DNA from: Chryseosolibacter histidinae
GTDB taxonomy: Bacteria > Bacteroidota > Bacteroidia > Cytophagales > Cyclobacteriaceae
Length of the DNA stretch: 64,000 bases
Direction of reading: 5' to 3'
NCBI RefSeq assembly: GCF_018598225.1
Contig: NZ_JAHESF010000030.1
Coordinates: forward strand, 1-64,000
Below are positions 1 through 64,000 of this stretch, in pieces; within the stretch, counting starts at the first letter, position 1; each line of letters opens with the position of its first letter. Under the pieces are notes generated by a model. The model saw nothing but the letters and a program-made list of their open reading frames with translations. It made no database searches and was not told the origin of the DNA. Position numbers and translations under genes: made by a program.

Positions 1-104
1 ACTCGACAGCTTCTTACTGTAATTTTCCTTGTCATAAGTTAACCGTTTATGGTCAACCTATTTCAGGGACGGACAAGGGCCGGGCCCCGGATATCACTGG
101 CGGG

Positions 105-140
105 TACTGACTGATTACTGATTACCTGTCACCGATTACC
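105..140. repeat. TAATCRG heptamer array, copy A1
   Basis: On the minus strand this reads as consecutive seven-base units TAATCGG, TGACAGG, TAATCAG and TAATCAG. It begins 12 bases after the stop codon of the large T9SS cargo gene. The same unit recurs at about 17404, 31983 and 46050. No clear opposite arm is visible between base 1 and 104, so this copy may be one-armed or its partner may have decayed. Confidence 0.7.
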
Positions 141-149
141 ATTTTACAG

Positions 150-3100
150 TTAGTCGGTTTTGATGAGCTTGGCGGTTCTGATGACGAAGCGGTCGAGCAC
201 TTTGAGGATGTAGAGGCCCTGGGGGATGTTGCCCGGGGTGATGACAAGGTCAGCGCCTTCTTTCTTCATGGAGAAAGGAACCTCCACGCCGTTGCTGTTG
301 TAAAGCTTGACTTCGCTTTGCTCCGGCTCAAAATCGATCAGCAGCCTGACATGATCGCGGAAGGGATTGGGATGCAGGGTGATGGGGGTTTCGTGGTCTA
401 CCACCACACGCACCAGTTCGGAGTATTTTGATTGCAGATCGAAGTCTGTCTGCTTCAGGCGGTAGTAAGAGGCGCCGCGGTACGGGCCATCATCCACGAT
501 CTCGTAATGATTCATCAGCTTGGTTGTTCCCGCACCAGGTACACGCCGAACGGACTCCCATTCCTGCGCATTCCTGGATCTTTCAACTGTGAAGAAGTCG
601 TTGTTCGTCTCTGATGCTGTTGACCAGCTGAGGCGTACGGTGTTCTCTTCGGCCACGGCGCGGAACCTGACCAGCTCCACGGGAAGCGGATCGTCAACGT
701 CTGTGTTGCCAAGTGTAAAACGATCGCCGTTTTGAAAATCCACATTCGAAAAAACCACTGTGGTGCCTACCGTTGAACCTGCGATAGGGGTCACATCATT
801 ATCAGAAAAACCATTGGTGCCATTGCGGTCGATCAAGAGTCGGAGGTTCGAACCGAGCGGCGTGCCCAGCAGGCTGATATCGAAAGAGACAGATACCGTA
901 CCCACATCTCCGGTTTCACTTATACGCCAGGTTCTTGACAATCTCTCTTCGATCGGAGCACTAACACCCGCGGTAGTGCTGCTGTAAAGTATGGTGCCGT
1001 CATGTCCCCACATCAGATATTCGCCGTCACCCATACCACTGGCATTCCACATCCGCACAATTCCGGATCCCCTGGCATCCCGATGATTTGAAGCGTCAGT
1101 GGCCTGTCCGATTCCGGCTACGTCAAAGTCAAAGTTACCGTTACTGGAATTGTCCATCGTATACACATCGTTGGCTGTTACCAGGGTGATGCCATATTTA
1201 GCTGCCAGGTAATTGGTGACGATCATCCGCTGCGCTGTATTCAACACCCCGTTATACATGGCGATCTCTGCAATACGGCCCGTGAGCGGGAAGCCGAAAT
1301 CAGTTGTTGAATTATTTCTTCTGGCGCCTATCAATACATCGGTACCTGTGGTTGAACCGTCGCCAACCGTTTGTCCTGTAAGGTCAGCCGTGCCATTCAG
1401 ATAAGTGTTAAAACCGGTTGTGGCGTTCGTGCTGGTAGTGCTCATGCCGACAGTCCAGGCACCCGTGGCAGTAGCGGCGCCGGTATGAAAGTCGCCTCCT
1501 ATAAATGCCGTATACCTGTTAGGCGTTGAGGAGTCGATCGTGTACTGATACTGTTTGTTATTATCATCACTGGTAGCCTTGGACAGAAATGTTCCCGAGC
1601 TTCCTGTATTAACGTTAAAAGCACAAAGAAAAGACCAGTTATTGGTTCTGGGAATAAAATTCAGCGCGTTGGGAGTTCCCAGGTTTAAAAAATCACCGCC
1701 GTCAAAGCTTATGGACGGAAGTGTTGTGTTAACAGAATTAGTATTGAACGTGGGCCGTGTAGTGGTGGCACCCGTGGCAGTAGCGGTGAGACTGTTACCC
1801 GACGCATCCGCCCAACTTGTGACCGCGGCATTGTTTGCCAGTGAAAGATCATTTGCCTTGAGCCAGAGCTTATTATTGCCGCTAAATCCCACGCCACCGG
1901 GCCCTGTATATCCTGAAATGAACGTTCCTGTACCGTTCGTCGGAAAGCTGGGGTTTCCTCCCGTGCAGCCTCCGTTAGGGCAGGTCACCTGAAACGAAGT
2001 ACATATCTGGCTCACCCCTGCCCCATTAACGTAACTGATCCGGCTTCCTCCATTGGTCGTGAGCGCTGTAGTACCACTTCCACAAAGCGTGGCCGTGCTA
2101 TAGTCGATGATCAGGTCATCCGCCAGGGTGGAGCTGGTGTTGATGATAGTAACGCTGGCTCCGGACAGGATCATGTCATCCAGGCCGCTCATCACCGCGG
2201 CGGCATCTACTTCAAGGTATCCGAGATTTACGAGGGTCGAGCCAAGATTACAGGTACTGCCCGCTATCAGACGTGTGTAGCCCTCCACCATGATCTCAAC
2301 GCCACTGACGGTAAGCGTGCCCTGCACCAGAATGTTGCCGGTTTGATAAAACATGGGAAGGGAGGCCACCGGACCTACGTCTGTTCTCGGAAGTCCGTCC
2401 GGCGAAAGACCGCAAGCGCTTTTGTTGTCTGTAACGTCATCTATTGTAATGGTATGCCCACTTCTGATCACCACATTATCACTACGTCTGGGCCATACGC
2501 CGGCAGCCACAGCGCCACTGGAGCCATCGGCACTGAGAGACCATGAAGTGTTGGCATTCCAGGCTCCGGTGGCGAAAGAATAATACGTGACCGCCGGATA
2601 CATTGCCGTGCCAAAAAAGTCGCAGGGCACGTTCGTGGGGAAATCGGGTGCTCCGTTATTTGAATCGTCAGCTGAGGTATCCTGCGTTGTCCAACTGGCC
2701 GCCGCAGTAACCGCTGCGGCACAAGCGGCAACGGTAGAGTTACAGTTGGTGCTTCCTGTATAGACCATCACGTCTTCGTTCCCGGAGATCGAGATGGCGC
2801 TGGCAGTGGTGCTCAGGGTACCTGGCAATTGACCGTTGGCTGCCGAAAAGCCGTTGTTCGCTATGGCGGATAAGAAGGTGGTAGGCGCCGAAACGGAGGT
2901 TCCCAGAAACATATAGAGCACTTCATTGGCAGCGTCCAGGTCTATTGTTCCGCCAGAAACGGTTCCGGTACTGGCCGAGGGAGTTGTCCGGCTGTTGTTG
3001 ATCGTGATAACGGTACCGGCCGGGATGCTGGCTGCGGTGGTCCAGGTCATAGACCCATCCGTTCCATCGGCATCAAAAGCAGTTCCGTTCCATTCGTTAT

Positions 3101-3272
3101 CGTTAAAACGGATATTGGTGCCACTCGCAATATCAACAAACGTCACAAATGAAAAGCCATCCGTTCCATCGGCATTGTATCCCACAAACATCACCTGGCC
3201 CGCAGTCTGGGCGGTGGCAACGATAGGGGCAAGGAGAACGACCAATAACACGAGAGTCTTGTAAGGCCTCAT
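150..3272 (-). CDS. Large exported T9SS cargo protein with LamG-like domain and C-terminal sorting tail
   Basis: This is a secreted protein of about 1040 residues, probably carried over the outer membrane by the type IX system. I place the start at the ATG at 3272 because it directly precedes a signal peptide (TLVLLVVLLAPIVATAQ); the reading frame runs 28 residues further upstream without signal character. In order there are: an N-terminal beta-rich domain rich in DGTDG motifs; a stretch around SGHTITIDD resembling G8-like beta-solenoid modules; a concanavalin/LamG-like segment (LWLKANDLSLANN); a Bacteroidota module around YLMWGHDG; a fibronectin-like segment (TASETNNDFFTVERS); and a sorting tail with LHPNPF and GLYILKV. 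Ligand and function are unknown. A heptamer array follows its stop codon. Confidence 0.88.
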   Translation of the reverse strand: MRPYKTLVLLVVLLAPIVATAQTAGQVMFVGYNADGTDGFSFVTFVDIASGTNIRFNDNEWNGTAFDADGTDGSMTWTTAASIPAGTVITINNSRTTPSASTGTVSGGTIDLDAANEVLYMFLGTSVSAPTTFLSAIANNGFSAANGQLPGTLSTTASAISISGNEDVMVYTGSTNCNSTVAACAAAVTAAASWTTQDTSADDSNNGAPDFPTNVPCDFFGTAMYPAVTYYSFATGAWNANTSWSLSADGSSGAVAAGVWPRRSDNVVIRSGHTITIDDVTDNKSACGLSPDGLPRTDVGPVASLPMFYQTGNILVQGTLTVSGVEIMVEGYTRLIAGSTCNLGSTLVNLGYLEVDAAAVMSGLDDMILSGASVTIINTSSTLADDLIIDYSTATLCGSGTTALTTNGGSRISYVNGAGVSQICTSFQVTCPNGGCTGGNPSFPTNGTGTFISGYTGPGGVGFSGNNKLWLKANDLSLANNAAVTSWADASGNSLTATATGATTTRPTFNTNSVNTTLPSISFDGGDFLNLGTPNALNFIPRTNNWSFLCAFNVNTGSSGTFLSKATSDDNNKQYQYTIDSSTPNRYTAFIGGDFHTGAATATGAWTVGMSTTSTNATTGFNTYLNGTADLTGQTVGDGSTTGTDVLIGARRNNSTTDFGFPLTGRIAEIAMYNGVLNTAQRMIVTNYLAAKYGITLVTANDVYTMDNSSNGNFDFDVAGIGQATDASNHRDARGSGIVRMWNASGMGDGEYLMWGHDGTILYSSTTAGVSAPIEERLSRTWRISETGDVGTVSVSFDISLLGTPLGSNLRLLIDRNGTNGFSDNDVTPIAGSTVGTTVVFSNVDFQNGDRFTLGNTDVDDPLPVELVRFRAVAEENTVRLSWSTASETNNDFFTVERSRNAQEWESVRRVPGAGTTKLMNHYEIVDDGPYRGASYYRLKQTDFDLQSKYSELVRVVVDHETPITLHPNPFRDHVRLLIDFEPEQSEVKLYNSNGVEVPFSMKKEGADLVITPGNIPQGLYILKVLDRFVIRTAKLIKTD

Positions 3273-3583
3273 ATAGACAAGATTGAAATCTGAAATCAAA
3301 TCAAAGGACTGTGATGGGCAGCAAAAGCACGCAAAATCCGCTGGACACACCTTCAATACTAAATCTAAACAAATTAACCCGGCTAAACAAAACAGGGAAA
3401 TGCCTGCCCCAGCAATACGTGAGAATCTATTGCACTATTTCAACGGCGTGGGTATACCAGCAAATCACGGGCAAATCAATCCATGCCTCATTTTTGAGGT
3501 TATTGGGAGGTTTTGCAAGGCATTGATTCCCAAATCCGGTACTTTTCCGTAAGTATTTTCCCGGATCGGCTCTAACGAAAGTT
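3273..3583. other. Intergenic stretch between guaB and the T9SS cargo gene
   Basis: There is no convincing gene here; the short plus-strand frames are C-rich with no family signature. It contains a small perfect hairpin (CCTCA-TTTT-TGAGG) at 3487-3500. A nested inverted repeat lies at 3534-3566 (ATCCGG TACTT ... AAGTA ... CCGGAT). That repeat lies just past the guaB stop and could act as its terminator, although no strong T-run follows on the minus strand. The part near 3273 must hold the promoter of the cargo gene, but I see no clear TAnnTTTG box. Confidence 0.4.
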
Positions 3584-5056
3584 TTATTTTCTGCTGTAAT
3601 TCGGCGCTTCGCGTGTGATGCTCACATCGTGCGGATGGCTCTCTGACATACCTGCCGAGGTGATCTTCACGAACTTGGCCTGTTTCAGCTTCTCAACGTT
3701 CTTGGCACCGCAATATCCCATGCCGGCGCGCAAGCCACCTACAAGCTGATACAACACTTCGGCTACCAGCCCCTTGTAGGGCACCCGGCCCGAGATGCCT
3801 TCAGGAACAAGCTTCTTCACATCGTCTTCCACATCCTGGAAGTAACGGTCTTTGGAGCCGTCTTCCATGGCTTCGATAGAGCCCATGCCGCGGTACGACT
3901 TGAATTTCCTTCCTTCGTAAATGATCATCTCACCGGGTGCTTCTTCGGTTCCGGCCAGCAGCGATCCGATCATGATACTATCGGCACCGGCAGCCAGGGC
4001 TTTTACCAGGTCGCCCGAGAAACGGATCCCACCATCGGCGATCACCGGCACATCGGTGTCTTTCAGCGCTTTCGCGGATTCGTATACGGCAGACAGCTGT
4101 GGCAGGCCTACACCGGCTACGATGCGGGTGGTACAGATGCTGCCCGGACCAACGCCTACTTTCACGGCATCGGCGCCTACTTTGGCAAGCGCCTTGGCGG
4201 CATCACCTGTTGCAATGTTGCCTACAATGAGGTCGAGCTCCGGATATTTTTTCTTCACACGTTTCGCGGCTTCGATCACACCTTTTGAGTGGCCGTGGGC
4301 TGTGTCGATGCTGATCACGTCAACACCGGCTGTTTTCAATGCTTCGATGCGGTCGAGAATATCGGGGGTTACGCCCACGGCAGCGCCCACCCGCAGGCGG
4401 CCAAATTTGTCCTGGCATGCGTTGGGTTTATTTTTCTTCTTCTGGATGTCCTTGAACGTGATAAGGCCGGTAAGCTTGCCTTTCTTGTTGATGATGGGAA
4501 GCTTTTCGATCTTGTATTTCTTCAGGGTGCCTTCGGCCTGGTCGAGCGTAATGCCTTCAGCGGCGGTGATCAGGTTCTCGCGGGTCATGATCTTCTCAAC
4601 AGGAACGTTCATATCTTTCTGGAAGCGCAGATCGCGGTTGGTGATGATGCCCACGAGCTTTTCGTTCTCATCTACCACGGGAATACCGCCGATCTTGAAC
4701 TCGCGCATGATGTTCTCGGCATCCTGTACAGTGGAGTGAATATTCAGGGTTACAGGATCCAGGATGAGGCCACTCTGGGAGCGTTTTACCTTTCTTACCT
4801 GTTCGGCCTGCTGCTCGATCTTCATATTCTTGTGGATGAAGCCGAGGCCGCCTTCGAGGGCTACCGCGATGGCCAGTTCGGCCTCTGTCACCGTATCCAT
4901 GGCAGCCGAAACAATCGGTATATTCAGCCGGATATTGCGGGTCAGCTGGCTTGAGGTATCGGTCTCTCTGGGAAGGATCTCTGAGTAAGCAGGAACAAGA
5001 AGCACATCATCATACGTGAGCGCTTCGAAAAGAAATTTAGAAGTATCGAGCGGCAT
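3584..5056 (-). CDS. guaB: Inosine-5'-monophosphate dehydrogenase
   Basis: Oxidises IMP to XMP with NAD+, the committed step of GMP synthesis, in the cytoplasm. The N-terminus (FLFEALTYDDVLLVPAYSEI) is diagnostic of bacterial IMPDH. A CBS-domain pair (about residues 95-210, with GIPVVDENEKLVGIITNRD) interrupts the TIM barrel. The active-site loop GPGSICTTRIV carries the catalytic cysteine, followed by ADGGIRFSGD and the flap region with YRGMGS. The ATG at 5056 gives 490 residues, the usual length; the frame stays open to 5110, with another ATG at 5077. A perfect 10-bp inverted repeat touches the chosen start codon, which could matter for regulation or could indicate that an upstream start is used. 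The gene is alone on its strand. Confidence 0.97.
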   Translation of the reverse strand: MPLDTSKFLFEALTYDDVLLVPAYSEILPRETDTSSQLTRNIRLNIPIVSAAMDTVTEAELAIAVALEGGLGFIHKNMKIEQQAEQVRKVKRSQSGLILDPVTLNIHSTVQDAENIMREFKIGGIPVVDENEKLVGIITNRDLRFQKDMNVPVEKIMTRENLITAAEGITLDQAEGTLKKYKIEKLPIINKKGKLTGLITFKDIQKKKNKPNACQDKFGRLRVGAAVGVTPDILDRIEALKTAGVDVISIDTAHGHSKGVIEAAKRVKKKYPELDLIVGNIATGDAAKALAKVGADAVKVGVGPGSICTTRIVAGVGLPQLSAVYESAKALKDTDVPVIADGGIRFSGDLVKALAAGADSIMIGSLLAGTEEAPGEMIIYEGRKFKSYRGMGSIEAMEDGSKDRYFQDVEDDVKKLVPEGISGRVPYKGLVAEVLYQLVGGLRAGMGYCGAKNVEKLKQAKFVKITSAGMSESHPHDVSITREAPNYSRK

Positions 5057-5085
5057 GGCAAATAATTTAGGAACCATTATTTGCC
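5057..5085 (-). promoter_or_regulatory. Perfect inverted repeat abutting the guaB start codon
   Basis: GGCAAATAAT (5057-5066) and ATTATTTGCC (5076-5085) are exact reverse complements around a nine-base loop, and the first arm touches the guaB ATG at 5056. In the mRNA the hairpin would sit exactly over the ribosome-loading site; as DNA it could be an operator. If translation began at 5077 or 5110 the repeat would lie inside the coding region. Confidence 0.5.
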
Positions 5086-5238
5086 GGGCAAAGGTATAGT
5101 TAAATTTCATAATTAACTAATTCGCCCTCTTACAAAGTTGAAGAATTGCAGAACATGTTTTTTAACGACAAAGCATCCTTAAATTAATTATGAATTTGGA
5201 GGATGAATTTTATTTTTGATGCCGAAACCCAAAAGCTT

Positions 5239-5922
5239 ATGAAGAGACTGTTACTATTGTTCAGCTTCCATTTTTTGCTGACGGTATCTTTTGCGCAGGT
5301 TCAAACCGGGAAGGCTTCTTTTTATGCCGACAAGTTTGAAGGAAGCCCCACGGCAAGCGGTGAAAAATACAAGCACAGCAAGTTCACGGCGGCGCACAAA
5401 AGTCTTCCCTTCGGAACCCGGGTAAAGGTCACCAACCTCGCCAACAACGAGGAAGTGGAAGTGGTGATCAACGACCGTGGTCCTTATGTGGAGAACCGTG
5501 TGATTGACCTTTCCAAATCGGCTGCCGAAAGGCTCGGATTTGTGAACCAGGGCCTGGCCGAGGTGAGGATCGAGGTGCTCGACGCCGGCGATGGCAAGAC
5601 AAGCGACCCGGCGAAAACCATTGACCATGTACTGGTTGAGGAAAAGGAATTCTACGATTTCGAGATCTCACGGCTGAATCCGAAAGGGTACGGCGTGCAG
5701 ATCGGCACCTACCAGGAGCTGGTGAACCTCATGCGCCTTTCGGAGAACCTGAAGAATTCATATAAGAAGAAAGTCACCGTTCAGGTAAAGATCATGAACG
5801 GGGTCAAATATTACGGCCTCATCATCGGGCAGTTCCCCACCAGGCCGAAAGCAGAACAATTCAGGGACAACCTTAGAAAGAAATTCCCGGACGCCTTTAT
5901 TGTAGAATACGATAAGATATGA
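5239..5922 (+). CDS. RlpA-like double-psi beta-barrel protein with SPOR domain
   Basis: This is an exported protein of about 227 residues related to RlpA, a septal lytic transglycosylase acting on denuded glycan strands. I start at the ATG at 5239, which opens the signal peptide (LLLLFSFHFLLTVSFAQ); an upstream in-frame ATG at 5203 adds 12 hydrophilic residues. The RlpA core is clear: GKASFYADKFEGSPTASGE, AAHKSLPFGTRVKVTN and the conserved NDRGPY followed by RVIDLSKSAAERLG. The C-terminal 75 residues (GYGVQIGTYQELVNLM to the end) fit a SPOR domain, which binds septal peptidoglycan. It has no lipobox, unlike E. coli RlpA. A permease gene follows 43 bases downstream on the same strand. Confidence 0.88.
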   Translation: MKRLLLLFSFHFLLTVSFAQVQTGKASFYADKFEGSPTASGEKYKHSKFTAAHKSLPFGTRVKVTNLANNEEVEVVINDRGPYVENRVIDLSKSAAERLGFVNQGLAEVRIEVLDAGDGKTSDPAKTIDHVLVEEKEFYDFEISRLNPKGYGVQIGTYQELVNLMRLSENLKNSYKKKVTVQVKIMNGVKYYGLIIGQFPTRPKAEQFRDNLRKKFPDAFIVEYDKI

Positions 5923-5965
5923 TCCGGTACGCCATCAACCTCCACCGGTATTGTCCGGCGTATTC

Positions 5966-6754
5966 ATGGAAATATTAGGATACATCGCATCCGTTTGCAT
6001 TGGTCTCATTCTCGGGCTGCTCGGCGGCGGCGGGTCTATCCTGTCCATCCCTATCCTGGTTTACTTGTTCCATGTCGATGCGATCACGGCCTCGGCTTAT
6101 TCACTCTTTATCGTGGGCATCACCAGTTTTGTGGGCGCCATCCCCAAATACAAAGAGCACCTGGTGAACGTCAGAACAGGCCTTGCGTTCGGCATTCCTT
6201 CCATCATCAGCATTTTCTCCACCCGGCGATGGATCGTTCCAGCCATACCGGATGTGATCTGGCAAACGGAGAGCTTCGTTTTTACCAAGCGGATCCTGGT
6301 GCTGGGTATTTTCGCCCTGCTCATGATCCTGGCTTCCTTCTCCATGATCCGGGGCCGGAAAGAGCTCGCCTCCGACGACCAGGGGTTCAGAACCTTCCTC
6401 GTGGTGGTAGAAGGTATCGTCATCGGTTTCCTGACGGGGCTTGTGGGCGCGGGTGGCGGATTTCTCATCATCCCGGCGCTCGTCTTCCTCACCGGACTGC
6501 CCTTCAAAACTGCAGTGGGTACATCGCTGTTCATCATTGCCATCAACTCGCTCATGGGCTTCCTGGGCGATGTGCTTAATTATACTATGGACTGGCCGTT
6601 CCTTTTCTCCATCACGTTGCTGGCCGTAACGGGTATACTCGTTGGCAACCGGTTGCAGAAAAAGATCTCCTCCATGAAACTGCGCAAGGCATTCGGGTGG
6701 CTGACCTTGCTGATGGGATCGTGGATCCTGCTGCGGGAGGTCATTTTAATTTGA
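5966..6754 (+). CDS. TauE/SafE-family sulfite exporter-like permease
   Basis: This is a polytopic inner-membrane protein of about 262 residues. Two homologous halves each begin with a glycine-rich helix (GLILGLLGGGGSILSIPILV and GLVGAGGGFLIIPALVFLTG), the hallmark of the TauE/SafE family (formerly DUF81). Members export sulfite, sulfoacetate or related anions; the substrate here cannot be told. I use the ATG at 5966; a TTG five codons upstream is also possible. It ends four bases before the NadR-like kinase gene, so the two are probably cotranscribed, though no functional link is obvious. Confidence 0.9.
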   Translation: MEILGYIASVCIGLILGLLGGGGSILSIPILVYLFHVDAITASAYSLFIVGITSFVGAIPKYKEHLVNVRTGLAFGIPSIISIFSTRRWIVPAIPDVIWQTESFVFTKRILVLGIFALLMILASFSMIRGRKELASDDQGFRTFLVVVEGIVIGFLTGLVGAGGGFLIIPALVFLTGLPFKTAVGTSLFIIAINSLMGFLGDVLNYTMDWPFLFSITLLAVTGILVGNRLQKKISSMKLRKAFGWLTLLMGSWILLREVILI

Positions 6755-6758
6755 CAGC

Positions 6759-7289
6759 ATGAGCCAGATAAAAGATATTAAAAAAGTAGCGGTGGTGGGG
6801 CCGGAGTGCACGGGCAAGTCTGATCTGTCTGCTTTTCTCGCCGATCACTTCAACACCGTGTGGGTGCCGGAATATGCCCGGGGTTACGTGAGCAACCTCA
6901 CGCGGCCCTATGTTGAGCATGACCTGCTCACCATTGCGCATGGCCAGGTGCGACTGGAGGATGAATGGATGCAGGATGCCAGCAAGGTGCTGATCTGCGA
7001 CACGAACCTGTATGTGATCAAAGTATGGAGCGAGTTCAAGTTCGGCCATTGCGACCCTGAGATCCTGAAGACCATTGCCACGCGCCGCTACGACCTGTAC
7101 CTGCTCACGTATGTAGACATTCCCTGGCAGGAAGATCCGTTGCGCGAGCATCCTGGCGAACGTGAACGGTTATTCAACATTTACCGCAACGAAATGGCAA
7201 ATCAATCCGTACCTTTTGTCGAAATCCGCGGCGAACGTGAAGTGCGGAGAAAAACGGCTGTGGAGGCTGTTCAAAAATTGCTTCAATGA
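6759..7289 (+). CDS. NadR-like P-loop kinase (probable nicotinamide riboside kinase)
   Basis: A cytoplasmic P-loop protein of 176 residues resembling the C-terminal ribosylnicotinamide kinase domain of NadR. It shows a Walker A motif GPECTGKS near residue 14, the characteristic VPEYAR segment around residue 35, and a Walker-B-like LICDTNLYVIKVW region. The late motif DPLREHPGERERLF fits the lid of this family. NadR kinases phosphorylate nicotinamide riboside to NMN in NAD salvage. The nucleotidyltransferase and HTH domains of enterobacterial NadR are missing. No NAD-salvage gene is adjacent, so the substrate is inferred from family alone. Confidence 0.8.
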   Translation: MSQIKDIKKVAVVGPECTGKSDLSAFLADHFNTVWVPEYARGYVSNLTRPYVEHDLLTIAHGQVRLEDEWMQDASKVLICDTNLYVIKVWSEFKFGHCDPEILKTIATRRYDLYLLTYVDIPWQEDPLREHPGERERLFNIYRNEMANQSVPFVEIRGEREVRRKTAVEAVQKLLQ

Positions 7290-7332
7290 TGTGTTCAGAG
7301 ATTTGTGTGTTTTATAAAACAGGTACTGTAGC

Positions 7333-8577
7333 ATGAGCAGTACCCTACCCTCAGGCCCATACGCCGCTTTGCGTATACCTGAGTTTCGCCTGTATATTTC
7401 ATCGCGCTTCTGTGTTACGCTGGCCATCCAGATCCAGTCTGTTGTGGTAGCCTGGCAGGTATATGCCATTACTAAAGATACGTTGTCGCTCGGGCTCATC
7501 GGGCTGGCGGAAGCCATTCCCTCTATCGGTGTCTCGCTTTATGCGGGGCACGTTGCCGATGTGGTGCAGCGTAAAAAGATCATCCTGCTGTGCATCGGCA
7601 CGCTGCTGTTCTGCTCGGCTGCACTGCTGTTGTTCACGCTTCAGCCGGGCGATTTCTTTTCACTATACGGCGTAATACCCATCTACAGTGTGATCTTCAT
7701 CAGCGGTGTTGCCCGCGGATTTCTCAGTCCCGCGTTCTTTTCATTCATGCCCCAGCTGATCCCACGGGAGCTCTACAGCAACGCCATCACCTGGAACAGC
7801 ACGTTGTGGGAGACCGCCACCATTGCAGGGCTGGCGATGGGCGGATTGTTATACGGGATCATCGGTGTAACACAAGCGTATACCGTGGATGTGGTGCTCA
7901 CGCTCATCGGCCTGCTGCTGATGTCTGGTGTTGGCAACAAGCCGCTTCCTCCCGTGACCACCGAAGAAGGTGTTACCGAAAAGATCATGGCAGGCCTGAA
8001 GTTCGTTTTCACCAACAAGCTTATCTTAAGCGCCATCTCACTCGATCTCTTTGCCGTGCTCTTCGGTGGCGCGGTGGCGCTGCTGCCTGTGTTTGCCGAA
8101 GAGATCCTGCATGTAGGCGCGCCGGGTTTAGGCATTCTGCGCGCAGCTCCTTCCATTGGCGCGTTGTGCATGGCGTTCTATATCACGCACCATCCCATCA
8201 AGAAAGATACCGGCAAGATCCTGCTGTATTGTGTTGCCGGCTTCGGGCTTTGTATGATCCTCTTTGCGCTTTCCACCAACTTCTGGATCTCGCTGGTCAT
8301 TCTCGTAGCCAGCGGAGGTTTTGATTGCATCAGCGTGATCATCAGGGGCACATTGCTGCAGACGCTTACGCCTGAGAACATGAAAGGAAGGGTCTCTGCT
8401 GTAAACCATATCTTTGTAGGGTCTTCCAATGAGATCGGCATGTTTGAATCTGGCGTGGCGGCCAGGCTGATGGGCACGGTGCCATCGGTGATCTTCGGCG
8501 GCTGCATGACCATCTTTGTGGTGGGTCTCACGGGCTGGTTCTCCAGGTCGCTCAGAAGCCTGCAACGTGTTCATTAA
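7333..8577 (+). CDS. MFS transporter, EntS/MFS_3-like
   Basis: A major facilitator protein of 414 residues with about twelve hydrophobic segments. The start FRLYISSRFCVTLAIQIQSV and the loop GHVADVVQRKKIILL (the motif-A region between helices 2 and 3) resemble EntS-type exporters and many uncharacterised MFS_3 proteins. Substrate is unknown; EntS exports enterobactin, but no siderophore biosynthesis genes are present here. The gene follows the NadR-like kinase by 43 bases and is followed after six bases by the DUF2721 gene, suggesting one transcript. Confidence 0.88.
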   Translation: MSSTLPSGPYAALRIPEFRLYISSRFCVTLAIQIQSVVVAWQVYAITKDTLSLGLIGLAEAIPSIGVSLYAGHVADVVQRKKIILLCIGTLLFCSAALLLFTLQPGDFFSLYGVIPIYSVIFISGVARGFLSPAFFSFMPQLIPRELYSNAITWNSTLWETATIAGLAMGGLLYGIIGVTQAYTVDVVLTLIGLLLMSGVGNKPLPPVTTEEGVTEKIMAGLKFVFTNKLILSAISLDLFAVLFGGAVALLPVFAEEILHVGAPGLGILRAAPSIGALCMAFYITHHPIKKDTGKILLYCVAGFGLCMILFALSTNFWISLVILVASGGFDCISVIIRGTLLQTLTPENMKGRVSAVNHIFVGSSNEIGMFESGVAARLMGTVPSVIFGGCMTIFVVGLTGWFSRSLRSLQRVH

Positions 8578-8583
8578 AATTTT

Positions 8584-8979
8584 ATGCAGCAGATCTCCAT
8601 CAACACACCAGCGCTCCTGTTCCCGGCCATTACGCTGCTGATGCTTGCCTATACCAACCGCTTTCTTGCGCTGGCAACGCTGATCCGTAACCTGCACACC
8701 AAATACAAACAAGGCCAGGAAGACCGCAACCTGCTTCGTCAGCAGATCAAAAATTTGCGCAGAAGGTTGCTGCTCATCAAACAGATGCAGGCCAGTGGCA
8801 TCACCAGCTTCTTCTGCTGCGTGCTCTGCATGCTGTTCTTTTATATCGGCTACGAAGGCTGGGCCTATGGCATCTTCGGACTGAGCCTCGGTTTTCTGCT
8901 GCTCTCGCTGGTGCTCTCACTGAATGAGATCTACATCAGCACCAAAGCGCTGGAGATCGAGTTGAAGGACATGGAGTAG
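8584..8979 (+). CDS. DUF2721-family membrane protein
   Basis: A small membrane protein of 131 residues. A hydrophobic N-terminal helix (LLFPAITLLMLAYTNRFLAL) is followed by a charged, coiled segment (NLHTKYKQGQEDRNLLRQQI), then two adjacent transmembrane helices and a charged tail. This arrangement and the ALATLIRNLH motif match DUF2721, whose function is unknown. It lies six bases after the MFS gene. The TACGARR array B1 begins six bases after its stop codon. Confidence 0.8.
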   Translation: MQQISINTPALLFPAITLLMLAYTNRFLALATLIRNLHTKYKQGQEDRNLLRQQIKNLRRRLLLIKQMQASGITSFFCCVLCMLFFYIGYEGWAYGIFGLSLGFLLLSLVLSLNEIYISTKALEIELKDME

Positions 8980-8984
8980 AATGG

Positions 8985-9061
8985 AAGTACGAGGTACGAA
9001 AGACGAAGTACGATGAAATGCAGATCGGGCCATCGTACTTCGTACCTCGTATTTCGTACTT
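8985..9061. repeat. TACGARR heptamer inverted array, copy B1
   Basis: The left arm (8985-9015) is made of GTACGAG, GTACGAA, AGACGAA and GTACGAT. The right arm (9031-9061) is the inverse, CATCGTACTTCGTACC and onward. They surround a 15-base spacer. The two arms could form a hairpin of about 30 bp with a few mismatches, between the DUF2721 gene and the aminotransferase gene. Related copies lie at 45162-45283 and about 54931-54976. Confidence 0.8.
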
Positions 9062-9115
9062 ACGATTATGGACTGGTTTTCGTATCTTCGACTTCATTAA
9101 CCTCAAACTGGTATC

Positions 9116-10405
9116 ATGACAAACCGGAGATCTTTTTTTCGGAAATCACTGGGTGTGGCGGGTGCGCTTTCACTATCACCGCTGGCAGGCAAAGCATTGG
9201 CAGAAGACCTCTCCGATGCGCTTCGTTCGCTGAACAGGCTTTCACCTTCAGACGCTGCCACTGACGAAGATCTCTGGGCGCGGATAGCACAGGCTTACAC
9301 AGTTTCCCCCACCCTCATCAATTTGAACAACGGAGGGGTTAGTCCACAACCCAAAGTGGTGCAGGATGCCGTTGACCGCTATTACCATTACAGCAACGAA
9401 GGGCCTACCTACTACATGTGGGGAGTGCTTGACCGAGGCAGGGAACCGCTTAGACGAAAGCTTGCGGATCTTGCCGGCACCTCCAACGAAGAGGTTGCCG
9501 TGAACCGCAATACCACAGAGGCGCTGGGCACCGTTACCTATGGCCTCACGCTTTCAAAAGGTGATGAGGTGATCATGACCAAACAGGATTACCCCAACAT
9601 GATCCAGGCATGGAAGCAGAAAGAGCTTCGCGATGGCATCAAGATCAAGTGGCTGAACCTGGAGCTGCCCATCGAAAACGACGACACCATTGTGAAAGCG
9701 TTCACCGATGCAACAACCGCACGAACCAGGGTGTGGCACATTACGCACATGATCAACTGGACGGGCCAGATCCTGCCGGTAAAGAAGCTGTGCGACGAAG
9801 CACGGAAACGCAACATCATCTCCATTGTAGACGGGGCACATACTTTCGCGCAGATGGATTTCCGCATCCCTGACTTCAACCCCGACTATTTCGGAACCAG
9901 CCTTCATAAATGGCTGTGCGCACCTTTTGGCACTGGCATGCTTTACGTGAAGAAAGAGAACATCGCCGGGCTGTGGCCGCTGTTCCCCAACGATAAACCG
10001 CAGAGCGCCGATATCCGCAAATTTGAAACGCTGGGCACACGCTCATTTGCACAGGAGCAGGCCATCGGGCAGGCTATTGATTTTCACAACGCCATCGGCA
10101 ACAAACGCAAGGAAGAACGGCTGCGCTACCTGAAGAACTACTGGTGTGAGAAGGTGAAGCAACATCCGCGCGTGAAACTGAATGTATCGCTGCGGCCCGA
10201 GTATGCTTGCGCGCTGGGCAATTTCTCCATCGATGGCATCGAACCCGAAACGATCAGCAGCCGCATGATGCTCGAGCACCAGATCATCGTTACCGCCATC
10301 AAGTGGGAGAATATTAGCGGCGTGAGGATCACACCACACGTATACACGTCTTTAAAAGATCTTGACAGGTTTGTAGAGGCCGTGCATAAGATCGCGGCAT
10401 CGTAA
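9116..10405 (+). CDS. Exported class-V aminotransferase-fold PLP enzyme (isopenicillin N epimerase-like)
   Basis: A 429-residue PLP-dependent enzyme of the NifS/CsdA-like class-V fold. The N-terminus has a twin-arginine-type signal (NRRSFFRKSLGVAGALSLSP), so it is probably exported folded by Tat. Fold features are LINLNNGGVSP near residue 67, the PLP-contact segment SIVDGAHTFAQMDF, and the Schiff-base lysine in TSLHKWLCAP, which is Lys265 from this start. Family members include isopenicillin N epimerases, cysteine desulfurases and ergothioneine-pathway lyases; substrate cannot be assigned. The cofactor would be loaded before export. A hairpin lies after the stop. Confidence 0.87.
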   Translation: MTNRRSFFRKSLGVAGALSLSPLAGKALAEDLSDALRSLNRLSPSDAATDEDLWARIAQAYTVSPTLINLNNGGVSPQPKVVQDAVDRYYHYSNEGPTYYMWGVLDRGREPLRRKLADLAGTSNEEVAVNRNTTEALGTVTYGLTLSKGDEVIMTKQDYPNMIQAWKQKELRDGIKIKWLNLELPIENDDTIVKAFTDATTARTRVWHITHMINWTGQILPVKKLCDEARKRNIISIVDGAHTFAQMDFRIPDFNPDYFGTSLHKWLCAPFGTGMLYVKKENIAGLWPLFPNDKPQSADIRKFETLGTRSFAQEQAIGQAIDFHNAIGNKRKEERLRYLKNYWCEKVKQHPRVKLNVSLRPEYACALGNFSIDGIEPETISSRMMLEHQIIVTAIKWENISGVRITPHVYTSLKDLDRFVEAVHKIAAS

Positions 10406-10413
10406 TAAAAAAA

Positions 10414-10437
10414 GCCTGGCCATCCCCATGGCCAGGC
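10414..10437. terminator. Hairpin after the PLP enzyme gene
   Basis: A perfect 10-bp stem, GCCTGGCCAT / ATGGCCAGGC, with a four-base CCCC loop. It is preceded by a run of A but followed by only a weak T stretch. It is therefore strongest as a terminator for transcripts on the minus strand, and for the plus-strand gene it may act mainly as a 3'-end stabiliser. Confidence 0.65.
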
Positions 10438-10753
10438 GCTCTATTCAAACATCAAATCGAGGAAACCGATTTGAACTCTTTAACGGGATGTTCTTCTCCC
10501 GATATATCTTAATTCTAAATCTCCGCTATCTGCGTTCCCGATAGCTATCGGGACTGCGGGAACTGCATTTACTACCGATGGTGAATTACGCAAACTACTG
10601 CGTTGTGTTTTCACTCTTATGACAGGCTTTGATATTACGTAGCCCGAAGATGGCATCACCATGATGAACACTTTTAGTCTACGACAAGACTGTTTTAGTC
10701 GACAAATAGTTACAAAACGAAACTTTATAATCGCCTTGTTGTAGTTTAACGTG
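10438..10753. other. Intergenic region with inserted palindrome, no gene supported
   Basis: It separates the PLP enzyme from the histidine kinase. It contains a degenerate CGCAGAT-type repeat with the 18-bp palindrome inside it (10536-10553). The remainder shows no RNA gene that I can recognise. A 63-codon minus-strand frame crosses the palindrome and looks fortuitous. The promoter for the kinase/regulator pair should lie at its right end. Confidence 0.5.
10530..10558. repeat. 18-bp palindrome flanked by CTGCG direct repeats
   Basis: TCCCGATAGCTATCGGGA occupies 10536-10553. CTGCG precedes it at 10530-10534 (one base away) and CTGCG follows it at 10554-10558. The surroundings (CTCCGCTATCTGCG on the left, CTGCGGGAACTGC on the right) look like a CGCAGAT-family repeat split by the palindrome. 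The same palindrome occurs at 45259-45276 and, with one central change, at 54950-54967. Confidence 0.75.
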
Positions 10754-11887
10754 ATGGACGATTTTTTTTCCAGGCTTGTGTTGTCAGATGAGCCGGCCTA
10801 CCGCATCGGAAGGCATACCCTATTTTGGGTGGCATGTTGGATCTTCATGGGTTTCATTTATGGGTTCGTTTACCTGAACACGGAGTACCAGCCCCTGTTC
10901 CTGATGTCTTTTGCCGAGTCGTTTTTATTTCTGCCACAGCACATGCTGCTGAGCTACGGCATCATTTATTTTATGCTGCCGCGTTACATCCTGAAGAACC
11001 GGTACTGGCCTGGCATCGGGGGTACGCTGCTGCTGATCCTGGTGGCAGCGCTCATGTCGCCAGTCATTCAGAAATTCCTGATCATACCCTTCAAGGAAGC
11101 TTTCGAGGTGCCCATCCTGGTCAAGCGCCTGAACCTCTTCCACTCGTTCATGGGTGGGCTCCGGGGTTCGATGACCGTGGCAGGATTTGCCGTTGCCATC
11201 AAGCTGGTGAAACACTGGTACTTCAAAAAAGTGGAGAACGAGATCCTGGAAAAGGAGAAGCTGAAAGCCGAGCTTCAGTTACTCAAAGGGCAGCTCGAGC
11301 CGCATTTTATCTTCAACACACTCAACAGCATTTATTCACTCTCGATCAAAGGATCGGATCAGACCTCTGACGCCATCCTAAAATTATCGAACCTGATGCG
11401 GTACACGCTCACGGAGTGCAACGGCCTCACCATTCCGCTGGCGAAAGAGGTGCAGATCATCAACAACTATATCGAGCTGGGCAAAACCCGCATGCGCGAA
11501 AGGCTTGACCTCACGGTGAACATCAGCGGCGACTTTCATCATAAAAAGATCGCCCCGTTGTTGCTGTTGCCATTTCTCGAAAACAGTTTCAAGTATGGTG
11601 CTCACGAAATGCTCGCCAACGCCTGGATCAGTCTCGACCTGACGGTGAAAGGTGATGTGCTCAAGTTCAAGCTCATCAATGGACGCACCGCCGAAAGTGA
11701 AGCCAGAACTGTTTCATCGCAGATCGGTTTGCAGAACGTAAAAAAGAGACTCGCGCTCATGTATCCTTCTTCGCATGAGCTGCGTATCACTGAAGACACC
11801 GAAACTTTTATTGTGCAGCTGACCCTGCAGCTCGATAAGATCAAAATACCGGAAAGTGATGAACAAGTTAAGCTGTCTGCTGGTTGA
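10754..11887 (+). CDS. LytS/YehU-type sensor histidine kinase
   Basis: An inner-membrane kinase of 377 residues from the ATG at 10754; a GTG directly before it is the alternative. Four hydrophobic helices fill residues 20-155, followed by a short coiled linker and the His_kinase (PF06580-type) domain with LEPHFIFNTLNSIYS, where His184 is the predicted phosphoacceptor. The ATPase part has LLLPFLENSFKYGA (N box) and IGLQNVKKRLALMYP. There is no extracellular sensor domain, so the signal is probably perceived in the membrane. Its 3' end overlaps the response regulator start by 29 bases, so the pair is translationally coupled. Confidence 0.92.
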   Translation: MDDFFSRLVLSDEPAYRIGRHTLFWVACWIFMGFIYGFVYLNTEYQPLFLMSFAESFLFLPQHMLLSYGIIYFMLPRYILKNRYWPGIGGTLLLILVAALMSPVIQKFLIIPFKEAFEVPILVKRLNLFHSFMGGLRGSMTVAGFAVAIKLVKHWYFKKVENEILEKEKLKAELQLLKGQLEPHFIFNTLNSIYSLSIKGSDQTSDAILKLSNLMRYTLTECNGLTIPLAKEVQIINNYIELGKTRMRERLDLTVNISGDFHHKKIAPLLLLPFLENSFKYGAHEMLANAWISLDLTVKGDVLKFKLINGRTAESEARTVSSQIGLQNVKKRLALMYPSSHELRITEDTETFIVQLTLQLDKIKIPESDEQVKLSAG

Positions 11888-12566
11888 CGACGAACCCCCT
11901 GCGCTGGAGATCCTTCGATCCTACATTTGCAGTACCCCCACGCTCAGGGTAGCCGGTGAATGCAATCACGCTGTGGCCGCGTTCGAATTCCTGCAGCAGC
12001 ATCATGTGGATCTTATCTTCCTCGACATCTGCCTGCCCCAGGTGTCGGGCACCGAGTTCCTGAAAGCGCTCACCAATCCTCCGAAAGTTATTTTTACCAC
12101 AGCACACCGCGATTTTGCCGTAGAGGGTTTTGAGCTGGGTGCTGCTGATTATTTGCTCAAGCCGTACTCCCTCGAACGTTTCTGGCGTGCCGTGCAGCGG
12201 GTCACCAGCAACGAACGCGTTGTGGGCGTTGAAAAAGAAAAGGTTGTCAGTGAAAGCGAACGATTTTTATATGTGCGCGCAGACCGGAAAATGGTGAAGG
12301 TGATGGTTGACGAGATCCTGTACATCGAAAGCTTAAAAGATTATGTGAAGATCTTTTTACCTGGCGGGCAGGTCATCACCAAACAAACCATCACGGCGCT
12401 GGAAGAGATGCTGCCCGAAGATGACTTCATCAGGATACACCGCTCTTTTATTGCCTCGCGCAAAAAAATAGCATCGTATACGCAGACCAGCGCTTTTATC
12501 GGCAAGGTGGAGCTGCCGGTGGGACCACTCTATCGGCACTTATTTCTGCAGAAGATCAAAGGTTAG
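11859..12566 (+). CDS. LytTR-family response regulator
   Basis: A cytoplasmic transcription factor of 235 residues, partner of the preceding kinase. The receiver domain (1-120) has the acidic pair Asp10-Asp11, phosphoacceptor Asp56 in LIFLDICLPQVSG, and a Lys in the LLKPYSLERF segment. The C-terminal half is a LytTR DNA-binding domain (FLYVRADRKMVKV, ILYIESLKDYVKIF, FIRIHRSFIA). LytTR proteins bind paired direct repeats; the targets are unknown. The ATG at 11859 lies inside the kinase gene. Its TAG stop shares four bases with the TAA stop of hemH on the opposite strand. Confidence 0.94.
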   Translation: MNKLSCLLVDDEPPALEILRSYICSTPTLRVAGECNHAVAAFEFLQQHHVDLIFLDICLPQVSGTEFLKALTNPPKVIFTTAHRDFAVEGFELGAADYLLKPYSLERFWRAVQRVTSNERVVGVEKEKVVSESERFLYVRADRKMVKVMVDEILYIESLKDYVKIFLPGGQVITKQTITALEEMLPEDDFIRIHRSFIASRKKIASYTQTSAFIGKVELPVGPLYRHLFLQKIKG

Positions 12567-13576
12567 CGCTCGCGCAGCACCAGGTCTTGCAGGCACCGGA
12601 TCCACACGGGATGGTCGTTGAGGCTTTCCACCAGCTGTACTTTTTCGCCGCCGTGTTTGTGAAAGATCTCCTGGTATTCTTCACCGATCTCGATCACGGT
12701 TTCCAGGCAATCTGCCGTAAACGCTGGAGAAAAGACCAGGATCTTTTTCATTCCCTTCTTTGCACAATCGGCCACTACTACATCTGAAAAAGGTTTGAGC
12801 CACTTTTCATCGAGCCGTGACTGGAAGCACACAGTATATTTTTCCTGCGGGATGCCAAGCTTCGCTGCCAGCAGGCGTGTGGTAGCGTAGCACGTGGCTT
12901 TGTAACAGAACTTGTTCTCTTCGGTAACTTCATGTTCACAATCATGATTGGCGCAAAGCCCATCCGCGTAAACCTTGTCTACCTGTCGCTCAGGCAGTCC
13001 GTGGTATGAAAAGAGCACGTGGTCGTATTCGTTGATGTTGTGCTGCCGGCCACGCTGCGCGAAACCTTCTATGAAATCAGGGTGATCGTAATATTGTGAG
13101 ATCACTTTCAGCTCGGGGATCACCCACCACTTCCTGATCACGCGCAGCACTTCTTCGAGGGCCGAGCCTGTAGAAGCTGAAGCGTATTGGGGAAACATGG
13201 GCAGCACCACGATCTTCGCGTAATTGGCCTTGCGCATTTTTTCAAGCACATCGGGTATCGATGGGTTCTTGTAGCGCATGGCCAGGTGAACGTCAAATTC
13301 ATTGCCCAGGGCCTGCTGTAACAGCTCTTTTACACGGTTGCTGTAGTACAGTAACGGCGAGCCATTGGCTGTCCACAACTTGCTGTAAACCTTGGCCGAC
13401 TTCGGGGCGCGGAACGGCACGATGATCAGGTTCACCAGTATCTTGCGCGAGAGCCACGGAATATCGATCACCCGGGGGTCGTTCAGGAACTGCGATAAAT
13501 AGGATCTTACGTCAGACACCGACGGACTGTCAGGTGTGCCGAGGTTGATCAGCAAAACTCCGGTTTTGTTTTTCAT
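12563..13576 (-). CDS. hemH: Ferrochelatase
   Basis: Inserts Fe2+ into protoporphyrin IX (or coproporphyrin, depending on the heme pathway) in the last steps of heme synthesis. The 337-residue protein begins KTGVLLINLGTPDSPSVSDV, the ferrochelatase signature. The catalytic histidine lies in HVLFSYHGLPERQVDK, and the acidic metal-path residue is probably in SPAFTADCLETVIEIGEEY. Length is normal. Two further heme genes (hemD, hemW) occur elsewhere in the window but not next to it. The stop overlaps the LytTR gene tail-to-tail by four bases. Confidence 0.96.
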   Translation of the reverse strand: MKNKTGVLLINLGTPDSPSVSDVRSYLSQFLNDPRVIDIPWLSRKILVNLIIVPFRAPKSAKVYSKLWTANGSPLLYYSNRVKELLQQALGNEFDVHLAMRYKNPSIPDVLEKMRKANYAKIVVLPMFPQYASASTGSALEEVLRVIRKWWVIPELKVISQYYDHPDFIEGFAQRGRQHNINEYDHVLFSYHGLPERQVDKVYADGLCANHDCEHEVTEENKFCYKATCYATTRLLAAKLGIPQEKYTVCFQSRLDEKWLKPFSDVVVADCAKKGMKKILVFSPAFTADCLETVIEIGEEYQEIFHKHGGEKVQLVESLNDHPVWIRCLQDLVLRER

Positions 13577-13646
13577 GCTTTCTTCACCAACGAACCGCGA
13601 AGGTAAGGCATTAACAAGGAATGTGAAAAAGTTGTTTGCCGCCGGC

Positions 13647-14816
13647 CTAATTTAAAATGGGCGACCGTTTAAAAGGTTTGGTTTCGTCGAACAGCTTCCG
13701 GTAAGTAGCGTGCCTTTTGGATACATCGGCCCCTACCTGCTGAACCACATTGATCATTTTCGGGTTAAAATCGCCGATCCAGTTCATCTCGTACTCATCG
13801 TACCTTTTATACTCTTCCTGCAGCACTTTGCGCGATGCGAGCACCATGGCGCCATCGAGGCCCTTGCCCTGGTGCGGCGGGGCAACACCGAACAGGATGC
13901 CAAAAGCCTTGCGGTTGGTCTTCATCAATGTATGCCACAGGAACTTGATCTTGCCGATAAGGTCAAGCTTGCCATTGAGATGTTTGAAGATCTGGTTGAT
14001 CTCCGGCAGCGACAGGAAGAATGACACCGGCTCGCCTTTGTAGAATCCGAAATAAAGAAGCTTCAGGTCCATGATGGGCTTCATCTGCTTTACGATCATC
14101 TTCGCCTGTGCCAACGTAAGCTCCGGATTTTCAGCTCGCTTCGCCCAGGCTTTGTTATAGACCGTCATCAGATATTCGGGTAACTTCTCGATCTCAGATT
14201 TTTGAAGATACCGGAATTCATAATCGGGATCACGCGCCACCAGCTCGGCCTTGTGATGAAGCCTTTCATCCAGGGGTCCCTGAATCGTACGATAGAAAGT
14301 AAGCTGATAAAAGTATACCTGAAATCCGTACGCTTCGAAGAAATCCTGATAGTAGGGAAAGTTGTAGTTGCATTGGTAGTTCGGTTCTTTGTCGAACCCT
14401 TCGATGAGCAATCCCCACCACCGGTCGCGGGCGCCAAAGTTGATGGGGCCGTCCATCGCTTCCATGCCCTTTGACTGCAGCCACTGCCTGCACTGATCGA
14501 ACAAAAGGAACGCCGCCTCTTTGTTGTTGATGCACTCGAAGAAGCCCATTCCGCCCGTAGGCTGATCGTTACCCTTGCTCACCGTTTTCTGGTTCACAAA
14601 AGCAGCCACGCGGCCTATGGTCTCGCCTTGGTTGTCTGTCAGGATCCAGCGAATGCACTCGCCATGGCGAAAGGTCTTGTTCCGCTCAGGATCAAAAACT
14701 GATTCGATATCTTTATCGAGTGGACGGATCCAGCGAGGCTCCTGCTTGTAAAGCCTTACGGGAAGCATCAGAAATTCACGGACAAGTTTCGGGGAATTGA
14801 CTTCTAAGATCTTCAT
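13647..14816 (-). CDS. Conserved protein with GNAT-like features, function unknown
   Basis: A soluble protein of 389 residues. The N-terminal part contains WILTDNQGETIGRVAAFVN, a typical GNAT beta-strand pair. The middle has a tryptophan/tyrosine-rich block (FGARDRWWGLLIEGF, NYNFPYYQDFFEAYGF) seen in a Bacteroidota family usually labelled hypothetical or N-acetyltransferase. The C-terminal part has GVAPPHQGKGLDGAMV, close to the acetyl-CoA-binding RxxGxG/A segment but with QGKGLD. Substrate is unknown. Its ATG overlaps the TGA of the upstream PAS kinase (ATGA), so the two are translationally coupled, hinting at a shared process. Confidence 0.75.
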   Translation of the reverse strand: MKILEVNSPKLVREFLMLPVRLYKQEPRWIRPLDKDIESVFDPERNKTFRHGECIRWILTDNQGETIGRVAAFVNQKTVSKGNDQPTGGMGFFECINNKEAAFLLFDQCRQWLQSKGMEAMDGPINFGARDRWWGLLIEGFDKEPNYQCNYNFPYYQDFFEAYGFQVYFYQLTFYRTIQGPLDERLHHKAELVARDPDYEFRYLQKSEIEKLPEYLMTVYNKAWAKRAENPELTLAQAKMIVKQMKPIMDLKLLYFGFYKGEPVSFFLSLPEINQIFKHLNGKLDLIGKIKFLWHTLMKTNRKAFGILFGVAPPHQGKGLDGAMVLASRKVLQEEYKRYDEYEMNWIGDFNPKMINVVQQVGADVSKRHATYRKLFDETKPFKRSPILN

Positions 14817-16639
14817 CTCTGTGCGGCAACGAGCGGAGTACTTTTGATGATACTGTTAATTCGATTCGGCAAGATAATATTAAAACGGGTGCCCTGCTGT
14901 GCTTTGCTGGCCACAGAGATCTGGCCACCCAGCTTCTCTACAGCATTCTTTACAATGTAGAGGCCAATACCGGAGCCGTCTGACTGCTCGGTGGCGCGGT
15001 AGAACATTTCAAAGATCTTGTTCAGGCTCTTCTCTTCAATGCCGATGCCGTTATCGGAAAAACTGATATCGGCGCGCAGGTTGTCAACATGGATCTTCAC
15101 CGATACTTCGGGATCCTTGCTCACCAGCTGCCGGTACTTGATAGCGTTCGAGATCAGGTTCCTGAAGATCTCGGAAATGCGCCAGTGGTCGCTGTAAAAA
15201 TCGATGCCCTCGATCTTGATGCTGCGCCGTACCTCCTTGGCGCCTTCGAGGTAGCTGAGCTCTGTGAATGTCTGGTCGATGATCTTGCCAAGATCCACCT
15301 TGCTGATGCTCACTTCCATCTTCAGGTTCTTGGAGTGGCTCAGCACATCGCCGATAAAGTGATCGAGCGCGGAGATCTTCTCGCCGATGATATCGATGTA
15401 GTCCATCGGGTTGTCTGTATTGCCGGGCAGCCTTGCGAGATTGACCAGGCCCAGCACAGACGAAAGCGGTGCGCGCAGATCGTGCGACACCTTGTATACA
15501 AAATTATCGAGCTCGGTATTCCTGATCTTCAGCTCTTCCTCTACGTGCTTTCGGTCAGTGATATCGACATACACACCGTAAATGCCTATGGTCTGATTCT
15601 CGAGCATTACCGGCACGCCGCAGAGCAGCACATTCACCAGCCTGCCGGTGCGGTGTTTCCGGATGGTCTCGATGCTCACCACCTGGTTGGAAGTGATGAG
15701 GTTGTTGAGATCGATGCCTTCGTTGCGCAGCTCTTCGGGAACAATGAAGTCGTTGAGGTTGCGACTGCGAAGCTCACTTCTTTCGAAGCCGAACATCTGC
15801 TCGAACCCGCGGTTCACCTGAAATACTTTGCCGGACTCATCGAGCATCACCACGGCCATGGGCACATTCTGGAACAGCTGTGTGAACAATGTTTCATTAC
15901 GTTTGAAGCGGGCCTCGGCCTGTTTCTTTTCGGTGATGTCGCGGAAGATCACCTGCACGGAAGGCTCACCCAGGAATGAAAACGGGAACGCCATGGCTTC
16001 CACATCAACAACCTTTCCATCGAGCCGGATATATTTCTGCTCCATCATCGGCACAGGCACGCCGGCGGAAACCTCCTGCATGCGCCGCTGAATGGACTCA
16101 CGATATTCGGGATGAACAAAATCAAGAACATTTGCTCCCAGCAGCGCTTTCGACTTCTTTGCGCCGAGGATCATGTGCGCCTGCGCGTTGGCAAAGATCA
16201 GCTTGCCCTGCCTGTGAATGACAATGCCAATGGGCAGCTTTTCTACGAGCGCCTGATAACGGATCTCGCTTTCGCGGGCAGTCTCTTTTCTTTCAGTGAT
16301 ATCCTGGATGATGCCTCTCCGGATCACGGTTCCGTCTTCTTTCAGTTCATGACTCGACCTGAACTCTACCCACTTCACAGAACCGTTGACACGAACACGT
16401 CCCTGCCAGTGCCACTCAGACTCGTTGTCTTTGCTCTCGATTGCTGTATCTTTAAAATAAGCCAGGTCGTCTTCGTGAATGATGGATTCGACCAGCGTAT
16501 GATCTTTCATGATGGATCCGGCGTCGATGCCCAGGATGTTTTTGCAGTTCGGGCTTACGTAGGTAAAACGTTTTTCCCCATGCGCATGAATAGCATACTC
16601 GTAGATCACTGCGGGTAGATGCTTGACGAGGTCCTGCAT
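14813..16639 (-). CDS. PAS-domain sensor histidine kinase
   Basis: A cytoplasmic kinase of 608 residues with no membrane helix. Three PAS domains are visible: about residues 5-115 (YVSPNCKNILGIDAG), 125-240 (IVIHRQGKLIFANAQAHMIL) and 250-370 (VPMAVVMLDESGKVFQVNRG). The HisKA box is VSHDLRAPLSSVLGLVNLA, with the phosphoacceptor His near residue 395. The ATPase domain has RNLISNAIKYR (N), FSDNGIGIEEKSLNKIFEMF (G1/F) and GSGIGLYIVKNAVEKLGG (G2). There is no receiver domain, and its response regulator is not adjacent. It overlaps the acetyltransferase-like gene by four bases. Confidence 0.93.
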   Translation of the reverse strand: MQDLVKHLPAVIYEYAIHAHGEKRFTYVSPNCKNILGIDAGSIMKDHTLVESIIHEDDLAYFKDTAIESKDNESEWHWQGRVRVNGSVKWVEFRSSHELKEDGTVIRRGIIQDITERKETARESEIRYQALVEKLPIGIVIHRQGKLIFANAQAHMILGAKKSKALLGANVLDFVHPEYRESIQRRMQEVSAGVPVPMMEQKYIRLDGKVVDVEAMAFPFSFLGEPSVQVIFRDITEKKQAEARFKRNETLFTQLFQNVPMAVVMLDESGKVFQVNRGFEQMFGFERSELRSRNLNDFIVPEELRNEGIDLNNLITSNQVVSIETIRKHRTGRLVNVLLCGVPVMLENQTIGIYGVYVDITDRKHVEEELKIRNTELDNFVYKVSHDLRAPLSSVLGLVNLARLPGNTDNPMDYIDIIGEKISALDHFIGDVLSHSKNLKMEVSISKVDLGKIIDQTFTELSYLEGAKEVRRSIKIEGIDFYSDHWRISEIFRNLISNAIKYRQLVSKDPEVSVKIHVDNLRADISFSDNGIGIEEKSLNKIFEMFYRATEQSDGSGIGLYIVKNAVEKLGGQISVASKAQQGTRFNIILPNRINSIIKSTPLVAAQR

Positions 16640-16905
16640 GTTACTGACGTGGGGGTTGGGCTAGGTTAATCGCTTAAGTCAGAGCCTGTTAAAGCTCAAC
16701 TATGCAAGATAGCCTATAAGCCTTATAAAACAAGGGAAAGGAAAGGTTTTGCAGCAGTTTGTTCTTTTACAGTATGTTCAAACATTAATTTGGTACGGTG
16801 GATCCGGCGAGTCAAAAGCAATTTTCGATACATGGATGCAGCCAAGCCCTTTCTATATTCGGGTAAGCATATCATGCGATATTTTCAACTGAAAAAAACA
16901 GATGT

Positions 16906-17406
16906 ATGAATAAAACAGGTGAAGCAAGCGGACGAAAGAGTTTTACAGCCCTGATCGAAAAGCCCGATGATGGAATGGACACTGCTTACATCGCTATTCC
17001 TTTTGATGTCGAAAAAGTATATGGCACCCGTGGCCAGGTAAAAGTGAAAGCGTGGTTCGACGACCATCCTTACCGCGGCGTGCTGGCGAACATGGGCACA
17101 GGCTGCCACATCATCGGCCTGAGAAAAGATATTCGCCAGGCCATTGGCAAACAGGCCGGAGACAAAGTGAAGGTAATACTGGAGCGCGACACGGAAGAAC
17201 GCGTGGTAGACGTTCCGCAGGATCTCCAGCACGCGTTGAAACGATCGCCCAAAGCAGAAAAATTCTTCAACACGCTTTCTTATACCAACAGAAAAGAGTA
17301 CGCCGTTTGGGTGAGCTCTGCCAAGAAAGAAGATACCCGTGAAAAACGCCTGGCCAGTACCATCGAAAAATTGCTGGCGGGAAAGAAAAACCCGTCTGAG
17401 AAGTAA
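16906..17406 (+). CDS. DUF1905 plus YdeI/OmpD-associated-like protein
   Basis: A 166-residue soluble protein. The first half (FTALIEKPDDGMDTAYIAIP to VKVILERDTEERVV) matches DUF1905, a small beta-barrel fold. The second half (DLQHALKRSPKAEKFFNTLS, TNRKEYAVWVSSAKKEDTR) matches the YdeI/OmpD-associated helical module. Fusions of these two occur widely, but their role is not settled; YdeI-like proteins have been tied to peptide resistance and outer-membrane effects. The TAA stop is the first three bases of the heptamer array A2. Confidence 0.82.
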   Translation: MNKTGEASGRKSFTALIEKPDDGMDTAYIAIPFDVEKVYGTRGQVKVKAWFDDHPYRGVLANMGTGCHIIGLRKDIRQAIGKQAGDKVKVILERDTEERVVDVPQDLQHALKRSPKAEKFFNTLSYTNRKEYAVWVSSAKKEDTREKRLASTIEKLLAGKKNPSEK

Positions 17407-17476
17407 TCGGTAATCAGGTATTCGGTAATCGGTTTTGTGAGATGTACAGATTACTGATCACCGATTACTGATCACC
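17404..17476. repeat. TAATCRG heptamer inverted array, copy A2
   Basis: The left arm (17404-17432) reads TAATCGG, TAATCAGG, TATTCGG, TAATCGG. After a 16-base spacer the right arm (17449-17476) is its inverse, built from CCGATTA and CTGATCA units. The left arm supplies the TAA stop of the YdeI-like gene. The right arm supplies the TAA stop (17467-17465) and the last codons of the minus-strand gene. The arms can pair as an imperfect hairpin of about 28 bp between two convergent genes. Confidence 0.85.
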
Positions 17477-17926
17477 AATTTTCCTCAGCCACAGCCTCGC
17501 TTCGCGCATTGATTCGAAATAGCGGATAGTCATTACCTGCGCGTGCTGTGTCATCTCTTTTATAGTGAGTTGTGTGAATTTGCTGCTGGGCATAACAATG
17601 GCGAGGTAGCGGACCCCTGCCTGTTCCATGGCTGGAAGCACATGGGTCTTGAAGTGTTCAACGTCCTCGTCAAGAACTGGCCCGGCAGTGCGGCTGTCGG
17701 TGAGCAGGTGCAGCCTCTGGTAGTTCCCGATCTCACGGTTTACAAGCTCGATCCTTTTTGACTGGACAAAGTTGTAATGCTCACTGTATCGGGGCACACC
17801 ATTCAGCGTAAGCTTTACGCACGGAATGGAGTCGTCCAGCTCGATGGTGGCATACTCATCCTTGTAAAAAGGCTTGATCATGTTTTGTAAACTGCTCAGG
17901 GCTTCAGTTGATTCAACAAAACTCAT
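17465..17926 (-). CDS. Uncharacterised protein with a STAS/SpoIIAA-like appearance
   Basis: A soluble 153-residue protein that I do not recognise with certainty. The alternation of beta-strand and helix and the segments YQRLHLLTDSRTAGPV, VRYLAIVMPSS and IRYFESMREARLWL resemble the SpoIIAA-like/STAS fold often found in Cytophagales proteins of similar length. The final codons Gly-Asp-Gln and the stop are formed by the heptamer array A2, so the C-terminus was probably set by the repeat. It stands alone on its strand, facing the YdeI-like gene. Confidence 0.6.
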   Translation of the reverse strand: MSFVESTEALSSLQNMIKPFYKDEYATIELDDSIPCVKLTLNGVPRYSEHYNFVQSKRIELVNREIGNYQRLHLLTDSRTAGPVLDEDVEHFKTHVLPAMEQAGVRYLAIVMPSSKFTQLTIKEMTQHAQVMTIRYFESMREARLWLRKIGDQ

Positions 17927-18053
17927 GGTTTTAAGGGTTTTTAAGCGGTTTTTTTGTCTTTTGTAAAAATATTAGTTACAAAACTGGCTCTGAAGTAGTC
18001 CAGTGTAAACTTATATTTTACATATCTTTATAGAACACAAATGCTTATACGTT

Positions 18054-18437
18054 ATGGCGGTGGAAATCGGACACAAAATCAAAGAAGTATTTGATCATCA
18101 GAATATGAAACTCACGGATTTTGCTGATGAGCTTGGCACCGTGAGGCAGAACGTGTACAGGATCTTCAAGAAGCGTCACCTCGACACGGGGCTGCTGCTG
18201 AAGATCTCACAGGTGTTGAACCACAACTTCTTCCAGTACTATATTTCCAGCTCCGAGACGGGCGACGTTCTCCAGGTGGCTGAGCTCAAAAAACTTTCGC
18301 AGGAAAATACCGAACACCTGCGTCAGCTCGAGCTGGCGAAAAAAGAGATCGACTACCTGCGCAAGATCATCAAGCTGATGGAAGAGAAAGCGGAGCTCGT
18401 TCAGCAGGTTGGCAAAGACACCATGATGCTTCACTGA
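18054..18437 (+). CDS. Small helix-turn-helix regulator with C-terminal coiled coil
   Basis: A 127-residue putative transcription factor. Residues 4-60 form a Cro/C1-type HTH (IGHKIKEVFDHQNMKLTDFA, DELGTVRQNVYRIFKK). Residues 75-115 are a leucine-rich, heptad-patterned helix (LKKLSQENTEHLRQLELAKK) likely to drive dimerisation. No effector domain is present. It overlaps the convergent methyltransferase gene by seven bases. Targets are unknown; the AT-rich stretch upstream (18000-18050) may carry its own promoter and possible autoregulatory site. Confidence 0.8.
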   Translation: MAVEIGHKIKEVFDHQNMKLTDFADELGTVRQNVYRIFKKRHLDTGLLLKISQVLNHNFFQYYISSSETGDVLQVAELKKLSQENTEHLRQLELAKKEIDYLRKIIKLMEEKAELVQQVGKDTMMLH

Positions 18438-19069
18438 GCTGTTCTTCTCACCAGCACAGCGCTCCTGATAAAAGAACCAAAAAAAGACGCAGCCTTCACT
18501 TCCACCAATCCATGAAGGCTCAGCTTCAGCTGCCATGGCGGAAGCTGTCTTGTATCCAGGCTGCAGGTGATCCTGAAGAACAGATACATCATGCGCAGCA
18601 ACAAACGCTGCCACCATTTCCCACCATCCACAAAATCACAGGCGAGCCACACCGCGTTATGCTGCAGGTGCGGTTGTATGCTACGGATCACTTCGTCCAG
18701 TGCCGGGGCGGTGAACAGATCGAGAAAAAAATGCGTGATCACAGCATCGTACAGAAGGCCTTCGGGAATGTTCTGCTGGGTGCCATGAATAAAATGAACC
18801 CGGCTGCCCTGCGCATCGCTGATCTTTCTGCGGCTCTGCGCGATCATGGAAGAAGAAGCCTCTACATACCACACCTCGCATGAAGGGTTCAGGTCGAGCA
18901 ATACATGCAAGAGCTGCCCCGTGCCACCGCCGATGATCAGCACCTTGCTGTGAGGTGGTATGTTATCCAGGTAAAAGCGCTGCGCCTTGTCCAGGCTTTT
19001 TCCGAACACCACATGTGCCAGCGCGTCGTAAACACCGGCCACTTTGTTGAAGCTGTTCAGCGATCTCAT
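18431..19069 (-). CDS. Class I SAM-dependent methyltransferase
   Basis: A 212-residue Rossmann-fold methyltransferase. Motif I is VLIIGGGTGQLLHVLL near residue 40, with the acidic ribose-binding position in VWYVEASSSMI and a motif-II/III region around LYDAVITHFFLDLF. The start FNKVAGVYDALAHVVFGKSL recalls UbiE-like quinone methyltransferases, and it directly follows a UbiA-like gene with a 4-bp ATGA overlap. A role on a prenylated or lipid substrate is therefore plausible but inferred from context only. The 3' end overlaps the HTH gene tail-to-tail. Confidence 0.83.
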   Translation of the reverse strand: MRSLNSFNKVAGVYDALAHVVFGKSLDKAQRFYLDNIPPHSKVLIIGGGTGQLLHVLLDLNPSCEVWYVEASSSMIAQSRRKISDAQGSRVHFIHGTQQNIPEGLLYDAVITHFFLDLFTAPALDEVIRSIQPHLQHNAVWLACDFVDGGKWWQRLLLRMMYLFFRITCSLDTRQLPPWQLKLSLHGLVEVKAASFFGSFIRSAVLVRRTAQ

Positions 19070-19875
19070 AACAGATAGATTCCGGGGATCAGGAACACCG
19101 CGTCACCCGTGAGCCGGTAGTAGGGCACCAGCTTGTGACGGAAAATAAAGATCAGCAACAGTACTGCATTCATGGCCCAGAAAATAAAAACTGGCCCGCT
19201 GCAGCCACTGGTGAGACAAAGTACAACACCCAGCGCAAAGTTCACCACCAGTAATGTCCAGATGCAATAGGCGGTGAAACGCCTGCCCAGCACGGTTACA
19301 AATGAGCTGAGCTTGTCGGCCGTATCGGTGTCGCTGTCGAACCACGAGAACATCAGCAGGTTTGTCAGCGCCGTGAGCCCGAACTGCATGATGAGCACCA
19401 TGTGAACTGAAGTGATGGAAAGCTTAGTAACAGAGAGCGATGGAAGCAACACACCCGCGGTGTACAATACAGCGATGAAGATCTCTTTCAAAAACTTCAG
19501 GTATCGCTGCCCTAAAAGATAAACGGCCACCAGCGCTGCCAGGAACAGGCCCCACATGAAGACCTGCTTGCGGATGAAAAAGATGATGATGGTATCGGCG
19601 GCCAGCGCAACCACCATCAGCACGAACAACACCATGAAATGTTTTTGATGGAACCGGTGACGCTCAGAGGCGGCTTGTTTACCAATGGCTTTCGCATCGC
19701 GCAGGTGATCTGCCGTGTAGATGATCCATACCGTGAGGCCCAGCGCCATGAGACCGTATGACAGGATGGCCACGCCCAGCAGCTTTGCAAAGAACATCGC
19801 GCTGATCACCGCTCCTGCCACGATATCGAGGCTCAGGATGTTGAACAGGCGATATAATCGGATGATCCTGTGCAT
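19066..19875 (-). CDS. UbiA-superfamily-like integral membrane protein
   Basis: A hydrophobic protein of 269 residues with about eight or nine transmembrane helices. Two polar, aspartate-containing loops, IYTADHLRDAKAIG near residue 52 and FSWFDSDTDTADKLSSF near residue 180, sit where UbiA prenyltransferases carry their two Mg2+-diphosphate-binding motifs. The first lacks the full NDxxDxxxD spacing, so the protein may be divergent or use another substrate. It overlaps the downstream methyltransferase (ATGA). It begins just past the terminator of the atp operon, so it is probably transcribed separately. Alternatives are another prenyltransferase-fold enzyme or an inactive homologue. Confidence 0.68.
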   Translation of the reverse strand: MHRIIRLYRLFNILSLDIVAGAVISAMFFAKLLGVAILSYGLMALGLTVWIIYTADHLRDAKAIGKQAASERHRFHQKHFMVLFVLMVVALAADTIIIFFIRKQVFMWGLFLAALVAVYLLGQRYLKFLKEIFIAVLYTAGVLLPSLSVTKLSITSVHMVLIMQFGLTALTNLLMFSWFDSDTDTADKLSSFVTVLGRRFTAYCIWTLLVVNFALGVVLCLTSGCSGPVFIFWAMNAVLLLIFIFRHKLVPYYRLTGDAVFLIPGIYLL

Positions 19876-19878
19876 AAA

Positions 19879-19908
19879 AAAAGAGACGCAGGTAATGGCG
19901 TCTCTTTT
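19879..19908 (-). terminator. Terminator after atpG
   Basis: An 11-bp stem (AAAAGAGACGC / GCGTCTCTTTT) with an eight-base loop. On the minus strand it ends in a run of seven T. It lies between the atpG stop and the UbiA-like start and should end the atp operon transcript. Confidence 0.88.
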
Positions 19909-19930
19909 ACAAATTTATAAAGAAACTGTA

Positions 19931-20815
19931 TTATGCTGACTTCAATGCTTCGGCACCACCCACGATCTCGAGGATCTCTTTGGTAATGGCTGCCTGACGC
20001 GTTCTGTTGTATGTAAGCTTCAGCTGCTTCAGAAGCTCGCCTGCGTTCTCGGTAGCTTTGTCCATGGCTGTCATCCGCGCACCGTTCTCTGCTGCGTTTG
20101 AATCCAGCACCGCCTTGTACAGCTGCACCTTCAGCGACTTGGGGATGAGGCCGGTGATGATCTCTTCCTGGCTGGGCTGATAGATGTAGTCTACCTGGCT
20201 TGCGGTATTGTCTTTTGCAGGAGGCAATATGGGCAGGAACTGCTCTGTTCTGAGCACCTGCGTGGCTACGTTCTTGAACTCGTTGTAAACCAGCTCTACC
20301 TTGTCATACTTGCCTTCCTGGAAGCCTTGCATGATGTACTCCGCTGCGCGTGCAACATTGTCGAACGCGAGGTTGCCGAAGATACCGGTGTAATCGCTTA
20401 CCAGTGAGCACTTGCGTTTGCCGAAATAATCAGCAGACTTTCTACCAATGGCCAGCACGGTAACATTGCCTTTCCTGAACTGGTCGGCATATTTCTCGTC
20501 GATGAGGCGGTTCACACCCTTGAAGACGCTGCTGTTAAAGGATCCGCAAAGACCGCGGTCTGAGCTTACGGCAACGATCAGGATCTTCTTCTCTTCACGA
20601 ACGTGGCTGTACCAGTTGTCGCCATCGGCATTAAGCTGGGCGGCAGAAAGGTTCTTCAGAATGGAGTTCAGCTTCAGCGCAAACGGCCTCATCTGGATGA
20701 TCCGTTCCTGCGACTTACGCAACTTTGCCGCCGCCACCATTTTCATGGCTTTGGTGATCTGCTGCGTAGACATCACTGAAGTGATCCTGTTTTTAACTTC
20801 CTTTAAACTGGGCAT
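19931..20815 (-). CDS. atpG: ATP synthase F1 gamma subunit
   Basis: The rotor shaft of F1, 294 residues. The N-terminus (SLKEVKNRITSVMSTQQITK) and C-terminus (LLKQLKLTYNRTRQAAITKEI) form the conserved coiled coil that turns inside the alpha3beta3 ring. The central Rossmann-like domain includes VAVSSDRGLCGSFNS. It is the last gene of the operon, 40 bases after atpA. The usual downstream atpD and atpC are absent here, as is common in Bacteroidota, where they lie at another locus. A strong terminator follows. Confidence 0.97.
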   Translation of the reverse strand: MPSLKEVKNRITSVMSTQQITKAMKMVAAAKLRKSQERIIQMRPFALKLNSILKNLSAAQLNADGDNWYSHVREEKKILIVAVSSDRGLCGSFNSSVFKGVNRLIDEKYADQFRKGNVTVLAIGRKSADYFGKRKCSLVSDYTGIFGNLAFDNVARAAEYIMQGFQEGKYDKVELVYNEFKNVATQVLRTEQFLPILPPAKDNTASQVDYIYQPSQEEIITGLIPKSLKVQLYKAVLDSNAAENGARMTAMDKATENAGELLKQLKLTYNRTRQAAITKEILEIVGGAEALKSA

Positions 20816-20855
20816 CTCTTATCGTTAAAAATATGCTGCTTCTTTACGACTGATC

Positions 20856-22433
<1,578 letters not shown>

Positions 22434-22446
22434 AGTAATTAAGAGA

Positions 22447-23007
22447 TTAATATTCTTTTATATAGGGGTTCTGACTAAACTTCATTTTTAATGTCTTGAT
22501 CTTGTTCTTGATGGAGGCGTCGATCTGACGGTCGCCTACCTTCAATACAAATCCGCCGATCATCTCGGGGTCTACACGCTCTTCGAGCTCCACCTGTTTC
22601 TTTTCGCTGTATGCTTTCACGAGGTTCTCGAACTCAGCGCGCAGCTTTGCATCGAGGGGAACTGCCGATGTGATCGTGGCTTTTCCGATACCCTTGTGCT
22701 CGTTGTAGGCATTGTGGAATTCTTTCGCAATAGCGCCCAGCAGGGGTTCACGGTTTTTCCTGGTAATGATGTCGAAGAAAGACATGGTCAGGTTGTTCAC
22801 CTTGCCTTTGAAGATCTTCGACAGGATCTCCCTTTTCTTGTCGTGCGGGATCACCGGGCTGCGCAACATCAGCGCAAAGTCCTTGCTTTCGTTATACGTT
22901 TTTGAAAAGAAGATCATGTCATTATGCACGTTCTCCAGCACCTTCTGCTCGAGGGCGAGGTCGAGGAGAGACTTCACATAACGCGATACTGCTCTTGAGT
23001 CTGCCAT
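22447..23007 (-). CDS. atpH: ATP synthase F1 delta subunit
   Basis: The peripheral-stalk subunit joining the top of F1 to the b subunits, 186 residues. The helical N-terminal domain ([39 protein letters not shown]) and the C-terminal part with [19 protein letters not shown] are typical of the OSCP/delta family. It lies between atpF (four bases upstream) and atpA (13 bases downstream), the standard order. Confidence 0.96.
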
Positions 23008-23011
23008 GATC

Positions 23012-23506
23012 TTAGTTGATCTTTAAGTCTTTGATATAGCCTTCAACGAGGTCTTTCTGAGCCTTGTCTCCGGAAAGGTTTTTCTTCATGAGCTTCTCGG
23101 CGATGTCGAGCGCGAACATGGAAACCTGGATCCTCACTTCTTTCAGCGCGGCCTGTTTTTCGATGTTGATGGCTGCCTTGGCATCTTCGATGATCTTATC
23201 GGCAGTTTTCTTGGCATCGTGCTGCGCTTCATCTTTCATGCGGTTGGCCACTTCGCGGGCCTCGCGCAGGATCCTTTCACGCTCTTCGCGGGCCTCCTTC
23301 AGCAGGCGCTCGTTGTCTGACCGCAGCTGTGACATTTCATGCCTTGCTTTCTCGGCAGTGTCAAGGGCGTCCTGGATGGAACGCTCGCGCTCTTTCAATG
23401 AGTTGATGATCGGCTTCCAGGCAAGCTTGGAAAGCAGGAGCACCAAAAGCACAAAAACTATAAGCTGCCAAATGATCAGGCCCGTTCCGGGGGTGAGAAG
23501 TTCCAT
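23012..23506 (-). CDS. atpF: ATP synthase Fo b subunit
   Basis: The peripheral-stalk subunit, 164 residues. There is one N-terminal transmembrane helix (LIIWQLIVFVLLVLLLSKLA) followed by WKPIINSLKERERSI, then a long charged coiled coil rich in Glu, Lys and Arg that dimerises, and a C-terminal segment (ALDIAEKLMKKNL) binding delta. It is separated from atpE by 79 bases containing a hairpin, unlike the tight spacing of the genes downstream. Confidence 0.96.
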   Translation of the reverse strand: MELLTPGTGLIIWQLIVFVLLVLLLSKLAWKPIINSLKERERSIQDALDTAEKARHEMSQLRSDNERLLKEAREERERILREAREVANRMKDEAQHDAKKTADKIIEDAKAAINIEKQAALKEVRIQVSMFALDIAEKLMKKNLSGDKAQKDLVEGYIKDLKIN

Positions 23507-23541
23507 AGTTATATTTTATCAGATCGTTTCAAATAAAGTAA

Positions 23542-23576
23542 GAAACCTGCCCGGCCTATTGCCGAAAGCAGGTTCC
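23542..23576 (-). promoter_or_regulatory. Hairpin between atpE and atpF
   Basis: AACCTGC (23544-23550) and GCAGGTT (23568-23574) pair, with an inner GGC/GCC continuation and a short loop. It lies just after atpE within the operon. A partial terminator or 3'-end stabiliser here would raise c-subunit mRNA over the downstream genes, which suits the high copy number of c in the ring. Confidence 0.5.
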
Positions 23577-23585
23577 TGAGTTTTT

Positions 23586-23879
<294 letters not shown>

Positions 23880-23901
23880 TCAGAGATATCTTAAATTCCT
23901 T

Positions 23902-24942
23902 TTAATGATGATCGTCATGGTCATGATCAGCGATGGCCATGCCTATGTACAATGACGAGAACAATGTAAACACATAAGCCTGGATACCGGCAACCAGCAA
24001 CTCGATCAAACTAATAAACAATACCATCACCGTTGAACCCGCGCCCACGGCCATGCTTTTGAAAATGAAGGCGAGGCAAATGAGGCTCAACAATACAATG
24101 TGACCGGCAGTGATGGCCACAAAAAGACGCACCATCAACGAAAGCGGTTTTGTAAAAATGCCTACGATCTCCACCGGCAGAATGATCAGCCTCAGCGGAA
24201 GCGGAACACCGGGTGTCCAGAAGATGTGCGCCCAGTAAGCTTTGTTGGCGCTGAAATTTGTGATCAAAAAGGTAAGGATGGCCAGCACAAACGTCACGGC
24301 GATATTTCCGGTCAGGTTACCCGCACCCGGCAACAGGCCGAGCAGGTTTCCGAAAAGGATAAAGAAGAACAGCGTGAGCATGTACGGCAGGAACTTCTCG
24401 TAACGCGGGCCGATGTTCGGTTTCACCACCTCATCGCGTACAAACAGGATCACCGGCTCGAAGAATGACTGCACACCGCTGGGTGCCCTGCCTTCATTTT
24501 TACGGTACGATCTCGATACCGCTGAAAAAACAAGCAGCAACAGCGCGGCGTTGATAAAAAGCATGGCCACATTCTTGGTGATCGACAGATCGAGCACCGC
24601 CTTGTGTGAATCGGCCAGATAAATATGATTGTGATCGAGCTTGTAGCCGTTGTATTCTACGGTGTTGTGATGCTCGTCATAGAAATGATGCGATGAGAAA
24701 ATATCAAGACCTCTTTCAGATGAATAAACGATAACCGGCAGGTAGATCGTGCCATTGTGTCCCTCCCACAAATGCCAGATATGGTCATCCATCACGTGGT
24801 GCAGGATCACCTGGCTTGCATTGAACTTTTCACCCTGGTCGTCGGCCTTTTCAGATGCCTTCAAACCGGTGGAAAAAACACCCAGAAAAAGGAGTGTCAG
24901 AACAAACGAAAATCGGCTGAATTTGTTGAGAAACGCGGTCAT
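23902..24942 (-). CDS. atpB: ATP synthase Fo a subunit with N-terminal extension and His/Asp-rich tail
   Basis: The proton-channel subunit, 346 residues, longer than the 240-270 of many bacteria. The extra part is an N-terminal signal-like helix (FSFVLTLLFLGVFSTGL) and about 100 residues of histidine-rich periplasmic domain, a known Bacteroidota feature. The channel core is intact: TLFFFILFGNLLGLLPGAGN, and KPLSLMVRLFVAITAGHIV with the essential arginine. The C-terminus ends in a run of His and Asp (ADHDHDDHH), which could bind metal but may be neutral. It is the first atp structural gene, preceded by atpI/atpZ-like genes. Confidence 0.95.
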   Translation of the reverse strand: MTAFLNKFSRFSFVLTLLFLGVFSTGLKASEKADDQGEKFNASQVILHHVMDDHIWHLWEGHNGTIYLPVIVYSSERGLDIFSSHHFYDEHHNTVEYNGYKLDHNHIYLADSHKAVLDLSITKNVAMLFINAALLLLVFSAVSRSYRKNEGRAPSGVQSFFEPVILFVRDEVVKPNIGPRYEKFLPYMLTLFFFILFGNLLGLLPGAGNLTGNIAVTFVLAILTFLITNFSANKAYWAHIFWTPGVPLPLRLIILPVEIVGIFTKPLSLMVRLFVAITAGHIVLLSLICLAFIFKSMAVGAGSTVMVLFISLIELLVAGIQAYVFTLFSSLYIGMAIADHDHDDHH

Positions 24943-25034
24943 TTAGGGTTTTTCCTAAGGTTTTAAAATCCGACCGCAAAGGTATTAATAATAGCTCCAC
25001 AAAAAAATCTTTTAAAACTTTTTTGCCCCCCAAT

Positions 25035-25406
25035 TTACCGCTGATCCCTGCCGGTAATTTTGCGGTACAGGAACCCTACCTCCAGTATGGTGAATACGAA
25101 ATAAGTGACCATAAAAAACACCACATTGCCGGTAGCCGCGGCCCTATCGCTGATGATCATCACCAGGTTATAGGCACAGTAGGCAAGCAGTTTCACCACC
25201 ATAGTTAGTAAGTATAACTGCAGGAAGAATTCGGGTTTATTTGCCTTATACAGGTAAACATAGATCATTCCCGTAGCGAAAGTGAGGAGGATGAGCGTTT
25301 TCAGGAAAAAGGAAGGCTTCGCAAAGTATCCGGAAGAGGCCGCCAGCAGCACGGTTGCGGCGATAACAGCCGCGGTCAGCAAAAGTGCAATAAAGAACCT
25401 GAACAA
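25035..25406 (-). CDS. AtpI-like membrane protein of the ATP synthase operon
   Basis: A four-helix membrane protein of 123 residues, between atpZ and atpB. Size, topology and position match the poorly conserved AtpI family, which assists c-ring assembly or Mg2+ supply; sequence identity alone would not prove it. The only early start is a TTG at 25406, two bases after the atpZ stop codon, so it is probably translated by reinitiation. The C-terminal tail is basic (RKITGRDQR). Confidence 0.68.
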   Translation of the reverse strand: MFRFFIALLLTAAVIAATVLLAASSGYFAKPSFFLKTLILLTFATGMIYVYLYKANKPEFFLQLYLLTMVVKLLAYCAYNLVMIISDRAAATGNVVFFMVTYFVFTILEVGFLYRKITGRDQR

Positions 25407-25408
25407 AA

Positions 25409-25645
25409 TTACTCGCGATTAATGGACTTGTATACCTGGTAGATGGTGCCTGCAAATCCGGCGAGGCCAAGGCATAGCATAAAGATGGGATACTTGAGCC
25501 CAAGCCACTGGTCTACCTTGTAACCGAGCCAGCCGCAAACGGCAATGGTTGCCAGAAGCTGCACCGCCAGGCCACTGTATTTAAGGTAACTATTATATTG
25601 ATTTAACTTCTTGTTGGGACGAGAGGGATCGGGTAACTGCGCCAT
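25409..25645 (-). CDS. atpZ: AtpZ/AtpI-family protein
   Basis: A membrane protein of 78 residues with two helices, AVQLLATIAVCGWLGYKVDQ and PIFMLCLGLAGFAGTIYQVY. The segment LKYSGLAVQLLATIAVCGWL followed by GYKVDQWLG is typical of AtpZ proteins placed at the head of atp operons; AtpZ/AtpI are linked to c-ring assembly and cation transport. Its first 53 bases lie inside the 3' end of the bactofilin gene in another frame, coupling the two genes translationally. No later Met could serve as start. Confidence 0.85.
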   Translation of the reverse strand: MAQLPDPSRPNKKLNQYNSYLKYSGLAVQLLATIAVCGWLGYKVDQWLGLKYPIFMLCLGLAGFAGTIYQVYKSINRE

Positions 25646-26030
25646 TTTCGCTGATTTTAATGTCTTTTACAGCTGCACCCATTTTACAGCCTCCGTTGAA
25701 GACAGCGCCTGGCTCCACCACCAGCTTGCCGGTAGAGATATCGCCGTTGATCACCGCGGTGGCCTTGAGCACCAGCAGCTCCGCTATCTCTATCTTGCCC
25801 TTTACTTCGCCTTCAATGTCTGCATTCTGAGAAGTGATGTTACCGTGTACCTGCGAAGAAGGACCCAGCACGATTTTGGATTTTGATTTGACATTACCGG
25901 TGATCTTTCCTTCGATGCGGATGTTACCGTAAGTCTCTACATTACCTTCCAGAAAGGTACCTTTACCGATGGTGTTGCTTGAGTTGCTGATCTCTTCGGC
26001 TACGCGTTTTTCTTCTTTAGAAGTGAACAT
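25593..26030 (-). CDS. Bactofilin (polymer-forming cytoskeletal protein)
   Basis: A 145-residue beta-helical scaffold protein. After a short polar N-terminus the DUF583/bactofilin core runs through TIGKGTFLEGNVETYGNIRI, EGKITGNVKSKSKIVLGPSS and INGDISTGKLVVEPGAVFNG, the repeating G-N/D-I/V pattern of the triangular beta-helix. Bactofilins polymerise on the inner membrane and position peptidoglycan enzymes. Here it sits 12 bases after an M23 peptidase gene, the same pairing known from bactofilin/M23 cell-shape modules of other bacteria. Its tail overlaps atpZ by 53 bases. Confidence 0.93.
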   Translation of the reverse strand: MFTSKEEKRVAEEISNSSNTIGKGTFLEGNVETYGNIRIEGKITGNVKSKSKIVLGPSSQVHGNITSQNADIEGEVKGKIEIAELLVLKATAVINGDISTGKLVVEPGAVFNGGCKMGAAVKDIKISENGAVTRSLSSQQEVKSI

Positions 26031-26042
26031 AAGTTGTTTAGT

Positions 26043-26909
26043 TTAAAAAGTGACGAATTCTTCCGGGTTCAGCGAGTTGCCATTATACCACAGCTCGAAG
26101 TGCAAGTGTGGGCCATTGGTCATTTCTCCGCTGTTTCCAACTATAGAGATTATTTCGCCTGCGTTGACAAATGTACCAAGTTTTTTATAAAGTTCAGCAT
26201 TGTGCTTGTAAACCGATATCAGGTTGGCGCTGTGCTGGATCATGAGCACCCATCCTCCATCCTGGGTCCAGTCAGAGAAGATCACGGTGCCGTCTGCAAT
26301 ACACTTCACCGGCTCGTTGGTCTTGGCCACGATGTCTACACCGAAGTGACTCTTCTTCACATTGTAACGATCCGAGATAAAACCCGCGATGGGTGAGAAG
26401 AAAAATGTCTCCTGCAGCTCGCGGTTTTTGACATTGGCCAGGGTAATGAGCGAGAGGTCAGACCTTTCAAAGTCTCTTCTGAAAGCCGAGTCAACGGGCT
26501 CGAGCTTAAGTGCCGCCGGCTTGCTGGTGAGCGGTTGGGTCTCTCCGCGTAATATTTCTGCCGGGTCGTGAAAATCACTCGTATCGCCGCTCAGCACACG
26601 CTGAAAGTTAGCGATGAACCTGTCCTTGCGGTCTACTTCCAGCGCCAGTGAATCCACCTTAAGGGCCAATCCATATAGCTGCTGGTTCAGCACCATCTGC
26701 TCGTACTTCGGGTCGAACCATTTCTCCAGCACGGTCTCCACCAGGAAAAGGCTGATGACCAGGAACAGGATAAAAATGATCACGGAAAAAAGAATGATCT
26801 TGGAATACGTGAAGCCCACGCTGGTCTTCTCGGCGAAGTTCTCTTCATTGCGGATGATCAGCTGGTAACGGTTGGTAAGCCAGCTCGAAAGCGTCTTCTT
26901 TGGTCTCAT
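26043..26909 (-). CDS. M23-family metallopeptidase with membrane anchor
   Basis: A 288-residue peptidoglycan endopeptidase candidate. One transmembrane helix near residue 35 (IILFSVIIFILFLVISLFLV) anchors it in the inner membrane. A coiled segment follows, then the LytM/M23 domain with HFGVDIVAKTNEPVKCIADG and HLHFELWYNG. Both zinc motifs (HxxxD and HxH) are intact, so it should be active against peptide cross-links. It heads the minus-strand cluster M23-bactofilin-atpZ and may be recruited by the bactofilin. It is divergent from sprE across 190 bases. Confidence 0.93.
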   Translation of the reverse strand: MRPKKTLSSWLTNRYQLIIRNEENFAEKTSVGFTYSKIILFSVIIFILFLVISLFLVETVLEKWFDPKYEQMVLNQQLYGLALKVDSLALEVDRKDRFIANFQRVLSGDTSDFHDPAEILRGETQPLTSKPAALKLEPVDSAFRRDFERSDLSLITLANVKNRELQETFFFSPIAGFISDRYNVKKSHFGVDIVAKTNEPVKCIADGTVIFSDWTQDGGWVLMIQHSANLISVYKHNAELYKKLGTFVNAGEIISIVGNSGEMTNGPHLHFELWYNGNSLNPEEFVTF

Positions 26910-27100
26910 CAGATGGCCATACCTTTAGGTGATACATGGAAGACCAGCCGCTGTAAATTCGTTGAATTTTTCATGAAGTTGGACAGTCGCTGCATAGGCA
27001 TTTCAAAATATTCCCGTTTTTTTGCAAAATTAGATATTCTGCCTGATTATAATATTGAATTCAGGTTTTTTGCGTTTCTGTGTAGGTTAATAATTGCCAT

Positions 27101-29689
27101 TTGAAAAAACTGCCCCTATATTTTTTTCTTGTGCTGGCTGCTGGTATAGCCGCTTCATGCTCGTCGGAAAGAAACACCTGGACCAGCAAAGCCTACCACA
27201 ACACAACGGCTCACTTCAACGGCTATTATTATGCCAACGAGGAGATCCGGAAAATCGAGGCGACCATACGAAAAAGTCAGGTGGATGACTATAACCGGAT
27301 CCTGAGGTTGTTTCCCACTTTCGATTCAACGCTGGCAAAAGGTTATGATAAGGAAGTTCAGGAGGCAGTGAAAATGGCGTCCCTGGCCATTCAGCGGCAC
27401 CCCAACAGCAAGTGGGTAGACGACGCTTACATCCTGGTAGGCAAAGCCCGCCTTTACAGCCTCGACTGGGGCAACGCTGTACAAACTTTCAAACACGTCA
27501 ATACCAAAAGCAAGAATAAGGATGCCAAACATCTTGCCATCGTCAACCTGATCCGCACGTACATCGAGCACAAGGAACTCAACAACGCACAGGCAGCCAT
27601 TGACTACCTGCAAAAGCAGGAGCTGAACCGGTCGAACAGGAAAAAATTCCACCTCGAAAAAGCATACTTCTATCAGCTGCAGAACGACTATGATAACATG
27701 GTGCGGAACCTGACCAGCGCCGACCCGTTGCTGAAAAAGAGCGACCGGCGGGGAAGGATCTACTTCATCATCGGCCAGGTATACCAGGAGCTGGGCTTCG
27801 AAGCAGAAGCCTATAACTATTATAAGAAATGTATCTCCACCAATCCTGAATACGAGGTTGATTTTTATGCACGCCTGTATATGGCCCAGGTTACGGAGAT
27901 CTCCCGGAGCCGCGACATCAACGCAGCGCGCAAGTCGTTCAGGAAGCTGCTGAAAGATTCCAAGAACAGGGAGTTCCATGACAAGATCTATTACGAGATG
28001 GGCATCTTCGAGCTGAAACAGAAGAACATCCCGGAGGCGATCGAAAACTTCAACCTGTCGGTAAGGCGTGGTAACAATAAAAGGATCGATGGTGAGGCGT
28101 ACCTCCGGCTGGGTGAGATCTACTATGACACGCTGCGCAACTACGAGCTCTCACAGGCTTATTATGACAGCGCCATCACATCGCTGCCAACGGACTACGA
28201 GGGCTACCAGGCTATTAAAACACGCTCGGAGATCCTCAACGAATTTGTCAAACACCTGAAGACCATCAAATGGCAGGACAGCCTGCTGGAGCTCTCTTCA
28301 CTCGACTCGGCAGGGTTGCGGGCCCGGATCGATACGGTGCTCACAGCGCGTAAGAAGGCTGAAGACAGGAAGGCCGCGAAGAAGAAAAAAAGCTCCAACC
28401 GTGTGGAGATCGCCTCCAATGATAACAACAACGTGTTCTCGAATGATAATGACAGCGGCGAGAACACGGCGTGGTATTTTGGCAACCCTTCTGCCATGGC
28501 CATCGGACAGAACGAGTTCGTGAGGATCTGGGGCAGCATCAGACTCGAAGATAACTGGCGACGATCGCAGCGAAGTACCGCGGGACGACAGACGGCTGAC
28601 ACTGCTACCGATAGCGCGGCCGTGGCTAAAGACACTGGTAATGCTACACCGGATGCCAAAGTTGACCCGGTGGATGTGGAGTACAACCGTCTCAACAAAG
28701 AGATCCCCCGAACACCCGAAGCGGTGAAAGATGCATTGGCGAAGATCGAAGAAGCTTACTTCAAGCTGGGCGACATCTATTACTTCAAGCTCCAGGAGAA
28801 TGAGAATGCCGCGGAGACCTATACCACCTTGCTGCGGCGTTTCCCGGAAACGGCCCACGAGCCCGAAGTGCTTTACACCTTGTACCTGATCTACAAAGAC
28901 AGTGATCCTGGCAAAGCCGAAACGTATGCCTCGCTGTTGAAAAGCAAACACCCGAACTCCACCTTTGCCAAGATCCTCATCAACCCGGCTTACCTGAAGG
29001 AATCGAGCCTGGCCGTTGAAAAACAGAAGGAGTTGTACAAGGTAGCCTATGAAGGTTTTCAGGCAAAAGATTACGCTGCCGCCCGCCAGACCATTTCTGA
29101 AGCGCGGGCCCTGGGAGAAACTTCGTTCACCGCTTCGCTCGACCTGCTTTCGGTGCTCATTACGGGCGAGAACGAGAACATCTCAAAATACCAGTATGAG
29201 CTCGATCAGTTCATCAAACAACACGAGGGCCACGAGCTGTCTGCCTATGCTCAAAAGCTACTGAATGCTTCGCGACAGTTTCAGCAGACAGAAGAGAAGC
29301 GCAAAGGCATCCAGTATATCCTTTCGCTGGATGAAACACATTATTTCGTGCTCGTATACAAACGCTCCGAGCGGATGGACGGCGTTGCCTCCGCGGCACT
29401 GGAAACTTTTAACAGGGAAAACTACCGGGACCTGAACCTGAAAACGAGCAACCTCGTGCTCAACGATGAATACACACTCACTTTTGTGGCGGACCTTCCC
29501 GGGAACAGTACGGCCGTAGCGTATTATAAGACATTCATCGAAAAGCTACCGTCCATAACCGCGCTGCGAAACCATAAATTCAATAATTTTGTCATAACCA
29601 AAGATAACTTCGACATCTTCTACAGAACCAAAGGTCTTGATGAGTACATCCACTTCTTCGAAAAAAACTACCCGGCGGAAAACCAATAA
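27101..29689 (+). CDS. sprE: SprE/PorW-like type IX secretion lipoprotein
   Basis: An outer-membrane-associated lipoprotein of 862 residues with many TPR-like helical repeats. The lipobox is AAGIAASCSSE, with acylated Cys20. After it comes the characteristic start NTWTSKAYHNTTAHFNGYYY, and repeats such as SLAIQRHPNSKWVDDAYILV run to about residue 640. SprE in Flavobacterium and PorW in Porphyromonas are needed for T9SS secretion; SprE is also needed for gliding. The start is TTG at 27101, since no ATG fits ahead of the signal peptide. It is far from gldKLMN, as in many genomes. It overlaps the PBP1A gene by 50 bases. Confidence 0.9.
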   Translation: MKKLPLYFFLVLAAGIAASCSSERNTWTSKAYHNTTAHFNGYYYANEEIRKIEATIRKSQVDDYNRILRLFPTFDSTLAKGYDKEVQEAVKMASLAIQRHPNSKWVDDAYILVGKARLYSLDWGNAVQTFKHVNTKSKNKDAKHLAIVNLIRTYIEHKELNNAQAAIDYLQKQELNRSNRKKFHLEKAYFYQLQNDYDNMVRNLTSADPLLKKSDRRGRIYFIIGQVYQELGFEAEAYNYYKKCISTNPEYEVDFYARLYMAQVTEISRSRDINAARKSFRKLLKDSKNREFHDKIYYEMGIFELKQKNIPEAIENFNLSVRRGNNKRIDGEAYLRLGEIYYDTLRNYELSQAYYDSAITSLPTDYEGYQAIKTRSEILNEFVKHLKTIKWQDSLLELSSLDSAGLRARIDTVLTARKKAEDRKAAKKKKSSNRVEIASNDNNNVFSNDNDSGENTAWYFGNPSAMAIGQNEFVRIWGSIRLEDNWRRSQRSTAGRQTADTATDSAAVAKDTGNATPDAKVDPVDVEYNRLNKEIPRTPEAVKDALAKIEEAYFKLGDIYYFKLQENENAAETYTTLLRRFPETAHEPEVLYTLYLIYKDSDPGKAETYASLLKSKHPNSTFAKILINPAYLKESSLAVEKQKELYKVAYEGFQAKDYAAARQTISEARALGETSFTASLDLLSVLITGENENISKYQYELDQFIKQHEGHELSAYAQKLLNASRQFQQTEEKRKGIQYILSLDETHYFVLVYKRSERMDGVASAALETFNRENYRDLNLKTSNLVLNDEYTLTFVADLPGNSTAVAYYKTFIEKLPSITALRNHKFNNFVITKDNFDIFYRTKGLDEYIHFFEKNYPAENQ

Positions 29690-31985
29690 CATTCTCTTGC
29701 TTCAGAAGCCGTGGTTCAAAAAAGTAATAAAAGCCGTCTGGATCCTTTTCTTGTGTGTGGTCATCGGCGTGCCGCTATATGTGTATACGGTCAAGGCTGA
29801 CCTGTTCGGGTTATTTGGAGGCATGCCAAGCCTCAAATCGATCGAAAATCCGCAAAACGACCTTTCTTCTGAGCTCATTTCTGCCGATGGTGTATCACTT
29901 GGAAGGTACTTCAGGTATAACAGGAGCCAGGTGGCGTACGAACAGCTTTCGCCCGATCTGGTAAACACCCTGCTGCTGTCAGAAGATCACCGTTTTTACG
30001 ATCACTCCGGCATGGACTTCTGGGCTTACCCACGCGTGCTGTGGGGCCTGCTGACATTCAATAACCGTGGCGGCGGAAGCACCATCACGCAGCAGCTCGC
30101 CAAGAACCTTTTCAGAACAAGGGGCGATGAACTCGATGGCACACTCACCCGTGTTGGCGGTCCGCTGAAGATCCTGGTCAGCAAAACCAAGGAGTGGATC
30201 ATCTCCGTACAGCTCGAAGAGAATTATACGAAGGAAGAGATCATCACCATGTACCTGAACACGGCCGAGTTCAGCAGCAACGCCTATGGCATCAAGGTGG
30301 CCGCCGAAACGTATTTTCAAAAACAGCCAGACAGCCTTAACGTGCTGGAGTCAGCGGTGCTCGTGGGCATGCTGCAGAACCCTTCATTTTACAATCCTCA
30401 GCGCAACCCGAACAACGCATTGCGTAAACGCAATGAAGTATTGTACAAGCTTTACGCCCGCAACTACATCAAGTCACAAGCAGAACACGACTCACTGAAG
30501 AACATACCCATCCAGTTGAAGTTCTCCGTTCAAAATCAAAACCAGGGCCTGGCCACTTACTTCAGGAGTGTGTTAACCTCCTTTCTCATGAAGTGGTGCA
30601 AAGACCATAACTACGATCTGTGGGAGTCGGGCTTGAAGATCTACACCACCATTGACAGCCGCATGCAGCAGTTTGCGGAAGAAGCCATGGCCGAACACAT
30701 GTCCAAGCTGCAGAAGGAATTCGAAACCCAGTGGAAGCTGAAGAACAGCAATCCCTGGACCGATTCGGATACCAAAGCGGAGATCAAAAATTTCCTTCAG
30801 CGGAAGATCAAAAAAACAGAGACCTACAAAAATCTTGTAGCGCGTTATGGCGAAAATTCCGACTCAGTGAACATTATGCTGAACGTGAAGAAGCCCATGA
30901 CGGTATTTTCGTGGAAGGGCGAGCGCGATACGCTGTTCAGCTCCATGGACTCGCTTCGTTATTACAACTGGTTCCTGCAGGCTGGCATGATGTCTATGGA
31001 TCCGGAAACCGGCGCCATCAAGGCCTGGGTAGGTGGTATCAACCACAAATATTTCAAGTACGATCACGTGAAGCAGGGAACGCGGCAACCGGGCTCTACG
31101 TTCAAACCTTTTGTTTACGGGAAGGCGATCGAAGACGGGTACTCGCCCTGCTTCGAGCTGCTCGATATCTCTCCTACCATCAAAGTACCGGGCGGCGTGT
31201 GGAATCCGCCGAACTCAGACGGAACTTACGGTTCGGGCGAAAAGATGAACCTGCGTGTAGCCATGGCGCGGTCGCTGAACTCGGTCACGGCACAATTGAT
31301 CGCCAAGGTTGGGCCTGCCAACGTTGCGAAATTTGCAAACCAACTCGGCATTTCCAGTCCGTTGGATCCGGTAATGTCGCTGGCCCTGGGAACAAGCGAT
31401 GTGTCTTTGTATGAGATGGTATCGGCTTATTGCAGCTTTGTGAACCTCGGCATGCATATCGAGCCTTACTACGTCACGCGCATCGAAGACAAGAACGGCA
31501 ACGTGATCGAAAGTTTTGTACCCAAAACAGGACAGGCAACCGATGAACGAACCGCTTACAAAATGATCTATATGCTGCAAGGTGGTGTTGAAGAAGAAGG
31601 AGGAAGCTCGCGGGGCATAAGCTATTCGCTGAAGGTTGATAATGAGATCGGGGGCAAGACGGGCACAACGAACGATGCTTCTGACGGCTGGTACATGGGC
31701 ATCACCCATAACCTGGTTACCGGGGCCTGGGTAGGCGGCGACGAACGCACCATCCACTTTCCGAACTGGACGTTCGGGCAGGGCAGCAAAACTGCGCGCC
31801 CCATCTGGGACAAGTATATGGTGAAGGTCTACGAGCATCCGGAAGTGGGCTACGGCAAAGGACTGTTCAAAAGGCCGGCGTCAGGTCTTGATATCGTGCT
31901 CGACTGCAACCGCCACAATGCTTCGGATTCGACCAGCGTAGTTCCCGTAGAGAAAGAAATATCCCTGGACGATATCAACAATTAA
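29640..31985 (+). CDS. Bifunctional penicillin-binding protein 1A family
   Basis: A class A PBP of 781 residues that polymerises and cross-links peptidoglycan. A basic cytoplasmic N-terminus and one membrane helix (VWILFLCVVIGVPLYVYTV) precede the GT51 glycosyltransferase (LLSEDHRFYDHSGMD, GGGSTITQQLAKNLF) and the transpeptidase, with SxxK in PGSTFKPFVYG, SxN in ARSLNSVTAQ and KTG in GGKTGTTNDASDGW. All catalytic motifs are present. The ATG at 29640 lies within sprE; a TTG at 29697, after the sprE stop, is the alternative but would cut the basic leader. The TAA stop is the start of array A3. Confidence 0.95.
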   Translation: MSTSTSSKKTTRRKTNNILLLQKPWFKKVIKAVWILFLCVVIGVPLYVYTVKADLFGLFGGMPSLKSIENPQNDLSSELISADGVSLGRYFRYNRSQVAYEQLSPDLVNTLLLSEDHRFYDHSGMDFWAYPRVLWGLLTFNNRGGGSTITQQLAKNLFRTRGDELDGTLTRVGGPLKILVSKTKEWIISVQLEENYTKEEIITMYLNTAEFSSNAYGIKVAAETYFQKQPDSLNVLESAVLVGMLQNPSFYNPQRNPNNALRKRNEVLYKLYARNYIKSQAEHDSLKNIPIQLKFSVQNQNQGLATYFRSVLTSFLMKWCKDHNYDLWESGLKIYTTIDSRMQQFAEEAMAEHMSKLQKEFETQWKLKNSNPWTDSDTKAEIKNFLQRKIKKTETYKNLVARYGENSDSVNIMLNVKKPMTVFSWKGERDTLFSSMDSLRYYNWFLQAGMMSMDPETGAIKAWVGGINHKYFKYDHVKQGTRQPGSTFKPFVYGKAIEDGYSPCFELLDISPTIKVPGGVWNPPNSDGTYGSGEKMNLRVAMARSLNSVTAQLIAKVGPANVAKFANQLGISSPLDPVMSLALGTSDVSLYEMVSAYCSFVNLGMHIEPYYVTRIEDKNGNVIESFVPKTGQATDERTAYKMIYMLQGGVEEEGGSSRGISYSLKVDNEIGGKTGTTNDASDGWYMGITHNLVTGAWVGGDERTIHFPNWTFGQGSKTARPIWDKYMVKVYEHPEVGYGKGLFKRPASGLDIVLDCNRHNASDSTSVVPVEKEISLDDINN

Positions 31986-32204
31986 TCGGTAAGTGGTGAT
32001 CGGGTGATCAGTAACCGGTGTTTAAACCACAAGCACAATAAGTGTCCCGCAGATCACGCTGATTTTCGCAAATCCATATGAGGACTATTTCTGCGTAGAT
32101 CTGCGCATTCTGCTGGAAATGTATTTTTCTCTGAAAATGTAAAATATTTGTAAGGTTTTCGGGATTTAGAAGGGTTAAACCCCCAGACCGATTACCAATT
32201 ACTA
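31983..32204. repeat. Heptamer array A3 with nested CGCAGAT array C2
   Basis: The outer left arm (31983-32018) has TAATCGG, TAAGTGG, TGATCGGG, TGATCAG, TAACCGG; its first three bases are the PBP1A stop. The outer right arm (32187-32204) has the inverse units CCGATTA and CAATTA, ending just before the uvrC start. Between them lies another inverted repeat: CCCGCAGATCACGCTGA and onward (32046-32070) against CTGCGTAGATCTGCG (32091-32105). One family appears inside the other. No gene is present in this 227-base gap. Confidence 0.78.
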
Positions 32205-32212
32205 AAAAAACT

Positions 32213-34039
32213 ATGGCCGAGATCAAGGAGGCTATTCAACGGTTACCAGAGTCACCTGGCGTATACAGGTTTTACAACGCAGACAGTGAGCTGATCTATG
32301 TTGGCAAGGCGAAGAACATCAAAAAAAGGGTCACCAGTTATTTCAGCAAAAGTCACGGTCTTAACCGCAAAACGTTGCGCCTGGCATCTGAGATCAGGTC
32401 GATAGAATATACCGTTGCCTTCAGCGAGTTCGATGCGCTGCTGCTGGAAAACAATTTCATCAAGCAGAACCAGCCGCGGTACAACATCCTGCTGAAGGAT
32501 GACAAGACCTTTCCCTATATCTGTATTCTCAAAGAAAGATTTCCGAGGATCATCTATACCCGGAAATACATTCCTGAACAGGGCGAATATTTTGGACCTT
32601 ACTCCAGCGTGGTGGCCATGAAGAACGTGCTTGACCTTGTGCGCAAGCTCTACTCCATCCGCACCTGCAGCCTGCTGTTGTCTGAGCAAAATATCGCGCA
32701 AGGCAAATTCAAGGTCTGCCTGGAATACCACATCGGCAACTGCAAGGCTCCCTGCGCAGGACTTCAGCAGGAAGAGCAATACCAGGAAGAGATCGAGCAG
32801 GCACGCAACATCCTGAAGGGTAACATCAGCATTGTGTATCAGTACTTCAAGAACCAGATGCAGCAAGCCGCTATCAACCTTGAATACGAAAAAGCTCAAA
32901 AGTTCAAGGAAAAGCTGAGCACGCTCGAAAGGTTCCAAACGAAGTCGCTCGTGGTGAACCGCGACCTCACCGATATCGATGTGCTCACCATCACCAGCAT
33001 TCCTGACTACGCTTATATCAACTATCTGCAGATCAAGGAAGGCGCGATCATTTACTCCAAAACCGTTGAGGTAAAGAAGAAGGCTGACGAAACGGATGAA
33101 GACCTGCTGAGCTTTGCAGCGCAGGAGCTTCGGGCAGGGAACAACCTGACCATTCTCAGCAACGTACCCATTACGCTGCTGGACGAAGACACGGAGAATA
33201 TCATCCCGAAGATCGGCGACAAGAAAAAGCTCATCAGCTTGTCGATCAAGAACGGCCTCGAGCTGAAGAAAGACAAGGAGATCCTGCGCGAAGGAAAAAA
33301 ATCGAAACAGCTTGAAGTGTTGTCGATCCTTCAAAAAGATCTCCAGCTCACGTCACTTCCGCTGGTGATCGAGTGTTTCGATAACTCGAACTTCCAGGGT
33401 ACCACACCGGTGGCCTCGATGGTGCGGTTTGCCAATGGAAAGCCCGACAAAAAAGGCTATCGTCATTTCAATATCAAAACCGTTGTGGGGGCCAATGACT
33501 TTGCGTCGATGCAGGAGATCGTGGGGCGCCGGTATAAACGGATCATGGAAGAAGCAGGCCCACTGCCAGACCTCATCCTGGTTGATGGTGGCAAGGGGCA
33601 GCTGAGCAGCGCCTGTGATGCCTTAAAAGAGCTGGGCCTGTATGGAAAGATCCCCATCGTTGGCATTGCCAAAAAGCTCGAGGAGATCTATTATCCGGAA
33701 GATCCCATCCCCCTTCATATCAACAAAAAATCACCGGGCCTGTTGCTGTTGCAGCATGTGAGGGACGAAGCGCACCGGTTTGCCATTACGTTCCACAGGC
33801 AAAAGCGGAGCAAGGCGCAGATCAAAACCGAGATCGAAGAGCTGAAGGGTATCGGCAGGCAAACCGCGGATAAGCTTCTGAGACACTTCAAATCGGTGAA
33901 GAAGATCCGTGAAGCTTCGCTGGAAGAGCTCACCACGCTTGTGGGCCGCAAGAAAGCGGAGCTTGTCAAGGGCAAGACAATAGAAGCCACTCCACAAGTA
34001 GAAACCACCCCACAAGAAACGCCTGAGGGGCCGAAATAA
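32213..34039 (+). CDS. uvrC: Excinuclease ABC subunit C
   Basis: The nuclease of nucleotide excision repair, making both incisions around a UvrAB-marked lesion. In 608 residues it has the GIY-YIG domain (LPESPGVYRFYNADSELIYV, GKAKNIKKRVTSYF), a cysteine cluster (CLEYHIGNCKAPCAG), the UVR motif binding UvrB (INLEYEKAQKFKEKL), the RNase H-like UvrC domain (IECFDNSNFQGT, LILVDGGKGQLSSA, with catalytic Asp residues) and a helix-hairpin-helix tail. Length and motifs are normal. It ends in a strong bidirectional terminator shared with gldN. Confidence 0.97.
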   Translation: MAEIKEAIQRLPESPGVYRFYNADSELIYVGKAKNIKKRVTSYFSKSHGLNRKTLRLASEIRSIEYTVAFSEFDALLLENNFIKQNQPRYNILLKDDKTFPYICILKERFPRIIYTRKYIPEQGEYFGPYSSVVAMKNVLDLVRKLYSIRTCSLLLSEQNIAQGKFKVCLEYHIGNCKAPCAGLQQEEQYQEEIEQARNILKGNISIVYQYFKNQMQQAAINLEYEKAQKFKEKLSTLERFQTKSLVVNRDLTDIDVLTITSIPDYAYINYLQIKEGAIIYSKTVEVKKKADETDEDLLSFAAQELRAGNNLTILSNVPITLLDEDTENIIPKIGDKKKLISLSIKNGLELKKDKEILREGKKSKQLEVLSILQKDLQLTSLPLVIECFDNSNFQGTTPVASMVRFANGKPDKKGYRHFNIKTVVGANDFASMQEIVGRRYKRIMEEAGPLPDLILVDGGKGQLSSACDALKELGLYGKIPIVGIAKKLEEIYYPEDPIPLHINKKSPGLLLLQHVRDEAHRFAITFHRQKRSKAQIKTEIEELKGIGRQTADKLLRHFKSVKKIREASLEELTTLVGRKKAELVKGKTIEATPQVETTPQETPEGPK

Positions 34040-34069
34040 AAAAAGCCAGGAATTGCTCCTGGCTTTTTT
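34038..34069. terminator. Bidirectional terminator between uvrC and gldN
   Basis: A run of A, then AGCCAGGA, a short loop, TCCTGGCT and a run of T. It is symmetrical, so it can stop transcripts from uvrC (plus) and from the gld operon (minus). The stem directly follows the uvrC stop codon. Confidence 0.9.
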
Positions 34070-34090
34070 ATGAATATTGGTTCTCTCAGC

Positions 34091-35035
34091 TTAGAATTCC
34101 CAGAGGTTGTGCTCTTTTTCCATGAGCTCGATCTCCATCCACTCTGTTGCCCACACAGCTTCCCTGTAAGGTCTGCCGTTGGCAATGTAAGTCTCAAGGA
34201 TGGTCTCGTTGTCAGGGTTCTGCACTTTGTTGATAGCGCCCCAGAAGAGTCTCAACAGGATGGCATCAGCGAAGTTCTTGTTCTGTGCTGTGTTGTGCCT
34301 GTTAAACCATATTGCCTTCTTAGGGTGTGCTCTGAAGATCTTCTCAACGTCTTTGTACTTAACCCAGGCCAGTGACTGGTTGAAGCCTGTTTGGGTCTTC
34401 GAGCCAGGGATTGAAAGCTCCAGGGCCTGAACGTCATAGTACAATCTTGACCTTCTTCTGTCGAAGATCACGTCTTCCATCAGCTGAAGGTTGCTTACAT
34501 CGCTGGGCACGTAGTTTACGGCTTTACCTTCTGATGTAGGAGTCCAGTTGTCGGTAGAAGTTTCGGGATTCGCACCGCGGTTGTCTTGCAACGAGCGGTA
34601 GTTCTTTCCGTTGTAGGTAACGATATCGTCAGTATAGAAATCCTTGGCAGGATCCCACTGAGCATAATCCGTTGAACCTTGCTGCTGCAACCGCTTCATG
34701 AAATCTTCCTTGCTCATCTTCGTCGTCAGGGAATCGCTGGCATAAATATCCACCAGTTCACCTGAAGTGATTGCATCCATGATAATCTTCGAGATCTCCC
34801 CGTTCTTGGCGAAGAAACCCTTGTTCTGCTTTTCCAGCAGATCGATGGTTCTCCACACCCTTACCTTGTAGTGTTGTTCGTACAGGGCGATAGGGTTGAT
34901 CGAGTTAGGGTTATACTGCTCCTCCAGTTCTTCTTTGAATGCCTGGTTCACTTCGTTTGTTTCAACCTCAGCCTGTGCGAAGGCGTAGGCGGAAGCAACC
35001 GAAAAAAGACCTGCAAAGATTAATTTCCTTTTCAT
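34091..35035 (-). CDS. gldN: Type IX secretion/gliding protein GldN
   Basis: A periplasmic partner of GldK in the T9SS outer-membrane-associated ring, 314 residues. The signal peptide is KLIFAGLFSVASAYAFAQ. The GldN/PorN core includes LYEQHYKVRVWRTIDLLEKQ, FDRRRSRLYYDVQALELSIP and HPKKAIWFNRHNTAQNKNFA, conserved across the family. It is the last gene of porP-gldK-L-M-N, starting five bases after gldM, and is followed by a bidirectional terminator. Confidence 0.95.
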   Translation of the reverse strand: MKRKLIFAGLFSVASAYAFAQAEVETNEVNQAFKEELEEQYNPNSINPIALYEQHYKVRVWRTIDLLEKQNKGFFAKNGEISKIIMDAITSGELVDIYASDSLTTKMSKEDFMKRLQQQGSTDYAQWDPAKDFYTDDIVTYNGKNYRSLQDNRGANPETSTDNWTPTSEGKAVNYVPSDVSNLQLMEDVIFDRRRSRLYYDVQALELSIPGSKTQTGFNQSLAWVKYKDVEKIFRAHPKKAIWFNRHNTAQNKNFADAILLRLFWGAINKVQNPDNETILETYIANGRPYREAVWATEWMEIELMEKEHNLWEF

Positions 35036-35040
35036 ATACC

Positions 35041-36627
35041 TTAGTTAACCGGGATAACAACTACACTATTAGAGCTCTTGATCGCTACTTTTTCTTCTTT
35101 GTCTGTGTACGTTTTCCTCACTGCCTCCCTGATGGAGAATACGATCCTGTCGCCAGATTTTGCTGAATTGCTCCAGGCGCCGAGGTCAGGGCTGCTGTTA
35201 GTAGCACGCATCTGAGCCTTTGCAACGGGTCCGGCACCCATGATCACTTCCATATCCTTGATGCTATAGCGTGCATCTTTGGGAACTTCTTCCTTGAAGT
35301 TCTCATCAGGTTCAATAACGATCCTGAGGCTGCGTACCTGGTTGGGTTTAATACCCTGGCGCAGGTCAACAGGTGTGTTGCCGATGTAAGCCACAAAGCG
35401 GGGCTCAGGGATCAGTTTCACGTCGAAGTTCTGAACGCCGATCGGTGTACCACCGTTGCTAACGTTCACAGCGATCTTACGTGCACTGGGGATGATGGTA
35501 ACTTTTCCGGGCTTGTCGCCTTTTCTGATCTCCGCAGCGGAAGAAGAGAATGAAGGGTTATAGCTTGTTCCCAGCGCAGGCACCTCGATAGTAACGTTGT
35601 TACCGCAGTTTAAGTATAGCGTGGGAGCATTACCGGTTGTTACCTTGATAGTAGGCTGAGCAACCAGGTATTCAACGGTTCTCTCCAGTGTTTGCTCAGG
35701 CAGTTTGATCTCTGCTTTAAAGCTCTTGGTTGCAAAACCGTCTTTGTTATAAGCACCACCAGAAGCGGTGAATTTGATCTTACCCATCTTGATACCGTTC
35801 TCTTCGAAGAGCTGAAGCTTCGATCCGTTCATGAACATTTCAGGTTGGAACGAAGTAGATGACGCAGAGATGAACAGGTCAGCTTCGTAGGTAGCACCTG
35901 CGGCCACGATCGATTCTTTGCTGCGGATCATAGGTACCATCCTATCGAACTTCACATCACCGGCACCGGCGATCTCCTTCAGTCTTTCAAGCGCCTTTGT
36001 TTCGTAGTCCAGCACTTCTGTCTGCATTTGTGTTACAGAAGCAAGGGCAGCGATCACAGGCGTGTTCTCGAATGTAAAGGTCAGGAAGTCCTTGTTAGCG
36101 TGGTCTTCATCTTTAGCGAAAACTTCTATTTCCTTCGGAGGTTTTGCCAGGTTGGGCAATGCTTTCGCATCAAGTCCTGACAGCTCTCTCAATTTCGTCA
36201 CATAGTCATTCAACAATTTTTCAAATGCCTTGCCTTCAGGCTGAGACATCATCATGGTAGCAACCTTCGAGCTGTGGTCATTGATCAGCTTCTCATCGAT
36301 CTCCGTGGTTCCGGAGAGGCTTTTCATTGTTGCTTTGAGCTTTTCAATGCTTTCGATGGTTGTCTTCGTCAGGTCCCTTACCTGTCTTGAGTTCTCAAGG
36401 GCCTTTACGATCTTCGGATCAGGGCTTTTACCCTTCTCTTCGATCAAGGCGCTCAAGATCTTCTGGTTCTTTGAAGTAGCTGTCTGCGAAAGTTCCTCAA
36501 GGGTTTCATATATGATCGCAAACTTCTCCAAAACCGCATTACTTACTTGCAAGGCCAGAAGCGCGGTGAGTACGAGGTACATCATACCGATCATCTTCTG
36601 CCTGGGTGTTTCCTTACCGCCTGCCAT
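35041..36627 (-). CDS. gldM: Type IX secretion/gliding motor protein GldM
   Basis: A stator-rotor component of the T9SS motor, 528 residues. A single N-terminal transmembrane helix (KMIGMMYLVLTALLALQVSN) is embedded with GldL, and a long periplasmic part with four beta-sandwich domains spans to the GldK/N ring. The N-terminal GGKETPRQKMIGMMY motif is typical of the family. GldLM uses the proton-motive force to drive secretion and gliding. It lies between gldL and gldN in the operon. Confidence 0.96.
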   Translation of the reverse strand: MAGGKETPRQKMIGMMYLVLTALLALQVSNAVLEKFAIIYETLEELSQTATSKNQKILSALIEEKGKSPDPKIVKALENSRQVRDLTKTTIESIEKLKATMKSLSGTTEIDEKLINDHSSKVATMMMSQPEGKAFEKLLNDYVTKLRELSGLDAKALPNLAKPPKEIEVFAKDEDHANKDFLTFTFENTPVIAALASVTQMQTEVLDYETKALERLKEIAGAGDVKFDRMVPMIRSKESIVAAGATYEADLFISASSTSFQPEMFMNGSKLQLFEENGIKMGKIKFTASGGAYNKDGFATKSFKAEIKLPEQTLERTVEYLVAQPTIKVTTGNAPTLYLNCGNNVTIEVPALGTSYNPSFSSSAAEIRKGDKPGKVTIIPSARKIAVNVSNGGTPIGVQNFDVKLIPEPRFVAYIGNTPVDLRQGIKPNQVRSLRIVIEPDENFKEEVPKDARYSIKDMEVIMGAGPVAKAQMRATNSSPDLGAWSNSAKSGDRIVFSIREAVRKTYTDKEEKVAIKSSNSVVVIPVN

Positions 36628-36663
36628 ATTCGTTTAGAATTTGAATATTTCGTTTAAGAAAAA

Positions 36664-37479
36664 TTAGTTTGCGCCACCCTTCATAGCAGTGAGCATGCTG
36701 CCATAAACTTTGTTGAGCGCAGTGATATTGTCGGTAAGCTTACCAAGTTCTGATGTGAACTTCGTAGTGTTCTCGCCAACTTTAGAGAGTCCGTGCATAG
36801 CACCGGTCAGGCTTTCGTAAAACTTGTTCATGTTCTTCACATGGCTGTCAGCATCTTTCAACTCCATTTCATATACAGAGTTCAAAGCAGCAAGGTTTTT
36901 AGTTACCTTCTGAACCTGGCTATGGTATTCGCCGGCATCTTTCGATGCTTCAGACATAGCAGACACAGCCTTGATGGCTACATCGTATGACTTGTTCATT
37001 TCTGACAGTGACTTGGATGCAGTCTGAACGTTTTTAGCGTAGTCGTTGGTAGCAACGGCAGCGTCAGAAAGGTTCGACATTTTCTTGGCTGATTCAGCAA
37101 GATTGCTCAGGCCTTTGCCGAGGTTATCGAGCAGCTCAGGACCGATCTTAGCTTTTTCAAGAGAGATATCCAGTTGTTGTGTCAGCGAAGCGGTAGGCTT
37201 ATTTGAAATGCGGGGAGCCGCAGCAGGTCCTTCATATTCGTCTGCCAGTTCAGGATATACTTTTGACCAATCAACTTCATTATGAGGCGGCTCAAAGGCA
37301 CTCAGGAAAAAGATACCGGCTTCCACAGAAAGACCAATCATCAACATTTCATCCGCACCTGGCATGTGCAGGATCTTGAACAACGCACCGATAATAACAA
37401 CCGCAGCACCAATACCGTAAACTTTAGGCATTATGGTTTTGTAGAGAAGCGCAGTAAATCCGCCTTTTTTCTTGCTCAT
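36664..37479 (-). CDS. gldL: Type IX secretion/gliding motor protein GldL
   Basis: The inner-membrane partner of GldM, 271 residues. Two N-terminal helices (PKVYGIGAAVVIIGALFKIL and ADEMLMIGLSVEAGIFFLSA) carry the conserved glutamate in SVEAGIFF, proposed to take part in proton conduction, and the HMPG motif lies between them. The cytoplasmic C-terminal part is a long helical, coiled-coil-like domain. It sits between gldK and gldM. Confidence 0.96.
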   Translation of the reverse strand: MSKKKGGFTALLYKTIMPKVYGIGAAVVIIGALFKILHMPGADEMLMIGLSVEAGIFFLSAFEPPHNEVDWSKVYPELADEYEGPAAAPRISNKPTASLTQQLDISLEKAKIGPELLDNLGKGLSNLAESAKKMSNLSDAAVATNDYAKNVQTASKSLSEMNKSYDVAIKAVSAMSEASKDAGEYHSQVQKVTKNLAALNSVYEMELKDADSHVKNMNKFYESLTGAMHGLSKVGENTTKFTSELGKLTDNITALNKVYGSMLTAMKGGAN

Positions 37480-37551
37480 TTTAGTAAGGTTTTAAGTTTA
37501 TATCTGTATTCTTTAATACGGGTTTTTAAATATAAAGAGAGTTTTCAATTA

Positions 37552-38637
37552 TTAAAATTCTTGTCCGGACGAGCGACCGAGGTGCGTGAGGGCGCAACGG
37601 AAGCCGATATAAGCGCGGGTAGAATCCTTGAATTCGTAGGTTCTGGTACCTGTTTCCAGGTAGTAGGCTACGTCTTTCCATGAACCACCCCTGACAACTT
37701 TCTTGGGCGGAACTTTAGGATTGTACTGGCTGCTTTCCGGGTTGGTTCTCTCATCTATATATTGAGGGTTCAAATCCCATACGGTAGGCACCGATGCAGG
37801 GTTGAAGTCGTCAAGACACCACTCAGAAACGTTTCCTGCCATATCGAACAGCCCGTAGTCATTAGGGAAATACGATTGAACAGGTGATGTGTATGCAAAT
37901 CCGTCGTCGTAGAAGTTACCACGGCCGGGTTTGAAGTTGGCAAGCATACAACCTTTCGAGTTGCGGATGTACGGGTTACCCCAGGGATATTTAGCCATGT
38001 CACGGCCACCGCGTGCGGCGTATTCCCACTCAGCCTCTGAAGGAAGCCTGAATTCAGGCATCGGGAAGTCACCTACACTTTTCCTGTAGTCGTTCAGGTA
38101 AGCGGTTCTCCATTTTCCAAAGTACACGGCCGCATCCCAGTTGATACCTACCACCGGATAGTCGTCATAGCCAGGGTGCCAGTAATAATAGTCTTGAATA
38201 GGATCACCCATGTGGTGCGCAAAGTCTTTCACCCATACCGTGGTATCGGGGTATAAAGTCTGTCTGAATGTTTCGGGATCAATGGTTTCAAAACCTTCGA
38301 TGGTACCATTATCGATCAGGAAAAAGTTGGTAAACTGACGGTACTCGTTGTTGGTGATCTCGGTATCGTCCATAAAGAATGAGCCGATGGTCACCTGCTT
38401 GTTGAAGTTGATCTGCGTGGAAGCAGGATCTTCATCAGCCTGTCCCATATGGAACGTCCCTGCGGGGATTGGCACCATTCCGTAGGGAATAGTCATCACC
38501 CAGCCCTCTCTGCCCGGTACGCCGACCAGTTCTCCCTGGTCTCCACCACTTTTACCGCCCAGTCCAAGCAGTCCGCATGCACTTGCCAGCGCACCTGCGA
38601 AGATTATCACTAGTTTATTGGACACCGATTTGTTCAT
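37552..38637 (-). CDS. gldK: Type IX secretion/gliding lipoprotein GldK
   Basis: An outer-membrane lipoprotein of 361 residues that forms the T9SS ring with GldN. The lipobox is GALASACGLLG. The rest is a formylglycine-generating-enzyme (SUMF1) fold: MVPIPAGTFHMGQADED, FRLPSEAEWEYAARGG, YGLFDMAGNVSEWCLDDF and VRGGSWKDVAYYLETG. Family members use this fold structurally, not as enzymes. It is preceded by the porP/sprF-like gene and followed by gldL. Confidence 0.95.
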   Translation of the reverse strand: MNKSVSNKLVIIFAGALASACGLLGLGGKSGGDQGELVGVPGREGWVMTIPYGMVPIPAGTFHMGQADEDPASTQINFNKQVTIGSFFMDDTEITNNEYRQFTNFFLIDNGTIEGFETIDPETFRQTLYPDTTVWVKDFAHHMGDPIQDYYYWHPGYDDYPVVGINWDAAVYFGKWRTAYLNDYRKSVGDFPMPEFRLPSEAEWEYAARGGRDMAKYPWGNPYIRNSKGCMLANFKPGRGNFYDDGFAYTSPVQSYFPNDYGLFDMAGNVSEWCLDDFNPASVPTVWDLNPQYIDERTNPESSQYNPKVPPKKVVRGGSWKDVAYYLETGTRTYEFKDSTRAYIGFRCALTHLGRSSGQEF

Positions 38638-38750
38638 AATTCTATAGCTATGTATGGGTTGAGACTCGAAAGATAACTTATATAACCTTTATTTTAAAAA
38701 TTGCTTACCAAATTCCTCAAAATCTTAAAAAAACCAAAACCAGTTGCCGG

Positions 38751-39701
38751 TTAGTGTCTGTACCTGGGGGTTCGGACGACTTTTTTGCCGCTATTTATTG
38801 CCACGGGTAGCTGGTAGCTCAGCAATAATTCGTGCGAAAAATTCTCTTTTGCCTCCTGGTCTTTAACCACTACATCTATAGCATAACCGAATTTCAGCGC
38901 TTTGTCTTTCAAAAAGCTATAACCCAACATCACGTTTGCAGCCTCTGATTGTCTAAACGATAAGCCTGCCCACATCTTATCTTTCAAAGTGGCGATCAGG
39001 CCCAGATCGAAAGAATATTCCTTGAAGTCAGTTTTTACAAGGACAGTTGGATTCAATTTCAGGTCGAAGTTCACTTCATAGAAATATCCTGCGGTGAAAT
39101 TCATGTGGTTTTCAAGTGCATTGCGGGCTTCATTGAGACCGAAATCAAACTGGGACTTCAATAAGTGATTTATACCGAAGCCCATGTAATACTTCTCCGA
39201 GCGGTAGAACAGGCCAAACCCGAGGTCAGGGCGCACCTGCGATTCTTTTCCGGTGATGATCTGCGGGTCGCCATCCTGTATATAACGGTAATACGTACCG
39301 TTGATCGATACAGAATAGATGCCTGCTTTCATGCCGAAGCTGAGCTTGCTGTCTTTGATACCCAGGTGATAGGCAAACATGGCTTGTGCTTCGAGATTGT
39401 TTTGCGGACCGAGCTGGTCGTTGACGATATAAGTACCGAAACCACCTCTCACTTTATAGACCGGAGCTGTGAAGCTCACCATCTGTGTGGTGGGTGCACC
39501 GCCATCGCCGAAGCTGGATTGATAACCCTGCCACTGGCTGCGATGAATGGCTGTAAGTTGTGTAACGCCCTCTACACCCGCATAGGCAGGAGTTACATAC
39601 AGATTGTTGAGCATGTACTGGGTGAATTGCGGGTCTTGCTGCGCTTGAACCGATACCCCAGACATGACAATCAGCAGCGTATAAAAAGTACGTTTCAGCA
39701 T
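38751..39701 (-). CDS. PorP/SprF-family T9SS outer-membrane protein
   Basis: A 316-residue beta-barrel protein with signal peptide (TFYTLLIVMSGVSVQAQ). The family start QQDPQFTQYMLNNLYVTPAY is diagnostic of PorP/SprF. These proteins retain or assist T9SS-exported proteins at the outer membrane; Flavobacterium SprF is needed for SprB adhesin export. Bacteroidota usually hold several paralogues, but the copy next to gldKLMN is the PorP-like one. It lies 113 bases after hemD, with a possible promoter in that gap. Confidence 0.92.
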   Translation of the reverse strand: MLKRTFYTLLIVMSGVSVQAQQDPQFTQYMLNNLYVTPAYAGVEGVTQLTAIHRSQWQGYQSSFGDGGAPTTQMVSFTAPVYKVRGGFGTYIVNDQLGPQNNLEAQAMFAYHLGIKDSKLSFGMKAGIYSVSINGTYYRYIQDGDPQIITGKESQVRPDLGFGLFYRSEKYYMGFGINHLLKSQFDFGLNEARNALENHMNFTAGYFYEVNFDLKLNPTVLVKTDFKEYSFDLGLIATLKDKMWAGLSFRQSEAANVMLGYSFLKDKALKFGYAIDVVVKDQEAKENFSHELLLSYQLPVAINSGKKVVRTPRYRH

Positions 39702-39814
39702 TTAAGATGAAAAAATAGGATTTAAAGTACGTCTATTTTTTCGACACTTTCAACGGGCATGTAATTAAAGTGTAATAAAAGTAACACTTTGCTAAAGTCC
39801 AATGTATGAAGAAG

Positions 39815-40591
39815 TTATTTTATACCGTTTGCCTTCTTGATATATAATTCCAGCGCACCCGTCATAGAGGGGGCATTCGGCAGGGGAGCTTCGATATCAA
39901 GTATGAGACCTGCATCCCTGACGGCCTTGGCCGTTGTAGGACCAAACGCAGCAATGCGTGTATTATTTTGCTTAAAATCTGGGAAATTCACAAGTAAGGA
40001 ATTGATACCGGAAGGACTAAAGAAAGCCAGTATATCGTAAAAGACCTCTTTCAGGTCAGAAAGATCAGAGGCAACGGTGTGATAGATGATCGCTTCCGTA
40101 TAGTGATAGCCATTGTCTTTCAGAAAATCCGGGATGTCGTTCTTACGGATGTCAGAGCAGGGGAACAGGTACTTCTCGTTCTTGTGCTTCTTGAGGATCT
40201 CCAGCAGATCCTGAGCGGTTTTCAGACCTGTGAAGATCTTACGCTTCCTGATCACGATGTACTTCTGAAGATAGTTGGAAGTTTGTTCAGAGATGCAGAA
40301 GTATTTCATCTCCGGCGGCATCTCCACCTTCAGCTCCTGGCAGATGTGAAAGAAGTGATCAACCGCATTGCGGCTTGTAAAAATAATGGCCGTATGATTG
40401 AGTATCTCTATCTTCTGCTTACGAAACTCCTTCACCGGCACAGGCTCGACCTGAATGAACGGCCTGAAGTCAATTTTCAGATTGAATTTTTCGGCAAGCT
40501 TTAAGTAAGGAGAGTTTGCATCAGTTGGGGCCTCTTGGGTTACCAGGATGCTTTTTACCTTACGCATCCTGTCAGTAGCGATTTCACTCAT
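39815..40591 (-). CDS. hemD: Uroporphyrinogen-III synthase
   Basis: Cyclises hydroxymethylbilane to uroporphyrinogen III. The 258-residue protein has the weakly conserved two-domain HemD fold; recognisable parts are IFTSRNAVDHFFHI, YLFPCSDIRKNDIPDFL, DILAFFSPSGINSLLVNF and IAAFGPTTAKAVRDAG. The long start (SEIATDRMRKVKSILVTQ) resembles homologues in this order; a Met at residue 9 is the alternative. It lies between the DUF4271 gene and the gld operon. This linkage of a heme gene and T9SS genes seems positional rather than functional. Confidence 0.9.
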   Translation of the reverse strand: MSEIATDRMRKVKSILVTQEAPTDANSPYLKLAEKFNLKIDFRPFIQVEPVPVKEFRKQKIEILNHTAIIFTSRNAVDHFFHICQELKVEMPPEMKYFCISEQTSNYLQKYIVIRKRKIFTGLKTAQDLLEILKKHKNEKYLFPCSDIRKNDIPDFLKDNGYHYTEAIIYHTVASDLSDLKEVFYDILAFFSPSGINSLLVNFPDFKQNNTRIAAFGPTTAKAVRDAGLILDIEAPLPNAPSMTGALELYIKKANGIK

Positions 40592-40613
40592 ATCAGCACG
40601 TAACGTATTCTGG

Positions 40614-41723
40614 CTATTGGAACAGTACCTCGATTGTAATTAACAATGGGATTATTTCGGTCGCACAAATGTACGAAAATAAATGAAACATAGAGTGCTC
40701 GCTTTTGCTGTTAAGTTTCAAAAAAACGATCAGCACCCACGCTGTCATCGTTCCTGTTATCAGTGACAGGAACACCACAAAAAATCCCGGACTCTGACCT
40801 CGCAGGATAAAATAAACGAACAGCACAACGCTGGCCACACCAAAAACGATCAGCAACAGCCGCACCCAGTTGAAGAAATGCACCCGCGCCAGTCCACGAA
40901 GCCCAAACAACCGCGTCAGGGCAAAGATCAACAATATCTTCGTAAAGAAAACCGCCAGTACAATAGCGCTCATCCTGATCCACTGCCACACTACTGCACC
41001 GAAAGTGCGCTCCTGAAAATACAACGGCAGGGCATACTCGTCGGGCAGATGGTGTACCACGATCATCAGATAAAATCCCAGCAGCAGACTGCACGCGATG
41101 TAGAACTGTATGTTGGCGCTGCTCGTTAACCGGGCGTTGGGTTGCGCGTCATCTGCTTCACGCAGGGAAAATATTCTGATAACAGAGAAATAATCGGCGG
41201 AAAGTTTAGGATTCAGCCGCATGGTGACCAGGAAAAGAATGATGATGATCAATCCCGACAGGATAACGAAGTCTCTGAAGTACGTCGAGGGTTTGAAAAT
41301 ATCGATGGCTGCCGATGCATATTGCTGCCGGGTGATGATGGTGGTCTTCAGATCGCGCGAATTGATGCTGGCCTGGTAAATGGTGACAAAGAACGACGAT
41401 GCATAATGCGCCCCCGCCAGGCTGTCGAGCCGGAACAACGCCCGGTTCTGGTATTCACCTGAAAGCTTGCCGTTAAAAAAAACAAAGAAGGGCCGCGCCG
41501 AAGTTACCGACAAAAAGCCACCTGGAAAATTACCGGCCTCCACGTTAAAATAAACCGTGTTGCCGGGCGATGCGTGGGTTTCCGTCAGCAGCTTGTACGT
41601 GCCGCTCTCATATTTCATCCAGGCAGACTGCAGGTCTTTCACCTCAGCAGTTTTCGGCTGGGCAAACAAGGCAGTGAAAGGTAACAGGAGAACAAAAAGC
41701 AGCGGCCGGTAAAATTTATTCAT
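40614..41723 (-). CDS. DUF4271-family membrane protein
   Basis: A 369-residue protein with a signal peptide (LLFVLLLPFTALFAQ), an extracytoplasmic domain of about 130 residues, and six or seven membrane helices in the C-terminal half. DUF4271 proteins are confined to Bacteroidota and are of unknown role; many lie next to hemD and the gld operon, as here. The membrane part contains VVHHLPDEYALPLY between helices and RLFGLRGLARVHFFNWVRLL. It ends 22 bases before hemD, so the two are probably cotranscribed. Confidence 0.82.
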   Translation of the reverse strand: MNKFYRPLLFVLLLPFTALFAQPKTAEVKDLQSAWMKYESGTYKLLTETHASPGNTVYFNVEAGNFPGGFLSVTSARPFFVFFNGKLSGEYQNRALFRLDSLAGAHYASSFFVTIYQASINSRDLKTTIITRQQYASAAIDIFKPSTYFRDFVILSGLIIIILFLVTMRLNPKLSADYFSVIRIFSLREADDAQPNARLTSSANIQFYIACSLLLGFYLMIVVHHLPDEYALPLYFQERTFGAVVWQWIRMSAIVLAVFFTKILLIFALTRLFGLRGLARVHFFNWVRLLLIVFGVASVVLFVYFILRGQSPGFFVVFLSLITGTMTAWVLIVFLKLNSKSEHSMFHLFSYICATEIIPLLITIEVLFQ

Positions 41724-41781
41724 GACACAAAACTATACGAATTGGCGTCATTGTTGAAATGGACGTAAGTTTGAATTTATT

Positions 41782-42912
41782 ATGGCAGGAATTTACATCC
41801 ACATCCCTTTTTGCAAGCAGGCCTGCCATTACTGTGACTTTCATTTTTCCACCAGCACAGCCATCCGCCAGGAGCTTCTCAACGCCATGTCAGACGAGCT
41901 CTTGCTTCAGCGACATTACCTTTACGGCGAAAAGGTTGAGACCATCTATTTCGGCGGCGGCACACCGTCATTGCTAGGCGCAGATGAGCTCAATCTGCTG
42001 CTGAAACCTGTAAACACATTGTTTACGGTGGCACCCGATGCTGAAGTAACATTGGAAGCCAATCCCGACGACCTTACCCCTTCCAGGCTGGCGGAACTGC
42101 GGCAACTTGGCATCAACCGGTTGAGCATCGGCATCCAGTCGTTTCAGGACAGCGTGCTGAAATTCCTGAACCGTGCACACGATGCCACCGCAGCCATGCA
42201 GTGCGTTGGGCAGGCGCGGCAGGCAGGCTTTCAGAACATCAGCATTGACCTGATCTATGCCATTCCCGGCCAGGCTGACGAAGCATGGCAGGCCAACATC
42301 GATGCCGCACTGAAGCTTGCACCGGAGCACATCTCTTCTTATTCGCTCACCATCGAAGAGAAGACCGCTTTTGGCCGGTGGGCTGCGCAGGGGAAGCTGA
42401 AGGCGGCGGATGATGACCTCGCTGCAAAACAACTGGAGATGCTTGTGGCTACGCTCGAGCGCGAAGGTTATGAGCAGTACGAGGTCTCTAACTTTAGCAA
42501 ACCGGGTTATCAGTCGCGTCATAACAGCAGCTACTGGAAACAGCAGCGTTACCTGGGCATCGGACCCAGCGCCCACTCGTATGACAAGGTGAGCCGGCAG
42601 TACAATGTGAGCAATAATCATCAGTATGTGCGGTCGATGAAAGAAGGCAGGATCCCTTTTGAGCGCGAGGTGCTTTCAACAGAAGATCATGTAAACGAAT
42701 ACCTGCTCACCACACTGCGCACACAGTGGGGAAGCGACCTGGAGAAACTGAAACAGGAATACGGCTATGATGTGCTTGGGCAACACGGTGGTCTGATCAA
42801 TGATCTGCTGGCCAGAAAACTGGCCGTGGTTGAAAGGAATTTTTTAAAGCTCACCCGAACCGGCAGGCTGCTCGCCGACAAGATCTCATCCGATTTATTT
42901 TTGATTTCTTAA
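41782..42912 (+). CDS. hemW: Radical SAM heme chaperone HemW
   Basis: A 376-residue radical SAM protein formerly annotated as oxygen-independent coproporphyrinogen oxidase. The iron-sulfur motif is IHIPFCKQACHYCDFHF (CxxxCxxC followed by Phe, not the extra Cys of true HemN). SAM-binding parts are TIYFGGGTPSLL, VTLEANPDDLT and INRLSIGIQSFQ. HemW binds heme and delivers it to respiratory proteins; the lack of the fourth cysteine supports HemW over HemN. It is read divergently from the DUF4271 gene. Confidence 0.93.
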   Translation: MAGIYIHIPFCKQACHYCDFHFSTSTAIRQELLNAMSDELLLQRHYLYGEKVETIYFGGGTPSLLGADELNLLLKPVNTLFTVAPDAEVTLEANPDDLTPSRLAELRQLGINRLSIGIQSFQDSVLKFLNRAHDATAAMQCVGQARQAGFQNISIDLIYAIPGQADEAWQANIDAALKLAPEHISSYSLTIEEKTAFGRWAAQGKLKAADDDLAAKQLEMLVATLEREGYEQYEVSNFSKPGYQSRHNSSYWKQQRYLGIGPSAHSYDKVSRQYNVSNNHQYVRSMKEGRIPFEREVLSTEDHVNEYLLTTLRTQWGSDLEKLKQEYGYDVLGQHGGLINDLLARKLAVVERNFLKLTRTGRLLADKISSDLFLIS

Positions 42913-42965
42913 CCGGGTTTATCACGCCATTTTGGTAATTTCCGGCCCCCATTACAAACAACCCC

Positions 42966-43334
42966 ATGAAATCTTCTGAAGAAAAGAAGGTATATATGCT
43001 TTTGAAATCGGTGATCTTCCATTACCACGGACTTGACGAGGAAGAAAAGAAAGACCTGGACAAAACATCGGAAGAGCTGGATGCAAAATCAGAGTATACC
43101 TGGGCACTGCAGTTTATTTCGGAAGATTATATCACCGCATTTGACCGGGCGAGGGAGTATCTCAACAACATCATCGGCGACTATCCGAAAGACAAACGTA
43201 TAGAGCTGATCAACATGGTGTGGCAGGCTAATAACCTCAAAGGTTATGTAACTGAGATGGAAGCAACTGCGATGCTCAAACTGGCCAAGGATTGGAACGT
43301 ACAAAAGGAACTGATCGACCTGGTTCTCAAATGA
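42966..43334 (+). CDS. Small TerB-like helical protein, function unknown
   Basis: A 122-residue, charged, all-helical protein. The spacing of acidic residues in the second half (AFDRAREYLNNIIGDYPKDK, MEATAMLKLAKDWNVQKELI) recalls TerB/DUF533-like domains, which bind metal ions in tellurite-response systems. I see no membrane segment and no partner Ter gene. The assignment is tentative. It lies 53 bases after hemW and 122 before the LOG-family gene, all on the same strand. Confidence 0.6.
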   Translation: MKSSEEKKVYMLLKSVIFHYHGLDEEEKKDLDKTSEELDAKSEYTWALQFISEDYITAFDRAREYLNNIIGDYPKDKRIELINMVWQANNLKGYVTEMEATAMLKLAKDWNVQKELIDLVLK

Positions 43335-43456
43335 GGTTTCTAATCAAATAAAATTTCTAATTTCAAACCTGTCTGCCGGTAGGCGGCTTGCTGATCCTGA
43401 CCGTGCCGCGAAGGTGGTCGATAGGGATCGGAAATTGTTAATCAGGAATATCGCGC

Positions 43457-44209
43457 ATGAAAACCAGAAAGAAAAAATTAGATGAAGACCTGCTGAAAAC
43501 GGCCCTGGAAGAAGAAAACCGGATCCGTACAGCATTCAAGGATAAGGACTGGGCGGAGATCAAAGGTGCCAACAGCTGGATGATATTCAAGGTGATGTCC
43601 GAGTTTGTGGAGGGTATGGAAAAACTTGCCAAGATTGGGCCCTGCGTCACCATTTTCGGTTCCGCCCGCACCAAACCCGGCAATGTTTATTACAAGATGG
43701 CAGAGGAGATCGCCTTCAGGCTTGTGCAGCATGGCTACGGTGTGATCACGGGTGGCGGCCCCGGTATTATGGAAGCCGGCAACAAAGGCGCCCACCGTGC
43801 GGGTGGCAAGTCCGTTGGTCTCAACATTTTTCTGCCCTTCGAACAGCAGGGCAACATCTATATCGACAAAGACAAGCTCATCACCTTCGATTACTTCTTC
43901 GTGAGAAAGGTGATGTTCGTGAAGTATTCGCAGGGTTTTATCGTGATGCCCGGTGGCTTCGGCACGCTGGACGAGCTCACGGAAGCGTTGACGCTTATCC
44001 AAACCAAAAAGATCGGACGGTTCCCCATTGTGATGGTGGGAAAAAAATACTGGCATGGACTTGTTGACTGGATCAAAAAAGTGCTGATCAGCGAAAAGAT
44101 GATCCACGCCCAGGATATGGACCTGTTCAGCGTGGTAGATACACCGGAAGACGCCGTGAAAGTGATTGAAGAGTTCTATTCGAAGTATTTGTTATCGCCT
44201 AATTTTTAA
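43457..44209 (+). CDS. LOG-family protein (TIGR00730 Rossmann fold)
   Basis: A 250-residue enzyme with the LOG signature GGGPGIMEAGNKGAHRAGG and PGGFGTLDELTEALTLIQT. Members hydrolyse nucleoside 5'-monophosphates to free base and ribose 5-phosphate; plant and some bacterial LOG proteins activate cytokinins, while PpnN acts on purine monophosphates under stress. The N-terminal 50 residues are an additional charged helix. The activity here is inferred from motifs. The TAA stop overlaps the next ATG by one base, coupling it to the lytic transglycosylase gene. Confidence 0.9.
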   Translation: MKTRKKKLDEDLLKTALEEENRIRTAFKDKDWAEIKGANSWMIFKVMSEFVEGMEKLAKIGPCVTIFGSARTKPGNVYYKMAEEIAFRLVQHGYGVITGGGPGIMEAGNKGAHRAGGKSVGLNIFLPFEQQGNIYIDKDKLITFDYFFVRKVMFVKYSQGFIVMPGGFGTLDELTEALTLIQTKKIGRFPIVMVGKKYWHGLVDWIKKVLISEKMIHAQDMDLFSVVDTPEDAVKVIEEFYSKYLLSPNF

Positions 44210-45147
44210 TGAAACAGCTATCCATTTTTCTGGCGCTCAGCGCCATCATTATTCTATTTGCCTATATTTCCTACAATGAGCTCAGGCATCGTTCCAGTCC
44301 GCAGACCATGTCTGACGAGGCTGTGGCAACCCCGGAGTTCAACGTGGAGAGTGGTCCGCTGCCGGCGATATCGTACGATCTTCCCAACAACGTAACGTTT
44401 GCGGGCGAGCCGGTTCCCATGGAGCTGCCGGATGTGCGCGAGCGGCTAGACAAAGAGTTGCAGATCAACATCTACCTCCACAGCAATACCATCTTCCTTA
44501 TCAAACGCGCCAACCGCTGGCTGCCACAGATGCAGGAGATCTTGAGAGCGCATGGCATTCCCGATGATTTCAAATACCTGCCCCTGATCGAAAGCAACCT
44601 GCTGAACGTGGTCTCTCCTGCCGAAGCGGTGGGCTACTGGCAGATCCTCAAAACCTCGGGACAGGAGTTCGGACTTGAGATCACCAACGAAGTAGACGAG
44701 CGCTACAATCCCCTGAAAGCAACGGAGGCGGCATGCAAATACCTGAAGCAGGCATACCGCAAATTCGGCAACTGGACTCTGGTGGCGGCATCGTATAACC
44801 GCGGCATGGGCGGCATTGAACGCGCCATCGAGAACCAGCGGGAGAAGTCCTACTATGATCTTTTTCTCAACGAAGAGACCTCGCGTTACGTGTTCCGCAT
44901 CATCGCCATCAAAGAGATCGTAGAGAACCCGGTGCGTTACGGTTTCAAAATAAATCCGAAGCATTACTACGACGAAGAGCCGCTGGAATATGTAGAGGTG
45001 ACCGAAACAGTGAAGAGCCTGGTAGACTTTGCCAAACATCACGGCACCAATTACAAGCTGATCAAACGCCACAACCCATGGCTGCGCGATGAGAAGCTGA
45101 CGGTGAAGAAAGGCAGGAGGTATAAGATTGCGTTACCGGGAAAATAG
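44209..45147 (+). CDS. Membrane-anchored lytic transglycosylase (SLT family)
   Basis: A 312-residue protein with an N-terminal signal anchor (LSIFLALSAIIILFAYISYN). The SLT catalytic domain has the family-1 motifs: YLPLIESNLLNVVSPAEAVG with catalytic Glu, GYWQILKTSGQEFGL, and VAASYNRGMGGIERAIE. The C-terminus (LIKRHNPWLRDEKLTVKKGR) is LysM-like but short. It should cleave glycan strands with formation of 1,6-anhydro-muropeptides. It overlaps the upstream LOG-family gene by one base. The repeat array B2 begins 14 bases after its stop. Confidence 0.92.
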   Translation: MKQLSIFLALSAIIILFAYISYNELRHRSSPQTMSDEAVATPEFNVESGPLPAISYDLPNNVTFAGEPVPMELPDVRERLDKELQINIYLHSNTIFLIKRANRWLPQMQEILRAHGIPDDFKYLPLIESNLLNVVSPAEAVGYWQILKTSGQEFGLEITNEVDERYNPLKATEAACKYLKQAYRKFGNWTLVAASYNRGMGGIERAIENQREKSYYDLFLNEETSRYVFRIIAIKEIVENPVRYGFKINPKHYYDEEPLEYVEVTETVKSLVDFAKHHGTNYKLIKRHNPWLRDEKLTVKKGRRYKIALPGK

Positions 45148-45161
45148 TTCGATTCAAGGGG

Positions 45162-45283
45162 CGAGATACGAAGTACGTGGGAATCTCGTTCTTCGTACCT
45201 CGTATTTCGTACCTGGATTTGTAGTTTGCCTCAATAAATTCGTACTTCGTACCTCGTATCCCGATAGCTATCGGGACGTACCT
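45162..45283. repeat. TACGARR heptamer array B2 with inserted palindrome
   Basis: There are three blocks: GAGATACGAAGTACGT (45163-45178); the inverse block CTCGTTCTTCGTACC and onward (45185-45213); and a second inverse block (45241-45283) that is split by the 18-bp palindrome at 45259-45276. CGTA stands immediately on each side of the palindrome (45255-45258 and 45277-45280). The array ends eight bases before the creatininase start. Confidence 0.82.
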
Positions 45284-45290
45284 AAAAACC

Positions 45291-46052
45291 ATGCGTCCAT
45301 ACATACTTGCCGAGAATAACTGGAAGACTGTAAAAGAAACAGCCTATACGTTGGCTGTGCTTCCCTGGGGGGCTACGGAAGCCCACAACTATCATTTGCC
45401 TTACGGAACAGATATCGTGGAAGCTGAGCAGGTGGCTGCGGAGGCTGCCAGGATCTCGTGGGAGGCGGGTAACAAAGTGGTGGTGCTGCCTTGCATTCCC
45501 TTTGGAGTAAACACGGGGCAGTTCGATGTGAAGCTCGATATGAACATGAATCCCAGCACACAACTTGCCGTGCTGCGCGATGTGGTGGACGTGCTGAACC
45601 GCCAGGGCATCTACAAGCTGGTGATCCTCAACAGCCACGGTGGCAACGACTTCAAGACCATGATCCGGGAGCTGGGGCTGCAGTATCCGAAAATGTTTCT
45701 CTGCAGCTGCAACTGGTATCAGGCTGTTGATCAGAAACAGTACTTCGAAAATAAAGACGACCATGCAGGCGAAATGGAAACCAGTGTGATGATGCACCTC
45801 ACGCCTCACCTGGTAAGACCTCTGTCAGAGGCAGGCGATGGTGCTGCCAAAAAATTCCGCATCACTGCCATTCGCGAAGGATGGGCGTGGTCTGAGCGCA
45901 AGTGGCTGCAGGTAACAAAAGATACGGGCGTGGGCGATCCGCGCAAAGCGTCAGCGGAAAAAGGGCAACGTTACTTCAAGGCTGTGACTGAAAAAGTAGC
46001 CGCCTTTTTTACAGAAGTAGCCCAGGCTGACAACAACGACCTCTACGCTTAA
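45291..46052 (+). CDS. Creatininase-family metal-dependent hydrolase
   Basis: A 253-residue cytoplasmic hydrolase of the creatininase/MftE superfamily. Metal ligands are visible in LPWGATEAHNYHLPYGTD (Glu, His, Asp), in ILNSHGGNDFK and in DDHAGEMETSVMM. Relatives act on creatinine, on formamides in riboflavin/F420 synthesis, or on modified peptides; no pathway partner is adjacent, so the substrate is open. The TAA stop is the beginning of heptamer array A4. Confidence 0.88.
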   Translation: MRPYILAENNWKTVKETAYTLAVLPWGATEAHNYHLPYGTDIVEAEQVAAEAARISWEAGNKVVVLPCIPFGVNTGQFDVKLDMNMNPSTQLAVLRDVVDVLNRQGIYKLVILNSHGGNDFKTMIRELGLQYPKMFLCSCNWYQAVDQKQYFENKDDHAGEMETSVMMHLTPHLVRPLSEAGDGAAKKFRITAIREGWAWSERKWLQVTKDTGVGDPRKASAEKGQRYFKAVTEKVAAFFTEVAQADNNDLYA

Positions 46053-46158
46053 TCAGTAATCGGTATTCGGTGATGAGTAATCGGTTTTGAGCGTTCGTAC
46101 TGTCTGTGTTGTTCTGTACACAGTTTACCGGTTACTGATTACTGGTTACCGTTCACCG
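46050..46158. repeat. TAATCRG heptamer inverted array, copy A4
   Basis: The left arm (46050-46084) has five units: TAATCAG, TAATCGG, TATTCGG, TGATGAG, TAATCGG. The right arm (46125-46158) is the inverse. On the minus strand its units TGAACGG and TAACCAG encode the end of ScpA, and the next unit, TAATCAG, supplies its TAA stop. The 40-base spacer holds no gene. Together the arms could form a long imperfect hairpin between two convergent genes. Confidence 0.87.
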
Positions 46159-46915
46159 CTTCCCCGGCGGGTTCATGTTTGGTGACCCAGAAGTTATTGT
46201 AACCTTCGCCGATCTGGATGCTGATCTGCTGCAATGCAAGCATTTCAAGGATGGCGAGAAAATTAAAGATCAATCCGATGCGCGTGGGGAATGTCTGGAG
46301 CAGCTCCATGAATGAAAGCCGCTGACGTTTGTTGACCTCATCTACCACATATTTTTTCTGACCTTCTACCGTATACGGGTATTGGATTACCTGGTGCACG
46401 GGTTTGTTCTTCTCGGCCTCGAAACGTTTCATCACTTTTTCAAACACCGTCATCAATTTGAAGATGGTCACATCCTGAAGCTCGGCCTCCACGTTTGTGC
46501 TTTCGGCCAGTGCCTTCAGCTCCTTCATCAGGTTGCCGCGCTTCTCTTTCATCAGCTCGGTCTCTTCCATTTTGTGGAAGACATCCACCACCGATTTGTA
46601 TTTCTTGTACTCCAGCAGGTGTTTCACAAGCTCTTCGCGCGGGTCTATCTCATTGCCCTGCTCATCGAGCTGTGGTCTTGGCAGCAGCATTTTCGATTTG
46701 ATGCGCATGAGGGTAGCCGCCACAAGAATGAATTCGCTGGCCACCTCGATATTCAGGGTTTCCATATGATGGACATAATCCAGGAAGTCGTTGGTGATCT
46801 TCGCAATGGGAATATCGTAGATATCAAGCTCGTCGCGCTCGATAAAAAACAACAAAAGGTCAAAAGGGCCCTCAAAAAGTGGCAGTTTTACCTCAAAATT
46901 CTCTTGTGACGTCAT
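46139..46915 (-). CDS. scpA: Segregation and condensation protein A
   Basis: The kleisin subunit of the bacterial SMC condensin, 258 residues from the ATG at 46915; four upstream codons begin with TTG. Conserved parts are VKLPLFEGPFDLLLFFIERD, LDIYDIPIAKITNDFLDYVH, EFILVAATLMRIKSKMLLP and a winged-helix C-terminus (FMELLQTFPTRIGLIFNFLA). The last codons (Val-Asn-Gly-Asn-Gln and the stop) are made by array A4. scpB is not adjacent. It is divergent from dxs across about 150 bases. Confidence 0.94.
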   Translation of the reverse strand: MTSQENFEVKLPLFEGPFDLLLFFIERDELDIYDIPIAKITNDFLDYVHHMETLNIEVASEFILVAATLMRIKSKMLLPRPQLDEQGNEIDPREELVKHLLEYKKYKSVVDVFHKMEETELMKEKRGNLMKELKALAESTNVEAELQDVTIFKLMTVFEKVMKRFEAEKNKPVHQVIQYPYTVEGQKKYVVDEVNKRQRLSFMELLQTFPTRIGLIFNFLAILEMLALQQISIQIGEGYNNFWVTKHEPAGEAVNGNQ

Positions 46916-47064
46916 AGGGAGGCACAAATTTATTTATAATACTTCAAAATCCTTGTTGAAGGCAGAAATAAGTAATTTTGCGGGTTTGGGAGAAGGTTGG
47001 AAGCTGTTGATGAAACACTTACATTGATTTACTGTTTATATTTATACACAAAGCATATACGGCC

Positions 47065-48987
47065 ATGCTCATTACCCCGGGTAAACTTTTAGCGCAGATC
47101 AACAGTCCTGACGATGTTAAAAAGCTTGATCAGGTGCAGCTTGTTCAGCTTTGCGACGAGCTGCGTCAGTTCATCATAGACAATGTGTCTGTTTACGGAG
47201 GCCATTTTGGGGCAAGCCTGGGGGTGGTAGAGCTCACCGTAGCCCTTCATTACGTTTTTAACACACCCCATGACCAGCTGGTATGGGATGTGGGTCACCA
47301 GGCGTACGGCCATAAGATCCTCACCGGTCGCAAGGAAACTTTTCACACCAACCGCATCTACGGGGGCCTTTCCGGTTTCCCTAAAATGAAAGAGAGCCCA
47401 TATGACGCTTTCGGCGTAGGCCACTCATCCACGTCTGTTTCCGCGGCGCTGGGTATGGCGGCAGCCTCCAAGTATTTAGGTCAGGACCGGCAGCACATTG
47501 CAGTGATCGGCGACGGAGCCCTCACTGGCGGCATCGCTTTCGAAGGAATGAACCATGCCGGTGTTTCAGACACCAACGTGCTCATCATTCTCAACGACAA
47601 CTGCATGTCTATCGATCCCAACGTTGGGGCGTTGAAAGATTATCTCACAGACATCACTACTTCCAGAACGTACAACAAACTGAAAGACGACGTGTGGAAG
47701 CTGCTGGGCAAACTTTCTGCTTTCGGCAAAAGTGCCCAGGAAATTGTCTCCAAAGTTGAGAACGGTATCAAGTCGACATTGTTAAGCCAAAGCAACTTTT
47801 TCGAGTCGCTCAACCTTCGCTATTTCGGGCCTGTAGACGGGCATGATGTGGACCATCTGACGATGATCCTGAATGACCTGAAGAACATCAAGGGTCCTAA
47901 AATACTGCACTGCGTTACCATCAAGGGAAAGGGTTATGGCCCTGCGGAAAAAGGCAACGCCACCACCTGGCACGCACCGGGCACTTTTGACAAGATCTCC
48001 GGTGAGATCCACAAAAAAACACACGACACACCGCAGGCTCCGAAATACCAGGATGTTTTTGGCCACACGCTCGTGGAGCTGGCGAGGAAGAACGACAAAA
48101 TTATCGGCATCACGCCGGCCATGCCTTCCGGATCATCCATGAACATCATGATGAAGGAAATGCCCGACCGCGCTTTCGATGTGGGTATTGCCGAACAGCA
48201 TGCCGTAACGTTTTCGGCGGGACTTGCCACCCAGGGGCTGATACCATTCTGCAACATCTACAGCTCATTCATGCAGCGTGCTTACGACCAGGTGATCCAC
48301 GACGTTTGCATCCAGAACCTTCCGGTGAATTTTTGTCTCGACAGGGCCGGGTTCGCCGGTGCCGATGGTCCCACACACCATGGCGCCTATGACCTCGCTT
48401 ACTTCCGTTGCATTCCCAATATGATCGTGGCTGCGCCGATGAACGAATCGGAGCTGCGCAACCTGATGTATACTGCTCAATTGCCGAGAAAAGAAAAGGC
48501 GTTCTCGATCCGCTATCCGCGCGGGCAGGGTATGATGCCCGACTGGCGCACACCGTTTGAAGAGATCCGGATCGGCACGGGCAGGAAGTTGCGCGACGGC
48601 GACGACCTCGCCATCCTCACCATTGGCCATATCGGAAATTATGCCACCGAGGTTTGCGAGCGATTACTGAAAAAGAATGTGGAGATCGCCCACTACGATA
48701 TGCGTTTTGTGAAACCGCTCGATGAAGACCTGCTTCATGAAATATTCACACGGTACAAAAAAGTGATCACCGTAGAGGATGGCTGCATCCAGGGAGGATT
48801 CGGCACGGCGGTGCTGGAGTTCATGGCCGACCACAACTATACGGCTGAGGTAAGACGCCTGGGCATCCCTGACCGGGTGGTGGAACATGGCGAGCAGATC
48901 GAGCTGCACCAGGAGTGCGGGTTCGATCCCGATGGCATTGAAAGAACCGTGACCGAGCTGATGGAATCCGTCTCCCGCACAGTATAA
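47065..48987 (+). CDS. dxs: 1-deoxy-D-xylulose-5-phosphate synthase
   Basis: Condenses pyruvate and glyceraldehyde 3-phosphate with thiamine diphosphate, the first step of the MEP isoprenoid pathway, 640 residues. It shows VWDVGHQAYGHKILTGR, the ThDP/Mg motif GDGALTGGIAFEGMNHAG ending in NDNCMS, the active-site segment DVGIAEQHAVTFSAGL, and a C-terminal transketolase-like domain. Length and motifs are canonical. The stop overlaps the start of the alpha/beta hydrolase gene by one base, so the two are coupled. No thiamine riboswitch is visible upstream. Confidence 0.98.
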   Translation: MLITPGKLLAQINSPDDVKKLDQVQLVQLCDELRQFIIDNVSVYGGHFGASLGVVELTVALHYVFNTPHDQLVWDVGHQAYGHKILTGRKETFHTNRIYGGLSGFPKMKESPYDAFGVGHSSTSVSAALGMAAASKYLGQDRQHIAVIGDGALTGGIAFEGMNHAGVSDTNVLIILNDNCMSIDPNVGALKDYLTDITTSRTYNKLKDDVWKLLGKLSAFGKSAQEIVSKVENGIKSTLLSQSNFFESLNLRYFGPVDGHDVDHLTMILNDLKNIKGPKILHCVTIKGKGYGPAEKGNATTWHAPGTFDKISGEIHKKTHDTPQAPKYQDVFGHTLVELARKNDKIIGITPAMPSGSSMNIMMKEMPDRAFDVGIAEQHAVTFSAGLATQGLIPFCNIYSSFMQRAYDQVIHDVCIQNLPVNFCLDRAGFAGADGPTHHGAYDLAYFRCIPNMIVAAPMNESELRNLMYTAQLPRKEKAFSIRYPRGQGMMPDWRTPFEEIRIGTGRKLRDGDDLAILTIGHIGNYATEVCERLLKKNVEIAHYDMRFVKPLDEDLLHEIFTRYKKVITVEDGCIQGGFGTAVLEFMADHNYTAEVRRLGIPDRVVEHGEQIELHQECGFDPDGIERTVTELMESVSRTV

Positions 48988-49760
48988 TGACCGATCTTTT
49001 TTTTCAGGAACGCGGAAACGGAGCGCCGCTGATCCTGCTCCACGGTTTTCCCCTGCACCGGGGCATGTGGGACAGCTTCGCTGAAAAATTGTCAGCACAA
49101 TTCAAGGTTTTTACGATCGACCTCCCGGGTTTCGGCAAAAGCCCGGGCCTGAAATCACCCTTTTCCATAGCGGATGTTGCCGATCATGTGTTAGCATGGG
49201 TGCGATCTAAAAATTTAGATAAAAGTGTGCTCATCGGTCATTCCATGGGCGGCTATGTTTCGTTAGCAATGGCCGAAAAAGCGCCCACACTTTTTAACGG
49301 ATTAGTGCTCTTTCATTCGACAGCGTATGCAGATTCTGCAGAAAAAAGAGAGTCGCGCAATAAAGTGCTTGATTTCATAGACAAAAAAGGGGTGACGGCG
49401 TTCACCTCCAATTTCATAGCACCGTTGTTCGTCAATCAACAGCACCCTGCCATTGCTACGGTGCGGTCTATTTCCATGGAGGCCGATGCTGCCGCGGTGA
49501 AGGGATACACGCAGGCCATGCGCGACCGCCCCGACAGACTGGAAGTGTTGACGACTTTCCCCAAGCCCATTCTTTTCCTGGCAGGTGAAAAAGACGCGGG
49601 CATCAGCGTGCAATCCGTACAGGAACAGGCCGCCCGCTCGCCTCGGATTGAGCGTTATATTTTGTCGAATGTGGCGCACATGGGCATGTTCGAAAACGAA
49701 AAAAAATCGCTTGAAATAATCCGATCTTTTCTTGAAAAAATTACAGTTACCAAGTCATGA
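48987..49760 (+). CDS. Alpha/beta-fold hydrolase
   Basis: A 257-residue hydrolase. The oxyanion segment is LLHGFPLHRGMW, the nucleophile Ser86 lies in LIGHSMGGYVSLA, the acid is probably the Asp of LAGEKDAGIS, and the histidine is in LSNVAHMGMFE. The complete triad indicates an active esterase, lipase or related enzyme; the substrate is unknown. It starts on the last base of the dxs stop codon. An inverted repeat lies 43 bases after its stop. Confidence 0.88.
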   Translation: MTDLFFQERGNGAPLILLHGFPLHRGMWDSFAEKLSAQFKVFTIDLPGFGKSPGLKSPFSIADVADHVLAWVRSKNLDKSVLIGHSMGGYVSLAMAEKAPTLFNGLVLFHSTAYADSAEKRESRNKVLDFIDKKGVTAFTSNFIAPLFVNQQHPAIATVRSISMEADAAAVKGYTQAMRDRPDRLEVLTTFPKPILFLAGEKDAGISVQSVQEQAARSPRIERYILSNVAHMGMFENEKKSLEIIRSFLEKITVTKS

Positions 49761-49803
49761 ACGATGGTATTAAATCCCCTGAATTCAGCATCGTGAACAG
49801 AAC

Positions 49804-49894
49804 GCTGTTTTTACTTTAGCAGAAGAAATATTAAATTGTATTCCGGTTTTTATCGGAGATTCCTGCAGGCAACTGTAGGTAAAGTAAAAACAGC
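49804..49894. promoter_or_regulatory. 15-bp perfect inverted repeat upstream of the zinc-ribbon gene
   Basis: GCTGTTTTTACTTTA at 49804-49818 and its exact reverse complement TAAAGTAAAAACAGC at 49880-49894 enclose 61 bases that also hold a CCTGCAGG palindrome. The right arm abuts a TAnnTTTG-type promoter box (49899-49906). Paired operator sites, a stem in an untranslated RNA, or the terminator of the upstream gene are all possible. Confidence 0.5.
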
Positions 49895-49898
49895 ACTA

Positions 49899-49906
49899 TA
49901 TATTTG
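49899..49906 (+). promoter_or_regulatory. Candidate -7 element for the zinc-ribbon gene
   Basis: TATATTTG matches the Bacteroidota -7 consensus TAnnTTTG exactly, 33 bases before the ATG at 49939. No clear TTTG/TTG -33 element is visible at the usual distance; the right arm of the inverted repeat lies there instead. Confidence 0.35.
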
Positions 49907-49938
49907 CTACAGTGGACAAAAAATAACCTACCAATATC

Positions 49939-50676
49939 ATGGAAGAAATATACGCACCGTGGAATGCAATGGCTAAGAATATCGCCTATGGAGCTTGGGC
50001 GATTGCCGTGTTGATCGTGATTGGTCACATAATCAGGCTGGCAACGATGAGTGATGCAAAAACCAAGTATGATTTTATCAACAAGAGTGAGATCATGACA
50101 TTGTGGGTGGCATCCATAATCCTGATCATCGGGTGCTGCTTTTTTGCGAACTCAAATGTTAGCGAATTGAATGCCCTTTGGATTTTTGTCCGCGTTTTCA
50201 CCACCGTTTCAATGGGTATGATCGTAGCACTGATCGTTCAGAACCTGCTGAAATTCTACTATCCTTTCTTTATCGAAAAAAGATTGAAGGCCCTTCGCTA
50301 TAAGCCCAGGATTTCTCCGAAAACAGGCAAGGCTATGAAGCTGTTGAGCGAAGATGAAGAAGATGCTTACCTGGATGAAGGTATGCAAGCTGAAGAAAAT
50401 GTATTCTCCATCGACTACGACGTATGGAAAGATGAAGAAACCGGCTACGTTAAAATTGAAAAATATTCCGGCCACCTGCATGCGCTGCAGTGCCCTGAGT
50501 GCAACTACCAAACTTTCAAAGTGGTAAGGGAAGAGATCCTGAAAGCACCTGCGGCTGGCGTGGAAGGCGAATTGCTGAAACACTTCCAGTGCGGCTACTG
50601 TGGTTACAAAGCCAAGAAGACCGTAATTCTGAAAATGTCTCAGAAATTCGAAGAATCAACTGCTGCAACCGCGTAA
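49939..50676 (+). CDS. Membrane protein with cytoplasmic zinc-ribbon-like tail, function unknown
   Basis: A 245-residue protein that I do not recognise. Three hydrophobic helices fill the first 100 residues (IAYGAWAIAVLIVIGHII, IMTLWVASIILIIGCCFF, VFTTVSMGMIVALIVQNLL). An acidic linker (SEDEEDAYLDEG) is followed by two Cys pairs, CPECNY and CGYCGYK, about 45 residues apart, which could form one zinc ribbon. The pattern suggests a membrane anchor with a nucleic-acid- or protein-binding tail. It has its own candidate promoter and a hairpin terminator, so it is a single-gene unit. Confidence 0.72.
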   Translation: MEEIYAPWNAMAKNIAYGAWAIAVLIVIGHIIRLATMSDAKTKYDFINKSEIMTLWVASIILIIGCCFFANSNVSELNALWIFVRVFTTVSMGMIVALIVQNLLKFYYPFFIEKRLKALRYKPRISPKTGKAMKLLSEDEEDAYLDEGMQAEENVFSIDYDVWKDEETGYVKIEKYSGHLHALQCPECNYQTFKVVREEILKAPAAGVEGELLKHFQCGYCGYKAKKTVILKMSQKFEESTAATA

Positions 50677-50700
50677 GAAACATCTTACATGATGATATGA

Positions 50701-50726
50701 AAGCCTGGCCAACGCCGGGCTTTTTC
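50701..50726 (+). terminator. Terminator after the zinc-ribbon membrane protein
   Basis: AGCCTGGC pairs with GCCGGGCT (one G-T pair) around a short CAA loop and is followed by a run of five T. It begins 25 bases after the stop codon. Confidence 0.85.
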
Positions 50727-50740
50727 TATTGAATGCATTT

Positions 50741-50812
50741 TCCGCAGATTGCGCAGAATCACGCAGATGAATGCAAGGCTCTGATCTGCGCCGATCAGCG
50801 AGATCTGCGGGA
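50741..50812. repeat. CGCAGAT-type inverted array, copy C3
   Basis: The left arm (50741-50770) holds CCGCAGATTG, CGCAGAATCA and CGCAGATGA with a 9-10 bp period. The right arm (50781-50812) holds the inverse, CTGATCTGCG and AGATCTGCGG. It lies between a terminator and the minus-strand 85-residue gene, with no coding role visible. Relatives occur at 32046-32116 and around 10522-10565. Confidence 0.75.
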
Positions 50813-50835
50813 AGCCTCTTGAGCAGAACCGCGCC

Positions 50836-51093
50836 TTATGAAAGAATGTCGATCGGAAGTTTGATCTGGTCGGAATAGAATTTCATTCTTGAATGCGTGG
50901 TGTCCAGCGGCACGATCTTTTCTATGCTGGCCATCTTGTGGTTGACGAACACTTCGAGGTAGAAATTCCCGAGGAGGTAGAGGTTCACTTTGTACGCGTA
51001 GTAACGAATGGCCATGACGAACGTGCCATTCTCATAGAGCATGCTGATCTTCTTGTCAAGCGACAACTTCGTAAACTCCCTCCGCGTAATCAT
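50836..51093 (-). CDS. Small uncharacterised protein
   Basis: An 85-residue soluble protein of unknown family. The order (RREFTKLSLDKKISMLYENG, then YKVNLYLLGNFYLEVFVNHK) suggests a helix followed by a small beta-sheet, and the composition is ordinary for this genome. I consider it a real gene because it has an ATG start, a clean frame and hydrophobic patterning. Function cannot be inferred. It follows the dienelactone hydrolase gene on the same strand after 40 bases. Confidence 0.6.
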   Translation of the reverse strand: MITRREFTKLSLDKKISMLYENGTFVMAIRYYAYKVNLYLLGNFYLEVFVNHKMASIEKIVPLDTTHSRMKFYSDQIKLPIDILS

Positions 51094-51133
51094 TCAGAAA
51101 CTTATTGAAAAAATAGTGCCTCGTCAATATCGG

Positions 51134-51991
51134 TTATTTCAAGTTTTTATTAAATAATTCCATTGCCCTGCTCCACGCAAGCTTCGCGGCAGCCTCATTG
51201 TATCGTGTCGGCGCCGTGTCATTATGAAACGCATGCTGCGCACCTTCGTACATAAAAAGCTCGTATTTTTTTCCGGCTTTTTTCAGCGCTTCTTCATACG
51301 CGGCGATGCCCGCATTCACACGTTCGTCCTGTGCCGCATAATGCAGCTGCAGCATTGCCTTGATCTTCGGAACGTCAGCGGCATCGGGCTGGCGGCCATA
51401 AAAAGGTACTGCTACTTTGAGATCAGGAACGTTGACGGCAAGGTTATTGGCCATCGCTCCTCCCCAACAAAATCCGATGCAACCAAATTTTCCGTTGCAG
51501 TCTTTGCGCGTTTTCAGGTAGTCGAATGCCTTTGCAAAATTCGAGATCGTTTTCGCCGCATCGAGCTGCTGAAACATACCCCGCGCCTTGTCTTCATCGG
51601 TGGGTGTGCCGCCGAGTGGTGAAAGTGCGTCGGGTGCCAGGGCCATAAAGCCTTCCAGCGCTGCCCTGCGTGTAACGTCTTCTATATGCGGGTTAAGGCC
51701 GCGGTTCTCATGGATCACCACCACAGCACCGTATTTAGCATCGCCCCTGGGCCGCGCCAGATACGCCTTCATTTCTGTGCCGTCGCCTGGGTACGTAATG
51801 CGTTCGGTTATGATCCGGTCATCCTGTGAAGAAACTGTTTGGGCATTGGCATAGTTCACTTCCAGCAGCGGAAGAACCGCCATGGCCGCCGCCGCGCTGC
51901 CGGTGAGCCTGATAAGCTTGCCGATGAATTCTTCCCGCGAAAGCGGCTTGTGCGTGTACTCATCAAAAAGATTGATAATGCGCTGATCCAT
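51134..51991 (-). CDS. Exported dienelactone hydrolase-family enzyme
   Basis: A 285-residue alpha/beta hydrolase with a signal-like hydrophobic N-terminal stretch (LTGSAAAAMAVLPLLEVNYA) preceded by a long polar leader, as in proteins annotated with Tat-type or atypical signals; the twin arginine is not obvious. The catalytic Cys is in GCIGFCWGGAMAN, the Asp in YAAQDERVNAG and the His in GAQHAFHND, the Cys-Asp-His triad of dienelactone hydrolases. The oxyanion segment is VVIHENRGLNPHI. Substrates of such exported members are mostly unknown. tRNA-His lies upstream. Confidence 0.9.
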   Translation of the reverse strand: MDQRIINLFDEYTHKPLSREEFIGKLIRLTGSAAAAMAVLPLLEVNYANAQTVSSQDDRIITERITYPGDGTEMKAYLARPRGDAKYGAVVVIHENRGLNPHIEDVTRRAALEGFMALAPDALSPLGGTPTDEDKARGMFQQLDAAKTISNFAKAFDYLKTRKDCNGKFGCIGFCWGGAMANNLAVNVPDLKVAVPFYGRQPDAADVPKIKAMLQLHYAAQDERVNAGIAAYEEALKKAGKKYELFMYEGAQHAFHNDTAPTRYNEAAAKLAWSRAMELFNKNLK

Positions 51992-52110
51992 AAAAGGGGT
52001 GTTTGTTGGTGTTTGTCACCGGAGTTAAACATTTCTGCCGTAAAACGGAAACAGCGCCCGGAGCTGAGGCTTAAAAATACTTTGACCGGGGAACGCCAGG
52101 TGTGAAAAAC

Positions 52111-52138
52111 AAAAAAAGCCTCCGAAAAGAGGCTTTTT
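52111..52138. terminator. Terminator after tRNA-His
   Basis: A-run plus GCCTC, a six-base loop CGAAAA, then GAGGC and a T-run. On the minus strand it follows directly after the tRNA 3' end; its symmetry allows it to work in both directions. Confidence 0.88.
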
Positions 52139-52216
52139 TGGGGTGAAAGACGGGACTCGAACCCGCGACCCTCAGAATCACAATCTGATGCTCTAACCAA
52201 CTGAGCTACATCCACC
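52139..52216 (-). tRNA. tRNA-His (anticodon GTG)
   Basis: On the minus strand the gene starts with the extra G at position -1 typical of tRNA-His, then GTGGATG, TAGCTCAGTTGG (D arm), an anticodon arm TCAGATTGTGATTCTGA with GTG, and a T arm with GGGTTCGAGTCCC. The acceptor stem pairs except for one U-U mismatch and ends with an encoded CCA (52141-52139). A terminator follows at once, so it is transcribed as a single tRNA. Confidence 0.96.
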
Positions 52217-52265
52217 GTTTGGAAGCGCAAATTTAGATAGTCCCCCGAAAATACCAAAGCAATTG

Positions 52266-53603
52266 TTACTTATCGCGATTAAAGAGCAGTCTTTGCCCCT
52301 TCCGCGATTCATCAAACTTGCCCTGTTCATACACCAAATGCCCCGAAACCAGGGTATGTGTCACATTTGAGCTGAACGTGGTATTCTCCAGCGGCGACCA
52401 CCCGCATTTGGCCAGAATATTGGATTTTTCAACTTTCCAGGATTTTTTCAGGTCTACCAGCACCAGGTCGGCAAAGTATCCTTCGCGGATAAATCCCCTG
52501 CCCGATACCTGGAAAAGAATGGCCGGATTGTGCGCCATCTTCTGCACGATCTTTTCGAGGCCGATCTTGCCCTGATGATAAAACTCGAGCATGGCCACCA
52601 GGCTGTGCTGGATGAGCGGCCCGCCGGAAGGTGCCTTGAAGTAGGTGTTCTGCTTTTCATCCCACGTATGCGGCGCATGGTCTGTAGCCACCACGTCGAT
52701 GCGGTCGTCTAACAAAGCGGCAAATACGCTTGCCTGATCCTGTGCTGTTTTGATGGCCGGATTCCACTTGATGAGATTGCCGAGCCGTTTGTAATCCGTA
52801 TCGTTGAACCACAGGTGATGAACACATGCTTCGGCTGTGATCTTTTTCTTTTCGAGTGGGATGGTGTTATCGAACAATGAGGTCTCGCGGGCTGTAGAGA
52901 TGTGTAGGATGTGAAATTTGGTGCCGTGCTTCCGGGCCAGGTCGATGGCCATTGAAGAAGAGAGATAACATGCTTCGGCGCTTCTGATCTGCGGATGGCA
53001 TTCGATGGGAACATCTTCGCCGTAACGCTCCTTGTATTCCTGCAGGTTCTTTCTGATGGTGGGCTCATGCTCACAGTGCGCGGCAATGAGCGCGGGGAAA
53101 CGCGAGAAGAAACCTTCGATGGTCTTTTCATCATCTACCAGCAGGTTGCCAGTGGATGAACCCATAAAGATCTTGAGGCCGCACACCTTCCGGAGATCGG
53201 TCTTCATCACCTCATCGAGGTTGTCATTCGAAGCGCCGATGTAGAACGAATAGTTGGCGAGCGATGTCTGTGAAGCGATGTTGTATTTGTCTTCCAACAA
53301 CTGCTGCGTAAAGGTGGGAGGATTGGTGTTGGGCATCTCCATAAAGGTTGTGACGCCGCCGGCCACTGCTGCACGCGATTCAGAATAAATGGTAGCCTTG
53401 TGGGTAAGGCCGGGTTCCCGGAAATGCACCTGGTCGTCGATGACACCCGGCATCAGGAATTTGCCTTTGGCGTCGATGACCTTATCGGCCTGCTGTGAAG
53501 AAACTTTTCCCACCTGCTCAATAAGCTGGTCTTTAATCAGCACATCACCTTCAAAGACCTTGCCTTCATTGACTATATTTGCGTTAGTGATCAGAATTTT
53601 CAT
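52266..53603 (-). CDS. pyrC: Dihydroorotase
   Basis: Catalyses ring closure of N-carbamoyl-aspartate to dihydroorotate in pyrimidine synthesis, 445 residues. The amidohydrolase features are: PGVIDDQVHFREPGLTHK, the likely carboxylated Lys144 in CGLKIFMGSS, AAHCEHEP (His176/His179), FHILHIST (His231/His234) and ATDHAPH (Asp308). The first metal motif is Gln58-Val-His60 instead of the canonical His-x-His; this substitution also occurs in other Bacteroidota dihydroorotases as I recall them. It is divergent from the helicase gene with 21 bases between them. Confidence 0.92.
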   Translation of the reverse strand: MKILITNANIVNEGKVFEGDVLIKDQLIEQVGKVSSQQADKVIDAKGKFLMPGVIDDQVHFREPGLTHKATIYSESRAAVAGGVTTFMEMPNTNPPTFTQQLLEDKYNIASQTSLANYSFYIGASNDNLDEVMKTDLRKVCGLKIFMGSSTGNLLVDDEKTIEGFFSRFPALIAAHCEHEPTIRKNLQEYKERYGEDVPIECHPQIRSAEACYLSSSMAIDLARKHGTKFHILHISTARETSLFDNTIPLEKKKITAEACVHHLWFNDTDYKRLGNLIKWNPAIKTAQDQASVFAALLDDRIDVVATDHAPHTWDEKQNTYFKAPSGGPLIQHSLVAMLEFYHQGKIGLEKIVQKMAHNPAILFQVSGRGFIREGYFADLVLVDLKKSWKVEKSNILAKCGWSPLENTTFSSNVTHTLVSGHLVYEQGKFDESRKGQRLLFNRDK

Positions 53604-53624
53604 TGCCGCTAAATTAAATGTAAA

Positions 53625-54884
53625 GTGTCAGCTATCCCTTCTTTTGAAAACTTTAATCTTAACCGGCAGCTTCTGAACGCTGTTGCCGACGCCGGCTTCA
53701 GCACACCAACTGAAATTCAGCAGAAAGCGATCCCGCTGATCCTGGGTGGCCAGGAGGTGATCGGCATCGCCCAAACGGGAACGGGCAAAACAGCAGCATA
53801 CCTGCTTCCGGTGCTCATGAAAGTGAAGTATGCACAAGGCACCGACCCGCGTGTGCTGATCCTGGCACCCACCAAGGAGCTTACGTTGCAGATCGCCGAT
53901 CATGCCCGCCAGCTTACCAAATATACCGACCTGCGCGTGCTGCCCATCTATGGTGGCATCGGTCCAAAAGCGCAGACCGAAGCCATCAGCCAGGGCGTGG
54001 ACATCCTCATTGCCACACCGGGAAGGTTTATGGAGATCTACCTCAAGGGAGACCTGCCCACCAAGCTGATCAAAACCCTGGTTCTCGACGAGGCTGACCG
54101 CATGATGGACATGGGCTTTATGCCGCAGCTGCGGAAGATCTTTGAAGTGATCCCTGGTAAACGACAGAACCTTTTGTTCTCCGCCACCTTCTCAGAGCGC
54201 ATCGAAAGACTCTCGTTGGAATTCCTGGAGTTCCCCGTGAAGATCGAGGTGACACCACAAGCCACCACCGCCTCGCAGGTTGAGCAGGAGCTTTACCTGG
54301 TGCCCAACCTCAAGACCAAGATCAACTTTCTCGAATACTTGCTGAAGCAGGAAGAATTCAACCGGGTGATGATCTTCACCAGGACCAAAGAAGTTGCCGA
54401 CAACGTGTTCAAGTATCTTGAGCGAAAAGGACTCGGACCGGTGCGTGTCATTCACTCCAACAAAGGACAGAACAGCCGCATCAACGCCGTGAACGAATTC
54501 AAGGAGGGTGATCTCAAGGTGCTGGTGTCTACAGATGTTACAGCGCGTGGTATCGACGTAACCAAAGTCTCGCATGTGATCAACTTCGACGTACCGATCT
54601 TATACGAAGACTATGTGCACCGCATCGGCAGAACAGGCAGGGCTTTCCAGGAAGGCAAGGCGATCACGTTCGTAACGAAAGCGGAAGCGTACCACATCGA
54701 GAAGATCGAAAAACTGATCCGTGAAAAGATCCCGGTGAAACAAATGCCGCGTGAAGTTGAGATCGCAGAAACTCCCTTCGAAGAAGCACAGGAAATGGCG
54801 AGGGAGATTGACAGGCAGAAACGGAAAGAGGATCCCGAATTTAAGGGGGCGTTTCATGAGAGGAAGAATAGTAGTCAGAAGTAA
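53625..54884 (+). CDS. DEAD-box RNA helicase
   Basis: An ATP-dependent RNA helicase of 419 residues. Motifs in order are: Q motif FSTPTEIQQKAIP, Walker A AQTGTGKTAAYLLP, Ia APTKELTLQ, TPGR, DEAD in LVLDEADRMMDMGF, SATF, and the C-terminal VLVSTDVTARGIDV and HRIGRTGR. The start is GTG at 53625, as no in-frame ATG precedes the Q motif. The short basic/acidic tail lacks the long RNA-binding extension of some RhlE-type proteins. Such helicases aid ribosome assembly or mRNA decay; the exact role is open. Confidence 0.95.
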   Translation: MSAIPSFENFNLNRQLLNAVADAGFSTPTEIQQKAIPLILGGQEVIGIAQTGTGKTAAYLLPVLMKVKYAQGTDPRVLILAPTKELTLQIADHARQLTKYTDLRVLPIYGGIGPKAQTEAISQGVDILIATPGRFMEIYLKGDLPTKLIKTLVLDEADRMMDMGFMPQLRKIFEVIPGKRQNLLFSATFSERIERLSLEFLEFPVKIEVTPQATTASQVEQELYLVPNLKTKINFLEYLLKQEEFNRVMIFTRTKEVADNVFKYLERKGLGPVRVIHSNKGQNSRINAVNEFKEGDLKVLVSTDVTARGIDVTKVSHVINFDVPILYEDYVHRIGRTGRAFQEGKAITFVTKAEAYHIEKIEKLIREKIPVKQMPREVEIAETPFEEAQEMAREIDRQKRKEDPEFKGAFHERKNSSQK

Positions 54885-54930
54885 GGAGCCAGGAGTCAGA
54901 AGGGGAAAGTCTTCGATCGACTGGTGGGCT

Positions 54931-54976
54931 CACGTACTTCGCATATCCTTCCCGATAGCTGTCGGGATCGTACCTT
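54931..54976. repeat. TACGARR remnant B3 with palindrome
   Basis: CACGTACTTCGCATATCC precedes, and TCGTACC follows, the palindrome TCCCGATAGCTGTCGGGA at 54950-54967, which differs from the other two copies by one central base. The flanks are decayed heptamers of family B. It lies between the helicase gene and the rho terminator. Confidence 0.7.
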
Positions 54977-54990
54977 AGGGAGATAGAAAT

Positions 54991-55023
54991 AAAAAAAACG
55001 CAGCTTCGAGGGCTGCGTTTTTT
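54991..55023. terminator. Terminator after rho
   Basis: AAAACGCAGC / GCTGCGTTTT stem with a seven-base loop, flanked by A and T runs; it works on either strand. It follows the rho stop codon (minus) and would also end read-through from the helicase gene. Confidence 0.9.
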
Positions 55024-55043
55024 ATTAGTAAGACAATAAAGTT

Positions 55044-56645
<1,602 letters not shown>

Positions 56646-56934
56646 GCGATTTTAGAAAAAAATTGAAATTGTGTGTTTGTATAAGTTGTGAAGTTGTTCT
56701 ATTCAGAATAGTCCTGAAATTGGCATCAATACGGAAAGTCAGTGTTGAAGTAAAAAAATCGAAAGCAAAATACCGGATTTATATTCAGAGGGCTTGAGAT
56801 AAAGCCGAATGATGATGCAATTATAGGCTAAAATTTAACATTATCAAACCATTAAAAATATTTTATTCCGGCATCAATAACACAGGCATTCCAAAAAAAT
56901 TAATTTTGGAATCCATTCTATAAACAATAAAAAT
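56646..56934. other. Divergent control region between rho and serS
   Basis: A 289-base AT-rich region with no gene. It contains the palindrome CTATTCAGAATAG in the rho leader, a 9-bp inverted repeat ATTCCAAAA / TTTTGGAAT at 56888-56912, and inside it TAATTTTG (56901-56908), which fits the TAnnTTTG -7 box for serS, 27 bases before its ATG. Rho genes are often autoregulated through their leaders; nothing specific can be shown here. Confidence 0.45.
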
Positions 56935-58209
56935 ATGCTCCAGGTTTCCGTGCTCCGGGAAGATAAGGATAAGGTTATCAACGGATTAAAAAAGAGAAGG
57001 TTAAAGAACATCGAAGCAACGCTGGAAAGCATATTGTCGCTTGACCAAAAGCGGCGCCAGACTCAGCAGCAGCATGACAGTTTTCTGGCAGAGAGCAATA
57101 CACTCGCCAAAGAGATCGGCGCGTTGATGAAAGGCGGCCAGAAAGAGCAAGCGGAAAAGATCAAGGCACGTACAGCCGAGCTGAAAAGATCCATCGCAGA
57201 CCTGGCAACAGATCTCAGCAAAACTGAAGAAGAGCTTCAAAAACTTCTCTACTCCGTGCCCAACGTACCGCATGAGCGAGTGCCCGACGGCGGCGGTCCT
57301 GACGACAACCTGAAAGTGCATGAGTGGGGAACGATACCCCAGCTCGGCAGCGATGCCGTTCCACACTGGGACCTCATCAAAAAATACGACATCATCGACT
57401 TCGAGCTCGGCAACAAGATCTCCGGTGCGGGGTTCCCCGTGTACAAGGGCAAAGGTGCCAAGCTGCAGCGTGCGCTGATCAACTTCTTTTTGAACGAAGC
57501 AGAAAAGCAGGGATACAAGGAAATTCAACCGCCCATTGTGGTAAACGAAGCCTCCGGTTACGGCACAGGGCAACTTCCCGACAAGGAAGGCCAGATGTAC
57601 CACATCACCGAAGATGGCCTGTACCTGATCCCTACAGCGGAAGTGCCCATCACCAACCTGTACCGCGATGTGATTCTCAGCGACGCAGACCTTCCTGTGA
57701 AGAACGCCGGGTTCACGCCGTGTTTCAGAAGAGAGGCCGGCAGCTGGGGGGCGCACGTACGGGGGCTGAACAGGCTGCACCAGTTCGATAAAGTTGAGAT
57801 CGTTCAGATCAGGAAGCCGGAAGAATCATACCAGACGTTGGATGAAATGTGCGCCTACGTTCAAAGCCTGCTCGAGAAGCTCGAGCTTCCTTACCGGAAG
57901 CTGCTGCTCTGCGGAGGCGACATGGGCGTAAACTCCGCCATGACCTTCGATATGGAAGTATATGCCGCCGCCCAGCAACGATGGCTGGAAGTGAGCTCTG
58001 TGAGCAACTTCGAGACCTTCCAGGCCAACCGTTTGAAGCTGCGTTACAAGAGCAAAGAAGGCAAGACCCAACTGCTGCACACGCTCAATGGAAGCGCCCT
58101 CGCTTTGCCCCGGATCGTGGCAGGCATCCTCGAAAACAACCAGACGAAAGATGGCATCCGCATCCCCAAAGTGCTGGTGCCGTATACGGGATTTGAGATG
58201 ATAAATTAG
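56935..58209 (+). CDS. serS: Seryl-tRNA synthetase
   Basis: A class II aminoacyl-tRNA synthetase of 424 residues. The N-terminal antiparallel coiled coil (about 25-105, rich in Gln, Glu and Lys) binds the long variable arm of tRNA-Ser. Motif 2 is AGFTPCFRREAGSWG with the conserved arginine, and motif 3 is LNGSALALPRIVAGILENNQ. The TAEVP segment (LIPTAEVPITNLY) binds serine. Length is normal. A very large hairpin follows. Confidence 0.97.
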   Translation: MLQVSVLREDKDKVINGLKKRRLKNIEATLESILSLDQKRRQTQQQHDSFLAESNTLAKEIGALMKGGQKEQAEKIKARTAELKRSIADLATDLSKTEEELQKLLYSVPNVPHERVPDGGGPDDNLKVHEWGTIPQLGSDAVPHWDLIKKYDIIDFELGNKISGAGFPVYKGKGAKLQRALINFFLNEAEKQGYKEIQPPIVVNEASGYGTGQLPDKEGQMYHITEDGLYLIPTAEVPITNLYRDVILSDADLPVKNAGFTPCFRREAGSWGAHVRGLNRLHQFDKVEIVQIRKPEESYQTLDEMCAYVQSLLEKLELPYRKLLLCGGDMGVNSAMTFDMEVYAAAQQRWLEVSSVSNFETFQANRLKLRYKSKEGKTQLLHTLNGSALALPRIVAGILENNQTKDGIRIPKVLVPYTGFEMIN

Positions 58210-58216
58210 TCCACCC

Positions 58217-58271
58217 TAGTCGTCGGACCACTGCGCACAGAGCAGCGCGCCGGGCAGTGGTCTGACGACTA
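58217..58271. repeat. Large hairpin (18-bp stem) after serS
   Basis: TAGTCGTCGGACCACTGC (58217-58234) and GCAGTGGTCTGACGACTA (58254-58271) pair over 18 bp with one G-T position, around a GC-rich 19-base loop. It is followed by ATTTT. It may be the serS terminator, or a REP-like mobile palindrome acting as one, since its length and high GC exceed what a terminator needs. Confidence 0.75.
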
Positions 58272-58351
58272 TTTTAAAAAGGGGAAAAAGTTTCTTACTT
58301 TTTCATGCTTAATGATTCCCGCAAGACAGCAGGGATCAGAAATCCCCCAGC

Positions 58352-60148
58352 ATGCGGTTTTGTTTTTGTACCCTCTTAGCCTTCGTAGTCGTTCCAGTTA
58401 TTTTACGGGCACAACCTGTTCCGGCTGACAGCCTTGAATCGCGCAGCTTTCCTTCCGATACAGCGAAGATCAACTACTGGATCAAGTGGATCTCCAAAAA
58501 CACGAAGACGAATACACAACGGGCGCTGGATCTTTCTACAACTGGTCTTTCATTGGCCAGGAAAGCTGAGTACCGGCACGGTGAAGCGAAGCTCTTACGT
58601 CTCAAAGGGCTTTGCAGCTTGTTCCTCAACGACCACACTGCTTACCTCACCTACGCAGACAGCAGCGCGGTATTGCTCAAGCAGCTCGGCATGTGGGAGC
58701 TTGCCGTTACCAATGAAATGAACCTGGGCAGTGTGAACACGGGAACGCTCGGAAATTACGGTGAGGGTTTTCGCCACTATAAGGAAGCATTGGAGATCGC
58801 CAAAAAAAATGGCATCGAGTCGCAGGTTCCCAATGCGATGGCAGGTATGGCAGGCATTTATCTCGATCTGAAAGAGCTTGACAAGGCGCTGAAGCAATAT
58901 CTGCTGGCGATGGAATTCAATGGCGAATGGAAAGACCGGAATGCGCCCGCCATCATGCGGCAAAGTGTGGGCGAGATCTATCTTAAAACCGACAAGCTCG
59001 ACAGCGCAGCGCATTACCTGAACGACGCGCTCAGGATCTTCACCATCAACGAGAATAAAGGCGGTGAAGTGAGTGTGCTCACCGACCTGAGCGAGCTTGC
59101 CCGCAAACAGGGCCAGCTCAAAACAGCGCTTGACTACGACCTGCGGGCACTGGAGCTCAGCAAGCAATTCAGTTATAAAAGGCCCCTGATCTATTGTTAT
59201 GAGTCGCTCGGCAAAACGTATTGGGCATTGCATGAACCCAAAAAGAGCCGGGATTATTTTTTACCGGCATTAAAAATGTCGGAGGAGCTGAACATGAAAG
59301 ACGATATCGCGGAATCGGCTTCCTTTCTTGCCATGATCGAAGAAGCCGAAAAGAACTACGATGCATCGTTGCACTACCTGAAGCTGAGCCGTATTTATTC
59401 AGACAGTGTGTTGAACGAAGAGAAGAACCGGCAGCTGGCATGGCTTGCAACACATTTCGAGACGGAGAAAAAAAGTCAGGAGATCGAAATACTGACGAAA
59501 GACAATACGCTGAAACGCGCGTACCTGGTTTCTTCCGGAGTAGGCACGGTGCTGTTGTTAACGGTGGGGATACTGATATTCAACCGGAGAAACCTGAAGA
59601 ATAAAAAACAGCTCGAGATCGCCAGGATGAACAGTGAGATGATCGACAGGAAACGGGAGCTGGCGGAAACCGAGCTCAGGGCCAGGCAAGCTGAAGAGCT
59701 CAGGCTGCGGGCCGACCTTGAATTCAAGAACAAGGAGCTGATGACCCATGCCCTTCACCTCATCCAGAAGAATGAAACGCTCATCACACTGAAATCCAAA
59801 TTCGTTGAGATCAGAAAATCATTACCTGATACCCTTGCCGGAAGGCTCAATCCGCTGAACAACCTTGTGAGAATGAGCCTGAACATGGATAAGGACTGGG
59901 ATGGATTCCGTCTTCATTTTGAAAAAGTGAACAACGGTTTTTTTGAAAAGATCCAGTCGCAATATCCTTCGCTCAGCGCCAAAGACCTTAAGCTTTGCGC
60001 GCTAATGAAACTGAATCTCGAAACAAAAGAGATCGCTTCCATCCTCGATATCTCGCCTGAAAGTGTGAAGGTAGCGCGGCACCGGTTGCGCAAAAAATTC
60101 GACCTGCCCACAGATCAAAGCCTGCACGCGTTTCTTCGTTCACTTTGA
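58352..60148 (+). CDS. TPR signalling protein with membrane helix and LuxR-like HTH
   Basis: A 598-residue protein of a Bacteroidota-typical regulator class. It has a signal peptide (LLAFVVVPVILRAQ), periplasmic TPR repeats from about residue 70 to 360 (FRHYKEALEIAKKNGIESQ, ALKQYLLAMEFNGEWKDRN), one transmembrane helix near residue 395 (SSGVGTVLLLTVGILIF), a cytoplasmic coiled coil, and a C-terminal LuxR-type HTH (DLKLCALMKLNLETKEIASI, SPESVKVARHRLRKKF). It could sense envelope events and act directly on DNA. No His-kinase domain is present. It precedes a T9SS cargo gene by about 130 bases. Confidence 0.88.
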   Translation: MRFCFCTLLAFVVVPVILRAQPVPADSLESRSFPSDTAKINYWIKWISKNTKTNTQRALDLSTTGLSLARKAEYRHGEAKLLRLKGLCSLFLNDHTAYLTYADSSAVLLKQLGMWELAVTNEMNLGSVNTGTLGNYGEGFRHYKEALEIAKKNGIESQVPNAMAGMAGIYLDLKELDKALKQYLLAMEFNGEWKDRNAPAIMRQSVGEIYLKTDKLDSAAHYLNDALRIFTINENKGGEVSVLTDLSELARKQGQLKTALDYDLRALELSKQFSYKRPLIYCYESLGKTYWALHEPKKSRDYFLPALKMSEELNMKDDIAESASFLAMIEEAEKNYDASLHYLKLSRIYSDSVLNEEKNRQLAWLATHFETEKKSQEIEILTKDNTLKRAYLVSSGVGTVLLLTVGILIFNRRNLKNKKQLEIARMNSEMIDRKRELAETELRARQAEELRLRADLEFKNKELMTHALHLIQKNETLITLKSKFVEIRKSLPDTLAGRLNPLNNLVRMSLNMDKDWDGFRLHFEKVNNGFFEKIQSQYPSLSAKDLKLCALMKLNLETKEIASILDISPESVKVARHRLRKKFDLPTDQSLHAFLRSL

Positions 60149-60280
60149 TAGCCACGGTTGAAACCCGTGGCCATACATTCACACAGTTATTCAAGCCATT
60201 CATCCTCAGCGGTGTAACCTACGCTCACTCCGGCAGATAAGCTCATGTTTTGGCAGTTTCTTCGAAAGAAAAATACAATC

Positions 60281-63200
60281 ATGAGTTTATTTACCAGGAT
60301 TCTAATTGTTGTTGCCGCGTTGCTCTTTTTCCGGCCGGGTGCGCAGGGGCAGCAACTTTTTATAGCGAAAAACAGCTCAGGCGGACTTAATAACGGGGGG
60401 CTGATCTTCAGCTTCAAGTCAGATGGCACGGCCTACACCAAGTTGATAGACGCCGCTAATGGATCGCTTCTTTTCAAAGGGATGACCCAGGGGCCTGATG
60501 GTTACCTGTACGGGGCTTCTAACAGTGGTCTGGGCAACGACGGCTACATCTTCAAGATGAAGGCCAACGGATCGGCTTTCTCCATCATCAAGACATTTCA
60601 GTCTAACGTAGACAATGCGGCGAGTATGAATTTCAAACCGCTCATCGTCGGCGACAAGATGTACGGTGTCTCTTACTATGGCGGCGACAACGGTCGGGGT
60701 ACTTTATTCTCCATGAAGCTCGACGGAACAGCATTAACAGTGCTTTTCAGCTTCCCGGCGGCGAATGGCCAACCTTATGGTCAACTCTTAGACGGCAATG
60801 ATGGGTATTTTTATGGAAGGATCTACGGTGCACAGGGGATCTTCAGGATCAGGCCTGACGGCACCGGCTTCTCGGTGCTTCATACGTTTACAACAGGTGG
60901 TAACACCGATGGATATGGTGGCGCAGGTGATATCGTTTTTGGTCTCGACGGTTTTCTGTACGGTGTAGAAATTTTCGGAGGCACCAATGAAACCGGCAAC
61001 GGCAACGCGGGCGCGATCTGGCGGTTGAGCCGCGATGGTACTGTTTACAACTATTACAGTATGGGCGGCGCGAATGCAGCCACCATGGGTGCAGAATCAC
61101 TGGGAGGCCTGATGGCGGCCAGCAATGGCAACATTTACGGCGTGGCCAAAGGAGGAAGCAACGGCAACGGCATGATCTTCAAGATCACGGCAGGAACCAG
61201 CCCGCAGATCAGCAAAGTGGTGGATTTCCCAACTACCTTTGGCATGCCTTCCAGCACGCTCACAGAATATAACGGTTTATTGTGGGGATTAGGCATGCAG
61301 TCTAACACTGGCAATGGCTGTGTGTTCAGCGTGAGCATGCCCAACCAGACTCTTACCAAGATACTCGATCTGAACACCACTACCGGAAGCTGGGACAGGG
61401 ATGCAATCGTAGCGGTTGACGCCTCAAAGGCATACCAAGATCTTACTTTTCAACCCGTGTCGGCGCATAGCCTGGGCGATGGGCCATTCAATGTGACGGT
61501 CACAGGTCCATCGGGAGGGTCCACCATTGTGATCACCAGCTCCAATACAAACGTGGCCACCGTCAGCGGCAACACGGTTACGATTGTAGGAACAGGAACC
61601 TGTACGCTCACAGCAAACGCGGCGGCCAACGGAAGCTACTTCCAGGCGACACCTGTTTCTCAAACTTTAACGGTGAACAAAGGATCACAAACCATTTCGT
61701 TCGCTGCCATCACCGGGAAAAAATATGGCGATGCAGCGTTTGATCCGGGTGCCACTTCCAGCGCTGCGCTGGCGGTAACGTATCAATCTTCCGATCCTTC
61801 CATCCTTTCAATCTCAGGCAGCGCCGCTACCATTCACAAAGCAGGAACGGTTACGCTCACGGCAAAACAGGCGGGCAATGCATCTTACCTGGCTGCCACT
61901 GACGCCACGCAGCAAGTGACCATCGGCAAGGCAACGCTGAATGTAACAGCGAACGCCGCCAGCAGAACCTATGGCGCTTCAGAGCCCACGTTCACATTAA
62001 GCTACTCCGGTTTCATCGGCAGTGACAATGCTTCTGTGATCGATACAAAACCAGTAGCTGAACCCGATGCCACTGCGCTGAGCTGGCCCGGCACTTATGA
62101 TATAACTGTTTCGGGAGGGACTGATAACAACTACAGCTTCAATTATTCACCAGGTACCCTCACCATCACGCAGGCAACGCTGACGGCGAAACCGAACGAC
62201 GTATCGAGGGAATATGGCGCAGACAATCCTGCTTTTACACTTTCGTACACCGGGTTCGTGAATAATGAAGTTCCTTCCGACCTCAACGTAATGCCTATAC
62301 CTGATACCGATGTGCTCGCGACCGCTACAAGTCCTGTAGGAAACTATACGATCAGGGCTTTCGGCGCGCAAGCTGGCTCCGACCCCCGGTACACGATCGT
62401 GAATGGAACGGGCATCCTCACCATCACAAAAGCTTCTCAGTCCATCGCTTTTGGATCACTGGATCCGAAGCTGGTGAGTGATGCTCCTTTTCAATTGCAG
62501 GCCACAGCATCGTCGGGGCTCGATGTAACCTTCACCAGCTCCAACACAAGTGTCGCCACGGTTACTGGTAATACAGTTACCATTGTGGGCGCCGGTAGCA
62601 CGAACATCGTTGCCAGCCAGGCAGGGAACGGAAATTACAACGCCGCTGCAGATGCCACACAACCACTGACCGTGAACAAGCTGACCCAGACCATTAACTT
62701 CGGAGCACTGGCATCCAAAACCTATAAAGATGCAGCTTTCACGATAAGCGCAGCGGCATCGTCAGGGCTGCCCGTTCATTTCACGAGCAGTAACAACGGT
62801 GTCGCCACTGTATCCGGCAATACGATCACCATCACCGGCGCGGGTACAGTTACCATCAGCGCTGTTCAGGATGGCAACGCCACATATAAAGCTGCAACAC
62901 AGGAGCAGACACTGGTAGTAAACAAAGCAAGCCAGACCATTTCGTTCGCTGCCATTTCAGATAAAGCACTGGGAGACGCTTTCTCCATCACTGCGACATC
63001 TTCTTCAGGCCTGCCCGTAACCATAACACCTTCTCTGAACAGGGCTACTGTTTCGGGCAGCCAGGTGACTCTTACAAGCGCTGGAAGGATCACGCTGAAA
63101 GCCACGCAAGCCGGCGATGCCAACTACCTGGCTGCTGCGCCCGTGGAAAGAAGCTTCTGCGTGAAGCCTGCAAAACCAGTGATCCGCCCGTCGTTCACCG

Positions 63201-63637
63201 ACACTGAAGCTCCTGTGCTTACTTCGAGCAATGCATCGGGCAACCAGTGGTACGTAGGCGGCACTTCCATCGCGGGAGCTACCAACCAGGACCTGAAAGT
63301 ATCGAAGGCTGGCATCTACAAAGTGATCACCACCATAGATGACTGCGCGAGCGAATTCTCGGATGACTTTGCCATTGTCGTCACCGGCATCGAAGAAAGC
63401 CGACACACTGAGATCAGCCTGTATCCCAACCCCGTTATGGATCATCTTACCGTATCAGGACTGCCGGCAAAAGCGGAGTTGCAAATGACATCGGCGCTCG
63501 GCATCCGGCAACACTTTGCTGTAGAGGTGCTCAACGGCTTGCATGTGGTTCACACGGCGCACCTGGCATCGGGTCTCTACATTTTACAGATCTATGACAA
63601 CCACAGCCTGAAGCAGATCAAGTTTGAGAAGAAGTAA
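60281..63637 (+). CDS. Giant T9SS cargo protein with GloVer-like repeats and MBG/Ig-like domains
   Basis: An exported protein of 1118 residues starting at the ATG at 60281, which opens the signal peptide (ILIVVAALLFFRPGAQG); an in-frame ATG at 60245 is also possible. Residues 25-375 hold tandem GloVer-type repeats (GPDGYLYGASNSGLGNDGYI, IFKMKANGSAFSIIKTF). Residues 380-980 hold bacterial Ig-like and MBG (mostly beta) modules (ANAASRTYGASEPTFTLSYS, SREYGADNPAFTLSYTGF) with recurring TISFAAI, SSNTNVATVSGN and TITGAGT segments. The C-terminal 75 residues are a sorting tail (LYPNPVMDHLTVSG, GLYILQIYDN). Probably a surface adhesin or matrix component. Confidence 0.9.
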   Translation: MSLFTRILIVVAALLFFRPGAQGQQLFIAKNSSGGLNNGGLIFSFKSDGTAYTKLIDAANGSLLFKGMTQGPDGYLYGASNSGLGNDGYIFKMKANGSAFSIIKTFQSNVDNAASMNFKPLIVGDKMYGVSYYGGDNGRGTLFSMKLDGTALTVLFSFPAANGQPYGQLLDGNDGYFYGRIYGAQGIFRIRPDGTGFSVLHTFTTGGNTDGYGGAGDIVFGLDGFLYGVEIFGGTNETGNGNAGAIWRLSRDGTVYNYYSMGGANAATMGAESLGGLMAASNGNIYGVAKGGSNGNGMIFKITAGTSPQISKVVDFPTTFGMPSSTLTEYNGLLWGLGMQSNTGNGCVFSVSMPNQTLTKILDLNTTTGSWDRDAIVAVDASKAYQDLTFQPVSAHSLGDGPFNVTVTGPSGGSTIVITSSNTNVATVSGNTVTIVGTGTCTLTANAAANGSYFQATPVSQTLTVNKGSQTISFAAITGKKYGDAAFDPGATSSAALAVTYQSSDPSILSISGSAATIHKAGTVTLTAKQAGNASYLAATDATQQVTIGKATLNVTANAASRTYGASEPTFTLSYSGFIGSDNASVIDTKPVAEPDATALSWPGTYDITVSGGTDNNYSFNYSPGTLTITQATLTAKPNDVSREYGADNPAFTLSYTGFVNNEVPSDLNVMPIPDTDVLATATSPVGNYTIRAFGAQAGSDPRYTIVNGTGILTITKASQSIAFGSLDPKLVSDAPFQLQATASSGLDVTFTSSNTSVATVTGNTVTIVGAGSTNIVASQAGNGNYNAAADATQPLTVNKLTQTINFGALASKTYKDAAFTISAAASSGLPVHFTSSNNGVATVSGNTITITGAGTVTISAVQDGNATYKAATQEQTLVVNKASQTISFAAISDKALGDAFSITATSSSGLPVTITPSLNRATVSGSQVTLTSAGRITLKATQAGDANYLAAAPVERSFCVKPAKPVIRPSFTDTEAPVLTSSNASGNQWYVGGTSIAGATNQDLKVSKAGIYKVITTIDDCASEFSDDFAIVVTGIEESRHTEISLYPNPVMDHLTVSGLPAKAELQMTSALGIRQHFAVEVLNGLHVVHTAHLASGLYILQIYDNHSLKQIKFEKK

Positions 63638-63669
63638 CAAACAGATCCATCATCAAAATCACAAAGGAA

Positions 63670-64000
63670 ATGAAAATGAAAATAAAAAATACCAGCCTGG
63701 CATCCGTCCTCTGCCTGACATTCATAATGCTCTTCACGGCGTGCAGCGAAGAAGAACCTGCGCCCAGTGATGCTGTGTTGTCGAAGCTGAAAAGCAAAAC
63801 ATGGAACGTCAGCAGCGTACAGGTAGACGGTGTGGACCAGACCACTTTATTTGCGGGCATGACGCTTACGTTCACCGTGAAAGATTACCAGGTAAATCCC
63901 GCGAATGCGATCTGGCCCGCCAGCGGCACGTGGCAGTTCACCGACAAGGAAGGCACCGTAATAACACGGAATGACGGACTGGAGATAACGGTGGCCGAGA
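63670..64000 (+). CDS. Partial lipoprotein, lipocalin-like candidate
   Basis: The frame opens with an ATG at 63670 and runs off the window end after 110 codons. The signal peptide ends in a lipobox (TFIMLFTACSEEEPAP). The mature part (LKSKTWNVSSVQVDGVDQTT, FTVKDYQVNPANAI, WPASGTWQFTDKEGTV) shows the start-of-barrel pattern of small Bacteroidota lipocalin-like or DUF5004-type lipoproteins, but the family cannot be fixed from a fragment. It follows the T9SS cargo gene by 32 bases and may share its transcript. Confidence 0.72.
   Translation, partial: MKMKIKNTSLASVLCLTFIMLFTACSEEEPAPSDAVLSKLKSKTWNVSSVQVDGVDQTTLFAGMTLTFTVKDYQVNPANAIWPASGTWQFTDKEGTVITRNDGLEITVAE

Follow-up and report, generated by a model that had tools for sequence, protein, structure and literature searches.

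Inward-facing pairs of heptamer arrays behind genes of Chryseosolibacter histidinae, candidate mobile hairpin elements

REP elements and BIMEs, which RAYT transposases move, are imperfect hairpins scattered between genes, often with alternating orientation. DNA uptake sequences occur as species dialects and as inverted pairs behind genes, with one unit per genome and no tandem arrangement. The foot of the REP hairpin carries a tetranucleotide tag (excerpts of PMC3733652; REP/RAYT also in PMC2817692), and a minisatellite-bearing MITE is described in Porphyromonas gingivalis (excerpt of PMC4596501). GGGAATC / GGGGA(C/T)T heptamer repeats occur in Xanthomonas and Nostoc; those of Xanthomonas form convergent four-unit pairs at or over stop codons, and for them the excerpted text gives the authors' finding of higher genomic stability nearby, which counts against mobility (Rehm et al. 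2015, PMC4692102). Direct repeats of TAACTGA, known from Beggiatoaceae, Cyanobacteria and some Bacteroidetes, bring stops in all frames, lie mainly just upstream of start codons and were inverted in 1 of 170 sets, while related heptamers were rare as direct repeats in the genome studied, as far as the excerpt of that paper goes (MacGregor 2015, PMC4679880). Going by these excerpts, published precedents exist both for a heptamer that sets stops in every frame (TAACTGA) and for paired, convergent four-unit arrays at stop codons (GGGAATC in Xanthomonas); a preliminary description of the DNA studied here, which knew of no named element behaving like its TAATCRG arrays, had overlooked these precedents.

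We examined a window of 64,000 nucleotides (positions 1 to 64,000 of contig NZ_JAHESF010000030.1), in which TAATCRG occurs 23 times, compared with 12.3 (sd 3.4) in shuffled sequence; 0 of 100 shuffles reached 23. Scanning the window recovered all four clusters of the preliminary description (about 105-140, 17404-17476, 31983-32204 and 46050-46158), and at all five genes that it had named (YdeI-like, its convergent neighbour, PBP1A, creatininase and scpA) the stop codon is indeed the TAA of a TAATCRG unit. Flanking genes are named after their Pfam matches; the convergent neighbour (17465-17881) had no Pfam match. The better frame for the repeat unit is GTRATCR, and the pattern GTRATCRGTRATCRG had 133 matches in the whole genome and 0 when read backwards. 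A tRNA was the single match type of Rfam in the window at the gathering threshold, and positions 46000-46200 gave no Rfam match even to E 1.

The first cluster is a four-unit TAATC-family arm on the minus strand (112..139), about 10 bp past the stop of a minus-strand gene ending at 150, and it shows no partner because the window begins at contig base 1. The second is a complete convergent element (17397..17482 with flanks; fold -28.8 kcal/mol, z -4.7). Its left arm (17403..17431, plus strand; four units and one extra base mid-arm) has its beginning inside the final codons of the YdeI/OmdA-like gene, whose TAA (17404-17406) it provides, and its right arm (17448..17475, minus strand; four units) supplies the TAA (17465-17467) of the convergent gene; in the relative G002, where no array is present, the flanking genes share 4 bp. 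Both arms of the third element are weak: the left one (31982..32017, plus strand) follows the PBP1A-like gene and provides that gene's stop (31983-31985) with the TAA of its first unit, and the short right one (32188..32203, minus strand; two units) lies directly ahead of a UvrC-like gene (32213-34039). In the fourth, five degenerate units (46049..46083, plus strand) give creatininase its stop (46050-46052), and the right arm (46128..46163, minus strand; core 46129-46149, outer units degenerate) contains the scpA stop (46139-46141). The fold of this fourth element had a z of -3.7; the arms face each other and fold, as the preliminary description had proposed.

Further heptamer families, absent from that description, were also found in the window. 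A TACGA-family element of 4 + 4 units (8987..9059) lies 7 bp past the stop of a DUF2721 gene (8584-8979), and its unit contains no stop codon of any kind. Two more TACGA-family arms (45185..45259, minus strand) lie between an SLT gene (44209-45147) and creatininase. Finally, a DEAD-box helicase gene (53625-54884) takes its stop from the TAA of a single GTAAGGA unit within a TCAGG-family arm (54874..54901, plus strand).

We then counted such arms in 1.31 Mb of the 8.04 Mb genome, comprising 870 kb picked around TAATC arrays and 441 kb of contiguous sequence; contigs C11 and C27 were selected since a genome scan showed matches there, and the unit lists of the families were drawn up after inspection of C11, itself part of the sample. 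Genes were called with a custom codon-score script, and by a longest-ORF rule for TAATC arms of other genomes and for a phage piece. At least nine heptamer families, TAATCRG being one of them, contributed 398 arms, and 391 of these were intergenic. The contiguous 441 kb held 36 period-7 runs, all 36 intergenic, and 0 runs of periods 4-6 and 8-13, with 0 in shuffles as well; the targeted 870 kb held 78 period-7 runs versus 0-2 for each other period.

Of the same-family arms no more than 400 bp apart, 116 pairs pointed inward, none outward and 7 in the same direction (32, 0 and 2, respectively, in the contiguous part by itself), though only 232 of the 398 arms belonged to a detected facing pair. 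Spacers between facing arms measured 11-245 nt (116 pairs), with lengths typical of each family, and were mostly unalignable. Four units were found in 204 of the 398 arms when one mismatch per unit was allowed; with exact units only, the mode moves to two (166 arms with two units, 98 with three, 100 with four and 18 with five). Joined families come in a recurring order, judged by eye. GTGnnGTG looked promising by eye as a shared inner motif and was dropped, as too few arms carry it: the expectation of 0.008 per arm is exceeded in some families, yet by few arms (TCAGG 3/29, TAATC 1/97, TCCAC 5/62, TCCAT 6/39, TTGCC 9/53, and 0 in the other four families).

The elements fold strongly, with median MFE z values of -3.8 to -6.9 in seven families, into an imperfect stem with regular mismatches in the arms. 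The two arms within an element are less alike than arms across elements (TCCAC, P 0.0006; TCCAT, P 0.0004), and their pairing falls below that of random family partners (z -2.3 to -3.3, five families). Better pairing of same-element arms had been expected, and the opposite was found.

With respect to genes, the median distance to the 3' end was 4-16 bp in each of the seven larger families, including those with stop-free units, and the median distance to the 5' end was 67-162 bp by family. Among gaps of at least 80 bp, arms were present in 58 of 107 between convergent genes, in 123 of 321 between co-directional genes and in 37 of 159 between divergent ones; arms are thus commonest in convergent gaps, a point in favour of the preliminary reading. 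This filter is biased because the elements lengthen gaps, and over all gaps the frequency was equal in co-directional and divergent ones (132/631 and 37/176).

We compared these gene ends with two genomes of the same genus, G001 and G002 (64-81% identity in matched stretches). For genes with an array at their 3' end the orthologue had none in 11 of 16 cases in G002 and in 7 of 7 in G001; an array was also present at the G002 orthologue of 5/16 array-bearing ends versus 5/57 others (P 0.035). Arm-bearing gaps had a median difference of +90 bp from the relatives (12 comparisons, 10 own gaps) and arm-free gaps of 0 (78 comparisons; P 0.006), although 3 of the 12 arm-bearing comparisons gave a shorter gap here. 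Since orthologues stop to within a few residues of the position seen here and array-bearing gaps are longer, the elements were probably gained here or lost in the relatives, a direction that rests on two genomes.

The best-surviving rival to the reading that we prefer below is a selected bidirectional 3'-end signal, whose hairpin would end or stabilise the flanking transcripts and would hence be kept at stop codons. The nearness of arms to 3' ends and their distance from 5' ends, the richness of large convergent gaps and the strong folding all speak for it, as do the arrays counted by eye at 10 of the 12 junctions between genes of a phage piece, the weak positional sharing with G002 and, in the excerpt of the Xanthomonas study, RNA-seq transcript ends and starts enriched at G4-capable heptamer repeats relative to control repeats (PMC4692102). 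However, of the signature of an intrinsic terminator the 232 element ends show the hairpin and not the T-run: TTTT lay no more than 10 nt past 23 of the 232, against a background of 239/3486, a slight excess only. The equal frequency in co-directional and divergent gaps, the mostly array-free orthologous ends and the inferior pairing of same-element arms also count against such a signal, which we regard as rather unlikely.

Ordinary heptamer microsatellites, growing in place by replication slippage, would account for tandem 7-bp units in variable number (up to 47 in one other genome among the matches listed), and in many prokaryotes no other class of long repeat is as common as heptamers (Mrazek 2007, cited in the excerpt of PMC4679880). 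Identical units nevertheless occur at many unlinked loci, and slippage is equally at odds with 116 inward and 0 outward pairs, the four-unit mode, the family-typical spacers and the recurring order of joined families. Pure slippage is disfavoured by the dispersal and polarity of the arms, and we consider it improbable.

On the reading given in the preliminary description, the arrays would be stop signals under selection that work in every frame on both strands and trim the genes beside them. Arrays do provide stops: of 58 TAATC arms whose outer side faces a gene 3' end, 20 run at least 4 nt into the coding sequence, and at two junctions where convergent genes overlap or abut in the relatives (gaps of 58 here vs -4; 86 vs 2 and -10) the array gives both stops here. 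Coding-sequence overlap occurred at 28/92 arms of stop-bearing families versus 3/109 of stop-free ones, a test from which TCCAT (2/20) was excluded because its unit can carry TAG, and the unit's stop content mainly sets whether an array may overlap coding sequence. Stop function cannot, however, account for placement, because the stop-free families TACGA, TTGCC and TCCAC sit as near to stop codons as the stop-bearing ones, which largely refutes this reading. There is little trimming either: across 18 orthologue pairs whose member here bears a 3'-end array, unaligned tails differed by few residues (shorter here in 8, equal in 6, longer in 4), a count that classes two creatininase pairs as array after stop despite a stop inside a degenerate unit, and that omits scpA because its arm has no exact unit pair. 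Exactly equal tails were rarer with an array (6/18) than without (73/122), yet orthologues, mostly array-free, end at about the same place, an outcome that the preliminary description had itself named as refuting its reading. Stop supply looks like a by-product rather than a purpose, and selection for it is very doubtful. A G-quadruplex, as put forward for the GGGAATC repeats with their similar four-unit preference and placement (excerpt of PMC4692102), is scarcely credible here, as the unit lists of all nine families lack a GGG tract and keep the four-unit mode, which TTTAA and GATAT show even without regular GG, though weaker two-tetrad quadruplexes from GG units are possible.

We lean, by a modest degree, towards small non-coding dispersed two-armed hairpin elements that are mobile and kept where they are least harmful. 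Such elements would be gained whole through a mobilising mechanism acting on a folded strand, with a REP- or MITE-like outcome, and would persist chiefly in the space that separates a gene's stop from the 5' region of the following gene. TAA-bearing families would be tolerated a few codons into a gene, or at an overlapping convergent junction, because the array re-supplies the stops, which suggests that a non-coding element may enter overlapping convergent genes unbroken by bringing its own. Once settled, the hairpin may serve as a passive mRNA 3'-end structure. The facing arms provide the terminal inverted repeats that define a MITE. The unmatched spacers fit poorly with a copied element, and a search for target-site duplications gave shared 5-mers at 12 of 116 elements (10.8 in shuffles) and shared 6-mers at 2 (2.0). 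A Y1 transposase was considered as mover and showed no clear link to the arrays: the genome has 4 Y1_Tnp matches (2 to 7 in the relatives), and at only 1 of these 4 does an array lie no more than about 1.5 kb away.

Similar arrays were found in other genomes. In the sister species G002, mostly other units are used, with arms inward in 17 cases, outward in 0 and in the same direction in 1, and the four-unit mode is clear in 1 of 5 families (GCTNC, 13/18). Among the matches listed, TAATC arms from at least 119 stretches of other genomes were inward in 14 cases, outward in 1 and in the same direction in 5, and a gene 3' end lay outside 81 of 150 (median 5 bp); this breadth is a rough lower bound, as several stretches stem from one genome and many of the records are metagenome bins. 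For TACGA in two further genomes, G038 and G028, two units dominate (13/17 and 6/9, respectively) and the four-unit mode is absent. The arms could tentatively, and with less confidence than the mobility of the elements here, be assigned to an unnamed, widespread bacterial and phage class of mobile hairpins, built from many different heptamers with about four units per arm, inward orientation and stem mismatches. If so, a dedicated machine would recognise or build a folded arm of 4 x 7 nt, with the unit evolving per lineage, and GGGAATC and TAACTGA, both known from earlier papers, would represent two of its dialects. An oddity twice given unit-specific explanations (quadruplexes, translation signals) becomes an architectural one: the period of seven, the preference for about four units and the inward orientation call for an explanation that holds whatever the unit sequence. 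The loci, the sister species and the phage piece named here can serve for probing gain, mobility and transcript-end effects.

Compared with known systems, the elements share with REP/BIME their dispersed, extragenic, imperfect hairpins and differ in their heptamer arms and in that no clear RAYT link was found. Like MITEs they are short, non-coding inverted-repeat elements containing tandem repeats, though of period 7 and with neither target duplication nor partner transposase found here. They resemble DNA uptake sequences in their species-specific units and inverted pairs behind genes, but are tandem and of many units per genome. The complement of TAACTGA, GTTATCA, differs from GTAATCA at one base, whereas the units here are GTRATCR and others, and the arrays, by the distances given above, keep to gene 3' ends and not to sites just upstream of starts. 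With the repeats of Rehm et al. they share mostly intergenic tandem 7-bp units, two arrays in convergent orientation and a four-unit preference, which is lost with exact units only and mixed in other genomes; unlike that G-rich unit with its G-quadruplex explanation, the units number at least nine, lack GGG and form regularly mismatched arms. New here are the many units per genome, the four-unit preference without G-tracts, the species-specific units and the phage arrays at most junctions.

The preliminary description had placed TAATCRG arrays at 105-140, 17404-17476, 31983-32204 and 46050-46158 of the window, and we found them there, with 23 TAATCRG heptamers in the window against 12.3 expected, a count reached in 0 of 100 shuffles. 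All five gene stops that it had assigned to the repeat (the YdeI-like gene and its convergent neighbour, PBP1A, creatininase and scpA) were indeed the TAA of a TAATCRG unit. Genome-wide (8.04 Mb, 122 contigs), the two-unit pattern GTRATCRGTRATCRG had 133 matches, 63 and 70 by strand, and the same pattern read backwards had none. The pattern was present in 12 out of 58 relatives (1 to 7 matches apiece, with one exception of 16), and had no match in either same-genus genome. Two predicted genes adjoining arrays, at 150-3272 and 17465-17881 (both on the minus strand), had no Pfam match at E 0.001.

A periodicity census, i.e. a tandem-repeat scan without any preset unit, detected 36 period-7 runs in 441 kb of contiguous DNA from this genome, all 36 intergenic, and no runs of periods 4-6 or 8-13; the 27 runs of period 14 were a harmonic of 7, and shuffled DNA gave no period-7 runs. 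In the 870 kb targeted around TAATC arrays, period 7 was represented by 78 runs and every other period up to 13 by 0 to 2. We also detected 21 period-7 runs in 340 kb of the sister species and 3 in 100 kb of targeted DNA from the second same-genus genome, and none in 100 kb each of two other relatives (G017 and G030). The units of this genome formed at least nine families: TAATC (GTRATCR/GTATTCG), TTTAA (GTTTRAR/GTTTCAA), TACGA (RTACGAR), TCCAC (GTCSACR), TCCAT (GTCSATR), TTGCC (GTTRCCR), TAAGG (GTAAGRA/GTAAGTA), TCAGG (GYCAGRA) and GATAT (GAYNTGA). Together they comprised 398 arms (tandem runs of one unit) in the 1.31 Mb sample, with 21 to 179 pairs per family versus 0 to 6 with reversed-unit controls, and 7 of the 398 arm midpoints fell within a predicted gene.

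Same-family arms less than 400 bp apart faced inward in 116 cases, outward in none and ran in the same direction in 7 (32, 0 and 2 in the contiguous 441 kb); this polarity is not a labelling artefact, since orientation is a single free choice per family. Spacers between the two arms of an element ranged from 11 to 245 nt with lengths typical of the family (e.g. median 32 for TAATC, 81-132 for TTGCC); 166 of the 398 arms had no detected facing partner. The elements folded well, with median z values of -3.8 to -6.9 across seven families, and -4.7 and -3.7 for two elements of the window. With one mismatch permitted per unit, exactly four units were present in 204 of the 398 arms, and four was the top count in eight of the nine families and tied with three in TTGCC. 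The mode was still four with two mismatches; with exact units only it moved to two (166 arms), and the drop from four units (100) to five (18) persisted. Outside this genome the picture was mixed: TAATC arms in 119 stretches of other genomes peaked at four units (42 of 162, in a search that required three), the sister species had a clear four-unit mode for GCTNC only (13 of 18 arms), and TACGA arms of two relatives (G038 and G028) peaked at two.

Contrary to expectation, arms resembled the partner in their own element less than they did arms of other elements; z ran from -2.3 to -3.3 for the five larger families and was -1.9 and -1.1 for two small ones. Direct unit comparison gave the same result in TCCAC (P = 0.0006, 15 elements) and TCCAT (P = 0.0004, 9 elements), and was not significant in TACGA (5 elements) and TAATC (4 elements). 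This would reflect either two arm types in an element that can lie either way round or selection against perfect palindromes; in TCCAC the former is suggested by GTCGAC, which often occupies unit 2 in one arm and unit 3 in its partner.

The median distance between the outer arm end and a gene 3' end was 4 to 16 bp for the seven larger families; for 5' ends the family medians spanned 67 to 162 bp. Arms were found in 58/107 convergent, 123/321 co-directional and 37/159 divergent gaps of at least 80 bp (73/175, 132/631 and 37/176 for gaps of any length). Stop-free units also lay close to gene 3' ends, and the stop made its difference in the coding overlap. Of the 92 arms from stop-bearing families, 28 overlapped the coding sequence by at least 4 nt (TAATC 20/58, TTTAA 3/22, TAAGG 4/8, GATAT 1/4), versus 3 of 109 from stop-free families (P = 5e-8), and the sole overlapping TACGA arm had a mutated unit containing TAA. 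Nearly all TAATC overlaps (19 of 20) measured exactly 4, 11 or 18 nt, which corresponds to the TAA of the first, second or third unit. The stop codon thus looks like a permit for coding overlap and not the cause of arm position.

We compared syntenic DNA of the two same-genus genomes (140 reciprocal protein pairs). The 3' end in this genome had an array in 18 pairs, and tails past the last aligned residue were nearly alike: shorter here in 3, equal in 2 and longer here in 1 where the stop was inside the arm, and 5, 4 and 3, respectively, where the arm followed the stop. Tails were exactly equal in 73 of the 122 pairs without an array. Any trimming of neighbouring genes was slight. Gaps holding an arm were longer than their orthologous counterparts by 90 bp at the median (12 comparisons from 10 gaps; 9 longer, 3 shorter), versus 0 for arm-free gaps (n = 78; P = 0.006). 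The two convergent gene pairs of the window are separated by 58 and 86 bp in this genome, with both stops lying within the array; in the relatives these genes overlap or abut (-4 bp for the first pair, -10 and 2 bp for the second). Heptamers of the sister species differed (GTCAYTR, GCTNCAA, GATTTNA, GTTCAAR and others), and its arms were inward in 17 cases, outward in none and in the same direction in 1. It had a heptamer array at 5 of 16 orthologue ends where this genome has one versus 5 of 57 elsewhere (P = 0.035); for the other same-genus genome these were 0 of 7 and 2 of 60. At one gene end present in both, the array was TCCAC in this genome (L087:18563-19999) but GTCACTR in its sister (L283:15763-18213).

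Searching named genomes for three TAATC units recovered at least 119 stretches. The 80 titles listed included Cyanobacteria, Chloroflexi, Planctomycetota, Verrucomicrobia, Bacteroidota and further groups, with metagenome bins accounting for many of them. Neighbouring arms were inward in 14 cases, outward in 1 and in the same direction in 5. Out of 150 arms, 4 lay within an ORF and 15 had no neighbour; the outer neighbour was a gene 3' end for 81 (median 5 bp) and a 5' end for 50 (median 58.5 bp), and inner-side medians were 62.5 bp to a 3' end and 112 bp to a 5' end. Viral contigs gave 48 matched stretches (60 inward, 4 outward and 52 same-direction, in overlapping pieces), several of them array-rich. 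One tailed-phage piece (L371, 1-13935) encodes tail tape measure, baseplate hub and tail proteins, and by eye had arrays at 10 of 12 gene junctions, with the start mostly no more than a few bases from the stop; facing TAATC/TGATC/GGCCA arrays lay at most junctions, with an inner core like GTTTTTTGC-TTTTGCCTTTAC. This core resembles the GGTTTTG that follows the left TAATC arm at 17431-17437 and 46083-46089 of the window and in several other elements. TACGA arrays had 133 matches in this genome, 12 and 23 in two other-genus relatives and 0 or 1 in the remaining 56; their polarity in G038 and G028 rests on thin evidence (2 inward, 3 same direction).

By eye, families were joined or lay within each other's spacers at C11:160369, C27:28537, C27:70074 and C11:220010, as if elements insert into elements, and in three places the order was the same, GTCAGRA then GTAAGGA. 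Several TACGA elements (C11:127498, L084:1170, L090:9212, L100:12078 and window 8987), again by eye, had in common a spacer core of about GATAGCTCGATCTGCATTCATC, reversed in the window element; this core is the clearest sign of copied elements. An element with the observed architecture, placement, species-specific units and gaps longer than those of relatives may have been gained as a whole through some mover, and would survive at gene 3' ends by doing least harm there, where its hairpin could also have an effect. In TAA-bearing families, the role as a stop codon is most probably a side effect. The main rival reading takes the element as a 3'-end signal; the mixed unit numbers elsewhere and the equal co-directional and divergent shares of all gaps weaken it and the mobile-element reading about equally, so the balance between the two is unchanged.

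In the open literature, as distinct from subscription papers, we found no paper on facing heptamer arms of multiple families in one genome. Heptamer satellites are mentioned for Chloroflexus in PMC6749651. According to MacGregor 2015 (PMC4679880), TAACTGA repeats provide stops in all frames and overlap upstream ORF ends. For GGGAATC repeats, Rehm et al. 2015 (PMC4692102) report a preference for four units, 70 and 75 convergent pairs of repeats, positions near and overlapping stop codons, and transcript ends at the repeats, features attributed by the authors to quadruplexes; they also describe raised genomic stability in the vicinity of the repeats.
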